Shown in pieces: positions 1 to 64,000 of a stretch of 64,000 nucleotides of DNA. A program made the position numbers and the translations under genes. The first letter of the stretch is position 1; each line of letters opens with the position of its first letter. The notes under the pieces were generated by a model. That model did not search any database. It had not been told where the DNA came from and worked only from the letters and a program-made list of their open reading frames with translations. This DNA is from Tribonema minus (taxonomy: Eukaryota > Sar > Xanthophyceae > Tribonematales > Tribonemataceae), in contig JAFCMP010000533.1 of the NCBI GenBank assembly GCA_017506865.1, positions 248,001 through 312,000 on the forward strand. Reading direction: 5' to 3'.

Positions 1-440
1 GCACCTGATACTCCTCCAGCTCTCGGCACTGCGCATCGGCGACCTCCTCCCGACTGTGCGTTCAGGCAAGCCCATTGTTGACCCTGCAGCGCACCTAATG
101 CTCCTTTTGCTCTCGCCTCTACCCTCCTCTCGGCTGTGTGTTCACACAAGCCCAAAATTGACCTTGCAGCGCACCTGATACTCCTCAAGCTCTCAACGCT
201 GCGCTTCGGCACCCTTTTCCCGACTGTGTGCCCATGAGAGCTTTCTTCACCAGGCAATGGCACTACCTACTAACTCTGCAGCGCACCTGATGCTCCTCCA
301 GCTCTCGCCGCTGTGCATTGGCGACCTCCTCCCGACTGCGCGTTCTGGCGACACTAGTCACCACTATTACCTACCAACCCTGCAGCGCACCTGATACTCC
401 TCCAGCTCTCGGCGTTGCGCTTCGGCACTGTCCTCCTGAT
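1..440 (-). repeat. Exon-edge echoes: 3' edge of WD40 exon 33, five copies
   Basis: GCGCACCTGATACTCCTC-like units start near 1, 88, 170, 281 and 384; each equals the last exon bases, CAG-GTGCGC donor and nearby intron of the real exon end at 553. Confidence 0.88.
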
Positions 441-3400
441 TGTGTGCCCACAAGAGCGCCTTTCACCAGGTAATATATCACGAGGTAATACATCACGATA
501 GCCCATTTCACCTGGTAATGAATACATCACCGACACCAACCCTGCAGCGCACCTGATACTCCTCGAGCTCTCGGCGCTGCGCTTCTGCGACTTCCTCGCG
601 CTGCTGCCGCGCGCGCCCGTCCTCGCTGCGCGTCATGCGCTGGCTGCCGCTGCCGGTCTCGTCGTCGTCCTCGTCGCCCTCAAAGTCGTCATCCATGCCC
701 ATCTGCGCACGATAAACACGCGCCACAAGGAAATGAAATTTAGGAGAGATTGTTAGCCTGCTGCCAGAAATTGCACCACGAGTAAAGGAAAAATTCAGGA
801 GAGGCGGTTAGCCTGTCGCTGGCCTTTGTGCTTGGCAGTACGTATCCTATGATTTTCAGTTATTTCCTGCTGCAGTGAACACTGAGGTCTGCTGTAGTGG
901 TGGTGGTGCTGTCAAGGTCGTCGTCCACACCCATCAGCACACACAAAAGACGCGCCACAACACAATAAAATTCAGAAAAGGTGGTTAACTAGTTGTTGAA
1001 CTTCGTATTTCGCAGCACGTTGTCTAAATTATAAAGAGGCGATCAGCCTGCTGCTGGCCTTTGTGCTTCGCAGCACGTTTTCTATTTTTTCAGTTTTTTT
1101 GTCCTGTTGCGCTTGACATCGTGATTGAGGTATACTGTGGTAATGATGCTGCCCACTCAAACAGCCACATCGCAATTGTTCATGTGCAGCCTCGCCACAT
1201 GAACTCTTTCAGCTTATGCACAAGGGGACTTCTGCTCAATTTCTGAGCCACTGATATTGCAATTGGACCACCAAAGTTCAGGTAGATGTATGTGCAAAGT
1301 AGCCCGTTATGTTGCCGGTGCAGTTGAAGGCAGCTGCCGGCCGCTTCATGATTTGAATCCTTTGCAGATTGTGCTGACGGCGTCAGCATACCGACTGCAG
1401 TTGATGTTTCGAGCGCCTGTGACCGAGTGTACTGAGATCTGTGCAAAAATTTGTTGCTGGCTAGATTCTCAGAATACTGACTTGACGGCAAGTGCTTTTT
1501 CGAGAGCTTATGGCCAACTATACTGAAACCTGTACAGTCACGAAAACCTGTACAGTTGCGTGTTGCTGGCCCAAGATTCCAACTGCAAGTGCTGGTTCAA
1601 CTTCAACTGCCTGTGGCAGAGGGGTACCTCGTCATCCTCGCCAGCGCCGCCAAAGTCATTGGCTTCCTCTGGCAGCAGCCAGGTGCTGATGCGGTACACG
1701 TCCCATCGCGCCGCCTGCAGCACGCGTCATGTTTTATTGCGGCTTCAGAAAAGTGTGGTGAGTAGTGTGTGGAGCCGACAAGGGGTGTCATCAGCCATAT
1801 ACAAGAGTATTCACAAAGTGTGCCGTGGCTTTTCGGTGCCTCTGGCACTGGGGGGCAAGCCATCTGCCACAGCATGGACCGGAGTGACGTTTTGTAAAAA
1901 TGAGCAAAGAACTGTGCGCGAAGCTACGAAAAACACTCACTTTGCAATGTGAAGCTTGCAAGCTAAAAGGCCTTCATGAAACCAACAGCACAACAATTGC
2001 AGGTACTGCTAAAAGAACTGCCGCAGATATCTCACAAACTGGCCTTAGCTCGACATCATTTTGAAATGGTGCATCTGCAGCAGCTAGCTATAGTTCTTGA
2101 AGTTGTAAATATGGACAGATAGATCCTGCTGGCACTGCCAAGATGCAGGAGCACATCTTGAACTGCAGGCAAGTCCTGTTGTCCAGTCACGCTAACCCTG
2201 ACCCCCTCACGCTAGGTCTAGCGTGTATCTTATCATAGTACAGCATACGCTGTGTCAGCCTCCCACACCATAGCGGCCACCAACTGAAACCGCCGACAGC
2301 CTCAGCGGTTCGCAGTTGCAACAGTGACTAAACGCGATTTATCAGCGCTCCTTGTGTCCAAGTCAGTATCTCAGACTGAACCTACAACATGCTCTGCACA
2401 AGCTCACCTCACAACCGAAACACCAGGCGCATCAGTGCTGGGCTGAGTCCAACTGTGACGACCGCATTCAGTGAAAAGAACCAAGAGCAGCCCGGAACTG
2501 TCACACCTCCTACGCTGTGCTGTCACACCTCTGTGTGAATCACACCATCTGCTGAAATTCGGAGTTAACATGTTCATCTTGGTGAGGCAATACTGAGTCA
2601 GGAATACACACTGGCACCCGGACAGCTATCAGCGCACCTGCCCAAATGTCCCAATGTGACAGCCCGTGTCGGTCCAGAGGTGCACTTCACAATCCTCGCC
2701 GGCTGTAATGAGGATGCCCAGGGTGCCATCATCGGGGTCACTCGCGCCCACGGTGGCAAACACGGAGCGCCGCCTGACGTCGCCCCATACAATGCTGTTG
2801 ATGCAGTCTTCGTGAGCCTGCAATGACAAAGCCGAGGGTGTGTGATGGGCTTACTACTAGTGATTAGAGTTGTACTTCGTATTGTGTTTCTTAGCGCGGC
2901 GACCTCAGGCAAGTGCAGTCAATGAGGTGCAAGTCTGCTGCGGGGGCTGTGCCCCAGGTGATGCTGTTGATGCACCCTTCGCGAGCCTGCAATAGCAACG
3001 CCGAAAGTGTGTGATGAGCGTACTACTAGTAGTTAGTGCTGCTCTGATTCTACGTCGCACGTGCAGTCAATGAGGTGCAAGTCTGCTGCCACCAGGCGAT
3101 GCTGTTGATGCAGCCTTCGTGAGCCTGCGATGACGAGGCCGGCGGTGTGTGGTTAGCGTAGTGAAGGTTGCTGAGTTTTGGAGGTCGTTGACCTTGTGCA
3201 AGTGCACTCAATGAGATGCGAGTCTGCTGCAGGGGCTGTGCCCCAGACGATGCGATTGATGCAACCTTCGTGAGTCTGGCACAGCAGGGCCGAAGGATGT
3301 GATGAGCTGTGCTTGATGACTTAAGTTTATTACTTCGCTTGAAGTTATTGTGTAGTTGCTGACATCATGCAAGTGCAGTAAATCAGGTGCAAGACTGCTG

Positions 3401-6400
3401 TGAGGGCTGTCCGGTTCATGCACGTCTGCGCAACGCCTCACTGCACCTCACTGCACAGCCAGGGTGTCACACAAAGCAAGACTAGCTGTTCGCAGCACCG
3501 TACTACAGTAACACTCACGGTGCCATAGCTTCAGCTCTTGTTTAGGCACCTTGAATAAATATGTAATACTGTTGTCACAATGCTCAGGTGCTGCGCACCG
3601 ATCCAAAACCTTGCTCAGGTTATATACCTCACCCCTGATCCCCCCCCCATAACTCTGTTGTCTCAATGACACCCTTCGTCTATGCCAAATCCTTGTGCTC
3701 ACCCCCCAACCTTAGCCCTCAGTTGCAACAAGGTCTTACCTCCCACTCCCTCGTTGCCGAGCACAGCCTGGCAATGCCGCCACCCGCAGCATGCGCACCC
3801 CTGCATTCGTACGTAGATGTACACAAATGCGAGGGACAGTCACCGATGTCATGACAATCACCTTTTCTTGACTGCCGGCATGCTAAGTGGTGGATGTGAC
3901 CACAACGCTCAGTAGCTGTAGTCCGCAGAGTGCGTTAAAGTACAAGTCCATGAGTTCACATTCGTTGTCGCGCGCTGACGTCGGAGTGGCGAGGAGACGC
4001 AAGTGCGCTTGTGTTCTAAGCAGAGAGCATACACGCCTCAACATGCAGTGAATGCAAAGCCATTGACGATGAGCTTGGATTGTTCCTTGGGCTTGCGCAG
4101 TTGGCCTGCTTGTGACCTGAACTGTGCGTAAAGCATGAGGCTGCGCCTTCACTGCACAACTGATATGAAAGCGAATGCGGTCAACGCTGCCATGCTTGTG
4201 ATGCAAGGCACGCCTGGTGCTGGACAGAAGTGGCCCTAGCTGATTACCGTGCGCCTGGCGCAAGCAGGCTTCGGCGCTCACAGAGCACGCATCCTACGAG
4301 CATCACGAGACTCCAATAAACACTGCCGACAAGTAGTACGGGTATGCGACCGGAACTTCATTATAAGCGCTCGCTGAGCAGTGCCAGTAGGCTTTAGAGG
4401 CATCAGGGCCCATGGCTAACCAATACACTCTGCCGACACGCGCAGATACGTGTGTCGAGCCTCATGGAAAGCTCAGGGTTAGGCTGAGAAGTGACGTATC
4501 TGGATGATGCTGCGACGCTGCTGCCGATGCCGAATGCTGCATCCGCACCTGAGCGCTGCTGCGCATCCGCGCCACCGCTCACACAGCACGCATCCCACAA
4601 GCATCATGAAACACCAATCAACACTGCCTACGCGCACAAGCACGCGCCTGTCAATGAGGTTTCACTTGCGCGTGCTCGTGCGTGTGGGCAGTGTTGATTG
4701 GTGTCTCATGATGCTCGTGGGATGCGTGCTCATTGACACAAGTACGCAATTGGTACCTCATTGAAAGCGCTTACTGAGCAGTGACATACCTGGACGATGC
4801 TGCCACGCTGCTGCCGATGCCGAACGCTGCGTCCGCGCCTGAGCGCTGCTGCGCATCTGCCGCCAGCGCCTTCTTTACGGACTCCCTGGACACGCTCATG
4901 AGCTGGCTGCCGCCTGTGCATACCAATAAAGGGTGACAACGCATCGTGCATGCAGTGAGACATGCAAGCTCGCACGCGTTTGCACGGCCGCGAAGAAGGG
5001 TCTGAGGATGGCGCGATACAGGACGATACTGTCATGCGGATGAGTGGCAATCGGCAAGGGCTAAGGTTAGAATGTAGGCGCTGACACACACACACAGGAG
5101 ATTTTGAGCACTGCTGCCTGGCCTCATCACTCTCCTCAACCAAACGTGCCCCCGCAAGTGCTGCTGTCGTTACTTGCTGCTCATAAGATTGCTGCACTAC
5201 CGCTACAATACATGCGCAAACACGGCCTAACCGCGCACCTTCCGCGTCTGCTGCCCCCGCGTCACTGCTCATCTTGGCCAGCAGGCGCTCCACGTCCTCC
5301 CTCTTGTTGGCGCTTCCGCCGCCGCCAGCGCTGTTGCCGCTGCCGCCGCTGTCCTTGGCGTTCGCAGCAGCGGCGCCCCTGCGCTTGGCCACCTGTGAAT
5401 AAAACAAAGCGGCAGCATCATGCGCACAGTACAGTGGTTTACTGTCCTTGGCGTTTGCTGCAGCGGCGCACCTGTGCTTGGCCACCTGCAGACAAAATGC
5501 AGAGGCAACATGGCGCGCACATTGCGGTATTTCAATGTTCGATGGCTTGCCTTGACGACTGAACTGGCCACCTGCAAACAAAATGCAGTGGCAGCATCGC
5601 GCACACATTACAGTGGTTTGATGCCTGATGACTTGCCTTGACTACCACCTTGCGGTGGCAGAGACTTGTGTGGGTGGGAGATGCGCGGGTAACGCTCGCA
5701 CGGTTATGAACTGCATGTGCAAGGTGAAGCTACCGCGTCACCTGCATACCTGTACAACTTCAAGGCCCACTTGTAGGATGGCTTCACTGCTAGCGTTACG
5801 CCTTGTCCGGCACAACAATCAAGCATCACTACTGCATCACTCATGAACATCGAGATGATGCGCAGCCCTTTTTACAACTGCGGACCGCACACGCACCTTA
5901 GTCGCGAGCGTGACGGTTCCCAAGTCGCCATAACAGTACCTAATGAATAGGTAGGCACTTGAGCACAAAGACTGTACGCCACTCACAAAAATCAACAACG
6001 TGCAGCCCTTTCTATGACTGTGAACAGCACACGCACCTTTGTTGCAAACGTGACGGTTCCCAGGTCGCCCAGCTTCCACGCCCTGATGTAACCGCCGCTG
6101 CACGCGGTGAACAGCATGGAGCACTGCCCCGCAGCGCCGTGCGGCGCGGACGCGGCAGCATCGCTCGACGCTAGATCGCACGCCATGGCCGTGATGCCCG
6201 CATTGTCGGGATGGTGGGCCTGCAGCGTGGCAGCGAGCAGCGAAGTGAGGCGGCGGCAGTAAATACAACAAGGCTATCCTTGACAAGCATCAGACCCTTG
6301 CCAATTCGGTCATGTCATCATTGGGGCAGGGGCTGGCGTAGAGGCGAGCAGCGAAGTGAGGCGGCGGCATTAAATACAAAGTGTACAAGGCTATCCTTGA

Positions 6401-9400
6401 CAAGCATCAGACCCTTGCCAATTCGGTCATGTCATCATTGGGGCAGGGGCTGGCGTAGAGGATCTTGGCGTACAAAACGTGTAGCGCGAATGCTAGGCTG
6501 CACTGCAGCACCAGCGCCCAGGCTCGTTTGGCGCAATGCAGACAGGATAAAACCGTAGGAATAGAGTGGCGACAGATGGTGGCAGCGGTTCTGATGAGGG
6601 CAGAAGAAGCAGAGTTAGGGTAAGGGTCAGGTTGAGCAGCGCTCGACACAAGATCGCACGCCATGGCCGTGATGCCCGCATCGTCGGGATGGTGGGCCTG
6701 CAGTGTGGCAGCAAGCAACCGCAATTGACGGCGGCAGTGAGTGGCGAGAGGCGGCGGCAGTGGTTCTGATGAGGGCTGTATAAGCACACGGAGAGGAGAT
6801 CAGGGCATTGAATTCCGGTGGCTGAAGAAAACTGATGGACGAATACCGCTCCACCTCACAGTACCACACATAGTACACTGAGGTACTGACCGATGCATTG
6901 CTCTTTGAGTCACTGCTCCTTGTCTAGCTCGTTGCGCTAGATTCTTTCAATGCTGTCTAATGCTTGGCGCGTTGGTGCCAAGGTCACAGCAGTGGCGCAG
7001 ACCAGCAAGTACCGCGTACATGGGCCTGTCACAGAGTTGTGAAAACACAGAAACAATATTGTGGGCGGCAGTTGATGCCAAACTCATTCGACATTCGTAT
7101 GCTCATGAGCAGTACACCGTCCATGCTGATCATAGAATGCTGCAGACCTATTGAGGTGGGGTGCATACTGGACCGTGCTAAGCGGTACTCAAGCGCTTGA
7201 AGCTCTGCAACCTATAGATACGCCTGGATCAGCCAAGCACATGAAACTTTAAACAAGTATTGTAGGCAATTGATGGTCACTTAGCTTAGAGCAGTACCCA
7301 GATGTTCAGGCATAGCCCCCCCCTCCCCCCCCCCCCCCTGCCCCCCCTCACAGCACACGTCCTCATCACCCCCAAGAACTCACCTTGAGGCCAAAAAGAC
7401 ACGCCCCGTCGATGCAGTCCCAGAACAGCAGATCCCCCTTGGCACCCGCGCTCACAAGCACATGGAACCGCGGCAGGAATAGCAAGCAGTCGATGGCGTT
7501 GGCGCCCCGACCCACTGCGGCGGCCAGGTTTTTGCGGCCGACGGACTCTGCAGGGGGGCGCCTGGGGGGCAGCTCCACTGGGGGTTCCACGCCGTGACCT
7601 GCCGTTGATCAAACGCATGGGGTATGTTGTGATGGCTGACAGGATGGATCAGTGTGCGGGTGGCAGAAGTTCCGACGTCTGCTAGCGATTTTGACGTCAA
7701 CATGCGGATGTTGTCGCGCCCTGAGCAAGGATGAACGAATAGTACATTATTCGAAGCAATGCAAAGCGCTCAGCAAGAACGCAGTTCAAAGTACATAAAG
7801 CAGTGGCAAGCTTGACATCAAGCATGTGAGCTTTTGCGTGTCCTCAGCAAGCAGCAACACAGGGTCTTTCGACCTACGGACTCTGTGGAGGGGCGCTAGC
7901 TCCCCTGGGCGTTTCTATCCATGCCCTACCATTGATCCTTCACGTGTGGTCAGAGCAACCGGTGACGGACCCTACAAGTGAATGCATGTGCGGGAAGCGG
8001 GCGCTGGGGCCGCTATGCTGAGGGCACCGCGCCATGTCCTGCTGCTGATGACATAGGAATTGTACTTAACTTGGCAAATTGGTGCATGTGTAGCTTGCGG
8101 AATGCTGCCACACTGTGATCGCAGACTAACGGATGCAGCGTGTGGAAGGCTATGGCATTTTGAAGGCACACAGATGTGCCAGGGAGCCCAAGAAGGGCGG
8201 GCTGTTTGGCACACAAAAATGCATACCTCAACTTGAAGTATGAGACGTCACTTGCCTGTCTCAGCATCGGCGCTCACCAGAAACCCCCTTCGGAAACCCC
8301 CACCCCCTCCCCCCCCTGCACTGCCACTGGGGGGGCGTGCACGGGCCACGTCGTCTGAGCCACCGCTCAAAACTTTGGCAGCAGAGCTGCCACCATTCTG
8401 TTCGCTTTCGCCACCGTCACTTTCCGGCAGCGCATCTAGTGCGCATTGTTTTGCAGGAGCTTCGGCGACCGGAGGAAGCAGAAGGGGGTTGTTGACGGAG
8501 ACCTGGTGGGAAGGGGGCGGATGGAGAAGGGCGGAGGGGGAAAGGGGGAATTTGCTGGTGATGATGCTGCTGCGCTATAGCAGTGCGCTAACGACTTTGA
8601 AGTACACACTCTTGATGTTTCTGCACTCGTGAAGTACGATGAAGCGTGCGCCTTTGGCAGTGCAGGCGGTGGACATCAACATATGCGGTTGAAACACAGC
8701 CTAGCAGCACGACATGTGCGGGTGCAAGACAGTGCTAGTTGTGCTACCAGCCTGGCAGCACTGCCTTGGCATCAGCTCCCATGCCTTCACTGTTGACATC
8801 TGGACCCTGTGTGCATTACAGGCACAAACATTGCGTTGGCAGCGTCATGTGCTGTGCGGTTGACTTCGACCATCTCCAGAATGAAAAATTATGGTCCTGC
8901 TAAGAAACATTTCTCAAGTCACCGGCATGAGTGCTGCAGCCGGCAGGAGCTTCTGCTGCTAGGAAGGCACTGAGCTGTCATCATGCTGTAGTGCAGATTC
9001 GAGCCAACTCAATTGTGATCACTTGGCCAGCAAAAAGCTTTAGAATTGTGACGGCTCAGGCAAGCAAACCGCTCAGGGTTCTACCATATAGTGTCATGAT
9101 GTAAAGTGTTCGTCGTCATACAGAAACTGCCCATCGATCAAACTTTGAATGCTGAAGCACTTGATACTTCTCAGAGCCAATGCTGTAACGGCACATCCGC
9201 AGTAAAGCATGCACGGCGCAGCCAACAACGGTTTGCTGGGTGACGGCGCAGCTGTAGCACGTGCAGCACACTTCAAGAATGCACACAACTTCAACTTGCA
9301 TCTGCTCCAGCTTCAGCAATCCTGTCACACATGGTGAACACACAGTCACAATGCAGCTGGGGCCTGTTAGCAGCCAGGTTCATGGACTTGAAGTTGCAGT

Positions 9401-12400
9401 TGAAATTGAACTTCATGGAGCATAACAGCGCTCGGCTCCCTCACCTTGCGTGTGGGCATCGCCGCTGCAGGCGCCGCCGCCGCGCCTGCGGCAGCACCCT
9501 CATCACTGGTCATAACAGAATAGAGAGCATGGCGCCAGTAGTGAGTGTGCTGAAGCGTGCTGCCGTGCACTGCGGTACGCGTGATGCGTGAAGGGCGCAC
9601 AGTGTTGCTGGCAACGGCACAATTATTGTTTGTGATGCTGGACAATTTGATGCTGCTGGTGAGATTGTCAAGGCTTGCAGCGTGGACCACTGCGCGCCGG
9701 ACGTGCATTGCTGTTTGACTCATGAAACGGGTCACAGGGCGACTGTTTGAGCGGCCGTAAGCTGCCAGAGTCACCGTCTGCATCTCGTCATTTGCTCCAC
9801 GCAATACGCCGCATGAAGCAGCAACAGCGCCCATTATACGTTAACCTTCTTGTACTGATTGTCTACAGTGTCGTGACTCATTGTAATGATATTGACAGCC
9901 ACGGACACTCGCAGTGGCAGATGCCCACGCTAGCATTTGGAGCCATATGCGCCCTCTAAATCAAAATCAAGGCCCCAACTGTTGGTGCTTGGGCGCTTGT
10001 CAAAGAGCCGAGGCGAGGTCGCTGTTGTACTTCGCCAACCAATGACGACAGCGTGCTGCTCGATGAAGCCCCCTGCCCATGAATGCACACCGACACAAAT
10101 ACCCATACCTTGCATCAAGAGAATGATGATGCCGATGCCAAGCAATTATTATTATACTTTGCCAACCAATGACTATGGCATGCTGCTCGATGAAGCTCCC
10201 CGCCCTTGAATGCACAAAAAGCAAATACCATACCTCGCATCAAGCGCCAAGCGGCGGCTCCAAGACTGCATGCTTCATCATGCGCAAGCGAACATGATCA
10301 AAATTCAACAAGAGCTGCATCCACATCAAATAAGCACTGCTCGTTCACCTGGCAGCATCGCCGCTGGCTGTGTCCCCGTCGCTCCTGCCCGCCGTCACCG
10401 CGGCGCCATCGGCAGCGCCGCCTGTGGTCAAGAGCTTGCCGCCACTGAGGGCGCTGGCGGCAAGCGCTGCTGCAGCCTTGTTGGCATCCTCCGCTTCGTC
10501 GTCGGAGTCCTCTGCGGCCCGCAGCCACCTTTGCGTATAGCAGATAATTGCGGATTGATGTTTCGATACTAAGAAGCGCAGATGCAGTTTTGGGTGATGA
10601 ATGGAAGGTATGGCGCCTTGTATGGTACTCCAGGGGCAGTGGTACGTTGGGGGTGGTGTTGGGTTAGGGTTAGGGTTAGGTGCAGGGTTAGCGTTAGTAC
10701 TAGGCCATTATCGTCATCGGCGTCCTCCGCAGCTTGCAGCCACCTGTTCAGCGAGTACAGTGTTGCTCGGGTCAAGACTCCGTCTTGAGGGGGTCAAAAC
10801 CGTGTACTTTCTATAAACGCGGCCTGTCAGATGAGGTGCAGAAAGCGGTGGCCTAAGCGGTGACATGGGCCAACATGGTGCGCGAGGCTGGCGGCGAGCG
10901 CTGCTGCAGCTTTAATGGCGCCCTATGCTCCGTTGTCGGAGCTCGCTGCGGCCCTCAGCCACCTGTTCAGCGAATAGAGCACTGCTCAGTTCAAGACTGT
11001 GTCTCGAGGAGGGTCAGGCGGTTTAAATGTCATGTGCTTCGAAGCATGACGAGTAGGGTTGCAAAAAAACGTATTTGGCCTCACAAATACGGCGTACTTG
11101 GGGCGTATTTGGCAACCAGGAATACGTCGTGAGCAAACTTCAACATGATAATATGCTGCGTGAAGGGCGTATTTGTGGGGCATGCGGCATGTCTGCTCAA
11201 TTCCGAGCATACAGTCTGCCACAAAAGGGGCACTTGAACTCCAAAATGAACTTCAAAATACACTTTTTTGCAACCCTATTGACAAGTGACTATGCTGATT
11301 GACTGGGCATACAGCACTGTGTGGGATACATGGCGGGTGGTTTGTTACTGCGGCAGCCTGGCGTACCATGCCATCAGTGCCGCTGTGAGGCAGATATGTA
11401 TCAGGGCTTGCTGGAACTGACAGCCAGGTATTGCACTTCGAAGTGTAAATCCTTGCCAAAGCACTCTGTTCACATGTGCCCCCTTCTGCCCCTCCGTGGG
11501 GCACCTCCAAGTCACCCATTACCCTAACCATTTTAGAGTCTGTGCCCGCCATCACCCTAGTCTATTTATGCAGTCCGCGTGTCGACCACGACAACCACCG
11601 CACCAAATCACAAGAAGAAAGAATGCTTCAAGTTGAAGTAGGAGTGTCACCTGCCCCCCTCGGCGCCTCCGTGCGCGGCTTCGTCCATGAACATGCCCTT
11701 GGACGTGAAGCCGCCCAGGGAGGATATGTCGTCGGCCTGGTCCCGGACCTGCAGAATAAATGTTCCAGTGTAAGTGCTCAGCACATATGAATGATACTTG
11801 ATTAAGCGTTCAAATATCGGTGCTCAGCACACATTAATGCTGATGATTGATTGAAACGCATGTTCAGCAAGCAAGACAATGATGTCCTGCCAAGTACTCT
11901 TGCACAAAAGTTCAATCTACTTTTTAACACCAGGTTCGAGTCAGGGCTAAGGATTTGTGTACCTCATGCTGCTGGTCAGATGACATTTGATTGAATTAGT
12001 CAGCATAAAATGCAGCTGTGTAGAGTCATATTAAACTATCACTCTCTCCTTGAAGTTGTTTCTCAACACAACTTTACTCAACGACGCATAGCGCCCCAGC
12101 AGTGTAGCAACTCAGCGCTTTAAATATACTACTCCAGAACTGCTCAAACTCGGAATAGATGCAGGTACCTTCGCAACACACGCTGACAGACAATCTCACC
12201 CGTATGGCCGTCGATTTGAACATTCATGATATGCCTGCAAGGTGATAATTTTTTCACTCAAGCACCTACCTCTTGCTCTGCGGGCCTGAGGCGCATACGC
12301 ATACATGAGATGCCTGCACAGCTATGAATTGTTCAGTCAAGCACCTACCTCTTGCTCTGCGGGCCTGAGGCGCATACGCATACATGAGATGCCTGCTCAG

Positions 12401-14860
12401 CTATGTATTGTTCAGTTAAGCACCTACCTCTTGCTCTGCGGGCCTGAGGCGCATACGCGGCCGCCCCGTCTCCCCTCGCCACAGTATAACTTCGCCATCA
12501 AAACTGGCGCTGGCCAATTGCAGACCCCCACACCTGAACTCACAAGTGAATAGCCAAAGCACAGCACAAGGGACTGAGTGTTCATCTTCCACCATGCTGG
12601 TGTATCCTTTGCTGGAAAATGTCGTCCAACTGGTAAGATACAGCAACAGTTACTGTAGTTGGTGGCAAACATCTAGACCAAGTGGCCAGATCTCCACACC
12701 TGCATTTACTAACGTGATGATTGGGACCAAAGCACCAGGGAGACAGGGGCGTGTATGCAATAGAATGTGAAGGTTCTGCAGGGAGATGCGAGGTGAACAG
12801 CCGTGAAGCGGATAGCTTGATGTCTAGCACGGGCCAACAAGGCACAAGGGATCAGATGACAATGAATCACCGCCTACTTAGTGCTTCGTTTGCCAATAAT
12901 CATCTCACAAGAGGTGGGATGTGTGGCAGCTGGTGACGATGGCTTCTACATCTAGGCTATGTGTCCAAGACCGTCTGCTATAGATGGCTTGGTGTGATGA
13001 GCTCTTCTGCACACAAGACCTGTGCATGTGGCGCACAAGCACAAAGGTACGAGGGGTATGGGGGGTTGGGTTGTCAGCTCGTATTTTGCTTGCGTTGTGA
13101 GCAAGCAGCATCGAGGTCTGCAGTGTGCCTAGTGTAGCATGTAAAGCCCGCTCAAACCAGCAGATTGTCACACTCACCATGCCAGCGTGAGGATGTCTGA
13201 GCCGTGGCCAGCAGAGTTTAGGGCTGATAAAATATCGTCGTCATCATCGTCATCTACTGCGTTGCCGTTGCTGGCGTGATTGATGCCAGCGTCGTTGTCA
13301 CTGGGGACCGCTGCCGAGGGTGCCGTGGCAGGCATGACCTGTCCAGAAACGGATTAACATGCGGCGCTCAATTATATGGAGAGTTGAAGTAGGGTAAGGT
13401 TTGGGGGATAGGGATAGGGGTAGAATGAGGGCTGACCCTAACTAGAGCTCTGTTGAGGGTCGTAGAACACCTGCAGCGGTTCACTGTACAATAAGTTGAA
13501 CTTGTGTACATCGAACATTGCGTGTACAAGGGCTGCGGTTACAATGCTGGGGGTTCATTTGTTGTGGTGGCCCGCAACAATGGGTCACGCACGGCTTGCA
13601 CAATCAGTGCATGCATGCCGTACCCGACCAGTCTGAGGGTCAGCGCTGCACTTGCCATCACTTTTGGATACCAATGCTATGTACATGCAGGTAATTTTAC
13701 GTCGTTGCGTGCATGGGCGACTTAAAACTGTGATCATGAAGCTGCATGAATCCAGGCCTTCTCAATCATGAATTGTGCAGATCCAGAGATCAACATGCGT
13801 TCCATTTGTGCGTGCTTTCTCAAGGAGCACTAGCAGTTGTGTGTGGGCTATCGTCATGCGGAGGGCTGACAGAGGTGATGAGTCATGCAATCGACGCCTG
13901 TGTCACATCCCAGCAAGCCGCTTTCCAACACCTGCACAGCAAGTACACGCGCAATCCACACTTCACACAACATGACCACTGCGTGCCGCATCTCTCTACA
14001 AGAAGAGGCTGCAGCGCTGAGTAGACGCAGAAGGAACTAGCAAGATGCATAAAAAGCATGTCACACGTCTACATCAGCGTCTTTCACACGTATCATCACC
14101 GCGCCCATTGGCTCTACTGCGAAGCGCGCAGACTCACTCTACCAAAAGCCCATTGCTAGGTTCCTCACTGCCAGCGGTAAGGCCAGGGGGTTTGTGAGTT
14201 GCGCCAACATGTACGTGTCTGCACCACTGCGCGCGTGTGAGACTTACAGCCCACGGCGGTAGCCGTTGGCTCTGCGTACATTTGCGACGATCGTCAATTG
14301 CACGCAGACTCAGACTGAGACTCACTCTGAGCGGCAGCGCGAGTGGCTCGTCGATCACGTCGGCGTACACACGTATGCGTCCGTCCCAGCTGCAGGCGCC
14401 CACTAGCTTCACCTCCACCTGCGGCGTCACACATGCCGTACTTCAAGTGACTCAAGTTGTACGTCAAGTGACTCGTGTGCCCAACAGCGCTGAGCAAGGG
14501 CATAAAGAGATCGTGGAGCGTGATTGCTTGACCGATGGGCACAAGTCCCGGCTGTGAGTGCTGATGAGCTGTGCTTCCACCTGAATTATGGCCATACAAT
14601 GGTAGTGCTGAGCTATAGTCTCGTACAATATACAAGTACAACAAGTCATACATGGCATGAAAATACACCCCACAGCTGTGAGTTGTTAGGATCTGCGCAA
14701 ATACCTACTTAGCTCATCTGAACCGGTCCTTACCTGCAGCTACAGACAGTCAGTACACTCCCCTCAAAGTAGTACAATTTCTTCTCGTTTCATGCCAGCA
14801 AGAGTGTAGCCACCAGCTGGTGCATTTACGGGATGCCTGCAATCACTCGACACACACACG

Positions 14861-14900
<40 letters not shown>

Positions 14901-17900
14901 TTCATATACATACACACACATACATGTACTACACGCATGCCATGCGCATCACCAGCGCGCTTGTTGAACATTCAGCGTCCTCACCTCGTCGCTGCCGCCG
15001 ATGCAGTGCCCGCACAGAAGCGCGGAAATTTCCTTGTCGCTGGAGCAGTTTCCGGCGGTTACGCTGGCCCCCCCGCTCTGATGCGTCCCCCTCATGACCT
15101 TCTGACCTCGGGGGCCTTCATGCGTGTGACGGCGCTGTTGCGGGGGTCTAGGAGGACGATGTTGATTGCCAGCCTGCAATGGCAGTAATAACGTACAGAA
15201 GTGTTTGATTTTCGTTGTGAGCGGCTGGGTATGGCCAACGAGGATTCAGTTGCAGAAGTCTAAGGGCAGACTGACGTCATTTTAGCTTGATGCTGAAGAG
15301 AACATACTGATCGGGCCGCCGCTCCAGCTGCTGTTCTGAACAATGCAGTCGCAGGCCTGTAGGAGCCAGCCAGCACACATACAAGCTACGATGCAGGGGT
15401 CGGTGATATTCTGCACAACCTAACCTGCTGCACACTCAATTAACTGACATAGAGTCATTGTGCATACTCGTTTGACGGGAGCTTCTGCGATGAAACTGCG
15501 TGCTCAGGAAGCAGCACGTCATGTCAAAGGCAAGTTTGCGCCGTAAACAACTTCCTCACACAAAGACAACACAGGAGTGCTGATGGCTGATATCATCAGC
15601 AAATGCAGCAAATACTATCTCTGACTGGTTAGCAGGGCGCCGTTGTGCTTTACTCAGACGCGTGCACTGACCACTTCTGCGTCGTGTTTCGACATCTGCC
15701 TCTCAGCAAATTCGAGCATACCTGATTGTTGGCGGTTGTCACCTGATGGCTTCTGATCCCATCCAACGCCAGTGCGCCTGCCTCCCGAAGCAAGGACTTC
15801 AGCCTCTGCATGGTTGAGAGTGCAAGGCGTGCATGATCGTGTCACTCATTGTCAAAGAATGGTACGGCCGCCCCTGGCGTTCACTCAGAAGCTGCCCCAA
15901 CTGTAGCCCTACCAGCCCCAAGACGTCCAAGACGACCTGAACAAACCATGTGGCACATACATCACATACATGCACATACTCCAAACTGAAGTATATAGAT
16001 AGGGTATTATACATAACCACGCACAGCACCTGACGTAAAGCGCGCCCAGTGTGCAAGGGTTCAGACCGCAAACAAAATGCCGCTGATTGCAACTGGCGTG
16101 CCAGCTGCACCTGATTGCACAGCGCCGAGGGTTGCGCGCCCTGAGAAATCATCAGCTGCGGGCAGAGCCATCGCTCTTGTAGCAGTTGATGCTTGAATGC
16201 ACCATGATGTTGACATGCCTGTTGTCACGTGCGACAGCAGAGCTGATCACACGACACTGCGCGACTCGCCTGCCCATTGGAGAAACTCCACACGCTCACG
16301 GTGCCGTCGTTGGCGTCCGTAAGCAGCCACAGTTCCCGACTGCAACTTCCAAGCATTTCCGAGAACACCCCGAGCGAATCCCAGCAGTAACAGCGTCGCA
16401 ATTGAAGTCTGACTGCGTCAAATATTTACGTCCGGTTAGCTCAGACATGCACGAAGCTGCGCAACTCGCCTGCCCATTGGAGAAGTTCCAGACGTGCACA
16501 GAGCCGTCATTGGCGCCCGTAAGCAGCCGCCGGCCGGAGCCATCCAAGCACATGGCCCTGCAAAGCGGGGCGGAGGCGGTTGTGACATTTACAAGTTATA
16601 CAAAAGACCAATTATGGCGCACTTGTGGTGTATGCGGAGCACTGCTGCAGGGGCGCTTGTGGAAGCGCTAACCCTAACTCTTACCCTAATCCTAACCCTA
16701 ACCCCTTCTGCATCAGACAGCTTGGTGACAAACTGTGCGGCGGCACTGATGCAGCAGATCCAAGTTTATTTTTGGAGGGCGCTGGCAGTTGTTCGATCTT
16801 GAAGCATCATCATCAAGAACGCCAGTCGCATCAGCTCAGGGTACTGCGTTGTTCAGCACAATGCCAGAGCGACTGCAGGTGGTGTCTAAAACAGTTGGCG
16901 TCAACACGCGGGCATTAGCCACTGACTACCTACTTCCAAAGCTGATGTTGTCAAGAACTGTGGGCATTGTGCACTACGTGCATGCCATCTTCCCCGACGC
17001 TGACTGTCACCCCGAGCAAACAAGGAAACTGCAGCATCAGCACTCTGAGACCTTTTATGACGACAGTGTACAGGTTACGGCGCCCAACTTTGGTGACCGA
17101 GCTGTGAGCCATCGCACATCATCAGGTAGGCATACCACTTCATTGAGGTATGTAGGTATACCACAGCAGAGGTAGGTATGCCACATCATTGAGGTATGCA
17201 GGTACACCACAGCAGTCTGCTCTTCTTGGCTGAAAGTGAGGCGCGAATTCACCACCGCAGTTTCTATCGTGATCGAGCAATGATGGCTGCACTCAACGCT
17301 CAGAATGTCAGATGGGGCAGCTGCAGGCTGACCTACGAGACATATGTATCCAGCCAGGCACAAAGGGTATGTATCTACATGGATCCCTAGATCTCTACAG
17401 CTGACCCATATGGTTAGGGTTGCAAAAAAGCGTATTTCCCCACACAAATACGCCATATTTAGATACGCCGTATTTCCAGTACGTATTTGACGTATTTGAT
17501 GTATTTGGGCATATTCTGGCACACAGTGTAGATCACACAGGTGTGCAACCTCAACTTCAAGTTGAGATTTGACACCAACAACGGCACTGTACATGCCTTC
17601 TTCTAGTAGGCGCCCAGGATAAAGGGCAGGGTCAGTGTGGGTCAGGGCCAAATGTAGGAGCTCGAGCAGCCACGACGACAGCGAGGGTGGCGTTTACACG
17701 GTGCGCAAATCGTGAGCGATGCACAAAAGGTGGCGATGGCAGACACCTGATGATGATGGCGGTAGCGGTGCTGGCGAGGCTGCTGTACCTGCAAAAATTC
17801 CTGTCGAGCGAGCATTGCTGCCTGTGCGGCCATCCATCGGGGCTGTGTGGCCATCCATCGGTATGGAAGAAAATGCGCGTGTGCACAGAATAAACGATCA

Positions 17901-20900
17901 TGATTGAAGTTCGGCCTATTTGATCATCGAAGGGAAGGGAAGGGTAAGGGCGGCGTGCCGACCTGTGCAGCAAGGGGGACGGAGGCGGCGTTGCCCACAC
18001 TGCCTTGTCAAGCACTCCGTGGGCATTTGCAAAGGGGTCAGGCGTGAGGTCACGAGTAACGCTCAAAAACATGTGCCGTTCCTGGTGCTGTCTCGCTGCT
18101 GCTGTCAGCGTCAGCAAAGGAGCGCAGTTGACAGGTTTACGACAACACCGTATTTGCGGCGTATTTGCTCACACAGATACGTACTTAAATACGTACATAT
18201 GCCCCTGTACTTAAGTACGCATATGGAGTTGTGCAACCCTACATTGGTAACAATGCGAAGGGGGCTGGCTGGGCAACAGGGTCATGAGGGTCAGGGCACG
18301 TTTAGCATAGCTCACGTGATTTTGCTGGGGCCATGCGCGCCGCCGTAGCGGAAGACCAGCTGACCCGTGTCAGCGCTCCACACGCTCACCTGTGGTTGCG
18401 TTCGTCAGGCATGAGAGAAGGTGCGCAGCAGCATTTTTGTTGGTGTTAACTTAGTACTCATTAGTTTTGATCTGAACTCCCCTTTTAAGAGAAAAAAAAA
18501 ATGGTAACACATCACTTCTCCTAGGTTGTGTCCAGTTTTATTTTCTGTGCGTATGCGAGCAGATTTCAATACCGCATGCTGAGTACCTTCAGGCAATGAG
18601 AACGAAGGTGAACCATGTCAGTGCCCTATGCGGTGACTGATTTGAGCTCAGCATGCACGCGACTTGGCATCAGAGTCAAGATGTGATTCCTTGAAGTCAC
18701 GAGCACATCCGGAAACAGTGTGTGCCATGCTCATTTCGCTCCCTATTTGCCGAATCACAGCTTGCCCTGCACATTCTCACAATCGATAACACTGACAAAT
18801 TCAGCAGGTTGCTGGCGCTCGCCAATTGATCAAGAGCTCTGCGGCAGCCTGGCTGCCGCATGGAAATCTACAGCTTCTAAAAGCTTTGACAAAATCATTT
18901 CATACTTTACATACTTTGAAGTACAACTTGACAACCATCAGACACGAGCCAAAACACGGCCTTGTCTGTCTGGCACAAACAGCGTTGTGGCTCAGGACTA
19001 AGTTATATGTATTTATGTACATATTATATGTAACATATGCAACAGGTTTAAGTTGCAGTATATAGCCAGAATCAGCGACCACCATGACTGCGATTGAGGC
19101 TAATGCGGCAGGCAACTTACCGTACTGTCGGCGTCGCCGCTGACGACCTGTCTGAAGTTGCTGCTGTACAGGGCACTGGTGACAGAGGCGGTGTGGCTGC
19201 AAGGGAGCGGCGAGTGTGCACAGGATTCAGGGTGAGTGCGCACTGCAAGCTGCTCAGCACCAGGGCAATGTCCTGAATGCTGCTTCTGGTTCGCAGACGG
19301 TGCACGAGATTGCAACAGTCTGCGTTGGTTACCGCTGCAGGCATGACGCTGGTCTCACACACACTGCTGCCAGTATATGGGTAGCTCGCGCGCGCCGCGC
19401 TGCATAGCAAGTAATGGAGCAGATCAGTATCCGCTCACGCAAGTCATGCTTGTGTGCTGGGGCGGCAGCGCTTCCCCGTCAATGTTTGCGTGCCTGTTTC
19501 TCACCTTTTGCTGCTCTTGACGACGGTCCCTTTGTTGCGCCACACAGAAAACCTGCACCAATGCGCAGAAGGGTGCAGTGTTTGAGTGACTGGGTGTTGC
19601 TGCACGCATGTGCTCGGCGATCAATTGAGATGTCCAGATTTACACGAGCTGCCCGGAGGGTACATCAGTAGAGTAAGGTTGAGGTGAGCCAACAGGTGAC
19701 GACTGGTGGGTCTGTGGAGTTGCCACCTGCACCCACTGCCTTCAACACTATTTCAAGATCGCCACTTGCACTCGTGCGCACGCCTCATGTGCAGGGAAGT
19801 CACATGACACTACCTGTTCTAACTGCAACTTCCAGCACAAGCGGTGACGCACCGGTTGCCTGCGACAATCAGCGCGTTGCGCTGCGCGTCCCGAATAGCC
19901 GTCATTGGGCCCTGTCATCAACACTATTACAATTTCAAGGTCACTACTTGCTCTCATGTGCACTTATAATCAGCATGAAAGCTGCGCTACACTACATGCT
20001 CTAACTGCAACTTCCAGCGGTGACGCACCGGTTGCCTGCGACGATCAGCGCACTGCGCTGCGGGTGCCAACTAGCCGCCGTGAAGCAGTCATCAAGCCCT
20101 GTCATCAACACTATTTCCAGACTACCACTTGCTCATATGCGCACATCTAATAAGCATGAAAGCGCTATACTACCTATCATAACTGCAACTTGCAGCGGTG
20201 ACGCACCGGTTGCCTGCGACGATCAGCGCGCTGCGCTGCGGGTCCCAGATGGCAGCCGTGAAGCAGTCATCGGGCCGGTACGTGTGTGTATCCGTGATGG
20301 TCTGCAGGCACGAGAACGAGCTCCAGTCCCATACTTTGATGACCTGCCAAGCATATGGACAGGTTTGCGATGCGTCAGTGGTACGCTGGTAGCGGGTGGG
20401 AGGGCACCTCGGGCAGTCCATCGATAGCTCTGCCTGGTAACACACGCGCAACTACCAGCTCAGCAGTAAGGGGTACAGGCGTATGATATGGCACGTGAAG
20501 TATTTGCTGAGAGGTTCAAATAAAGCACCTGCGTACTACGTGCCGTCACTTGTTGCCGGGCAAAGGCCCACAACATGAGGCACATGCCTGTGGCAGAGAA
20601 CTAGCTGGCAGGCATCACAGAAATCCCACCCACCCTACGCCTCAGCAGTGACGTGCACATGCAGCTCAACAGGACACCGGCGCAGCGCATGCAAATGGAC
20701 AAGGGCGCACCTGCGTGTTTTTTTTGCATCTTCAACCCTAACCCTAATTCTGACGATGCTCTTTATTCATCCCAGACGGCATGTGTGTGCATGCCGCGCA
20801 TGGTACTCATTGCGGGATTCGCCCATGTCTCATCTGACATGACGCGTCAAATGATAGCCCAGGAGAGACACCGACGTCTTGTACACGTGCATCGAGCTCA

Positions 20901-23900
20901 TACAGCTCAAGGTAGAGACAGACGCCCCAACAAAAAAGCATACGCACGCATTGCACTGACATTTTCTGGCTGCTCGCTCCCCTCCGTCGCGGGTCTGAAT
21001 GCCGCTGCAGGTGTGCTGCAAGCACATCTACCTACCTTGTCAGCACTGCCGGTGATGAGCTTTGTGAAAATCAAGTATGAAACTATGAGCGCACTGCAAC
21101 TGCACAAACCTTGTCTGCGCTGCCTGTGATGAGGCGCCCCCCCTCGTCGTCCACGAGGCAGAACGTCACAGTGCTCAGGTGGCCGTTCAGCCGACCCAGC
21201 ACGTCCAGGGTGTAGGGGTTCCAGACCAGCACCTGCAATTTACCATCACCAGAACCACAACGTAGCAATTGTCACAGCGGCACGGATGTTCCTTGGATTA
21301 TAGAGGTCAAGAATGAGCGCTGCAGTGCACAGGTGGCCGCGCAAAACTGCGCGTGCATGTGAGGAGATTTCGTCGAGATACACAAGCCTGTTTCTGCGGT
21401 GTTCAAGAGATGCATGGCACCGTATCTGCCGCTAGTTAAAAAGGGTGTAGGGGTTCCAGACCAGCACCTGCAAACCACCACCACAATCACAATGTGGCAG
21501 TGGCATAGCAGCAAGGACATTCATGAGGGTGCAGGCGTCAAGATTGAGTGTTGCAGCGCTCAAGTAGCCGCGCAGAGCTGCTTGTGCATGTAAGGTGATT
21601 TGTTGAGACACACGAGTCTGTTCAAGCGGTGTCCAGTAGAAGTTGGCTTCTTGACATGGAGTGTGAGGGGCATGGGAGGCCTTGCATTGCAGCGTGCCTC
21701 ATGATGTCATGACGAGTACCACCAATGACGAGTGCGTGTAAGCACGGGTTATCATGCAATCACTGCATGTTTTTTGGACAGTTGGTACTCTGGGGAGCAA
21801 ATGCTCTCAGCTGGTGATGCCACATAAAATGTGGCGATGAGGCTTGATCGCATCTCATTATGTCACATCGCGTCGAAGCATACTTCTGGATGACTGTACT
21901 TCAAGAGTGAAGTATGTAGGAGTTGAAGAATTTTGCATCAGTGCTCACCTCCCTGCTCAGTCCCACGCTGATCATACACTTCTGTGGCGCGCAGTACTCA
22001 AAGCTGTGCACCCCTGCAGCAGCAGCGGTAACAGCAGCAGGAACAGCATTGTGATGGTGAGCTTCAGCAACAGTCAATATAATACAGTCGTTAATGGCGG
22101 AGACGTGACAATTCACTCAGTAACTTCAAGTATCAGCATCCGGGGCAGGTGCTATCATCAAATGCAAGATCAGCAAGCTGATTGACTGCTTTTATTGAAT
22201 TTTGTCAGTGCTATTGTCATCAGCGCTTTCATTGTCAAAAGCATGATCAGCAAATTGATTTGGCCGTGTGATCATAACTGGCAGCACTGTACTCATTGCC
22301 AGTAGTGACGGCACGTGCAAAATACCGGCAATTGCTTTAGACTTCAATTGTAGTTGTAGAAGTTCACAACGTGAAAACTACACCTAGTCACTTGCGCAGC
22401 CTGCAACTGAAGTGAAAACAAGCATGGTCACTTCTGCAATTACGTTGTGAACAACAATCTGCCATCGACTGCCAACTCGCACGCCTTATCGCTCAGTCAG
22501 GCGTCCTGCGTTACAGAAGGGCTTGTAACCGGCAACGACAAAGCGGCAAGGCTCGTTCCACGCCTATGGCCTGCGTTGAAGCTCACTGCGGTCTGCTCTG
22601 AAAGCACGCCTGAGCTGCGTCTTCACACATCAGAAAGTGCGCGTGACTCTGCACTTCCGTATCCGACTGTCAGCTTTGGACCTCTGCACGCGAAGGGCAT
22701 AGCACTGTACACTTCTGTATACTACACAAGACAGACACGCCGACCAACTCCTGACCGTTACCCTCATCCTGACCCTACTCCTAACCCTCACCCTAACCAT
22801 ACCCCCCCACCTAACCCTTACCCTAACCTAACCCTGACCCTAGCCCAAAACCGTACACCTGTTGATCACCACTCACCGTGCGAGTGCGCGCGGAAGGCCC
22901 TAAGCACCTGCCGCTTGTTGACGTCCACCATCTTCACCGTGCCGTCCAGACTGCACGTCACCAGCGCGTCGAGGTCGTGCACGTATCGAATCTGCACGCG
23001 CACCAGCAATCACATGAATACATTAGTAGCGCTCAGCACCATGTGAGCACATCAGCGTGCGGACTAGGTGATTGGTCCACAATTATGCATTTATCATGCC
23101 GTTCAGCCTGCAGGTGACCAGCGCGTCCAGGTCGTGAACGCACCGGATCTGAACATGTCAGCAGCGATCAGCAACACGTAATTACATCAGTGCTCACCAG
23201 CGCGTCCAGGTCGTGAACGTACCGAATCTGCACGCGTACCAGCAATCACATGAGTACATCAGCGCTTAGCCACGTGTGAGCACATCAGCGCGCGGACTAG
23301 GTGATTGATCCACAATTGTGCACACACCGGATCTGCACGCGTTCGAAGACGGCAAAAAGGCCCACTTCTGCTGCGCGTTGGCTTGCAGCCCCGAGAGTGC
23401 TGCAAGTTGGGTTGCAGCACAAAGAGCACGTGTACTGCACGCGGCGCTCAACGCAGTCAAATCATCAGCCCATTGACATTGCAGGTTTGTGTTGGAAGGT
23501 CATAGCAGTGACTAGAGGCGGTAAATCACTTTTCGCCCACGGCCGTGCTCTGGCACCTGAACACACATGTGCACCACCATCAACGCCTTCAGCTGATCCC
23601 ACCTTCATGGCAGCCTCTGTGTGCAGGTCCATCGCGTGTAGCTCGCCCACTTCAACAGGGGTTCTCGCGAATCGTCAGCACTGGGCTCACAGATGCAGCA
23701 TTTACCGGCGTGACTCCCGCCTCTACGACAGCTGCCATGTGGTCTGTACAAGACCGGGAGCTGAACACACGACCGTGTACAGTTATCAACGCCTTCAGCG
23801 AATCTCACCTTCATGACAGCCTCCGAGTGCAGGTCCATAGCGTGCAGCTCACAAACTTCTTCGGGGGTCCTCGCGAACAGTCAACACTGGGCTAACAGAT

Positions 23901-26900
23901 GCAGCATTCATCGGCGTGTTCAGTGACTCTCGCCTTCACATCGTGTACAATTATCATTCATATTATCACACCGTGTACAGTTATCAACGCCCTCCGCAAC
24001 TCTCACCTTCATGACAGCCTAGTATGAGCGCTGCCATCCGCATTGCTGCGGCCAACGACCGCATGCGCGCATGCGCGGACACTTTCAACACTGCGCACAC
24101 GTATGCAGCATCATCGAGCAGTCCAGTGGCTTTCACCTTCACGACGGCCTCTGTGAGCAGGCCTGTAATCTGTACAAGGTCTGAACCGGTACACACATTG
24201 TGTACAATTATCAATGCCTTCAGCAAGTCTCACCTTCATGACAGCCTCCGTGTGCAGGTCCATCGCGTGCAGCTCGCCAACTTCAACAGGGGTCCTCCCG
24301 TCCATGGGCGGCGGCAGCAGGAAGTTCTTGCCGAGGCGCTGGCAGTGCAGCTTCCCGGTCAAGTCGCCGTATGCCAGGACCTGCACAAATTTAAATAAAA
24401 AAATCAAGATTGACACGACAAAGCGTCCAGTACGTGATGATTTGGGCTGGGTGTGCGATGCCCAAGCGCAGCATATCGGCATCCTTTCCGCTTTGCACGC
24501 TCGCGTCTGAGAAGAGCACAAGTCCAAAGTGCCCTTCCAGACTCGTGGTGCAGCTTCCCGGTCAACTCGCCGTAAACCAGCACCGGGGCAGATTTGAAAC
24601 AGATCGGAACAGGACGGTGTCCACTACTGATGATTTGGGCTGAGTGTGCATTGCCCAAGCCCAGCATATCTTTCTGCTCCTCTTGCTTGCATATGTAGAA
24701 GAGTAATTATAATTGCTCTTTACAGCACGGAAGCTCATGGCGCAATCGTGGGGCTGTGCACAGTGACAGATTGTAGAGCGCTCTTATTCGTGCACGCATA
24801 CGCTTGTGGCAACGCTGCAGTACACAACAAATAGCCGCAACGACACTTAATGTTGCAATCGGTAGGGCACAAAGCTTAGTGCTGCAAAGAACAGAGTTGT
24901 GATGATTGCTTGTGCCACTAGACAGGCAAGCACAGAAAGGCGATGATGCTGAGTCTGGCATTTACCCAGCGCAGGCACGATCAGCGGTCTGCCACAAGCA
25001 GGCATTTCCGGACCACATGCGAAACCAGTTGTACATACTTCTGAAGTAGTAGTATATACTTCTGATGAATAAAGTAGATGAGGGTATTGCCATGCCGGAT
25101 GCAACACCAGTGAACGCATGCCTTCCACTTATTGTACTGCTGTCAAATGTTGATACTGTGCGGCGCTGAGTGCACATACACCCGTGCCCACTTGTGCCAG
25201 CCGCATGGCACCCGAGTCTCTTGACTTGGGTTAGGGTTAGGGTTAGACTTGCAGCATGACTCTGACTCGCAAAATGTTGGCAGTGGCCACACGGAGTCTG
25301 AGCGACGTGTGCGCCAGGCACGAGCCTGGCAAACATTCCAAAATCATGACGTACACGCTCTGTGAGCAAGCGGCTATTACGGCCGGCAAAGCCTTTCTAC
25401 ATGTGCGTCCTCAATGTGCAGCATCTTCAGCACCCGGCAAAAACTTCTAAAATATGAGCCCTCAATAAACGACTGGCATCTTGGGACGGGCAGCATCAGG
25501 ATGAGGGTTAGGGTTAGAGTTAGGGTTAGCAGCATGGCTGAGCCGTGAGGCCCACCTGTGTGTCCTCCCCCTGGTCGATGCAGGCGAGGCACGTTGGCGC
25601 GGAGCGCAGTCCGTGTATCTGGGAGCACATCTCCCCTGCTCACGAAACAGGTCATGCAGAGATGGGGCCGGACAGAGATGGGGTCTGCAGTGTGTATCGC
25701 GCTTGCAAATGTGCATTGTTCAGGTACCTATGCCTATGTCCTCATCATGTGGCATATTGCTTGGATCAGAACTTGAGGCTACACATGTGTGTCGTTCGCA
25801 ATAACTTGGAAACACGAACACGAACACCATGTTGCATGGCCTGGAATGCGCCATACTCTCGGAAACTGCGCTGCTGCAGCTGCGCGGCAAATGCCGTTTT
25901 GGGCCGTGTGCAGAAGACTCAGCCACTTGAGGAGTGCACCCATCAGAGCCCCGTGGCACATAAACCAAAGTAAGATACCCAGCTACTTACTCACCGGTGT
26001 GTAGGTCGTAGAAGGAGATGGTGCGGTTGAGACATGCCGCAGCCAGCCTACCGCTCAGTGGCATCTGCAAAGAGCGCATCATGGGCGCAGGGCAACCGAT
26101 CAGCAACATCAACCAAGCCACGGCAAATATACTGCACGCATCAGAGTCAGCAGGTGGTGCCAAGAGAGGAACGCTACACCCCGCATGAAAGGGGCGCGCA
26201 GTGCAAGCTTGCTGCGCAGCAGGCACATGGCCTGCTGATGTTTAGTACGCGTGTATTGGCACAGCTCAGGTATGTACGTCTGTAGCCGTGTGTACTGCAG
26301 GCTGTTCATACACACGCACGCAGTTGCACAACCTTGACCACTATTGCCGTCGCAGGTGACCAAGTGCAATCGCAGAACTTATTTCCATGGGCGGCACTTG
26401 CAGACACAGCTGTAGACCGTTGGCCGGACAGTACTGATGCCTGCCGCTGCCACAACGAGCAACAGCCACATATGAAGCGTGGAAGCCCAATGCGCTTTTG
26501 CGCTTTACGTTATTTAAGTCTGACGTAATGCTGATCCATCCACATGCCTCGAGCTACTTTAAGCCGTAAATGAACCCTGCGTCTGGTTGTTGCTTGTTTC
26601 AAAGCCTGGCAACACAATCCAATGTGCACTTCTCTCTACTGCTGGCCCTGGCCGTCAAATTATCTTGGGGTTAAATTTCAGGGATTACCAACCCCTAAAA
26701 ACACAACATCCACTCCCAACTTTACTGCAGCACTACTGATCGCACCGCCGGCTTGTAAATGCTGACTGGTTCATCGGGCATTTGATGACGAGGCTAGGGG
26801 GGAGCTTTCCATATTTTTGTATCAGGCTCACACAACGAATAGAGCGCAGCACGCATCCCAAACCCCAACCCTATGCAAGAGCGATCAACGGACCTCTTCC

Positions 26901-29900
26901 ATGTCACTGATCCAGGCGCTCTTCATGTTCTTGACGTCATTAACGCCTGCACAAAACATCAGTGGCAAGGCATGGCAGAGCATGGTAACAATTTTCGGCG
27001 TGATTTTGGTCAAGCGTTTGCTGTATTACCCTTACCCTAAATTTGACCCTTATTCTAATCCACAAACCTACACTGGAGTCCACAATCATGCACGTCAACA
27101 CAGATCGTACTCTGCAGCATATCTTTTGCGACGACATTGGCACCACTTTGACCTGGTACCTTGCTTTCGGAAAAAGCTATCAACATGCCATCCAATTAGG
27201 ACAGCCCTGCATGGGCCACAAAAATTGAACACAGGAACAACCTGAAAATCCAGAACACAAGTGCATGTGCAGAGTTTACCGCTGTTTTCTCATAGACTTC
27301 AAGCATCATTGAGGCCCCCAACCAGCCCAGACTGTCATTAGCAAATAGCTGCGGTCACTGGTATGCAGGCAAAGTCTGAATTCATGCTCTGGTAAGATAA
27401 TCATCATGGAGGCCGGGTGTACACGTACTGCTGCACCATACAGTAATCATGTGAGTTTGTGCGCTGCCAAAGTACAAATCCTGCATGCGGATGGCATCTG
27501 CATATGTATGTTGTTTACTCGGCGCTGGTCGAGGCGTGGGGGTTCGGCAAGCGTGTTATCTGATGCCACTTGAGGGGCGAAAGAGAGTTGAACCGTATAT
27601 ATATATATGCACGTGCAATGTACACAGTGCATCTGCGCATGTGCACTGTGCCGCTGAGCTGCGGACAAAATTGCTGCGGACAAAATTGTGTCCGGCCAGT
27701 TGACACCACGGACACCACTGCAGTACCTCATGCAGTATGTATACCTGGTGTGACGCCGGCTGGCCTGGCCTCGCCCTGCTGGCCCGCCCCCTGCGCACAG
27801 GCAGACGCAGCGTAGCACAACAGTTGAAGTTAGAGTTGAAGTGAGTGTTGAAGTCGGGGCTATGCTTGCAAATGTCGCAGGAGCCTGAAGCTCTGGTTCT
27901 TGTCCCACAGGCCGTGTGTGGACAAGTGGTAATTGAATCGCGCAAGGCATATGGGCTATGGGTACGTCTTGCCTGGGCCTCTGAGGCTGGTGTGTATACC
28001 ACAGGCCAGCGTCTGCTCCTGACACAGTCGAGACTGACACAGTTAGGCACGTATGGACTTGTATTTATAAAGGCCCAAGGGAGGCCGGGTTGCCTATGCA
28101 ATCGAAAAGCTTGCGTCAACGCAGCAGCCTAGTCTGCGCTGTGCCCTAGGAGTTTGGATACCGGCGCCGCAACACAGCCCAGCATTCGCGCTCCACGTGT
28201 GTATGGCACTGTAATCCCTGGACCCCAATGCCCATTAACGCGTATAACCTGCGTGGTGGCAATGGCTGACTGCACACGCCAGGCACCGCGTCCTCCAAGC
28301 AGGGTAAGGGTTAGCGTTAGGGTTAGGGTTAGGTTAGGGTTAGGGTCAGCGACGGCGGCAGGACTTACACGAGAGCCCTACGCTCAGTGACAGTGATGGC
28401 TGTGTTTGGCTGCTCACGCCACTGGCGCCGCCATCGCATGCCGCACATTGTGTGCAAGCGGGCAGTTGCAGCACTTACAGCGAGAAGTCGAGATCCGACC
28501 GTCTGTACCGGCCCAAGCCTCCACGCGCCCCTTTACATTTTTTTCCCCCTTAATTCTTCTCCAACGTGTTTGTGTCCACACCTTCTCGTCCAAGAAAGGA
28601 AAGGTCTGGTGCACCTCTGTCTGTTGGCCAGCTGCACACACACCCCTGCGTGACAGGTGACTCGACATCCAGGCCGCTGGCAACCAAATTAATCGCGCGT
28701 GCTCCCACCTGCACGAGCCTGTGGTAGTGCCTGCGGTGTCCAAGCACGGTGCCGGTTGCAGCCTTGACAGCAACAAGTATCCACTGCAGCTACAAACCAA
28801 CCCACAGCAACAAGTACCCACTGCACTGTGCAGGCCAAAAATCAATCAAGCACTCACTCATCATGCACTCGCAGCAAGAGGTATCCACGGTTGCTGCTAA
28901 ATCAACCGCGCGTGTGCCCTCACCTGCACAAGCCTGTGGTAGTGCCTGTACATGCTGTCCACGTGGCTGCATGCCCTGAACGTGGCCTTGCTGTTGGCGC
29001 CGTCATCGCTTGCCAGAGGCTGTGTCCAACCGGGCGGTTCCAGCACTCACAGCAAGAAGTATTCACGGCCGCTGCAAACCAGCTTGTACAAGTGAATCGC
29101 GCGCGCACACTCCCTTGAACGAGCCTGCGGTAGTGCCTGCGGATGCTGTCCACGTGGCTGAACGCCCGGATGTGCATGAACGTTGTATTGCTGTTGGCGT
29201 CGCCATTGCTTGCCAGACACTGTATCCGACCGGGCGGTTCCAGCACTCACAGCACGATGTATCCACTGACGCTGCAGACCACATCAACCGCACGAACATG
29301 CTCACCTGCACAAGCCTGCGATAGTGCCTGCGGATGCTGTCCATGTGGCTGAACGCCCTGATGTGCATAAAGGTGGCCTTGCTCCAGAAGCGGATGCTGC
29401 CGTCGCGTCCCGCCGTTGCGTAGCAGCTGAGGCCCGGCCTCTCAATGCTGAGGATGCGGCTGATCATGCCGCGATGGAAGTCGCCCTACACAGTTGGATA
29501 GGGGGTATCGCGCACGTATGCATCACAGACCAACATCTCCGCAAGTTGGAGTGCTTAAAGTATAGAAGTAAGCATATTTGTGGATTTCTGAGAATCATTT
29601 CTCACAAGGCCCGGCCTCCTTGTGCTAAGGATGCGGCTGATCAGGCCGCAGTGGAAGTCGCTCTAAACTATTGGGCAGGAGAATTGCGTGCGCGATGCGT
29701 ACATGTCTGCTTACTCTGCATACATGGTGCTGCATGCACACTTGAAGTGATTCCAGTAATTTTGCATAGCAGCTCAGCCTGGGCCTCTCAACTCTCCGCG
29801 GCTGATCATGCCGCGTTGAAGTTTGCCCTACACAGTTGAGAAGGGGGCAGAGCGCGCATATGCATTCAGCAATGTGGAATCAATTTGGCGAGTGTATGCC

Positions 29901-32900
29901 TATTTGTATTACTGTGTACTTGTGAGGTACTGCACACTACGTGCCCGTGTCATTGCAGTAAAAGGCTTGTGACAATGGCTTCCTGTGCCTAGCGCGACCC
30001 AAATCAGGCCATTGTGTGCAGGTACATTGAGTACACGTTCTTGTGCATTCATACCAGGTTGTCCTGCGCCTGTCGAGCACAGCGTCTAGCACAAGATAGG
30101 ATAGCGCCGCCGCCGTAGTCATGGCAGTAATGGCCATTTTGCAAGTACGTGAGGGGTTGGATCAACTCAAAGCAAGCAATTATGTGTACTGTGTGTTGTG
30201 CATACATATCAGGTGAACACCACATAGTAAGCGATCATGTGTAATTTGAAGTTCATGCGTGTTGTGCATACCAGGTTGTCCCTGCGCCTGTCGAACGCCG
30301 CATCGAGCATGAGATCGGATAGCGCCCGCTGCCACCATCACTGCAGTATTTTAGCCACTTTTGAACTAGGTGAGATCCGCCTCAGTACACTTTTGAGCAA
30401 CGTAAGTGGTTACATTGAAATTGAAGTAAATGTGTCTCGCTTACCAGATTGTCTCTGCGTCTGTCGAATGCCGCGTCAAGGACCAGATCTGACATCGCCG
30501 CTGCCGCCGTCATGGCAGCGCTCCCCTCGTCCAGCGACAGCATGTACGCGGTGAGCTCCTCCCAGCCGATGGCGCCGCGGGCGCCCACATCAACCTTGAA
30601 GTTGAAGTTGACAGAAAGTTGAGACAGCGCAACATGTGCCAAAGCTGAAGTTTAGGGTGAAAGTGTCGCAAGTGGCTTGAGCGCTCGAGGATTGTGCAGT
30701 CAGTGAGCCTCTGCGCAAAGGATTGTGATTGCGCGCAGTGCTGCTGGTTCGCATCTGTCATTTGGTGCAAGCAATTGGGAAGGGGCGGCCTAGGCGAGGC
30801 TCTTCCCTTCCAGACCCCCGATGCAGGTGCCAGCTTCAACTGCGACTCGGTCGCAGGAGTGGAAGCAGTATGCAGAGAGTGCATGTGCCGTGATGCTGTA
30901 CCACTCGATTGTCGAGTCGTACGCGGGGGAATCGGAGGAGCACTGCCGCATGAATGATGTCATGGACTGCCTACATGACAAAACAGTGGTTGTCAGCGCC
31001 CTGCAAGTTCAATTTCAACTATTGGGTACATCACCATGCTGCCGAACCTCACTAAAAAGGACGGCCAGATCACCTTCAGGCCTGTAGCGAAATGCCCAGC
31101 GCTGAAACTGAAAGCTACCCTCACCCCCATTCAAACCCTTGACCTACCTGTTACCCGACCACTCGCACACTGACACTTTTCCGTACCCCCATGAAGAGTG
31201 GGGCCAGGTCGCCTTCGGGCACCGCGGTCGCCTGTGGCTAAATGCGCAGCGCTGAAATGCAGCTCACCCTCAACCCCAGCCAAACCCTAACCTACATGTT
31301 ACCCTGACCCCTTGATCACTGACACTATTCTGTACCTTCATGAACCCTACCTGTCACCTGACCACTTGAGCACTGACGCATTTCCGTACCTTCATGAAGA
31401 GCGCAGCCAGATCGCCTTCGGGCACCGCGGCAGCGTCGACATCGCCAATGACGCACCGCAGCGCCTGTGGCAGGGCGGCACACAAAGAGTGGTTTGTGGT
31501 AAATCGCACATGCTATCCAGTTAAAACTTTAGTATGAGTTCATTAGTAAAAAAGACATCTAAGAAATCTGTCAGAAAATCTCCAGTTTTAGACTTTAAAT
31601 ACCTAAAATATAAGAATGGCACTGTTTGACTCATGGCCAACGACTGCAGCAGCTGCGACCGCGGTTGTCGGCGGAATGCACTTGCGGCTAACCACTCCTT
31701 GTCATCTAGAGCTCTACGATCTTTTGATTGATTTTTGAGAATGAAGGCCTGATGCAATTTGGGCCGCGTCATGACTCCTTCGGCGACGGACGGTTGGGGC
31801 TACAGAGAGGGTGTGGTTGTGCGATGGCCGAGCGCGTTGCGTGCCGAGAGCAGTCATGCGATGTAAGCAACGGCTTGTGCTCGATGCCACGTTCCTAATC
31901 CTAACCCTAACCCTAACCCTAACCCTAACCCTAACCCTAACCCTAACCCTAACCCTAATCCTAACCACGCGAGCACGATATCGTTTCAGTCGAGCTCGTT
32001 TGAGAATGAATAGGGCGCAACGGGGATGGCGGATTTCATCAGTTGCTGCCGTAGCCACCAGGCCCTAACCCCCAAGCTGATGCCGATGCCTACGCCATCT
32101 CTACTCATATGTTGTTGCTGTGAAACGGGACATGCGCACCACGTGTGCACCCATTAAGCACAAGGACGTCTGCGGCGACAGCGCGCCTGCGCCGCAGTGC
32201 ACAGGCCGCAACTGGAGATGCACTGCACGGCATACGACTGCGTCTAAGTTTTGCCCCTCCAATATTCCCATGCCAGCCTCTGGTGTCTCATGACACGCCT
32301 GGCAACTGCAATTCTGCCATGCAAGATTCTTTTTCCCAAGGACTGACTGACTGCCGTTCCAGCAGAAGCGTAATCAATTGAACGCCTAACCCAAACCGCA
32401 ACCCTAGCCGTAGCGTCCTCTTCCTAGCGCCCTAGCCCTCATCCTGAGCGCCCGGCTGTTTCAGTCACTGCGATGTCCGCTGGCGCAGTTTAACCCTAAC
32501 CCTAACCCTAACCCTACTCCTAACCCTAACCCTAACCCTAACCCTGAGCCTAACCCTAATCCTAACCCGACCCTGCAGGAGCCATCTGCTCCGTGCCAAG
32601 TGCATTGGGTGCCGCTGTTGTTGCGGTACCTTCAGCCTGCTGGGCGGGGGGTTATTGTTACTGCTGCCGCCTCGGCAGCATCGTCCATGGGAGCCATCAG
32701 CTCTGCCCAGACGCGCACGCAAGCACGCACGGCAACAAGGGCCCCCATGCCCAGTGACGCGTCCGCACTGCCCTCTGTCTTGTGCATGATGCGATTGCGG
32801 TTCTGGACATGTGAGACTGCAAGGAAGTGATTGGCTGCGTTAGCGTTAGGCTAACCCTAACCCTAACCCTGCCTCCCCTACTCCTACTCCTAACCTCAAC

Positions 32901-35900
32901 TCCAACCCTTACCCTGAACCTAACCCTGATCATGGCTGCCGGGCAGATGCACGCACCAAGAGAAAGGCCTTCATACCCAGGCGCATGCCGCTCGCGGCGT
33001 GCGGCATCGTGTAAGGTTGCAAGGATTTCATGGCTGGCTTAGGGTTGGGCTGACCCTAACCCTAACACTCCTAACCCTAAACTTAACCCTAATCCCAACC
33101 CCAATAACTTAACCCTTGCGCTAATTCTAACCCTTCATGGCTGGCGGGCAGACGCACGCACCGAGACGAAGGCCTCCATGCCCAGGCGCACGCCAGCGCC
33201 GCGGCGTGCGGCATCGGGACAGAACACTCTGCATAATGGGGTTAGATGGCGGAAACGACAGTTGAAGTTGAGCGCGCCGCGCAACAGTGAGGAGCGGAGG
33301 AGCAATGAAGTCGTAATGAAGCGGCCATTCTCAACACTCTGCGGGGTGGGTGAGAGACGGCGGAAGCTTGCAGGGTGGTTGAGCGCACCATGTGTAACGA
33401 AAAACGAATCAAAAAGATCGTTGAGCTCTAAGTGACAAGGGGTGGTTAGCCGCAAGTGCCTTCCACCAATGACCGTGGTCGCCGCTGCTGCAGTCATTGG
33501 CCACGAGTCAAACAGTGCCACCATAACCACAGTAGATAAGACTTCTGTGTGCAAGCTTTTTAGCGTTCGAGGCAAGGGTGTTCAGTATGGACAGGTCTCA
33601 CGTGTAATAATGGAAAGCGTAGGAGAAATGTAATCGTATGTAGGGCAAGCAAGAAGACGGCGAAAGTGACAGTCGAATTTGAGTGCGCCGTGCAACGATG
33701 GAAAGCGGAGGAAAAATGTCGGTGAACTTCCAGCGGGATAGAACACTCTGTGGGACGGGAGAGACGGCGAACACTACAGTTGAAGTTGATCGTGACGTGC
33801 AACAGTGGAAAGCGGAGGAGACATGAAGCCGTACTGAAGCGGCCATTCTCAGCGAGCGGTCGCCAGCACATCATCACGCATCATACAATCGATAAGCACT
33901 GATACCGATGAATCGCAGATCAAGGCACGTTTGCTCTGCCGGGACCGTTCCATGCACGCCTTTACATGACTGCTTCTTGTGCATCATACAGTTTGGAAGT
34001 TACTTGTAAAGTGTGTCGAGACGCGCCTCTTATGCCAGTCACTCACTTTTTCAGCTCCTGCAGCCGGTCCAGCGTGAGAACGGCGTGCACTCTCTGCCAC
34101 GGCCGTTCCTCACACATCATTGATTGTAGGATCATCTTAGAAGTATTTCAGTCAACATGTGTCAAGGTGTGTTTCTTGCATGAGGCACTCACTTCTTGAG
34201 CTCCTGCAGCCGGTCCAGTGTGAGCACGGCATGCACTGCGAGGCCGCTCTCATCATCATCCACATACACTCTAGTGTATCTGCTTTCCGTGAATCATGTA
34301 TCTGATTTTTCAAAATAAGTTCACTGCATGAGTCACTCACTTCTTCAGCTCCTGTAGCCTGTCCAGGGTGAGAACGGCATGCACCGCAAGACCGCTCTCG
34401 TCGCGCACCGCGCGCCGGTCGCCCAACTGCGACTGCGAGGGTGCGGCGCATCACTGGAGAAGTTGAGCTGAGCGTTGTTGCAGGGCGCGGCATGTCACCA
34501 GAGAAGTTGAGTCGAGCGTCGTTGCGAGGCGCGGCACGTCACCCGAGCAGTTGAGCTGAGTGTTGTGGCCCCATTTAGCAACGCTCACACGCCGGTTTTG
34601 CGCACTTGAAGTACATTGGTGCGGCGTGTGCAGCGGTGGTGAATGCACAACGTGATTGCCCGCGGCCAGCACCGGTCGCCCAGCTGTGACTGCGAGGCAC
34701 TGTGCGTCACTCATGAAGTTGAGCCAAGCGTTGTGGCCACATATACCAACGCTCACGCAAAACTCTACTCTACAGTAGTCGAGAAATTACTCCTAGTTTT
34801 ATGCCTACCCCCCACTCTTGCCACTGTGAGCGTGAAGCGCTTTGGGTGGTCACTTCCGCAAATGAGGTCTGGCTTTAGGTAGCATTGCATCAAGGAGTCC
34901 ACGCTCTAAATGCGCAGGATTTGCGGATGCAGCGTTTTCGGCTAGTCATTCTTGCCCAAGCTCAGAACTGCCCGTGCAACACGATGGTGAAGTTGCAGGG
35001 CATTGTGCAGTCATTCAGATGGTCGCCAGTGTTGCGTAGGCCATAGCTGTCTTGTACATGCCAGGGACTACAAATCTATGATAGGCCATCCCCCCTTCAT
35101 TCAAATACTGCTATGCGCACATGAAGTTCATTGATTGATGACGTCTACTGCACAGCATTGCTACCCACGGCCAGCACATAATATGTTGACATAGTTGAGG
35201 GGTACAAGATCATCATTGTCAAAATGCCATTTGGCAACGTCATTTGGAAGGGATCGTCAATGCGCATTGAAACCCTCTCAGGTCATCACAAGGTAGAGGT
35301 TGATGCTGAGGGCAAGCCTGACATCAATCAACTGGACTTTTTGCGCTCCACGAGAACCAACTGTACAAGTGCGTACTTCAAGAGTAGGAAGCAGCGCACC
35401 TCGTTACGGCGGGAATATGCACGTCATCGAGCGATCCCTGAGGTAAAAGTTAGTGTGCGTTTGGGGCGTCAGAGTTCAATGAGGGTGACTGTCAAGGTCA
35501 CACTGTCGTCTGCCTCAAGTGCCTGTATGTAGCACGTGCGCATCCGCAGCTGAGGTATCTGCACTGCATGCCCCCATTCTGGGGCAAGTGTGAGTAGCAC
35601 CTGGATATGAGTGCTGGTCTGTAGGCGACCTGGTACTCGTGGACTTGCACTTGTACTAAGGGAGGCCGAGTGCTCTGTATGCTCCTAGGGCTCATACAGC
35701 AGCCTGGTCTGCACTGCGTCTCAAGAGCTTGGAGGCAGGCGATGCAACATAGCCCGGCATTCTCGCTTGAGTGTGTACACCATGAAAAGGGTTAGGGTTA
35801 GGGTTAGGGTTAGGGTTAGGGTTAGGGTTAGGGTTAGTGTGTACACCATGCACTTGCGCTGAGGGAGGCCGGTTACCCTGTATGCTCCCGGGGTTCCCGA

Positions 35901-37485
35901 TCTATGCAGCAATCTGGTCTGCACTGCGTCCCAAGAGCGAGAGTGCAGTTAATGCAGTACAGCCCGACATTTGCGCTCCGCCTGCGTAAAAGCCATCCAG
36001 TACTGTAGCGCTTACCATGCCCAGGGGTTGGAAGTGACAGGTTCTCTGATGAGTACATGCATACATGTATACATACACACATAGAAGTACATTTATACAT
36101 GGTAGTAGCATGCGTGCAGCCCACTTCAAATGTCTTGTGGCCAAGCAGGGGGGTATGGGGGTTCGCTGTACATATCCTGGTGCCCCCGCTCTTGTGCGGT
36201 ACGTGGTGTGTGCTGCTAGTCATTGCCTAGGGCAGACAAAACCTGACTATTGCCAGTTGAAAACATCCACTAATGATTGGTGTGGATCTTGCCATACGAA
36301 CAGGCCTGGCGTATTTCGAGCTGCACAGCTCATAAGCCACGGAAGGAGGTGTGTGCTGAAGTAAGTTGCACTTGATTGCGGTTGGCCAGGCATGTGGAGC
36401 CATTCACACATGGGCGTGAATTAGCCAGCATGATCAGCCAGCTGCCCTTGACTATTGCGCAAAGTGACATGCAGGCTAGCACTGCGCTTTTGCCAATAGC
36501 ACTGAAGCTTGGTCCGGTTTGTTGTCATATGCTTAGCTCTGGTGTCAATCATTTGTAGACTCTGGCAGGCGCTGATTGCATGTCATTTTGCTGCTTGCAC
36601 CTGCATCGTGCCAGCTTTAAACTGTGCATAAGTGGTACCACAGCAAGTGTCATGATTACCTTGACGTTTGTCACCCATGCCACCAGCATCGTGGCGCTGA
36701 CAATGCGCTTTTACTTACAAGTGGTTGCACAGTAATGTCACCGTGCATGGTGTTGTTGTTGCACTGCAACTCTGAGTGACACTGCAGCAGCATTAAATCC
36801 GTTTAAACAAGAGGCCATTCAATTGGCTTGATGTGGATCTCCAGGAGCCACACTGACCCCATCCTCCTGGTTGTGACGCAAGGAGATTTGGCCTACATCC
36901 AGGCCCGTGCTGTCCAGGAAAGCGCACTTCCCTAGACCTGATACTTGAGCCTCGACTCACTTATGATCCTCTTTGAGACACGTGGAGCAGGAGATCAAGA
37001 GTGCAATTACTTGAGGTTTGACCTGTGTCTGCTTTTGATGGCACCTTGGTCTGCAGCGTCTTCATCGAAAACATAAACTTCAGAAGCGACTCGCATTGTT
37101 GTTCTATCTCGCTGCTGCTTGAGCTTATGGTCCCTTTTCTGAAATGCGGGCCCCTCTGGGCCGCAGGGACACTGGCAAGCTGGACTGCACCCTAAACGGC
37201 GTGCGCTACCTAGCACCATGGTCTGTATGGCACCATGGTCTGTATCTTCATCGAATACATGTACTTCTACTTCAGGGAGAGACTCACATCGTCGTCGTCT
37301 TTCTCAGATTCTCCCTCGCTGCTGCTTGAGCTCATGCTTCCAAAAGAGCTCGCCGACACCGCCGACTCTGCCTGCGATCCATTTTCTTCCCCCTCCTGAG
37401 CCTGCTCCTCCCCATCAGGATCCTCCGAATAGCCATCAAAGGCACCGCTGGCACCGCTGGCCACCTCCGAAACAGTCTCAGACAT
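1..37485 (-). CDS. WD40-repeat protein with N-terminal EF-hand-like region (WDR49/WDR64/WDY-like), 3' end off the window
   Basis: A multi-exon gene read from 37485 leftwards. Exons placed (high to low): 37485-37288, 34432-34341, 33228-33162, 31464-31390, 30594-30445, 29485-29306, 26946-26894, 26064-25995, 25635-25556, 24380-24234, 22991-22877, 22013-21949, 21232-21110, 20343-20207, 19196-19121, 18389-18316, 16557-16470, 15805-15743, 15173-14985, 14418-14326, 13338-13178, 12533-12428, 11748-11651, 10528-10349, 9505-9445, 8502-8304, 7598-7384, 6219-6037, 5392-5239, 4913-4790, 2817-2638, 1714-1628, 702-553. Phases agree at nearly every junction. Order: acidic N-terminus, EF-hand-like segment (VDVGARGAIGWEEL), then many WD units such as TAGRDGSIRFW, TCSLDGTVKMVD, ITGSADKVIKVWDW, RRLLTGANDGSVHVWNF and ACSWDGRIRVY. 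Order and motifs match the WDR49/WDY group, usually linked to axonemes; function here is inferred. Two phase mismatches (29306/26946 and 4790/2817) imply missing exons. No stop is visible, so the C-terminus lies left of base 1. Confidence 0.85.
553..702 (-). CDS. WD40 gene exon 33 (last one in window)
   Basis: MGMDDDFEGDEDDDETGSGS, then a basic/acidic coiled stretch REEVAEAQRRELEEYQ; phase 0 to 0. No stop, so the gene continues left of the window. Confidence 0.72.
1628..1714 (-). CDS. WD40 gene exon 32
   Basis: 29 codons, phase 0 to 0: AARWDVYRISTWLLPEEAND then FGGAGEDDE. Joined to exon 31 gives GTFGQAARWDV, the expected family sequence after the last blade. Confidence 0.78.
2638..2817 (-). 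CDS. WD40 gene exon 31
   Basis: 60 codons: AHEDCINSIVWGDVRRRSVF, then ILITAGEDCEVHLWTDTG and HIGTFGQ. Strong WD blade followed by the GTFGQ turn used in this family. Confidence 0.85.
2950..3290 (-). repeat. Exon-edge echoes: 5' edge of WD40 exon 31, three copies
   Basis: Copies at about 2950-2990, 3098-3140 and 3248-3285 of the acceptor plus first 30 coding bases (CGTGAGCCTGC and GATGCTGTTGATGCA). Confidence 0.87.
4488..4572 (-). repeat. Exon-edge echo: 3' edge of WD40 exon 30
   Basis: About 80 bases, coding QQRSGADAAFGIGSSVAASS again, with the donor kept. Confidence 0.9.
4790..4913 (-). CDS. WD40 gene exon 30
   Basis: GSQLMSVSRESVKKALAADA then QQRSGADAAFGIGSSVAASS; enters with two bases as exon 29 requires. 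Its exit phase does not fit exon 31, so another exon is missing. Confidence 0.62.
5239..5392 (-). CDS. WD40 gene exon 29
   Basis: VAKRRGAAAANAKDSGGSGN, a Gly/Ser linker, then NKREDVERLLAKMSSDAG, helix-like. One base carried to exon 30. Confidence 0.68.
5443..5595 (-). repeat. Exon-edge echoes: 5' edge of WD40 exon 29, two copies
   Basis: TGTCCTTGGCGTTTGCTGCA...TGGCCACCTGCA at 5443-5500 and a shorter one at 5560-5595. Confidence 0.87.
5880..5935 (-). repeat. Exon-edge echo: 3' edge of WD40 exon 28
   Basis: Copies GDLGTVTLATK and its donor. Confidence 0.88.
6037..6219 (-). CDS. WD40 gene exon 28
   Basis: 61 codons, phase 0 to 0: AHHPDNAGITAMACDLASSD, then MLFTACSGGYIRAWKLGDLG. Clear WD blade. 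Confidence 0.85.
6231..6461. repeat. Tandem duplication of about 115 bp
   Basis: Two near-identical units, each running from GCGAGCAGCGAAGTGAGG to GGCTGGCGTAGAGG, just upstream (in gene sense) of exon 28. Confidence 0.92.
6475..6550 (+). mobile_element. Short retroelement ORF-end fragment
   Basis: Translates as ARMLGCTAAPAPRL, matching ARMLGCVAAPVSKL near the end of the reverse transcriptase ORF. Confidence 0.5.
6650..6725 (-). repeat. Exon-edge echo: 5' edge of WD40 exon 28
   Basis: Copies AHHPDDAGITAMACDLVSS with the acceptor. Confidence 0.9.
7384..7598 (-). CDS. WD40 gene exon 27
   Basis: Proline-rich start, then GANAIDCLLFLPRFHVLVSA and GAKGDLLFWDCIDG: a WD blade. Ends FGLK at a GTGAGT donor, joining AHHPDNAGITA of exon 28. 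Confidence 0.82.
7867..7940 (-). repeat. Exon-edge echo: 5' edge of WD40 exon 27, diverged
   Basis: CGACCTACGGACTCTG and CCCTACCATTGATC align with 7530-7610. Confidence 0.65.
8304..8502 (-). CDS. WD40 gene exon 26 (3' end uncertain)
   Basis: VSVNNPLLLPPVAEAPAKQC, later SESEQNGGSSAAKVLSGG and a Gly run. The best-looking donor (GTGAGC at 8277) leaves the wrong phase for exon 27; a donor inside the Gly-codon run, ending the exon at 8304, restores it. Confidence 0.55.
8503..9444 (-). other. WD40-gene intron without visible content
   Basis: Intron between exons 25 and 26. I see no exon, mobile element or strong repeat here. Confidence 0.5.
9445..9505 (-). CDS. WD40 gene exon 25
   Basis: Short Ala-rich exon DEGAAAGAAAAPAAAMPTRK; takes one base from exon 24 side and ends in phase 0. 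Splice sites GACCAG and AAG-GTGAGG. Confidence 0.6.
9990..10215. repeat. Diverged tandem duplication in intron
   Basis: CCAACCAATGAC...GCTGCTCGATGAAG appears at about 10030-10085 and again at 10155-10212. Confidence 0.75.
10349..10528 (-). CDS. WD40 gene exon 24
   Basis: WLRAAEDSDDEAEDANKAAA then an Ala/Gly/Ser-rich run to DTASGDAAR; disordered linker. Phases fit exons 23 and 25. Confidence 0.65.
10655..10705 (+). repeat. Short degenerate TTAGGG tract
   Basis: GGGTTAGGGTTAGGGTTAGG and variants. Confidence 0.82.
10715..10995 (-). repeat. Exon-edge echoes: 5' edge of WD40 exon 24, two copies
   Basis: GCAGCCACCTGTTCAGCGAG and CAGCCACCTGTTCAGCGAAT pieces with flanking exon-like sequence. Confidence 0.78.
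11054..11278. mobile_element. MITE-like element, 225 bp
   Basis: 15-bp perfect inverted ends TAGGGTTGCAAAAAA. Interior has repeated CGTATTTG/CAAATACG motifs. Lies in the WD40-gene intron between exons 23 and 24. Confidence 0.8.
11651..11748 (-). CDS. WD40 gene exon 23
   Basis: VRDQADDISSLGGFTSKGMF then MDEAAHGGAEGG; linker sequence. Phase 0 in, two bases out, as exon 24 requires. Confidence 0.65.
12260..12400 (-). repeat. Exon-edge echoes: 3' edge of WD40 exon 22, two copies
   Basis: CACCTACCTCTTGCTCTGCG followed by GGCCTGAGGCGCATACGC is repeated at about 12265 and 12342, identical to the real edge at 12421. Confidence 0.95.
12428..12533 (-). CDS. WD40 gene exon 22
   Basis: CGGLQLASASFDGEVILWRG then ETGRPRMRLRPAEQE; blade with ASASFDGEVILW. 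Its 3' edge is repeated twice downstream almost unchanged. Confidence 0.85.
13178..13338 (-). CDS. WD40 gene exon 21
   Basis: An acidic low-complexity linker (NAVDDDDDDDILSAL) followed by SAGHGSDILTLAW, which continues into exon 22. Confidence 0.78.
14326..14418 (-). CDS. WD40 gene exon 20
   Basis: 31 codons, phase 0 to 0: VEVKLVGACSWDGRIRVYAD then VIDEPLALPLR. Matches the WDR49/WDY blade with a W-D-R-I-R-V-Y core. Confidence 0.85.
14850..14897. repeat. CA-dinucleotide microsatellite
   Basis: More than 20 near-perfect CA units in a WD40-gene intron. Confidence 0.95.
14985..15173 (-). CDS. WD40 gene exon 19
   Basis: 63 codons open in phase 0, ending in SSDKEISALLCGHCIGGSDE, which joins exon 20 as a normal blade start. 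The 5' part in this frame is basic and low in structure, whereas a shifted frame reads LAINIVLLDPRN, so a frameshift within the exon is possible. Confidence 0.65.
15743..15805 (-). CDS. WD40 gene exon 18 (probable)
   Basis: 21 codons, RLKSLLREAGALALDGIRSHQ with the final residue at the donor; phase 0 to 0 fits both neighbours and it has good splice sites (CATGCAG, CAG-GTGACA). No domain signature. Confidence 0.5.
16262..16330 (-). repeat. Exon-edge echo: 3' edge of WD40 exon 17
   Basis: About 65 bases including the GC donor (ACTCGCCTGCCCATTGG). Confidence 0.9.
16470..16557 (-). CDS. WD40 gene exon 17, GC donor
   Basis: AMCLDGSGRRLLTGANDGSV then HVWNFSNGQ, the family's most conserved blade. 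The donor reads CAG-GCGAGT, a GC-AG intron; the downstream echo at 16262 carries the same GCGAGT. Confidence 0.82.
17415..18241. mobile_element. Longer relative of the 11.05-kb MITE, or two half-copies
   Basis: Left end is identical to the 15-bp TAGGGTTGCAAAAAA end; right end is GTGCAACCCTA. Both ends carry CGTATTT motifs; the middle is unrelated sequence. Confidence 0.55.
18316..18389 (-). CDS. WD40 gene exon 16
   Basis: VSVWSADTGQLVFRYGGAHG then PSKIT; blade closure VSVWSADTG. Donor GTGAGC; two bases carried to exon 17. Confidence 0.85.
19121..19196 (-). CDS. WD40 gene exon 15
   Basis: HTASVTSALYSSNFRQVVSG then DADST; typical of the family (H-x-SV ... Y-x-x-F-x-QVVSG). Phases fit exons 14 and 16. 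Confidence 0.85.
19840..20105 (-). repeat. Exon-edge echoes: 3' edge of WD40 exon 14, two copies
   Basis: GACGCACCGGTTGCCTGCGA plus about 50 exon bases, with the same downstream intron AACTGCAACTTCCAGCGG, at 19845 and 20020. Confidence 0.95.
20207..20343 (-). CDS. WD40 gene exon 14
   Basis: VIKVWDWSSFSCLQTI closes the blade begun in exon 13; then DDCFTAAIWDPQRSALIVAGNR opens the next. Two bases are carried to exon 15. Confidence 0.88.
21030..21062 (-). repeat. Exon-edge echo: 3' edge of WD40 exon 13
   Basis: Short copy of ITGSADK with donor. Confidence 0.75.
21110..21232 (-). CDS. WD40 gene exon 13
   Basis: 41 codons, phase 0 to 0: VLVWNPYTLDVLGRLNGHLS, then VDDEGGRLITGSADK. Contains the GH and SAD landmarks of a WD repeat. 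Confidence 0.88.
21440..21482 (-). repeat. Exon-edge echo: 5' edge of WD40 exon 13
   Basis: GTAGGGGTTCCAGACCAGCA plus acceptor, as at 21210-21235. Confidence 0.93.
21949..22013 (-). CDS. WD40 gene exon 12
   Basis: VHSFEYCAPQKCMISVGLSRE; joined on both sides it reads AHSHGVHSFEYC and GLSREVLVWNP, a complete blade crossing two introns. Confidence 0.8.
22757..22855 (-). repeat. Degenerate CCCTAA tract
   Basis: CCTAACCCT and CCTGACCCT variants just downstream of WD40 exon 11. Confidence 0.8.
22877..22991 (-). CDS. WD40 gene exon 11
   Basis: IRYVHDLDALVTCSLDGTVK then MVDVNKRQVLRAFRAHSHG: a textbook WD blade (TCSLDGTVKMVD). Donor GTGAGT, one base carried over. Confidence 0.85.
23105..23345 (-). 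repeat. Exon-edge echoes: 5' edge of WD40 exon 11, three copies
   Basis: CCAGCGCGTCCAGGTCGTGA at about 23117 and 23200, and a shorter CCGGATCTGCACGCG at 23328. Confidence 0.93.
23595..24160 (-). repeat. Exon-edge echoes: 3' edge of WD40 exon 10, four or five copies
   Basis: CACCTTCATGACAGCCTC-like units at about 23600, 23807, 24005 and 24130, the first two carrying 60-70 bases of exon. Confidence 0.92.
24234..24380 (-). CDS. WD40 gene exon 10
   Basis: 49 codons, phase 0 to 0: VLAYGDLTGKLHCQRL, a proline-rich turn, then ELHAMDLHTEAVMK. Its 3' edge is echoed at least four times in the next intron. Confidence 0.85.
24535..24605 (-). repeat. Exon-edge echo: 5' edge of WD40 exon 10
   Basis: CAGCTTCCCGGTCAACTCGC with the acceptor region. 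Confidence 0.9.
25498..25530 (+). repeat. Short TTAGGG tract
   Basis: Four to five units; a sister tract lies at 25224-25247. Confidence 0.85.
25556..25635 (-). CDS. WD40 gene exon 9
   Basis: EMCSQIHGLRSAPTCLACIDQGEDTQ; joins exon 8 in phase (YDLHTGEMCSQ) and exon 10 (GEDTQVLAYGDLTGKL). Confidence 0.8.
25995..26064 (-). CDS. WD40 gene exon 8
   Basis: MPLSGRLAAACLNRTISFYDLHTG; blade strand ending in FYDL. Donor GTGAGTAAG; one base carried into exon 9. Confidence 0.8.
26894..26946 (-). CDS. WD40 gene exon 7
   Basis: Short exon VNDVKNMKSAWISDMEE, entering with two bases. Joined to exon 8 it gives AWISDMEEMPLSGRLAAA, matching the WVTDM-MP segment of WDR49-type proteins. Its entry phase does not match the exit of exon 6, so an exon is missing between them. 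Confidence 0.75.
28058..28215 (-). mobile_element. 5'-truncated retroelement tail
   Basis: Reverse complement of the last codons (GARMLGCVAAP...LGHSAD), stop and 3' UTR of the element at 54-57.8 kb, with few differences. A recent truncated insertion in a WD40-gene intron. Confidence 0.82.
28300..28350 (+). repeat. Interstitial TTAGGG tract
   Basis: Eight near-perfect units beside the truncated retroelement. Confidence 0.88.
28695..29270 (-). repeat. Exon-edge echoes: 3' edge of WD40 exon 6, three copies
   Basis: GAGCCTGCGGTAGTGCCTGC-like units at about 28707, 28928 and 29117, the nearest holding over 100 exon bases. Confidence 0.93.
29306..29485 (-). CDS. WD40 gene exon 6 (first clear WD unit)
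   Basis: 60 codons, phase 0 to 0: GDFHRGMISRILSIERPG, then CYATAGRDGSIRFWSK. This is the first WD repeat, with the GxDGxxxxW signature. The acceptor is GTGTAG. Confidence 0.85.
30050..30345 (-). repeat. Exon-edge echoes: 3' edge of WD40 exon 5, two copies
   Basis: CCAGGTTGTCCTGCGCCTGT and CCAGGTTGTCCCTGCGCCTG with about 65 exon bases each. Confidence 0.93.
30445..30594 (-). CDS. WD40 gene exon 5 (EF-hand-like)
   Basis: 50 codons, phase 0 to 0, VDVGARGAIGWEELTAYML and later DAAFDRRRDNL. The loop keeps Asp at the first position and Glu-Glu in the exiting helix but lacks most other calcium ligands, so binding is doubtful. Confidence 0.8.
30821..31087 (+). CDS. Hypothetical ORF fragment inside WD40-gene intron
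   Basis: Open for 88 codons on the strand opposite the host gene; SQEWKQYAESACAVMLYHSI and ESEEHCRMNDVMDCLHDKTV look protein-like. Unknown family, possibly a transposon remnant. Confidence 0.2.
   Translation: MQVPASTATRSQEWKQYAESACAVMLYHSIVESYAGESEEHCRMNDVMDCLHDKTVVVSALQVQFQLLGTSPCCRTSLKRTARSPSGL
31165..31250 (-). repeat. Exon-edge echo: 3' edge of WD40 exon 4
   Basis: ATGAAGAG..GCCAG.TCGCCTTCGGGCACC pattern repeated; a fainter one near 31025-31085. Confidence 0.85.
31390..31464 (-). CDS. WD40 gene exon 4
   Basis: 25 codons, phase 0 to 0, ending DLAALFMK; joined to exon 5 it gives ALFMKVDVGARGAIGW, the helix and loop of an EF-hand-like unit typical of this family. Confidence 0.75.
31615..31740 (+). 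repeat. Dispersed ALFDSWP repeat, copy A
   Basis: Translates MALFDSWPTTAAAATAVVGG then HLRLTTPCHLELYD. Shared by copies B and C. Confidence 0.7.
31894..31967 (-). repeat. Interstitial CCCTAA tract, longest in window
   Basis: About twelve CCCTAA/CCTAAT units in the intron between WD40 exons 3 and 4. Confidence 0.92.
32698..32768 (-). repeat. Exon-edge echo: 3' edge of WD40 exon 3 (far copy)
   Basis: GCCCAGACGCGCACGCA... and CCCATGCCCAGTGACGCG align with 33145-33200. Confidence 0.7.
32940..33020 (-). repeat. Exon-edge echo: 3' edge of WD40 exon 3 (near copy)
   Basis: GGCAGATGCACGCACCAAGA and CCCAGGCGCATGCCGCTC with the donor. Confidence 0.88.
33162..33228 (-). CDS. WD40 gene exon 3 (EF-hand-like)
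   Basis: Reads VFCPDAARRGAGVRLGMEAFVS, resembling the loop and exiting helix of a degenerate EF hand. Acceptor ATGCAG, donor GTGCGT. Phase joins exon 2 (ELKK-VF) and exon 4. Confidence 0.65.
33240..33860. repeat. Diverged tandem repeat region
   Basis: Units with GAACACTCTG, GACGGCGAA, AGTTGAAGTTGA, AAAGCGGAGGA and GCGGCCATTCTCA recur at about 33225-33330, 33330-33385, 33640-33730 and 33745-33855. A ...GCGGCCATTCTCAATAGGCAG piece also lies at 41340. Confidence 0.7.
33415..33530 (-). repeat. Dispersed ALFDSWP repeat, copy B
   Basis: Reverse orientation; [20 protein letters not shown] then [15 protein letters not shown]. Confidence 0.7.
34035..34260 (-). repeat. Exon-edge echoes: 3' edge of WD40 exon 2, two copies
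   Basis: AGCTCCTGCAGCCGGTCCAG at 34051-34070 and 34199-34218, with donor and about 50 exon bases. Confidence 0.94.
34341..34432 (-). CDS. WD40 gene exon 2
   Basis: Reads SQLGDRRAVRDES then a helix-like LDRLQELKK. Acceptor CGCAG, donor GTGAGT; enters phase 0 and leaves two bases that join exon 3. Matches the pre-EF-hand region of WDR49-type proteins. Confidence 0.7.
34465..34740 (-). repeat. Exon-edge echoes: 5' edge of WD40 exon 2, about three copies
   Basis: GCGCGGCA..TCACC.GAG...TTGAGC units, and CGGTCGCCCAGCTGTGACTG at 34675. Confidence 0.8.
35224..35532 (+). CDS. Hypothetical ORF inside WD40-gene intron 1
   Basis: 102 codons on the opposite strand to the host gene, MPFGNVIWKGSSMRIETLSG at the start and a basic FKSRKQRTSLRREYARH centre. 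No family recognised; could be a decayed mobile-element ORF or chance. Confidence 0.2.
   Translation: MPFGNVIWKGSSMRIETLSGHHKVEVDAEGKPDINQLDFLRSTRTNCTSAYFKSRKQRTSLRREYARHRAIPEVKVSVRLGRQSSMRVTVKVTLSSASSACM
35655..35790 (-). mobile_element. Degraded retroelement tail copy
   Basis: Aligns, more diverged, with the tail at 57600-57740 in reverse orientation (AGGGAGGCCG, CAGCCTGGTCTGC, GCCCGGCATTC). Confidence 0.6.
35790..35836 (+). repeat. Interstitial TTAGGG tract with flanking duplication
   Basis: About eight uninterrupted GTTAGG units. GTGTGTACACCATG occurs at 35771-35784 and again at 35837-35850, close against the tract. Confidence 0.9.
35860..36005 (-). mobile_element. Second degraded retroelement tail copy
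   Basis: Tandem partner of the 35655 copy, separated from it by a TTAGGG tract; same landmarks in the same order. Confidence 0.6.
37020..37262 (-). repeat. Exon-edge echoes: 3' edge and intron of WD40 exon 1
   Basis: TCTCGCTGCTGCTTGAGCTT and upstream CTTCATCGAA..CAT..ACTTC align with 37243-37345. Confidence 0.82.
37288..37485 (-). CDS. WD40 gene exon 1 (start codon)
   Basis: ATG at 37485; 66 codons, very acidic and Ser-rich (MSETVSEVASGASG at the start, SEKDDDD at the end), ending at a GTGAGT donor in phase 0. No WD motif. Assigned to this gene because phase 0 fits exon 2 and no other start is visible. Confidence 0.65.
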
Positions 37486-38021
37486 GATGAAATGTTTGCC
37501 TTGACTGCTGCAGATTGAAAGCTGGTATCGGTCAAAACTCTCTGCTGTGATCGGATATGTTTGTTGGTGGCTGCAGCCAGGGCTGCGTGTGTTGCAGTCA
37601 AAAAGATGCTCCTGACTACATCGGTATGGCTTTGTGTTCTAAATGGAAGTCTTAGAGGCTGTTACGCTAGGTTTGGAAGGGGTCTGCAACCTCGACTTCG
37701 CCGGCAGACTATTTTTAAAGCTGCGCCAACACAACCAAGGTGTAACGGAGGCACAATGCGAGTTTGTGCTTTGGTGGCGCGTTTGGAGAGTACAGTTACA
37801 TTTTCAGTAACCGGAACATCAGAAAAAAAATTGCTGAACCGAAAGGGCAAGATGCACCGCTCGGCGTTGCCTGGCACAGACAGTGAACATCACGATCGCA
37901 CTCGGATCCGCTGCTCTGCCTGGCCTGCGCAACAGCGAGTGGCAGCGGAGTCACAGTGCAGGCCCTTGCCTGCCAGCCAAATTTAATCTCCGCCCACGAT
38001 ACTTCAAGATACTTCAACACT
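37486..38021. promoter_or_regulatory. Divergent promoter region, WD40 gene / metacaspase
   Basis: 536 bases separate the two oppositely directed start codons, so both promoters must lie here unless upstream untranslated exons exist. I see no convincing TATA box. A 141-codon plus-strand ORF (37561-37986) covers most of it but has no recognisable content. Confidence 0.5.
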
Positions 38022-38124
38022 ATGGTACGCAGGGCGGACTACAGCAGCGATAGTGGCAGTGATGGTGGCCGCAAGAGCAAAGGACATGGCAAGCCCTATT
38101 CCTCTCATCCGGCGGCATACGCAG
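38022..38124 (+). CDS. Metacaspase exon 1
   Basis: ATG at 38022; [16 protein letters not shown], then [13 protein letters not shown]. Donor G-GTGCGA; one base carried to exon 2, whose entry phase agrees. Confidence 0.7.
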
Positions 38125-41100
38125 GTGCGAGGCATCAAAAGTCGGGAGACCGATAATTGCCGCGGATTCACGGCGGATTCATTGCTGTGATATCATTGCT
38201 GTGATAGCGCAAAAGCAAATGCGTTTGCGTGCAAGCCTGAAGCTGTGCTTAAGGCTTTACTAAGTTGGTGCTCCGCCTAAGTCAAACATGAGAATATCAG
38301 ATACTGCAGAAATGTGCAGATACTGCAGAAATGTGTGCGCCTAGACTGTCCCCTCTTTCAATATGATCGCATGAACTTGCAGGCAATATACGGATGTGCT
38401 GGTAAACTTTGACACTCCTGTGACAATGTTCTTTGAGCCAGCTGCGAAGGAAGTGCGGCACTAACTAGCCCGTCAGTCAGGAATGCTGAGCCTGTTTGTT
38501 GCTCATTACTTGGCCAGTAACCCTACTTGCTGCGCCTCGCTCTGGAAAGGCGCCTGCCTTAGCCCGTTTCATTGACAAATTTATCAAGAACCATGCATAA
38601 GACACATGCACCCCCACCTGCGCACGCGCCACATGAGCAGCGAATTTGAGGTGCTTCCGCACCGCACCGCCCTGCAGCGTCAGCGCAGCGCCGCACCGCT
38701 CAACTGATCATGTGATCGCAACACGGACCGCGTTCGCGTCCTGGTGCCCACTGCGCAGGCTAGTTGTTAACCAGTCATTGCTGCTCTGCCGCTCCGATGT
38801 GCACGATACCCGCCTGTGCCCCCGCATCGCGACCCGCAGCGGCGCCCGCCGCCGCCGCCGCAGCAGCAGCAGGCGGCGCAGCGGCAGCAGCAGCGTATGG
38901 CTCCAGTGCCGCACACGCTCACTCCTCTACGGCGCACGCGTACCCTGTGCAAGCCGCCACCGTGGCGTACCCCGTCCAGGGTATGTATCCACAGCAGGGT
39001 GCATACCCTACGCATGCGGCGCCGGCCGCTGCTGCCGTCGCCACCAGCGCTGTGTACGCTCCGCAGCGCTACCCGACGAATCCGTACGACCCTGAATACG
39101 CGCAGCAGGCGGACCAGGTATGTTTGTTGTGAGCCACTGTGTGTAGCAACAAGCAGCAGGTGTATGTTTGTGCATGTTTAGCGCGTCACTGTGTGTAGTG
39201 AGCAGCAGCGGCAGTGGAGGCGGCGGTCGGTGTGTCGTCAGTTTTGTAGAGCAGTGTGTGCACAAGCTGTTCGTGCATTGCAGTTGAATGCTGCCAGCAG
39301 TACCACCATCCCCCAAATCAGCACCGGTCTCTGCTAGGACGCTCATTTCCTATAGCATCATGCAGTGCCTCCTCCAGTGTTACGACGCTAGGCAGGTCCC
39401 GCCTTGCCACACAGGGACCACCACCTCGCGCTCTCAGCCCGCTCCATGACTTGCATTCACATTGCTGTTGCAGGCCATTGGCGCCAACGTGCGGATGATC
39501 GCGGCGTGCCAGGACTCTCAGACGGCAGCAGACGTGCAGAACGTTGCGTCCTACGGCGTCAATGTCGGCGGCGCCGGCGGTGGTAAGTTAAAGTTGACGA
39601 CAGGGGTCGCGCTGAAGTGCTGCGCGTCAGCGGCTCAACAGTTACAGGCGTCAGCACTCAGCACATGCGTTGCCAGCGCGCCCCTTGCTCGCGCGCGCCC
39701 TGTGACGAAACTAAACACCGTGGCAGAGTAGGACACCCAAGGTGGACCCAATGCAAAGTGCAGAACAGCACTAGACCAGGGCAGGCTGGTATTGCAAAGA
39801 AGTGGGTATTATGCAGATGCTTGTGCAAGTGGAGAATCAGTCCTGACGCAGGGTCGGAATAGTGCTGAACTGGTGCTGGACCAGTACATGGTGGACTAAG
39901 AAGAGTAACTCCACTGTAGTGAGAACCTGTGCAGGTATGTAGGCACATGCAAGTAGGGTATGTAGGTTTCATACTCCGTCACCCTGAAAATCAGCAGCCA
40001 TATCGTCGCGTCGCTTACATGGTGCAAGTGTGGCATCCTACGGTGTCAACGTCGGCGGCGCCGGCGGCGGTGCGACACTAAAATCAAGCCAATAAGAATG
40101 TCGTTGTGCTGCTAAATAGTGCAAGTGTGGCGTCCTACTACGGCCATGTCGGCAACTGCTGCGGCGGTGCGATGCAGAAACCGAACAAATGTATCGCCGC
40201 GTTGCTTTATAATTACAAGAAGCGTCTCATGTGGCATGCAACTGATTAGTTATTAATGTTCCTTACCTGTAAGACAACAGGAATTGATAAGTTTCTGCAA
40301 AAAGTTCAGGACCAGCCGTTGCAACGCTGTGTGATCTATGAAAATGTTCATGACGTTAGTCAAGTTTTTTTCCGCCTTCGGAGCAAGCTCGATCGTCAGA
40401 TATCTGGACTGAGTTTCCCAGTAGTATCTTGCTGTCTGTGAGTGTGTTGCATGCAACGAAAGAGTCAAAACAAAGCTGCTCGCATCTCTTGTGCTGCCAG
40501 AGCGTCACAGCAGTGCGTTTGTCTCTTGCTGCCATGCAGCGCCTAAACAGTAGTATTAGGGACAGTGTGCGAGCGAGAGTCATTGGGGGCAGTGTGGGAG
40601 CAAGACACAAATGCACTGCTTGTCATTAGGGACAGTGTTGGAGCGAGAGAGAAACGCACTGCTTTGACTTGTGGGAAAGACCTCAGCATTCACATACACG
40701 CTGCACATGTCAGTGCGCTCTCTCGCGCCTCACTGACTGGCTTCTCCGCAGCGTGCACAAACGCACTGCTTTGACTCTGTCTAAAGACCTTCGTGTCCTC
40801 ATACAAACTGAACATGTCAACGCACTCTCTCGCCCCTCACTGACTGGGTACTCTGCAGCGTGTACGAACGCGCTGCTTCGACTCTTGGTGAAGACCTCAG
40901 CACTATAATTCAAACTGAACGTGTCAACGCACACTTCCGCCCCTCACTCACTCGCTACTCCGCAGCGTGCACAAACGTGCTGCTTTGACTCTTGCTAATG
41001 TTTTCAGTGTTCTCATACAAACTGATTGCGTCGGTTCACGCTCTCGCTCCTCGCTGCCTGGGCGCTGCGCAGCGTGCACGAACGCGCTGCTGAGGAGCAT

Positions 41101-44100
41101 CCAGCAGGGCCCTACGTCATGGATTGGCATCCTACGCCGCATGCAGGCAGTGCTCAAAGAGAGGCGTTTGAACCAGGTATGTATGTATGTGACCGCTGCT
41201 TGGAAACACACACACGCAGTGCAGAGAGGCGACAAAGGTAGACCTGGCAGCCGGCAGGCACCAGCGCAGGCGCCACGCCAGACTAGAACAATGAACAGTA
41301 GTATTAATCAGGAGAACCTAGAGAAATGTAACGGTAATGTAGCGGCCATTCTCAATAGGCAGTCGTAAGTACGTCATAACGTAACATGCAACTGATGAGT
41401 GCTGATACTGAATCAGACACTAGAATATGAGTGAGGTCCATGTTCCAACACGCTGTATGTGCACGAAGAGGCGCCTGCACCAGATACCGATGAGGCCGAT
41501 ACCTCAAATTCGGAATTTGCTTTGTCAGTTCCGCGCGCACGCATGCGTTCTGTTTGTACGCCGTGTGCATGCGGTGCTCACGGAGAGGCGCCTGCACCGG
41601 TTATGCATGTATGTCTCCGCTCTACGTGCGCAAAGACATCAAGTGCAAGTTGACGTTGTCGCGCGCATCGGGTCGAATGTGCGCGTGCGCCAACTGCTGA
41701 CATGCTGGAGAGGCGCCTGCACCGGATATGTGTGTGTATCGCTGTGGCTCGCAGTGACGCGCCCAACGCCGTTTCGTCAAGATCAGCGGCGCTCATCACT
41801 CGGTGAGCTGTGGGATAATGCGCGAATCAGAGTGAAGGGTGCGCCACGCACGCCTTATACTCCTGCGTGGAGCCTCAGGGGGCCTGCACTATGCCCAGCC
41901 CATTCTATGGCTTGCGGCGTTAAGTCATCTGCGTGCCAGGCAGATCATCTGTCCGCATTGCAGCACCTGAGCCTGAGCAACATTGCTCGTTGACTTTAAC
42001 CCTAACCCTAAGTGCATGCGCGCAACTGCACACCGCCGTCTAGACCACCGTTGCATGCCGTGCATGCGTGTATGTATGCAGGCAGCAGGCAGGCACGTAT
42101 GCCTCGCGTGTGGTGCGTGGACACTAAATTGCTGCTCCGTGACCTGCTGCGGGTGATTCTGCTGCCACGGTCACTGAGCACTGTGCGCGGCGCAGCTCGT
42201 GATACTCGCGCAATGACCTGTCTCCTCTGACCCTGACTCTAGCCCTAATGCGAGGCGCAGTTCGTAATCCTCGTGCAATGACACGACTCTGACCCAGACT
42301 CTAGCTGTAGTGCGAGGCGCAGCTTGTACTACTGCACAACGACTTGACTCTGACTGTGACTCTAGCCCTAGTGTGAGGCATAGCGCGTAACCCTCGCGCA
42401 ATGACGCAACTCTGACCCAGACTCTAGCTCTAGTGTGAGGCGCAGCTCGTGCTACTTGCACAATGACTTGACTCTGATTGTGACTCTATCTCTAGTGTTG
42501 AGGCACAGCGCGTAGTACCTGCACCATGACTTGACTCTGACCCAACATCTGGCTCTAGTGCGAGGCGCAGCTCGCAGTTTTCACCACAATGACGTGACTC
42601 TGACCCTGACTCTTGCCCTGATCTAGCACCGAGCGGTGTGTGAAGCATCACGCACGCCTCCTTGCGGCGCCTGGTTGCGACCACAAATCGGCAATTTTTT
42701 GTGGTTCGCAGGTGCCACAGCTCAGCATCCATGACTTCACGCTGACCCTGACTCTGACTCTGACCCCATTGGTTTTGCAAGGACTTGAATCTGACCCTGA
42801 CTCTGACTCTGACCCTGTTGGTGCTGCAGGTGCCGCAGCTCAGCACCAGCAAGCTGATGGATCTGAACACGCCCTTCAGCCTCATGCGCGCTGCCCCCGG
42901 CGGCAGGCACAGGAGCCTTCTCATCGGTACGTGGGGCACTTGTACACAACTGAGAGTAGCCGACTGGCGTACACCCTGTCGTATGTTACAGATGCGTCAG
43001 AGGGGCATACTGAAGTACACCTTGAAGTGGGCAGTAGTGCCGTCGCCGCCGCGAAGTCTCTCGATGCGCCTGCGTTCACGTTCATTTAGGTGCTCTAAGC
43101 GATGCAAGAGCGTGACTCGCACATCCCATCGGGTGCACGCGCTAGCGCACGCACCCATCATGGCCAGCGAGTCCCACTGCAAATCTTCCACAGTCATTGC
43201 ATGCAAGCATCTACACCACCCAAAAATCTAAGCGCAGCGCCGTATTTCATGAGTGTCTTGGTACATCACCCTTGGGGGATTAGGGTACAAATAGCTACCC
43301 CTTACCCCAACCCAAGGGTTTCACATCACCTATGTGCAGGCAGACTTCAAAAGCTTTGTAGGGTTCAGGTTGCGGTTAGGTTTAGGTACACCACCCATGT
43401 GCTTGTGACACTGTGAGCATCAAGTGCGATTGCGATGCCCTGCACATGTTGCACTTCAACTCTTTCTTGAACTGCGCTCCGCAGGCAGCAACTACCACAG
43501 CCAGGGGGTGAGCTGCGGCAACAACTACACCAGCAACACTACCGGAAAACTAAACGTGTGTGAAAGCATGAATCACTTGCTTTGTACGCTATCCCTGACC
43601 CTAACCCTAACGCTCACACATCGCCCATGGGCATGTAGACTAGCCCCGTGGACATGAACGCGATCACGATGCCGCGTATGCGTTACGTGTGCGCCACAGG
43701 CATCAACTACCGCGGCCAGCGCGGCGAGCTGCGCGGCTGCCACAGCGACGTCGAGACGATGCGGCAATACATACTTACCCAGGGCTACACGCAGTCCGCG
43801 CAGACCATGTGCGTGCTCATGGACGACGGCCAGCACTCGCCGCCAACACACGCCAATATCCTCGCCGCTTTCAGGTCAGTTATGTATATACTTCTACGCT
43901 TAATCGGTTGTACTTGAGCTGGACTCTCTGTAAATTATGAGCCTGACGAGACACCGCATTCCGTGGTACTTCAAACTTCATGCAGTGTAATAAGTGCAGA
44001 CCATGTGCGTGCTCATGGACGACGGCCAGCACTCGCCGCCAACGCACGCAAATATCCTCGCCGCTTTCAGGTCAATTACTTCAAAATGTATGTTAACATG

Positions 44101-47100
44101 ATCAACAGCTGCTTCAGCCCACTGGTATGATGTATGATTCTACTTGAGCCGCCGACCCACGCCAGCATCCTCATTGCTTTCAGGTCAGTTGCACTTCGAG
44201 GTGTATATACATGACGAACAGCTGCTTCAGCCTGCTGGTATGATATAGAAGTATGGTTCTACTTTAGCCGCCGACCCACGCCAACATCTCAGTCGGTTTC
44301 AGGTCGGTTACACCATCAACGCCTGCTTCAGCCCAGATATGGTCGTGCTTGAGCCAGACACTCCATGTTCAATCCGCTGGTATGATGTATGGTTGTTAGA
44401 GTTGTCAGCCGACCACCGGCCAAGCCGGTCGGCTTCGGCTAGCCGGTGTAGCCGGTTAGCCGAGCTGATCAATACCCCGGCTTTTTGTCGGCTTTTCTTG
44501 AAAAATGCGCAATGCAGCCAAAGAGCAAGCAGGAGCTGCTGGAGTGATTTCAGGCACCCAACGAGGCGGTTAGGTGCCTTAAAGAGGGCAACGGACTATG
44601 CAGCCTCACTACGATCCTGCCTAACGCGAATCACCAGCTTCTGACTCACGCAACAAGCACACCAGAGATGCGCAGAGCTGATGCTGTTGATGCATTCTGC
44701 TGAGCATAGGAGTACGGATAGCATTCGTCACACGTACTGCCGCGAAGGCGTAAAGTACACAACGACAGCGACCAACTTCAACTCTTAATTGAACCGACTG
44801 AGTGTGGGACCGTGGGGGTGCCTGCGCGCTCAGTTGCTCTGGGGGTGGCTGCCTGAGCAGCATCGGTGCTGCATCAGCTTTGCAGTGTCAGAAGATTGCC
44901 AGAGTAGTGGAAAGCAAGGCTTGTGGGAGCCGAGGAGTGTGAAAGGATCTACCTAACGCTGCCCCTCCACCACGGCACCGTTAAATACCGTTCAAAGCCG
45001 ACTCCAATCTCCCAAGCCGACCAATAGCCGGTGGAAAGCCGACTCATATACCAAGCATCGGCTAGCCGGTGTAGCCGAGCCGACTGGGACCCCGTTGACG
45101 AAAAAGCCGACAAGAGGCATCGGCTGACAACTCTAATGGTTGTACTTGAGTCGGACACTCGGTGGCGTTTGAGCTTGCGCATGGCTTGAAGTTGAGAGAC
45201 TGTAATCTTTGATACTTCAAGGTGTATAGTGCAAACTACGTGAGCGGTCGACGCCGATGCGTGTCGGCCACACTTACTTCACCTTACTGGGTGAAGTGTT
45301 GACATGCTTCGGCATCACACGCCCTGCGGCACTCAAGTAGATGAACAACTATGTGGCGACTGATTTGGTTTGCCAGGGGATGGTCACTTTTACCAACAGC
45401 AAACGGAAACCAACCGTCTCACGGCAGTCACCTCGTCGCACTTCACCACATGCTCTTATGCATATCAATATCAGCGTGCGATCAGGTGCCTTGAAGATGC
45501 GCAAGTCAAATAGCTGGTATGCGATTATTACATCTTTCTGCCTATTTTGACATGACATGAGTCATGGCAGTGATATATCGGTGCACCGGCTTGTCTCATG
45601 CAGGTGGCTTGTGGGTGACGCTAGGGCTGTACATGCCATCATCACCGTACGCCAATGCAGTTCCTAAATCCTGTTGTCAGTAGCGGCTTTATAGTCATTT
45701 ACGTGCACCTGCTACCGTAGTATGGTTTGTTCAGATCGAGTGAATGATATGTCATGGCAGATGGGAGGTGCTGATGGGAACAGATGAAAAAAACAATTGA
45801 AAAAATCTAAGTGTTCCATGTACAGGTGGCTGGTGGATGGGGCCAGGGCTGGCGGCCTATTCCACCACATCATTTTGTTCATACAATAGTCATTGTACAC
45901 CAAAGCACTTCTTGTTTGCAACACTATTATTGTGAGTGGCTACTTGCTACTTGTGAGATACTGCCTTCATTGAAAACATGCTGTTATGTCATGGGAGTCG
46001 TTGATGGAATCTCGTTCCCATGTACAGGTGGCTTGTGGATGGTGCCAGGGCTGGTGACTCTCTGTTCTTTCATTACAGCGGCCATGGCGGTAGAGTCAAA
46101 GGTACAACCGCAATGTCGCACACGTCTGTGACATGCCAATAAAACATAAACCTCGAACGCTAAAAAGCTTGCACACATGATGACTACTTGTGAGTACTGT
46201 GGATTTGGTGGCACTGTTTGACTCGTGGCCAATTGATGAAGCAGCGGCAACCACGGTTGTTGATGGAAGGCACTTGCGGCTAACCACACCTGGTCACCTA
46301 GAGCACTACGATATTGTGATTCGTTTCCACGAAAAGTTATTCGTGCCGATCGCCCAAGTGTTTGCGCTCCGCTGATCTGAACATCAGCAGATGTTGCAAG
46401 GAGCTCCCGGTATTGGCGGAATGATTGTCGGCAAGCAGACTGCAGGGGAGAAGCTGAAAGCTGCAACAGCATGTGGGGGCCAGCACACACTTAATCCTGT
46501 GCATCGTGCTCACAGCACAAGACGCGCCAGTGCAGGCGTGACAGTCAGGCATGTACGCAATCATTGTTGATGACCACCGCTGTCATGTATACATTGACAA
46601 GGTGCCAGCGCAGGGCGGGCGAGCAAGCGTGCCATCTCTTTCAGCCTGTGGCAAGCAACAGGCGACAAACAGCAGTGCGAGGGCGTGTCAATGCAAGGGA
46701 AAGCTGTGTAGGCTAACCCTATTGCTTTGCAGTTTCGAATCAACCCCCTCGACTATAGCGTGTACGCCGTCGTGCCCTCACCAACCGCAACGATGAGGAT
46801 GCACAAAAGCATTCAATGTGCAGGTTGTACATGCGCATGCCTTCCATAGTACACAGGACAATGCCACAGCCATTGCGGGCGTCCGTGCATCGCTAGCGCT
46901 GTCGACAGGCAATGCTCAGTGCTCCAGTGACTCTCCGACCTCGTGCATGCCTCGAGTTCGCTCTTGTGCGCGTTTCCTTTGTTCATCCACCCACTCATTG
47001 ATACTTTCTCATTCATGAATTCATTCATGCGCTGCACGATTCAGACAAAAACGGCGACGAGGCGGATGGGTACGACGAGACCATTGTGCCAGTGGACTTC

Positions 47101-49184
47101 CAGCGCGCGGGTCAGATTATTGACGATGACATACACAAGGTTTGTCACAAAGTCCGGCTCCACTGGCAGGAGCAGTGCGAGTTGTGGTGATCGTGTAGCA
47201 CACTCAACCTGCTCAGCATGTCTGATTCATCACACGTCAAAAGTGCGCAATACTGGCTTGAAGTGCGGTGTGGGGTCGTACTTAAACGAGCATGCTGCAT
47301 GCCCTTTCCCGCTGCATACCCACCTGTGTGGGCTGAAATATGCTACCCGCTCAGCACTACGTGTCTTTGTGTGGATTGCTCTTGCATGCGTCGGCATGTG
47401 CGCACTGGTGGCCGCTGCTTGTACGACTGAGTAGCAGCCTGATAGCATATTGCTGTGCAACATGTTGGCAGTGACCCACCTCTGTGCACTCATTGTTTTG
47501 CCTGGCCACAGATGATCGTGAAGCCGCTGCCGCATGGAGTGGAGTTCACCATCTGCATGGGTGAGTGCAGCATGCCACTAGGCTACTTCAAAGTATGCTT
47601 CAGCGCGATGCTTCCAATATGTAACGAGTTCTACACAATTGTATCTAATCACCCTTGAACAAGATGCCGGATGCGGTTACAGGGTGGTCGCTTGCATGCC
47701 ATGTGCCCTGAGACAGCTGTCCAGAGGCCAGGAATGGATGTTAGACCATGGGTGAGTAGAGCACACAACAATTCTTCAGCCAACAAAAACATCCAAGTAG
47801 CAAGTACGTTTATGCTCTGCAAGTGATTTGTACGTCATGATTCAGCTTGCATGAAATCGTACACGTTCTTAATTGACAGCATGAATGTGCCTGCAGCCCA
47901 ATTGCTCTTGTCTGGATAACGCCCACGCACCATTCTTGTCCTGACTGTTACCTATCCAGATTCCCATCTTGTTGGTGGCTCGTGTGCCTTTCTCAATTGC
48001 TTTTTCTGCAGCATGGAAGCACTTGTGTACTTGTATTTATGGCAGTACACTATGTCAGGCAGTGAACACCATTTCTCTCACAACACTCTCACTGATGTTC
48101 TGTTGTCATGCCCCCCGCCCCCCCCCCCCTCCCATTATTGTGCCACACCCTCTCTTCACTCCAGACTGCTGCCACTCTGGCACGGTGATAGACCTACCCT
48201 ACTCACTGAGCGTTGATGACCGTCTGGTGCACGCCATGGACCAGGGCCAGATGCCACAGCTGGTGAGGCTCGTTGAATTCAATATGCTGTTAAGTCAGCA
48301 TGTACTTCAAATGTATAGCATTAGCGTTGTACATGAGCACACGGCAGCTGTCGAGACTTGCTGCAAGACACCCCTACTTGTCTGTTGCAGGCTGAGCATA
48401 TGACCGGGGTTATGGTGCCTTGGGCATGCGTGTGCACTGATTCAACAGCGTAACACTGTCACCGTGTTCACTTCTGGCAAGTCGGGGTCCCAAACTGAAC
48501 AGTGCAAGGGCCACCCCTCGCCCCGCTCACAAACTCCAAGTGTCTTTGCACGCGTAGTGTCACGTGCCTGCTCCCTCAGCTGCCAAGAATCGCGCGCCTA
48601 CTAGTGAACCTCGCGCATATTTCGACATCGGCGATTCTCAGACCTGCACATTTTTTTAACGGTATCTGTGCTGTTCTTGCTGCGTGCGCCCCAGCGACAC
48701 AAAAATTCAGCGTCCGTCTACTGGTCACAGTGGTGTCAGTGGTAGTCCTGTGTAGCGACCGCATTCTTGGAAGCCAATGGTCATGGCCCAGACCTCTGAA
48801 CTCTGTTTGCCATGGCATGCTCTTGCGATAGGGGCCCCTCTGGAATTCAATCCGGCCTTCAGCTACCCATTATTACGTTGCCACCCATCTCAATACGCGC
48901 ATTGCACACGCCAATTTGTGCATTGCCAGCGCGCAGCTTGCACAGTGCTGTATGTGATTGAAGTGCTAGTCGCACAGATCTGCTGACACCCCCCCCCCCC
49001 TCACACCACATCTGCACCGCTCTTCGCTGCCCCGCTGTACGCCCAGCAACCCAACCCCGGCTTCAGCTTTGCGCGGCGCCTGCTCGGCGTGGGCGTCGGC
49101 ATGGCCCTCATGTCCAACGACAGGCCACTGCTGGGCGCCATGATGATGGGCGGCGCCCTCAGAGGCGGCAGGCGATTCGTATGA
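38022..49184 (+). CDS. Metacaspase with p10 before p20 (type III)
   Basis: Calcium-dependent Arg/Lys-specific cysteine protease family. Exons: 38022-38124, 38840-39117, 39474-39582, 41073-41176, 42830-42926, 43485-43555, 43639-43874, 46028-46089, 47045-47139, 47512-47560, 48165-48262, 49047-49184. They sum to 1,440 bases, 480 codons with TGA stop, and every junction is in phase. Order: Ala/Pro/Tyr/Gln-rich leader; p10-like domain ([14 protein letters not shown], then [18 protein letters not shown]); p20 domain ([17 protein letters not shown]; catalytic His in [32 protein letters not shown]; catalytic Cys in [14 protein letters not shown]); Gly/Met-rich tail. In type I and II proteins p10 follows p20; here it precedes it, as in type III metacaspases of secondary-plastid algae. 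An extra exon before the last one cannot be excluded. Confidence 0.93.
38125..38839 (+). other. Metacaspase intron 1
   Basis: 715 bases with no exon-edge echo and no repeat that I recognise. Confidence 0.5.
38840..39117 (+). CDS. Metacaspase exon 2 (leader)
   Basis: Ala-run followed by Tyr/Pro/Gln-rich sequence ([33 protein letters not shown]), like metacaspase prodomains. The acceptor CGCAG at 38838 is chosen by phase; donor CAG-GTATGT. Confidence 0.8.
39474..39582 (+). CDS. Metacaspase exon 3 (p10 core)
   Basis: [20 protein letters not shown] then [14 protein letters not shown]: the C-x-D-x-QTSAD motif of p10, here with Ala for Ser. Clean TTGCAG acceptor and GGTAAGT donor. Confidence 0.9.
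40015..40180 (+). repeat. Exon-edge echoes: 3' edge of metacaspase exon 3, two copies
   Basis: TGTGGCATCCTACGGTGTCA then ACGTCGGCGGCGCCGGCGG at 40028-40075; a weaker one at 40128-40175. Confidence 0.92.
40570..40995 (+). repeat. Exon-edge echoes: 5' edge of metacaspase exon 4, four copies
   Basis: CTCCGCAGCGTGCACAAACG-like acceptor edges at about 40745, 40853 and 40960, a weaker one near 40590; period about 110 bases. Confidence 0.93.
41073..41176 (+). CDS. Metacaspase exon 4 (p10)
   Basis: Joined reading [20 protein letters not shown] then [15 protein letters not shown], the p10 helix pair. It has echo arrays on both sides. Confidence 0.88.
41445..41740 (+). repeat. Exon-edge echoes: 3' edge of metacaspase exon 4, three copies
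   Basis: GAGAGGCGCCTGCACCGG followed by TATG(C/T)(A/G)TGT at about 41466, 41581 and 41706. Confidence 0.92.
42178..42770 (+). repeat. Minisatellite grown from the 5' edge of metacaspase exon 5
   Basis: About seven 60-65-base units (GCGAGGCGCAGCTCGT ... ACTCTGACCC..ACTCTAGC). The units resemble the CTGACCCTGACTCTGAC tract and GGTGCCGCAGCTCAG edge of exon 5; a closer acceptor copy is at 42708. Confidence 0.88.
42830..42926 (+). CDS. Metacaspase exon 5 (p10 end)
   Basis: [20 protein letters not shown] completes the NQ-PQLSTS motif across the intron from exon 4. One base carried to exon 6. Confidence 0.9.
43485..43555 (+). CDS. Metacaspase exon 6 (p10-p20 linker)
   Basis: Gly/Asn/Ser/Tyr-rich linker [20 protein letters not shown] then KLN. 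The donor is taken at AAC-GTGTGT by phase. Confidence 0.75.
43639..43874 (+). CDS. Metacaspase exon 7 (p20 start)
   Basis: [40 protein letters not shown], then [17 protein letters not shown]. This is the first strand and nucleotide-like start of p20. The acceptor GTAG is weaker than most. Confidence 0.88.
43995..44310 (+). repeat. Exon-edge echoes: 3' edge of metacaspase exon 7, three copies
   Basis: The first (43998-44075) repeats over 70 bases of exon almost exactly with the TTTCAG-GTCA donor; shorter ones at 44150 and 44268. Confidence 0.96.
44396..45136. mobile_element. Non-autonomous inverted-repeat element, 741 bp
   Basis: Perfect 17-bp terminal inverted repeats (TTAGAGTTGTCAGCCGA at the left end) flanked by a 6-bp direct repeat TGGTTG on each side. 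Interior is rich in GCCGGT/AGCCGA motifs and has no transposase. It sits in metacaspase intron 7, just after the echoes of exon 7. Confidence 0.88.
45595..45855 (+). repeat. Exon-edge echoes: 5' edge of metacaspase exon 8, two copies
   Basis: GCAGGTGGCTTGTGGGTGAC at 45600 and GTACAGGTGGCTGGTGGATG at 45820. Confidence 0.92.
46028..46089 (+). CDS. Metacaspase exon 8 (catalytic His)
   Basis: [20 protein letters not shown]: catalytic histidine in SGHG. One base in, one base out. Two acceptor-edge echoes precede it. Confidence 0.93.
46200..46335 (+). repeat. Dispersed ALFDSWP repeat, copy C
   Basis: [20 protein letters not shown] then [15 protein letters not shown] in metacaspase intron 8; a partial fourth copy (nucleotide only) is at 50450-50505. 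Confidence 0.7.
47045..47139 (+). CDS. Metacaspase exon 9
   Basis: [20 protein letters not shown] then [10 protein letters not shown]: acidic calcium-site region and the VPVDF strand of p20. Confidence 0.92.
47512..47560 (+). CDS. Metacaspase exon 10
   Basis: 16 codons, [16 protein letters not shown], the strand leading to the catalytic cysteine; one base carried over forms Asp with exon 11. Confidence 0.88.
48165..48262 (+). CDS. Metacaspase exon 11 (catalytic Cys)
   Basis: [19 protein letters not shown], then [14 protein letters not shown]. The second Cys of DCCHSG is the catalytic one. A long C-run lies just upstream of the acceptor. Confidence 0.93.
49047..49184 (+). CDS. Metacaspase exon 12 (C-terminal tail, stop)
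   Basis: [20 protein letters not shown], then [14 protein letters not shown] and TGA. Gly/Met/Arg-rich tail. The acceptor GCCCAG at 49046 is chosen because the upstream AG at 48977 leads to an in-frame stop. Confidence 0.75.
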   Translation, partial: QPNPGFSFARRLLGVGVGMALMSNDRPLLGAMMMGGALRGGRRFV

Positions 49185-51683
49185 ACCGCGCCACGCGTTT
49201 TCGCGCAGCATCGGCATTGCGGTGCTCCTGGCATGAGACTCGCAAGAGGCGCCAGCAGTGCTCAGGCGCGCTACGTCATCGCGCACAGCTGTCGTTCTCA
49301 AGGACCGCATGGCGGATGTGTGCCGATCACTGCCAACAACAAGATGATGGGCGGCGCCCTCAGAGGCGGCAGGCGATTCGTATAGGCCTTGCCACGTGTT
49401 CCTGCGCAGCCTCGGCGCTGTTGCTTCATCGCAGCTTGAGCAGCGCGCTGCGCAGGTGGTCGGGGCGATGCTGGGCGGCAGGCGGTTTGTATAGGGCGCA
49501 CCACGTGTGCTCGCGCGCAGCCTCGGCATTGCGGTGCTCCTGACACTGTCCGGGCGCTCTGCGCTACGCGTTCTGTCGCGCTGCGCGTGTGTTCCAGCAG
49601 CTGCGGTTATGATACCAGTACCTACTATATGTATACTGGGTGCTGGCAGTGCTCAGCATTAGTGCCAGGCAATGATGGTCGGCGCCCTCAGAGGTGGCAG
49701 GCGGTTCGTATGGCATGCGCGGCCTGTTGGCTCTTGTCGGCGCTGTCGCCTTTTGCCGTGGCCTCTTGACCAACTCGCTGCACAGGTGGTTTGGGCGATG
49801 CCAGGCACTGCTCAGAACACCACCGTTGCGGTGGATGGTATCATATGTCAAGCGCTTCAAGTGTGATGTTTAGTCTGCGAGCGAAGTGAGCCCTGTCCCG
49901 GGCCCCTCATGTACTAGTGAACAGAGGTGGCCAGTACAATTGGCAGACTCGGCACTATCATTGTTTTGCAGCTTTCAGACTCGTTTCTGCGAGACCTGCG
50001 TCCTGCATCGGGAGCGTTTGCCGGAGTGTACACGCGCTTTCTACATGGCACAGGTCCTATTAGTAGTACGCACCGCATGCAATGTATCCAATGCAGTGCT
50101 CAATACACATTGACATGTTCTGCACAAAACCTCGGTGTACGTACCGCTGCTGTTTGACACACAGCATCGTGCTCCAATCCGCTCCTCCGCCGTTGCTGCA
50201 GAGCTTTGAAGGTAGCCCTATGTGACCATTCTTTGAGACCTATATAGCTTCAGTGTAGCAGGCATGCAAGGCAGACAAATCATGCGACTCGATGCCTCTC
50301 TCTGTCGTCCACCTCTCTCTGTTGTCTGTATGAAAGATAGCCGAAAGTATATTTGCTGAGCAATGGGGCCGGCACACGATCTGTCTGTTGCTACCTACCT
50401 GCCAGTCCCGCACGGATGTGCCTCTGGACTGCGACTCATTAGATGGGTATTAGCTAAACGCTCCTTGTCATTTAGAGCTCTACGACCTTTTGATTCGTTT
50501 TCAGTAGCGTTTGATGTCATGGAGAGTGCGGCGGATATACTGCTCAAGGCTGAATTCATCCAGGTCTGCATGCCGATGGCACAAGAGCTGGCGGAGCACA
50601 TCAACATGCGGCGAGCACAATCACACCCCCCTAGGCAAGATGGTACTGGCTGTGCTAAGCCTCTTGGCAGCATTGATCTTGCCAGCACGAATGGTTTGCA
50701 GCGCACTTTAGAGCAGGCCTCTCGAGTACGGTGCAGATGATAGGTCTCAAAATGTCGTACGCGACAGATGTTTTGGCGGACATAACTCAGGTTTGCATGC
50801 ACGCGCACATACCTACGTACCTTTGCCAAGCGGCGACTGCAACTCGCTGTTCTCTGCACCAACACAAGCGGGCTAGCCAGCTGTTCTCTGCACATGATCT
50901 TGTCCCCACTGGCAGCAGCGAAAGCAGCCAAGTAGCACAGCAGCACACGCCAGCTGTCTCAACAGATGGTACGAGAACCGCGCACATACTCGAGTGTCAA
51001 ATGGACCGCGTGCACTCACTGCAAGCGGCCACTGCACTGGCTAGGGAGTCATGTGGAGGCGAACAGCCCCTTGGAAAGCTTTTAAAAGGGGACATCGACC
51101 TTACTTATGTGACTCTCTGCAGAAGGGGACTACGACAGTAGCTTGTTTCTGCATGGAAGAAGAGGCGGCACTTGGGAAAGGGACAGAAACCAGCCGCCAT
51201 CCCAGCACGCCATGCACACCGCCAGGCAGCTCCACCGTCGACAGAAACCAGCAGCAATCGCCATCCAGCAGCTCTCTAGGCAGCAGACTGGCGGCCAGCC
51301 AGTATACATCGCAGCTTTCCTGTTGAATAATGCACTTGAAGCTATCGCAGGTGGCCCGCCGTAGCTCGAGGCACCCTCAGCAGCCGGGCGCCTTGGTTGC
51401 AGGAAAGAGCCTCGGAGTACATAGCACTGCATAGGCACAGCACGTGAACAAACGTTCGGCAAGGGCTCCTTGTTAGTAAAGTTGTTACTTTGATGTCCGG
51501 CCAATGGCATACTGATGTGGTAATGTTGGCACACAGTCCGGAAACGCCACACCTCTTTCATCATGTTCAACTGGCGTCGTCATTGACAAGCTTGAAGTAA
51601 AACTTCAACCGGTGAAACTTCGTCATAACTTCAAGTAACTGGAACTTCAACTGTAGTCGGAACTGTTTTCGAAAGAGTAGTGA
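49185..51683. other. Intergenic, metacaspase to ankyrin-like gene
   Basis: Begins with copies of the metacaspase stop-codon edge (to about 49.72 kb). Around 50.44-50.50 kb is a partial copy of the dispersed ALFDSWP repeat. Two short plus-strand exon-like pieces near 50520-50566 and 50735-50790 end at similar CAG-GTNTGCATG sites. No gene is recognised. Confidence 0.45.
49330..49720 (+). repeat. Echoes of the metacaspase stop-codon edge, three copies
   Basis: ATGATGGGCGGCGCCCTCAG with AGGCGGCAGGCGATTCGTAT at 49344, a short form at 49465, and ATGATGGTCGGCGCCCTCAG at 49673. Confidence 0.95.
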
Positions 51684-53065
51684 ATGGCTGATGCTGCAAT
51701 TACGCATCTGTACCGCGTGCTCGAGCAGCAATTGTCTCGGCTCTCACAGCGCGTATGGTTGACGGCAGGCCATGCGAATCAAGGTAAGGTACAAACGTGT
51801 CAGGCGTCTCCAAGATGCTGCGCTCGACGTACATGGCCGTGCTGGCCAAGTACCACCGGGGCCACCGCTTGGTGTGCGCCACGTCGGGCGGCGCGGCGGC
51901 GCAGTCCGTCAGCACGTTCCGCATGGCTCAGGAGTGCGGCATCACCCAGAGGGTACTGGACGGCCGCAGTTTTCAGAAGTGGGTCGGCCGCAGCGGCTCA
52001 CCGGAGCTGATTCGCCTTGCGGTGGAGGCGGGTATGGCGGTCCGTTTTAACGCGCTCCGCGGCGCCGCGGAAATCTGCAGCGTCGAGGCTGTGGACGCGC
52101 TGAGCAGACACTTGCGCGAGGACGCCAGGAATGACCTTGAAGATTTTCTCGATGCCTTGCTGACCGTCGCCGCAGCCGCCGCAGGCAGCCGCGCAGAGCT
52201 CGCGCGCGCTCGCGAGGTCCTCGTGTGGGTCTCGCAGCAGAAGCGCAGGCGGGACTGGCCGGAGTGGCTCATGACGGCGCTGTGCTGCAGGGCCGTGGCG
52301 TGCGGCCGCTTCGACACGCTGCGCTGGCTGATCATGATGACGTCCGGCGCCGCGCTGTTCGGGCCATGCGCGCACGACGTCACGGACCTGTGCGAGGGCA
52401 TCGATGTACGCGACTCGTACTACGCCCTCCACGAGTGCTTCCAGGTGCGCGTCGGCAAGTCCGTCTTCAGCATCATGGACATGGCCATCGCCACAGGGCG
52501 CCTTGACATTGTGCAGTGGCTGCGCGCGCGCTCGCTCGCCTTCACCGCCAAGAGCGCCGATCTGGCCGCCGCCGCGGGCCGCCTGCCGCTGCTGCGCTGG
52601 CTGCACGCGCAGGGTTCGGAAGCGTGCCCGTTTGACGCCGCTAGCGTAGTACAGTCCATGCTGACCCTGGAGTGGTCGCGCGTTGCGCTGTGGGCGTGGC
52701 TGCGGGAAATCGGCGCGTTAGATTGGTCCATGCCCGCGAAAAGCGCAGCGCTGTTTTGCGGCGCGTGCACGTCTGCCCACCGTGACTCGATCGTAGCATG
52801 GCTCTTGGCCGAAGGCGCCGCATGGCCCGGCAACCTTGCTGAGCTTGTAGAGAGCCGCAATTGGTCTCCCAATGAAGCGTATTGCGCAGTGCAGGCAGGG
52901 TGCCCATTTGGACAGGGCTGGACCTCCGCCACGTGCGAGTGCATTTTACAAAGCACGGCAGAAGATATGCTTGGCAGCCGAGGTATTTTTTTCCAAGAGG
53001 ATCCACCCTCGTTGTTGCAGAAACTTCACAGCAGCGGGTGCCCCTGCTCATGCCCCAAGCCTTGA
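51684..53065 (+). CDS. Ankyrin-like repeat protein
   Basis: An ORF from ATG 51815 to TGA 53065 (416 residues) with degenerate ankyrin-type helices: ARDGR-like turns such as AVACGRFDTLRWLI, AIATGRLDIVQWLRARSLAF and AAAAGRLPLLRWLHAQG, each a helix-turn-helix ending in WL. These divergent ankyrin units are common in protists and large DNA viruses. An upstream ATG at 51684 gives 33 codons (MADAAITHLYRVLEQQLSRL) that join in frame only if bases 51784-51803, GT...AG and 20 long, are removed; otherwise translation starts at 51815. The unspliced region is GC-rich with no other intron. Substrate or partner unknown. Confidence 0.65.
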
Positions 53066-53916
53066 GTCGGCTTAAAGTCGGGTAGTGTGTTTGTGTCTTG
53101 CGGCTTTGTCAATGCATACACATGTACATAAATATACAACGCAAGTATTTTGTGGCCCTCTGAACCTGACTGGCACCCCGCGTGCAGCACAAAGCCTGTT
53201 TTTTTTTTGCTCGCTGTCTGCCAGACTATGCATGCACAAACTTCAACTATGCATGTATGCATGTGCAGGGCATGAGCGCATGTGTCTGTTGTCAACAGTC
53301 TGCTGCAGCTCCGTGACGTTGCGGTATCACCGTTCTGCGCATGGCAAAACCGCAACCGTACCGCTCGACTCACGGCGCAGGCAGCTTTCTGAGGCCAAGC
53401 ATTCAATGATTGACGCATGCACTGTGTTTAGGAGGCATGCGACTCGTTAGTGCCGAAAGAGCATGAATTGCATGTTTCGCGTAATCTATAACAACAATCA
53501 GGGCGTCTTCATCGCTTGTTCAGTGACAGTGTGCGGCTGCACAGCAGTCTGCACGAGCGCTCGGCGCACAACCGTGCCAGTGGTAATTGGCCAACGTGAT
53601 GGTGCAGTTTGCTTGAAAGTGACCAGCACAACTATGGACAGCGAGGGTGAACTGATCTGAGTACACCAGGTCTTGCATGCAAGCCTCTTGCTGGACCGTC
53701 GTCACATTCAATCATTGTGAATGCACTGCAGCAATTGCTGTTTGAAAACCAGGGCAGGAAGTCTAGTACGGAGAAGCTCAGTGCTCAGCAGCCTATCCTC
53801 GTACACGCAAAGCACCAATGGCTCGCCAAAGTCAGCGGTATGGACCAGACTTGGGGATCTACGTCGTTCTGGAACACATCGTGTACATGTGAACCCTGGC
53901 AACACACGTGACACCC
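53066..53916. other. Intergenic stretch
   Basis: No gene or repeat recognised between the ankyrin-like ORF and the retroelement. Confidence 0.45.
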
Positions 53917-56900
53917 GGCCTCCCTCAGGGCCTTGATTCATTTATAAATACACACAAATTCGCAGGTACATCTCCGCGGCTACAGGCTGCTGCACCTGCT
54001 AGCAGCGATGGCCTTTGGTAGGCAACCGGAGGGAACCGGTATGCCGCCTGCGGCCCGGCTGGCAGCGTTGCTGTCTGGCGACTTCGCGGAGCTACTGAGA
54101 AAGACGCTGTCAGCAGCAGCGGCGCTGCGGGCCCCCAAACCAAACAACGCAGCTATGGCGTCGGCACAAACGAACTTCGATGCCGACTGGACGGAGGCTG
54201 ACTCCAGGCAGCAAACAGCATGCGCTGCCCTCTCAGGCAAGCGACGGGGGGTAGGCTTGGCTGCCGCACGACTAGAGGCGCGTGAAGCATGCGCCCCAGC
54301 AGACGAGGTCACGGCACAGGTGCTGGCAGCAAAGCACCCTGAAACTGGCACCCGGCCGGGGGTAGTCGATACGCCAATGGAGCAAGTGCGCGGCCTGGTA
54401 CGCGACGCCCGGCGGCACTGCTTACACAGCGCAGGGGTGGCAACGACCACCGGGCCAGCTGGCAGCGGCAGTCCTGTCTTCGAATCGGGTCAGGCACATG
54501 ATCACAGCGATAGGCCTGAGGATGCTGCCAGCGCAGCCGGACGGCGCCTCGAGGTGGAGGCGGCAGACATACTGTCGACCTTGTCCGCAGCAGGGGCGGG
54601 GAAGGCAGGAGGGCTGGACGGCCTACGCTATGAACACCTCTTGATGGCCGCTGGGCCTGGTGCACCAGTGAAAGCAGCCACCCGCCCCGTGAGCAGTGCC
54701 TCGCCAGGACTAGCTGGTGATTCAGAATCAGATGTGATGGAACCGGCATTCGCCCATCACCTGGCCAAGGTGTTCACGACGCTGCTTGTTGAGCCCGAAC
54801 TGCTGCCGGAGCAATCGCAACGGCTTCTCCGCGCCGCGGCCCTCTCAGGCATAGGACAGAAGCGGCGTCCGATCGCCTGCTCCAGTGTCTGGCGCAGACT
54901 CCTCGGGTCCACAGCGGCACGGAGTGTCAAGGGCAAGATATCGGGGCTGCTGGCCTCCATGTCGCAGTTTGGCGTAGGATACCGGTCTGGCGTCGAGCAT
55001 GTGGCAGCGCGCGCGCGCGTGTGGCACGAGCTGTATGGCACCACTATCCAACTGGACTGTGAGAACGCATTTAACAGTGTGGATCGCGCCGCCATTGTGC
55101 GGGGGCTTATGCTCTTCTGTCCGGAGCTGCTCCCGCACTTTGAGTCCGTATACTGTGGTGACACTGCCCCAGAGATGCGGGTGGAGGTGAACGGTGAAGC
55201 TCGCATTATCTGCTCCCACCTAGGGTGCCAGCAAGGGGACCCTCTAGGGCCGCTGTACTTTGCAGTGGCAGCGGCCTTCCTACTCTTCTACCCTGATGGA
55301 GTGAATGCGACGCCCGGCAGTATGCCGGCCTACGGCCACAGCACAGCGGAACCGCCAGCCCCGCACTGCGCTTTCCTGGATGACCTCAACGTGCTGCAAG
55401 CTGCCTACTTCGACGATGCAGCGGCCGCTGGGGTGGCAGAGGTGATCCGCCGGCTGGCGGCAGGGGGCCTACGCGTTCGACCAGACAAGTCGCTGGCCAT
55501 CGCCATGCGCGGCACAGTGTTTGATGAAGCGGCCAGAGCACGCCTGCGCGCCCTTGACATACCGTTTGTGGACACCACCATGCCAGAATCCAGTCAGGGC
55601 TTTACGTCGGTCGGGGTACCGGTAGGGCACCCAGCCTATGTGCACGCTGCCATGAGCAAGCATCTTGTCGACGCAGGGACATGGCGATTGTCGTGGCAGC
55701 TAGCTGGAATGGCGCGGCATCACCTACAGGCAGCACAGTTCATTCTACGCAGGTCACTGACGAAGCGCATGGGCTTCTTAGCTCGGGTCGTTGACACGGC
55801 TTTGAGTGAGACATGGTTGCACGCGTTTGATGGGTTCTGTGCATGGACGCTCGAACGCATGCTGCATCTGCACGGCTGCTCTACCGCGGCAGCCATGAAG
55901 TCACACCTGCTGGCCGCCTGCACTGCTGGTGACAATGAGGAAGCCAGCAGTGGCAGCGTGCTGGTATTGCCGCGCTTGGGCCCGCCAGAACTCACGGACA
56001 TCGCAGTGCCACTGCGGGCGTCACGGTTGCCGGAGCGACGAGGCGGTCTGGGCATGCCGCTTTTGGGGCTACTGGCACCAGCCGCATACACGGCCCAGGC
56101 ATGCACAACACTGAGGCCGGCAATAATTCATGCCACTGTGGCAGCAGGGGCCCTGAGACTCGGCACTGACGAACACGGCGCAGTCACCTGGTTCGCGCAG
56201 CACTCATGCGCAATACGCGAGGACCAGGGACTGCCGCCAATCATCGAGGCCGTGCGACGCTCTACGCGAGCGCTGACAGCTGATGGCGGCGAAAAATCAC
56301 GCACAGCTGTGGCCGAGCAGCTCCCAGCATCGTTGCTACGGTGGGCAGCAGATACGACGGCCGCAGCGTCGACGCTCCCCACTGCGGTGCAAGCGATCTA
56401 CGCCGCAACTGCCGTCACGGAGACAGTGACCACTGAGCCAGCCCCACACACCCACGGCATTGTGCCTGGCGCCAAGGCGGCCGCTGCGGCGGCGACCGTA
56501 CCTGGCCCTCAAGCCGCTGCCGCGGCTGCCCCTTCCACGCCCACTAAAACACAAACTAGCGCGGAAGAAAGCAGCTGCAGCGGCGGGCAGGAGGACGACG
56601 ACGACGACTGGGAGGCCTATGCTGACGAGATCTGCAGGAAGGTAGTGCCCCGCCGCCGGCGCGGTCACTTCACGCACGGACTACAAGCCGGCCTTTCAAA
56701 TGTTCTTCGACGTCAATACGAGGATTGCCTGGTGGAGGACCTAGAGGCTGCCTCGGCTGGTGCCGTGGGCAAGCCGACGCAGGCTGCACCTATTGGTGAC
56801 TCGCGCGACACCAGCCGCCGCCGCCAACAGGCTAGCGCACGGGTCCTGGCGCAGCTGCGCAGCCAGCGTGCGTCCGGGGCAATGGCGTGGATGAGCGTGC

Positions 56901-57800
56901 CACCCACTGCCAATGACCGCCCGGGTGCGGCGCCCATGTCCAGTATGGCAGCAGCCACGATGATTTTGATTGCGATCTTCATAGACGGGTGGGGCATACA
57001 GGGCGAGGTGTGCCCATGGCGGTGCAGTGATGTGAGCCCCACCTCCACGCATGCGATCAGCTGCCCCAGCCAGCACATACGGGGGCACAACGCGACACAC
57101 ACTGCCCAAAAGCGGTGCCTGCAGCGCATCTTGAGACAGCACCATGTCTCTATTGTCCGCAATGAGGACGCTAGCGTCTTCAAGGTACCGGGGTATCGGG
57201 CGGACACAGTCATTGACCCAGGGTGTCTGCACTTTAGCAGTGCATACCGTAACAAGGGAATAGTGCTAGACACAAGTGTGCGCGCGCCCACAGCGAGCTC
57301 GTACCTGACAGGCAAAACAAATGCCTCGAACACGGACGGCTATGCTGCTGGGGTGGGGGAGGACGCGAAGGTCAAGCACCACACCGGCACCTTGACGTCA
57401 TCTTGGGCTTTTGTGCCATTCGTGCAGGAGTCGTACGGACGGCTGGGCAAGCAGACAAGCCTTTTTGTTAAGGAGTTGGCAATGCACTCAGCACTGTGCT
57501 CAGGGGGGGGGAAGGCAGATGTGTTACGCAAGGCCGGGTTAGCTAAGCGTCAGATCCTCATTGAGCTGAGCATATCGCTGGCGCGGGAGTTGGCGGAGCG
57601 CGTCATGGCGTACACACGTGGAGCGCGAATGCTGGGCTGTGTTGCGGCGCCGGTATCCAAGCTCCTAGGGCACAGCGCAGACTAGGCTGCTGCGTTGACG
57701 CAAGCTTTTCGATTGCATAGGCAACCCGGCCTCCCTTGGGCCTTTATAAATACAGGTCCATACGTACATCTCCGTGACAAACTGGTAGATGCAGCCAGGC
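53917..57800 (+). mobile_element. Non-LTR-type retrotransposon with C-terminal endonuclease-like domain
   Basis: Proposed extent runs from a tail-like sequence at 53917-53990 through the ORF to its 3' UTR at 57686-57800. The two flanks resemble each other (both hold CCCGGCCTCCCT, TTATAAATAC and GTACATCTCCG), so this copy probably inserted next to, or within, the tail of a related one. No terminal inverted repeats, and no poly-A seen. Confidence 0.6.
54008..57685 (+). CDS. Reverse transcriptase / endonuclease-like polyprotein
   Basis: Single intronless ORF of 1,225 codons. Reverse transcriptase blocks in order (approximate residue): GGLDGLRYEHL 201, QKRRPIACSS 283, IQLDCENAFNSVDR 346 (first catalytic Asp), GCQQGDPLGPLYFAV 406, FLDDLNVL 455 (the usual YADD/FADD box read as FLDD), GLRVRPDKS 490. 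An Ala-rich, Asp-rich linker follows. The last 220 residues carry a Cys/His cluster (CPWRCSDVSPTSTHAISC, 1002) and a motif set GIVLDTSVRAP (1085), KVKHH (1121), FVPFVQESYGRLG (1135) that looks like a restriction-type endonuclease fold, as in elements of the R2/NeSL kind. No stop or frameshift, so it may be recent or active. Upstream of residue 180 no nucleic-acid-binding finger is evident. Confidence 0.88.
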   Translation: MAFGRQPEGTGMPPAARLAALLSGDFAELLRKTLSAAAALRAPKPNNAAMASAQTNFDADWTEADSRQQTACAALSGKRRGVGLAAARLEAREACAPADEVTAQVLAAKHPETGTRPGVVDTPMEQVRGLVRDARRHCLHSAGVATTTGPAGSGSPVFESGQAHDHSDRPEDAASAAGRRLEVEAADILSTLSAAGAGKAGGLDGLRYEHLLMAAGPGAPVKAATRPVSSASPGLAGDSESDVMEPAFAHHLAKVFTTLLVEPELLPEQSQRLLRAAALSGIGQKRRPIACSSVWRRLLGSTAARSVKGKISGLLASMSQFGVGYRSGVEHVAARARVWHELYGTTIQLDCENAFNSVDRAAIVRGLMLFCPELLPHFESVYCGDTAPEMRVEVNGEARIICSHLGCQQGDPLGPLYFAVAAAFLLFYPDGVNATPGSMPAYGHSTAEPPAPHCAFLDDLNVLQAAYFDDAAAAGVAEVIRRLAAGGLRVRPDKSLAIAMRGTVFDEAARARLRALDIPFVDTTMPESSQGFTSVGVPVGHPAYVHAAMSKHLVDAGTWRLSWQLAGMARHHLQAAQFILRRSLTKRMGFLARVVDTALSETWLHAFDGFCAWTLERMLHLHGCSTAAAMKSHLLAACTAGDNEEASSGSVLVLPRLGPPELTDIAVPLRASRLPERRGGLGMPLLGLLAPAAYTAQACTTLRPAIIHATVAAGALRLGTDEHGAVTWFAQHSCAIREDQGLPPIIEAVRRSTRALTADGGEKSRTAVAEQLPASLLRWAADTTAAASTLPTAVQAIYAATAVTETVTTEPAPHTHGIVPGAKAAAAAATVPGPQAAAAAAPSTPTKTQTSAEESSCSGGQEDDDDDWEAYADEICRKVVPRRRRGHFTHGLQAGLSNVLRRQYEDCLVEDLEAASAGAVGKPTQAAPIGDSRDTSRRRQQASARVLAQLRSQRASGAMAWMSVPPTANDRPGAAPMSSMAAATMILIAIFIDGWGIQGEVCPWRCSDVSPTSTHAISCPSQHIRGHNATHTAQKRCLQRILRQHHVSIVRNEDASVFKVPGYRADTVIDPGCLHFSSAYRNKGIVLDTSVRAPTASSYLTGKTNASNTDGYAAGVGEDAKVKHHTGTLTSSWAFVPFVQESYGRLGKQTSLFVKELAMHSALCSGGGKADVLRKAGLAKRQILIELSISLARELAERVMAYTRGARMLGCVAAPVSKLLGHSAD

Positions 57801-59052
57801 ACAACAGGCACTCCAACACGGAAGACGCATGAAGCGGCAAAAGCGGCAAACAACTGAGCACCGACAAAAACACATGGCTGCCTTTTGTGTTCATCTGGAG
57901 AAAGTCGTCATTGTAGGAGTAGCAGCTCAACGTGCACAGATACAACACGCAGCACTGCACCATTCAGCGCATTTTTCGCACATCCATAGGCCAACAGCAC
58001 CTGAGGTCACCACATCAAACGAGTGGGTACCAACAGGGTCCCAAGTTGAAAATGCCAGCCCCATAATCTGTACACACTCGTATCATCGCACAATGCTTCG
58101 TAAACACCCTGAGGGCCGCTCGCAGACCAGCTCAGTTCCCACTCAACAGCTCATCAGCTCCTCAGGCTTGTGCTCTCCTAGGCTGGCGCATCATGATGAG
58201 TCAATCAGCTGGGGCTTGCATTCAGCTTGCAGGGCCTTAGGCAGTTGTGGCGCATCTAGCGGTTCATGCTCTGGGCGGGGACCGCCAGTGTCGTCTGCGC
58301 GTGCATCAACAGTGCAAAGCGTAGCACGTGTAAGCTCGAGCGATGGTGCAGGCGTTACTGCACCAGTCTACTGTGTATACATGCACAGCGTATGTGTGCG
58401 CAAGCATGTGAGGGCACAAGCCAGTACACCTGCTGCTACACGCCTTGACACGCCTGAGACGAGAGCGCGGTGATATGTGGCAAAACACTCAGTAGCCATG
58501 ACTGTAATTACGGCTGCACAGGTAGTAGCAGCAGTGAAGTGGAAGATGCCAAGGGACTCCGAGTGACAGCGCTCCGGTGATAGCTCTGATGCCGTCAAAT
58601 GATCAGCACTGATGCAGAGCTCATGCACTGAGTGTTGCCACGGTGATGGTTTGCCAACACCGCGGCGCAGTCGCCCGCATGCTCAACGCTACTACGTGAG
58701 GCGCCCTGCATGAAACAACTTTGTACCATTGCTCTGGTGACGGTTGACATTGCCTCTGTGCCATTGCTCGGGTGGAGACAAGCTCATATATTTTGCGCTG
58801 ACGCTGGTAGCAGCATGATGAGCGCCACTAAGCGTCAAAGCCCAGCATCGAAGGCGCTACCCACCGTTACATTATGCTGCAGTCACTGATGGCAATGATA
58901 GTATTGGAAATGGTGGGTGCACTGTAGGTAGATGTCACTGCGCAGTGACTGGCAGTAGTAGGTGTTGTCGTAGTAGTGGTAGCAGTAGTGGTAGCTGCGT
59001 TTGGATGAAGTGGTGCTACGCCTAGGCGCACCCTAGCACTGAGAGCCAGTTA
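57801..59052. other. Intergenic stretch
   Basis: A 214-codon plus-strand ORF (57829-58473) is open but low in recognisable structure and partly covers retroelement 3' flank. I see nothing else. Confidence 0.4.
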
Positions 59053-59238
59053 CTATTGGTGTCTTGTGTACAGCATACATACTCCGTACTGAAGTATCGT
59101 ACAGGCTTCTTTGCCTCTCAAGCGCAAGAATTGAAGTACCCTGGTGCGGGGGCACATGGAGGAGGACGTAGGGGAGGATCTCGAGATGCCATTTGGCGGC
59201 GGCGGCGTTTGAGTGGTTGTCATTGCAACACTTTCAGA
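59053..59238 (-). CDS. PLAC8-like gene, possible last exon
   Basis: Phase-0 continuation SESVAMTTTQTPPPPNGISR to a TAG stop, 62 codons with the stop. Pro/Thr/Ser-rich tail; only splice-site and phase support it. Confidence 0.35.
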   Translation of the reverse strand, partial: SESVAMTTTQTPPPPNGISRSSPTSSSMCPRTRVLQFLRLRGKEACTILQYGVCMLYTRHQ

Positions 59239-62200
59239 CTGTCACACGACATGTAGATTCCGTACAGCAATCTTCAAGTTAGATGCCATTCATCTGGGCT
59301 TTTTCGTGCCCTGAGCGAGAATTGATAAAAAGTACCTTGGTGATCTTGCCGCGCTTGTCGACCTCGTTGAGGTGCTGGGAGGCCGCGCAGCAGGGGAACA
59401 GCAGGGGTATGCATATGTCGCTGCAGCAGCCGCCCTCCAGGTTGTACCTGTAGGCGTACGAGCGCATGACGACAAGAGTTGAAGCAGACAGTGAGGTTAG
59501 TTTTAGGAGCTTGCAGCAGAAACGGGATACACCATGCAAACGACAATGCTCGGGCGTATGATCAAGCTGGGACCCAACGCGCTAAATTTTATTAGGCGAA
59601 CAGTTGACTGTGACAAAGGCTCAATGCGAGTTTATCCAGCAAGCTGAGTGGAGCGTCGGACAAACAATGTGGTTGAAAAGCGACAAACGCGCGTCGAAGC
59701 ACAACTAATGTAGCCATGGCTTTGTAGTCGATGGCAACTGGAAAGGAAAAGAAAGCTTGATGTGTCGCAGGCTCAGCATAGAAGAATGGGGGTTGACAGC
59801 CACAGCAATATGTGGCCGTGTGCTCTCATCAAAGCACAGAAGCTCTCGCTCATGCAAACATGCAGCAGCGATCAGCGAGCGTTTCAGCAATCAAAAAATA
59901 GGACAGGGCTTGAAAAATGCTTGTGTAAGCACCCAGTCTCGGCGGCTTTGTCTGTCTCCATGTCAGCTTCTGGCATGATGAATGCAACAACAGGGCGCCG
60001 AGTCTGAGTATTAAACAGTTGTCTTCCATGTCGCACGTTTTAAATCGCTGACATAGCATCAGTGGACAATGCCATTATCAGTACTTGCAATCTTGCAACA
60101 AATTTCACTGGATTTCAGGTGCCGCCGCCTGACACCACGTCCTCATGAAGTTTCATGCAGCGCGCACTCACCCGTTTCGTATGACGCTGCGGATGAGGCA
60201 GGAGCTCATGCACATGAGGTTGAAGCACATGTTGGAGCCATCAAACTTGGCCCGCGCCCTGGGACACAGCAAAGCCACGGCAAAGAGAAATGGGTGAGCG
60301 ACCATCGTTGTCATAGACGTAATGCTATGCCGGAAGGTCTCGGCAAGCACCAGTTCGGGCAGCCAGGGTTCACAGGGTCAGTTGACCCTCGTCACATATG
60401 CACTTGCATGCTGGTACCACGGGTGTGCTGCATCGCTGACACAAGCACGTTGGAGAGCAGTGGTATGGGATCAAGGCGACACTGCAACGCGCTGTTTTTG
60501 ACCGAGGGCCTGCGGTGTCAATGTCTTTTGTAGCGCGTGTAGTAACATACAGAGCGTGGTGCAGCGACAGCCGCAGTGGTATAGGGTTTGAAGCGTTGGA
60601 TCAATCGCGAGAAGCCATTGATCCCTCCATTCCAGGTGCAGCAAGCGTAATATTGCTGTCTGAGCTGCGTTGCTTCGATTGATGGTGAAGGTTGTGCATG
60701 CTCAATCACATTGAGGCAGGGTCCCATCATCTATATACCTACATATATCCATCTCTGCTCATGGAGACCCCGAACGGCGGCGGTTGCTCAGTCAGGTGCC
60801 GGTGGAGCGGAGTGGAGAATCGTCGTGTGTGCATAAAAGCCTACCTGCAGAACACATAGAGAGTCTGAAGACTGGTCTTCAGCTTCTGTAGCCTGATGGG
60901 ATGGTTAAGAACAGAACTTATCCCAAAAACAGAAACGTGGAGCGTCACTGTAGTCATGTGTTCAGGTGAGTAGACGATGCGCGCCCGCAAAGCCATCACA
61001 TCGAACGACTGACACCTGCTGAGGCTGCTGAGGCTGCCAAGGACAAATGACGGACAGCGACAGGATTGTTGCGAAGCTGGACGAGGTGATTGCAGCCATG
61101 ACCGCGGTCAAGGACGCCATTGACCGTCGGCAGACACGAACATTGCCACCACGGACGCGCAGACCGTGGCTCTGGGCGTGCTGCTGACGCGCGCAGCAAA
61201 TGCGTCCACCAGACACGACCGCCCGATCATGCTAGTGAGAGTACCAAATGAAGCCGGAGAGCTGCCGTCGATCCCAGAGGTTTGGCCTGCAGAGGGGCTC
61301 ACCAAGTACGGCATGAAGAGGATCCCGCCTGTGCTGGCAGACGGTGTTATAATGATGAGCTTCAACCAGCTAAGCACGTTGCTGGAGTTCTACGGGCTTC
61401 GTGTGACACAGCCAGCCAGGCGGCGTTATGACAACAAGCAGCTGCAGGAGATGATGGCAAAGTTGCTGCTACAGCTATTGTGCCAGTAAGTAGTAAGTGC
61501 TGCACATGTAATGCCTGTTTGTTGGCTGTACCAAACTAGCGAGCTCTGGCTATAAGTATGCCAGAGTACCACGTGTCGAGCTCGCATGCTGCAGGTACTG
61601 TGCAGCCAACAGCTGCAGTAACACGTCTACCCGTTGCACATGATGTATCCGCCCGCTTTCAAATGATCACTCAAAACATGGTAACATACATCAAGCATGG
61701 TTCTTTCGTGCTGTTCTCAATCCGTTGCACTGTCCCCTAGTGTGCGTCCAGGCGTATCGGCGCCATGTCGTACAGGCGCCGATACGCCTGAACGCACACT
61801 AGCTACTTGCGTCATGGATGCTGCAGATGCAATACTGGCTGTGCCTTGCCCACCATTAAGTAGCCTGCAGAATACCCTACACGGTAAGCATTTATTGCTG
61901 CCTGTGCATCGCCGCCTTTTGTACACGACTGGCCTCAATTCCAGCACCGGTGATTTGCAGAGGTAAGTAAAGGTATGCGCTTGCAGCATGCAGAGTGACA
62001 GGCGACGGTGCTGCTGGGTGCTGCGTTATGGTCAGACAGATGAGCACTGCTGCATCAGCCCGATAAGCTCGGGCCTGCTATTGTGCAATCTGGCACGCAA
62101 TGTTGTGCCTCTGATGCCTCACATGATTAGGCAATGCAGCAGAATGCCACTGCTTGCTTCTCTCTTCATGCATTGCAGTGTGCTGTGCACTCAAGTCTGG

Positions 62201-63450
62201 ACCAAAGGTAGGCTTCAAATGCCTTGACTGAGTCAGACCTTCAGCTTCAAAGCTTTGCATAGGAATCCACCACTTCCTGCAGGAGCCAGATTGCATTGAT
62301 GGCAGGTTTTGCAGCGTTTTTGAACTTGAATCGCACAAAGCAGTTCTCAAAAAGTGAAGCCGATTGCAGCACCAGCACACGTGCGAGCGCTGCTGAGCTT
62401 CACCACACTATCTTTTAAACTTCGCTGCACAACGATGCACAGCACATCAGTATCAACGTTGGGCCAGTCTTGGGTCAGGCCAGTCCCTGGCATCTACTAA
62501 ACCCATCCTGAGATGAGCGCATGCGCGCAGAGAGATGCTGCGCAAGTAGCTGCCGAATCGCTTTTGCACCTATGACAGCTCTGCGTGCTGCCTTTTATGT
62601 TGGAAACCTGACTGTCGCAGAATACGCCGCTACAGCGCTATGAAGGCAGTTGCACGAGTTTCTACAGAATAGTGTAGACCTGCAACAAGGCACGGATACC
62701 TTGTAGAAGGAGCTGTTATTTTGCTCGTATGACATCTGAGCTGAATTTTCGTTGCGCCCAAAGCGATAATTCCTACACCAATGCAACAACTACTTTGGAG
62801 CACAGAGGCTTGTTCACACGTACCTGGCATTGGCGCACGGCGTGAGCAGGAAGCCGCACAGGCAGTTGCAGCAGTTGTCGCAGCACCAGCACATGTCCGA
62901 GCGCCACTCCTGCACCTCCGGCGCGCGCGCACTCCACTGCAGATTCGCCGTCCCTCGCTCGCGCGTCTCGTTTATGTTCTGGCACGTCTGTGAACGCGTG
63001 CATGTAACAATACTCATATTGTGATAAATTGTTACGTTAATGTAAAAATAATAGTATGTGCGGGTGAAGCAGGTGTCGGGGCAGGCACGCACGTGACATT
63101 AACGTAACAACATAGTATTCATGTGTACTCCACTGCAGGTTCGTCGTACCACGCTCGCGCGTCTCTTTGATGTTCTGGCACGTCTGCAAGGGGTGTGCGT
63201 GGGGAGGGGGGAGGGAGGGGGGTTGAAGCAGTTGTCGGACTGGGTGCGCATGTGAACTGGGTGCGCATGTGGTGGGATATGTTCTGCTGCGCTTGTTAGA
63301 GTGTTGTGTCTGCGATGCATCTGTGCAGCCGGGGTGCAGAGATCTTGTACCACTGTGTTGGGCTGCAACCAGTCCTCGGACAATTGTGGCGTGCACTCAC
63401 AAGATGGGCGAAGGTCACCAAAGACGTCGACTCAGGTAGCATGGGGCTAA
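59053..63450 (-). CDS. PLAC8-family cysteine-rich protein, 5' end off the window
   Basis: Minus-strand exons: 63450-63401 (tentative), 62987-62824, 60258-60172, 59447-59336, 59238-59053 (tentative, with TAG stop). The three core exons join in phase to read EVQEWRSDMCWCCDNCCNCL, then LLTPCANARARAKFDG, CFNLMCMSSCLIRSVIRNGY and LEGGCCSDICIPLLFPCCAA then SQHLNEVDKRGK. This is the PLAC8 pattern: an entry Trp, a first Cys-rich strand, R-x-x-R, G-x-x-x-x-D, then CCxPC-like and Q-x-x-N-E. PLAC8 proteins are small membrane-associated cysteine-rich proteins (cell-size and metal-transport roles in plants, others unknown). The first exon lies right of the window. Exon-edge echoes accompany it as in the other genes. 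Confidence 0.75.
59336..59447 (-). CDS. PLAC8-like gene exon (Cys-rich 2)
   Basis: YNLEGGCCSDICIPLLFPCC then AASQHLNEVDKRGKITK; diagnostic C-terminal half of the PLAC8 domain. Confidence 0.83.
60172..60258 (-). CDS. PLAC8-like gene exon (middle)
   Basis: ARAKFDGSNMCFNLMCMSSC then LIRSVIRNG, the amphipathic or membrane-like middle with R-x-x-x-R. Phases fit both sides. Confidence 0.8.
61047..61489 (+). pseudogene. Small hypothetical ORF with one frameshift, nested in an intron
   Basis: Starts MTDSDRIVAKLDEVIAAMTA (a heptad-like helix) in one frame and continues in another from about 61120-61160 with TDAQTVALGVLLTRAANAST, later GMKRIPPVLADGVIMMSFNQ and NKQLQEMMAKLLLQLLCQ then stop. A single indel separates the two parts. 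It may be a decayed accessory ORF of a mobile element or an assembly error. I do not recognise the family. Confidence 0.35.
61737..61802. repeat. Long hairpin: two 28-base arms, 10-base loop
   Basis: Left arm 61737-61764 and right arm 61775-61802 are reverse complements with one mismatch; both begin or end in CTAGTGTGCGT and meet at GGCGCC. There is no T-run after it. Confidence 0.85.
62824..62987 (-). CDS. PLAC8-like gene exon (Cys-rich 1)
   Basis: TCQNINETRERGTANLQWSA, then EWRSDMCWCCDNCCNCLCGF and LLTPCANA. Acceptor CACAG, donor AG-GTACGT. Confidence 0.8.
63110..63190 (-). repeat. Exon-edge echo: 5' edge of a PLAC8-like exon
   Basis: Repeats CACTGCAG.TTCG, CTCGCGCGTCTC and TGATGTTCTGGCACGTCTG from 62935-62990. 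Confidence 0.93.
63401..63450 (-). CDS. PLAC8-like gene, upstream exon (tentative)
   Basis: SPMLPESTSLVTFAHL between a TTACAG acceptor and a GTGAGT donor. Exits phase 0, as the next exon needs, and enters with two bases, matching the donor array to the right. Confidence 0.4.
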
Positions 63451-63549
63451 CTGTAATGCGGAGTAGACTCAAGCGGTCACCAGAACTTTGGCTGCAGATT
63501 TGCGCCATTACTACTTCTACTTCGATACATAAGTATGATGTATTTCTTG

Positions 63550-64000
63550 ATTCTGTGCGTACCGAGCACGGCCCGCAGCACGTCACGATGGGTCGCACAA
63601 TTCATGCACACTTAGTCCTTGCTTGTGGGCGTACCAAGCATGGCCCGCAGCACGCCGAAATGAGGCGCATAACTTTAAAATACAGTCCGCAGCATGATAT
63701 ATTGCTTGCTTGTAAACGTACCGAGCATGGCCCGCAGCAGTGTGGCAACACGTCACGCTGACGCGCACAACTTTTCCAAGGTGCGCGATGAGGCGCATAA
63801 TTCGTTAAAAAACATACTGTGAGGCGTGATGCATGCCTTGCTTCTGGGCGTACCGAGCATGGCCCGCAGCACGTCGCGATGAGTATACTCTTCAATACAC
63901 TTCCTTTTGTTATATTGATTTTAGTAAGCGCAGATTCCTTCAAATTAGTTAAAACTTCAAATGTGAGGCATGATGTACTCCTCATTGCTGGGCGTACCGA
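63550..64000 (-). repeat. Echo array of an upstream PLAC8-gene exon, five copies
   Basis: GCGTACCGAGCATGGCCCGC with AGCACGTC.CGATG at about 63556, 63636, 63716, 63848 and (cut by the window end) 63990; in gene sense each is ...GTGCTCG-GTACGC, an exon end plus donor. Confidence 0.9.

Follow-up and report, generated by a model that had tools for sequence, protein, structure and literature searches.

The window, the whole 64,000-bp stretch of Tribonema minus DNA analysed here, corresponds to bases 248001–312000 of contig C530 (676,998 bp) in an assembly of 158 Mb and 554 contigs. Exon models were obtained with a purpose-written HMM gene finder trained on the 264 kb around the window, and the exon edges are those of the HMM, supported in part by homology and without RNA. 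The gene models in the 264 kb include, by matches to solved structures, an FPP synthase, an insulin-degrading enzyme and a type I metacaspase, and also an EF-hand/WD-repeat gene. Since its homologues P0121 and P0122 contain both parts in order (the order being judged by eye), two of the three copy-bearing gene models of the window are probably parts of a single EF-hand/WD-repeat gene. Of the 79 exon edges that could be tested in the window, 24 are copied in the adjoining intron (39 copies in total), in three gene models and on both strands. The preliminary description had reported more than 20 exons in three unrelated genes on both strands, and the observation is confirmed.

On the minus strand, the EF-hand/WD-repeat exon predicted by the gene finder at 553–702 has both edges copied: five copies of its 3′ edge lie in 1–444 (near 4, 94, 174, 286 and 390; best pair 373–435 against 535–597, 92%) and one copy of its 5′ edge lies at 912–1099 (69% over 194 columns). 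Another exon of this gene predicted by the gene finder, at 2638–2817, has three copies of its 5′ edge in 2961–3410 (near 2986, 3124 and 3275), as found by self-BLAST and the edge search. Single copies of 3′ edges on this strand are located at 4460–4578 (exon 4790–4913, 84%), 5862–5929 (exon 6037–6219, 84%), 16250–16328 (exon 16470–16557, 85%), 30243–30346 (exon 30445–30594, 75%) and 32810–33009 (exon 33162–33228, 74%), and single copies of 5′ edges at 5442–5645 (exon 5239–5392, 73%), 6635–6738 (exon 6037–6219, 88%), 10887–10964 (exon 10349–10528, 82%), 21442–21635 (exon 21110–21232, 76%), 24548–24670 (exon 24234–24380, 77%) and 34669–34737 (exon 34341–34432, 79%). Two copies of a 3′ edge are present in 19736–20093 (exon 20207–20301; near 20028 and 19852, the nearer one 92%), in 31080–31344 (exon 31390–31464; self-BLAST and edge search) and in 34037–34254 (exon 34341–34432; up to 91%), and two copies of a 5′ edge in 23097–23322 (exon 22877–22991; best 88%) and in 29607–29865 (exon 29306–29485; self-BLAST and edge search). 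The interval 28865–29192 contains two copies of the 3′ edge of exon 29306–29485 (near 29114 and 28923) together with one copy of the 5′ edge of exon 28644–28783 (near 29065), again from self-BLAST and the edge search. At the end of the window, 63531–64000 contains copies of the 3′ edge of exon 64304–64612, which lies beyond the window (near 63562, 63634, 63853 and 63997, with two more outside); these are outside the window count.

On the plus strand, the copies belong to the metacaspase gene. A tandem array with a period of about 107 bp at 40652–40984, detected by repeat search, self-BLAST and the edge search, contains copies of the 5′ edge of exon 41073–41176, and one copy of the 3′ edge of the same exon is located at 41557–41621 (78%). 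The exon at 43639–43874, identified by the gene finder and the structure match, is the source of the array at 43996–44313, which comprises three copies of its 3′ edge (near 44071, 44184 and 44303), the first of them 96% identical over 83 bp. By inspection, the exon seems to have overwritten this first copy (43996–44078). Two copies of the 5′ edge of the exon beginning near 46028 lie in 45606–45852 (45816–45852 against 46018–46054, 95%; the one near 45606 by eye); this exon was predicted too short and is outside the 79 edges counted.

The gene finder also predicts some copies as exons; because of this, 37 of the 185 predicted exons in eight long gene models, those shorter than 24 bp or forming a local copy of a longer exon, were removed before counting. 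The raw tally over all predicted exons (132 of 378 edges) was discarded, since copies had been called exons in it. After filtering, 140 introns were retained, 128 of them of at least 300 bp, and an 80-bp window across each exon edge was searched for in the adjoining intron. The overall sample consists of one 304-kb region and about 18 kb from contigs C60, C210 and C135. Several repeated peptides in the public model P0181 resemble, by eye, copies taken as exons.

Frequency, polarity and distribution of the copies

About one quarter of the exon ends have decayed copies of themselves in the adjoining intron. In the 264 kb, at a score of at least 50, copies were found for 30 of 123 3′ edges and 34 of 124 5′ edges (64 of 247 together); when copies had to span the splice point and reach a score of 44, there were 125 of them at 61 edges, 29 of which have more than one copy and 32 a single one. 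The nearest copy lies at a median distance of 173 bp (5–95% range 88–412). None of the 247 edge windows matched one random intron of another gene each at a score of at least 50, and the reverse-complement control at the same score gave one match among 247. Self-BLAST of the window returned 117 direct and 23 inverted pairs, with 84 direct pairs less than 500 bp apart versus none in three Markov shuffles, and the self-comparison of the 264 kb returned 369 direct versus 27 inverted pairs; one shuffle of the 264 kb contained no direct pairs within 1 kb. That the copies are real and direct, as first described, is therefore confirmed. Identity is below 90% in 301 of the 349 local pairs in the 264 kb, 63 of the 349 local alignments abut or overlap, and the intron flanks often cannot be aligned. 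Adjacent repeats, with offsets of 108, 181, 71 and 91 bp and identities of 95–99%, figure among the most similar ones located in introns or outside the long genes.

The polarity of the copies was assessed at score 44 in a search restricted to about 800 bp. Copies were present on the expected side for 28 of 89 3′ edges and 31 of 89 5′ edges (59 of 178), and on the opposite side, where the stretch searched is shorter by the exon length, for one of 89 and none of 89, respectively (one of 178). The rule that copies of 3′ edges lie downstream and those of 5′ edges upstream, which had been said to hold in every case found, is followed almost without exception. No special rule is needed for it: contiguous tandem duplication across one edge suffices, because a duplication of this kind, spanning one edge, leaves the spare copy in the adjoining intron and the intact exon outside. 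Scattered local copying would fill both flanks of short exons, whereas contiguous duplication fills one, and the insertion of scattered short copies, which was simulated, is disfavoured by the polarity.

All eight long gene models in the 264 kb have copies, and 17–36% of their length consists of local direct repeats, compared with 0–6% of stretches longer than 2 kb outside them. Much of the DNA outside the long genes is, by eye, transposon-like or resembles recently multiplied genes. The small predicted genes outside the long models have copies at one of 13, none of four and one of eight edges. In the next 40 kb none of 34 gene edges has copies, although local repeats are still found there (0–18% of windows per 8-kb bin, exons included), and none of ten edges has copies in L022, a 10-kb piece of another contig. 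Neighbouring genes differ sharply in copy content, and the pattern is not present in every gene. Per intron, TTAGGG tracts and duplication showed no link (20 introns with tracts, 99 without; p = 0.71).

A paralogue of the FPP synthase gene on contig C135 has the same eight exon lengths as the gene on C530 and contains five local direct pairs in 6.2 kb, four of which straddle exon edges with the expected polarity, one of them by only nine exon bases. One edge is copied in both paralogues, and there the C135 exon and its own copy share 95% identity, intron flank included, which points to an independent and younger event on C135. The other copied edges of the C135 gene are without listed copies in the C530 gene.

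Intron interiors, simulated duplication and decay of the copies

The copying is not confined to exon edges. Interior 80-bp windows, searched one-sidedly at score 50, also match, at 10.5% and 8.7% (1339 windows each), compared with 24.4% and 27.4% for the edges; with the partner allowed to lie anywhere, a copy no more than 1 kb away exists for 19.6% of 1564 such windows in introns. Random intron segments are duplicated too, at about 37% of the edge rate, so that the control named in the preliminary description as a refutation, equally frequent duplication of random segments, speaks against it only in part. Part of this gap is to be expected, because an exon copy hardly changes, while both copies of an intron segment decay.

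This expectation was quantified with simple simulations, fitted to the interiors by eye, in which tandem duplication was uniform, copies decayed and took up indels, and the exon was constrained. The simulated proportion of edges with copies was 15–23% at score 44 and 10–13.5% at score 60; the highest values came from sets with interiors above those observed, and the closest sets gave 15–19%. The observed proportions are 27.5% at score 44 and 20.6% at score 60, rising to 36% and 29%, respectively, in a homology-supported subset (41 exons, 75 edges; the proteins not being labelled as T. minus). Edges with copies accordingly exceed the neutral model by a factor of 1.2 to 2.4 at score 44 and of 1.5 to 3 at score 60. 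Neutral decay opposite a constrained exon accounts for part of the gap between edges and interiors but leaves this surplus over. A steady-state tandem simulation, tried first, fitted the interiors poorly, and a better fit came from a model whose rate had recently fallen. Homology-driven symmetric slippage gave several copies per edge but too few edges, and generic gene conversion raised interiors as much as edges; the surplus stayed in both.

The copies themselves look dead and appear to be in near-neutral decay, judging from their sequences. The indels on their exon side comprise 24 that shift the frame and one that does not (24 of 25 are not multiples of three). At exon G/C sites, the divergence between exon and copy is 106/1239 at codon positions 1 and 2, 89/510 at fourfold sites and 188/1084 in intron, a ratio of about 1:2:2, which is what a neutral copy and a constrained exon would give. 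The corresponding ratios are larger at A/T sites (65/985, 48/103 and 198/958), where the larger fourfold value probably reflects A/T-ending codons derived in the exon. Selection on the copies, suspected from the codon-position data, was not upheld once the G/C sites had been split out. The splice dinucleotides of the copies (GT in 41 of 52, with GC in eight; AG in 49 of 53) are neither clearly preserved nor purged. In a three-way distance test, the ratio of echo–echo to exon–echo distance, where an echo is a copy of an exon edge, is 0.73 overall, equal to that of a simulation without gene conversion, and so gives no overall sign of conversion; in the small subset with related flanks the value was 0.77 versus 0.62 and 0.60 in simulations.

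Origin of the copies

The copies are probably the product of recurrent local direct tandem duplication in introns, made visible by the constraint on the exon copy. In the long exon-rich genes, introns would have lengthened as short segments, of about 70–250 bp, were duplicated again and again in direct tandem. Where such a segment straddles an exon edge, the copy joined to the remaining exon would work on and the other would turn into intron, so that the spare copy of a 3′ edge would have to be located downstream of it and that of a 5′ edge upstream, whence the polarity. Duplications within an exon or over a whole exon would alter the protein and be lost. Purifying selection would then hold the exon copy while the spare one decays, and pairs of exon edge and copy would be recognisable for longer than pairs within introns.

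That a boundary-directed process operates besides uniform tandem duplication, repeatedly writing short edge blocks into the adjoining intron and raising the number of these up to two- or threefold over neutral tandem duplication with exon constraint, seems doubtful, and duplication aimed at exon edges as a rival explanation we regard as unlikely. In the latter, breaks or template switches would favour exon–intron boundaries (nucleosome edges, R-loops or splicing-linked lesions), and the copied blocks would be short, seldom extending as far as 80 bp into the exon. The edge surplus over the neutral simulation speaks for such targeting, and so does the limited depth of the copies: windows 80–120 bp inside exons have none of 114 matches at score 40 and two of 114 at score 36, whereas simulations give 3–6% at score 44. 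The ends of 3′-edge copies pile up 6–20 bp past the splice site, with 21 of 62 losing similarity there versus 11 of 114 simulated, although 5′ copies show the effect less (12 of 57 versus 17 of 113) and much of the flank loss is also obtained by raising the indel rate. Other features, too, fit the plain tandem model poorly: copies of the first 100 intron bases that contain intron alone are rarer than in the simulation (four of 66 versus 39 of 153), and edges with several copies are commoner (43% versus 11%). The identity of the flank barely rises with that of the exon part, and a high-indel simulation comes near to this. Windows just before the 3′ splice site are duplicated more often than intron interiors (16.4% versus 8.2%), with a gradient, but this flank could be under constraint of its own, and the windows that follow the 5′ splice site are not enriched and have a flat profile (7.0% versus 8.2% at score 36). 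Four of the five local direct pairs in the C135 paralogue cross an edge, as targeting would have it; neutral decay with a constrained exon nevertheless yields part of the same picture.

The copies might instead be functional, as decoys or alternative exons in which selection keeps splice signals and coding sense. Echo–echo identity is indeed higher at codon positions 1 and 2 (0.86 and 0.91) than at position 3 (0.78) or in intron (0.76), but the family bootstrap ranges are wide and the members of a family do not count as independent. Among the aligned 5′ copies, 53 of 53 agree with the exon's own site at the G of AG and at the base that precedes AG, whereas no special retention is seen for the A of AG (0.92) or the donor T (0.88); the repeated peptides of P0181 also speak for function. 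With nearly all exon-side indels frame-shifting and a G/C-site divergence that fits neutral copies of a constrained exon, we regard function as highly improbable, and the programmed source of decoy or alternative splice sites proposed in the preliminary description finds no support in the frameshifts, the G/C-site divergence or the splice dinucleotides. An assembly artefact, in which unresolved repeats or mixed haplotypes produce false local copies, is scarcely credible, since most local pairs (301 of 349) are below 90% identity, each copy shows flanks and indels of its own, unlike the products of misassembly, and the copies are seen in several genes, on both strands and on a second contig.

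Recurrent tandem duplication as the preferred explanation invites comparison with known systems. Arrays with periods of about 44–200 bp are present in some introns, in which respect the pattern is like minisatellite-like arrays; unlike those, the arrays here begin at an exon edge and take in coding sequence together with a splice site, and 32 of the 61 edges have only a single copy. The earlier statement that this is not ordinary microsatellite growth stands. Introner elements, treated in the review PMC3488318, are another comparison. They form families common to different genes. The copies resemble them in being repeated sequence in introns near splice sites, but differ in that none of the 247 edges matches a random intron of another gene, the edges being those within the 264 kb only. 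In the RdRp gene of potato, intron gain by tandem genomic duplication has been described, together with an 83-bp tandem duplication within an intron (PMC4974935). As in such intragenic tandem duplication, a contiguous direct duplication would here span intron–exon structure with its splice signals; unlike in potato, where single events altered gene structure, dozens of events have accumulated in introns with the exon structure unchanged.

Tandem exon duplication and mutually exclusive exons likewise place exon-like sequence in neighbouring introns, where it is found by exon homology (PMC9013439). The present copies are partial exons with one edge only, none of 43 measured copies covering a whole exon (a partial measure, out of which the nearest copies largely dropped), and, by 24 of 25 indels, the reading frame is not kept. 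In that survey, about 2% of exonic bases in human, 0.08% in fly and 0.06% in worm have a homologue at 80% identity or more in the gene and the region around it (PMC9013439), whereas 2655 of 21058 exonic bases here (12.6%) are matched at this level by a non-exonic copy no farther than 1.5 kb away, a comparison that conveys scale rather than a test, as the methods differ. The literature searched at the level of titles and abstract openings, including that on Tribonema, contained no report of the pattern, its density or its one-edge habit; the kind of event is already known, and it is the density and the one-edge habit that were not met there.

Introns that grow from their own exon edges constitute a fossil record of intron lengthening, in which spare copies can be dated against a conserved reference, codon by codon. 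They also offer a natural test of splice-site choice, with many true sites having near copies about 90–400 bp away, and a warning for annotation, as copies are called exons by the gene finder and the repeats in P0181 look like copies. An edge surplus that persisted across the whole genome would suggest DNA breakage linked to exon boundaries.

TTAGGG tracts in the introns of long genes

Across 304 kb, 34 of the 35 perfect TTAGGG tracts of at least 14 bp are located inside introns of the long genes, with 17 of these intronic tracts in the sense and 17 in the antisense orientation; one shuffled version of the sequence contained no such tract. Fourteen perfect tracts lie within window positions 10661–43611 (for example, 31900–31958 and 35788–35837). 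When compared intron by intron, TTAGGG tracts and duplication density showed no correspondence.

Sequences resembling mobile elements

The region 51788–57685 contains a reverse-transcriptase reading frame, LINE-like by our own reading, and an adjoining frame with ankyrin-type repeats. A second, related reverse-transcriptase copy is found about 14–8 kb upstream of the window start. As read by eye, the metacaspase intron contains an insertion (44398–45134) with inverted ends, AGAGTTGTCAGCCGA and TCGGCTGACAACTCT, and with ATGGTTGT present on either side; the insertion resembles a non-autonomous DNA transposon that has an 8-bp target duplication.

Genes without exon-edge copies and public protein models

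No exon-edge copies were found in the genes of L024–L027 (apparently the next 40 kb) and L022 (a 10-kb piece of another contig). Compared with copy-bearing genes, these genes have longer exons and a higher G+C content, with intronic G+C comparable or marginally higher. The contrast between neighbouring genes with and without copies is sharp.

Among public T. minus protein models, P0181 contains tandemly repeated peptides, as seen by eye, and P0003 reads through beyond an exon end; both look like copies or intron annotated as protein.
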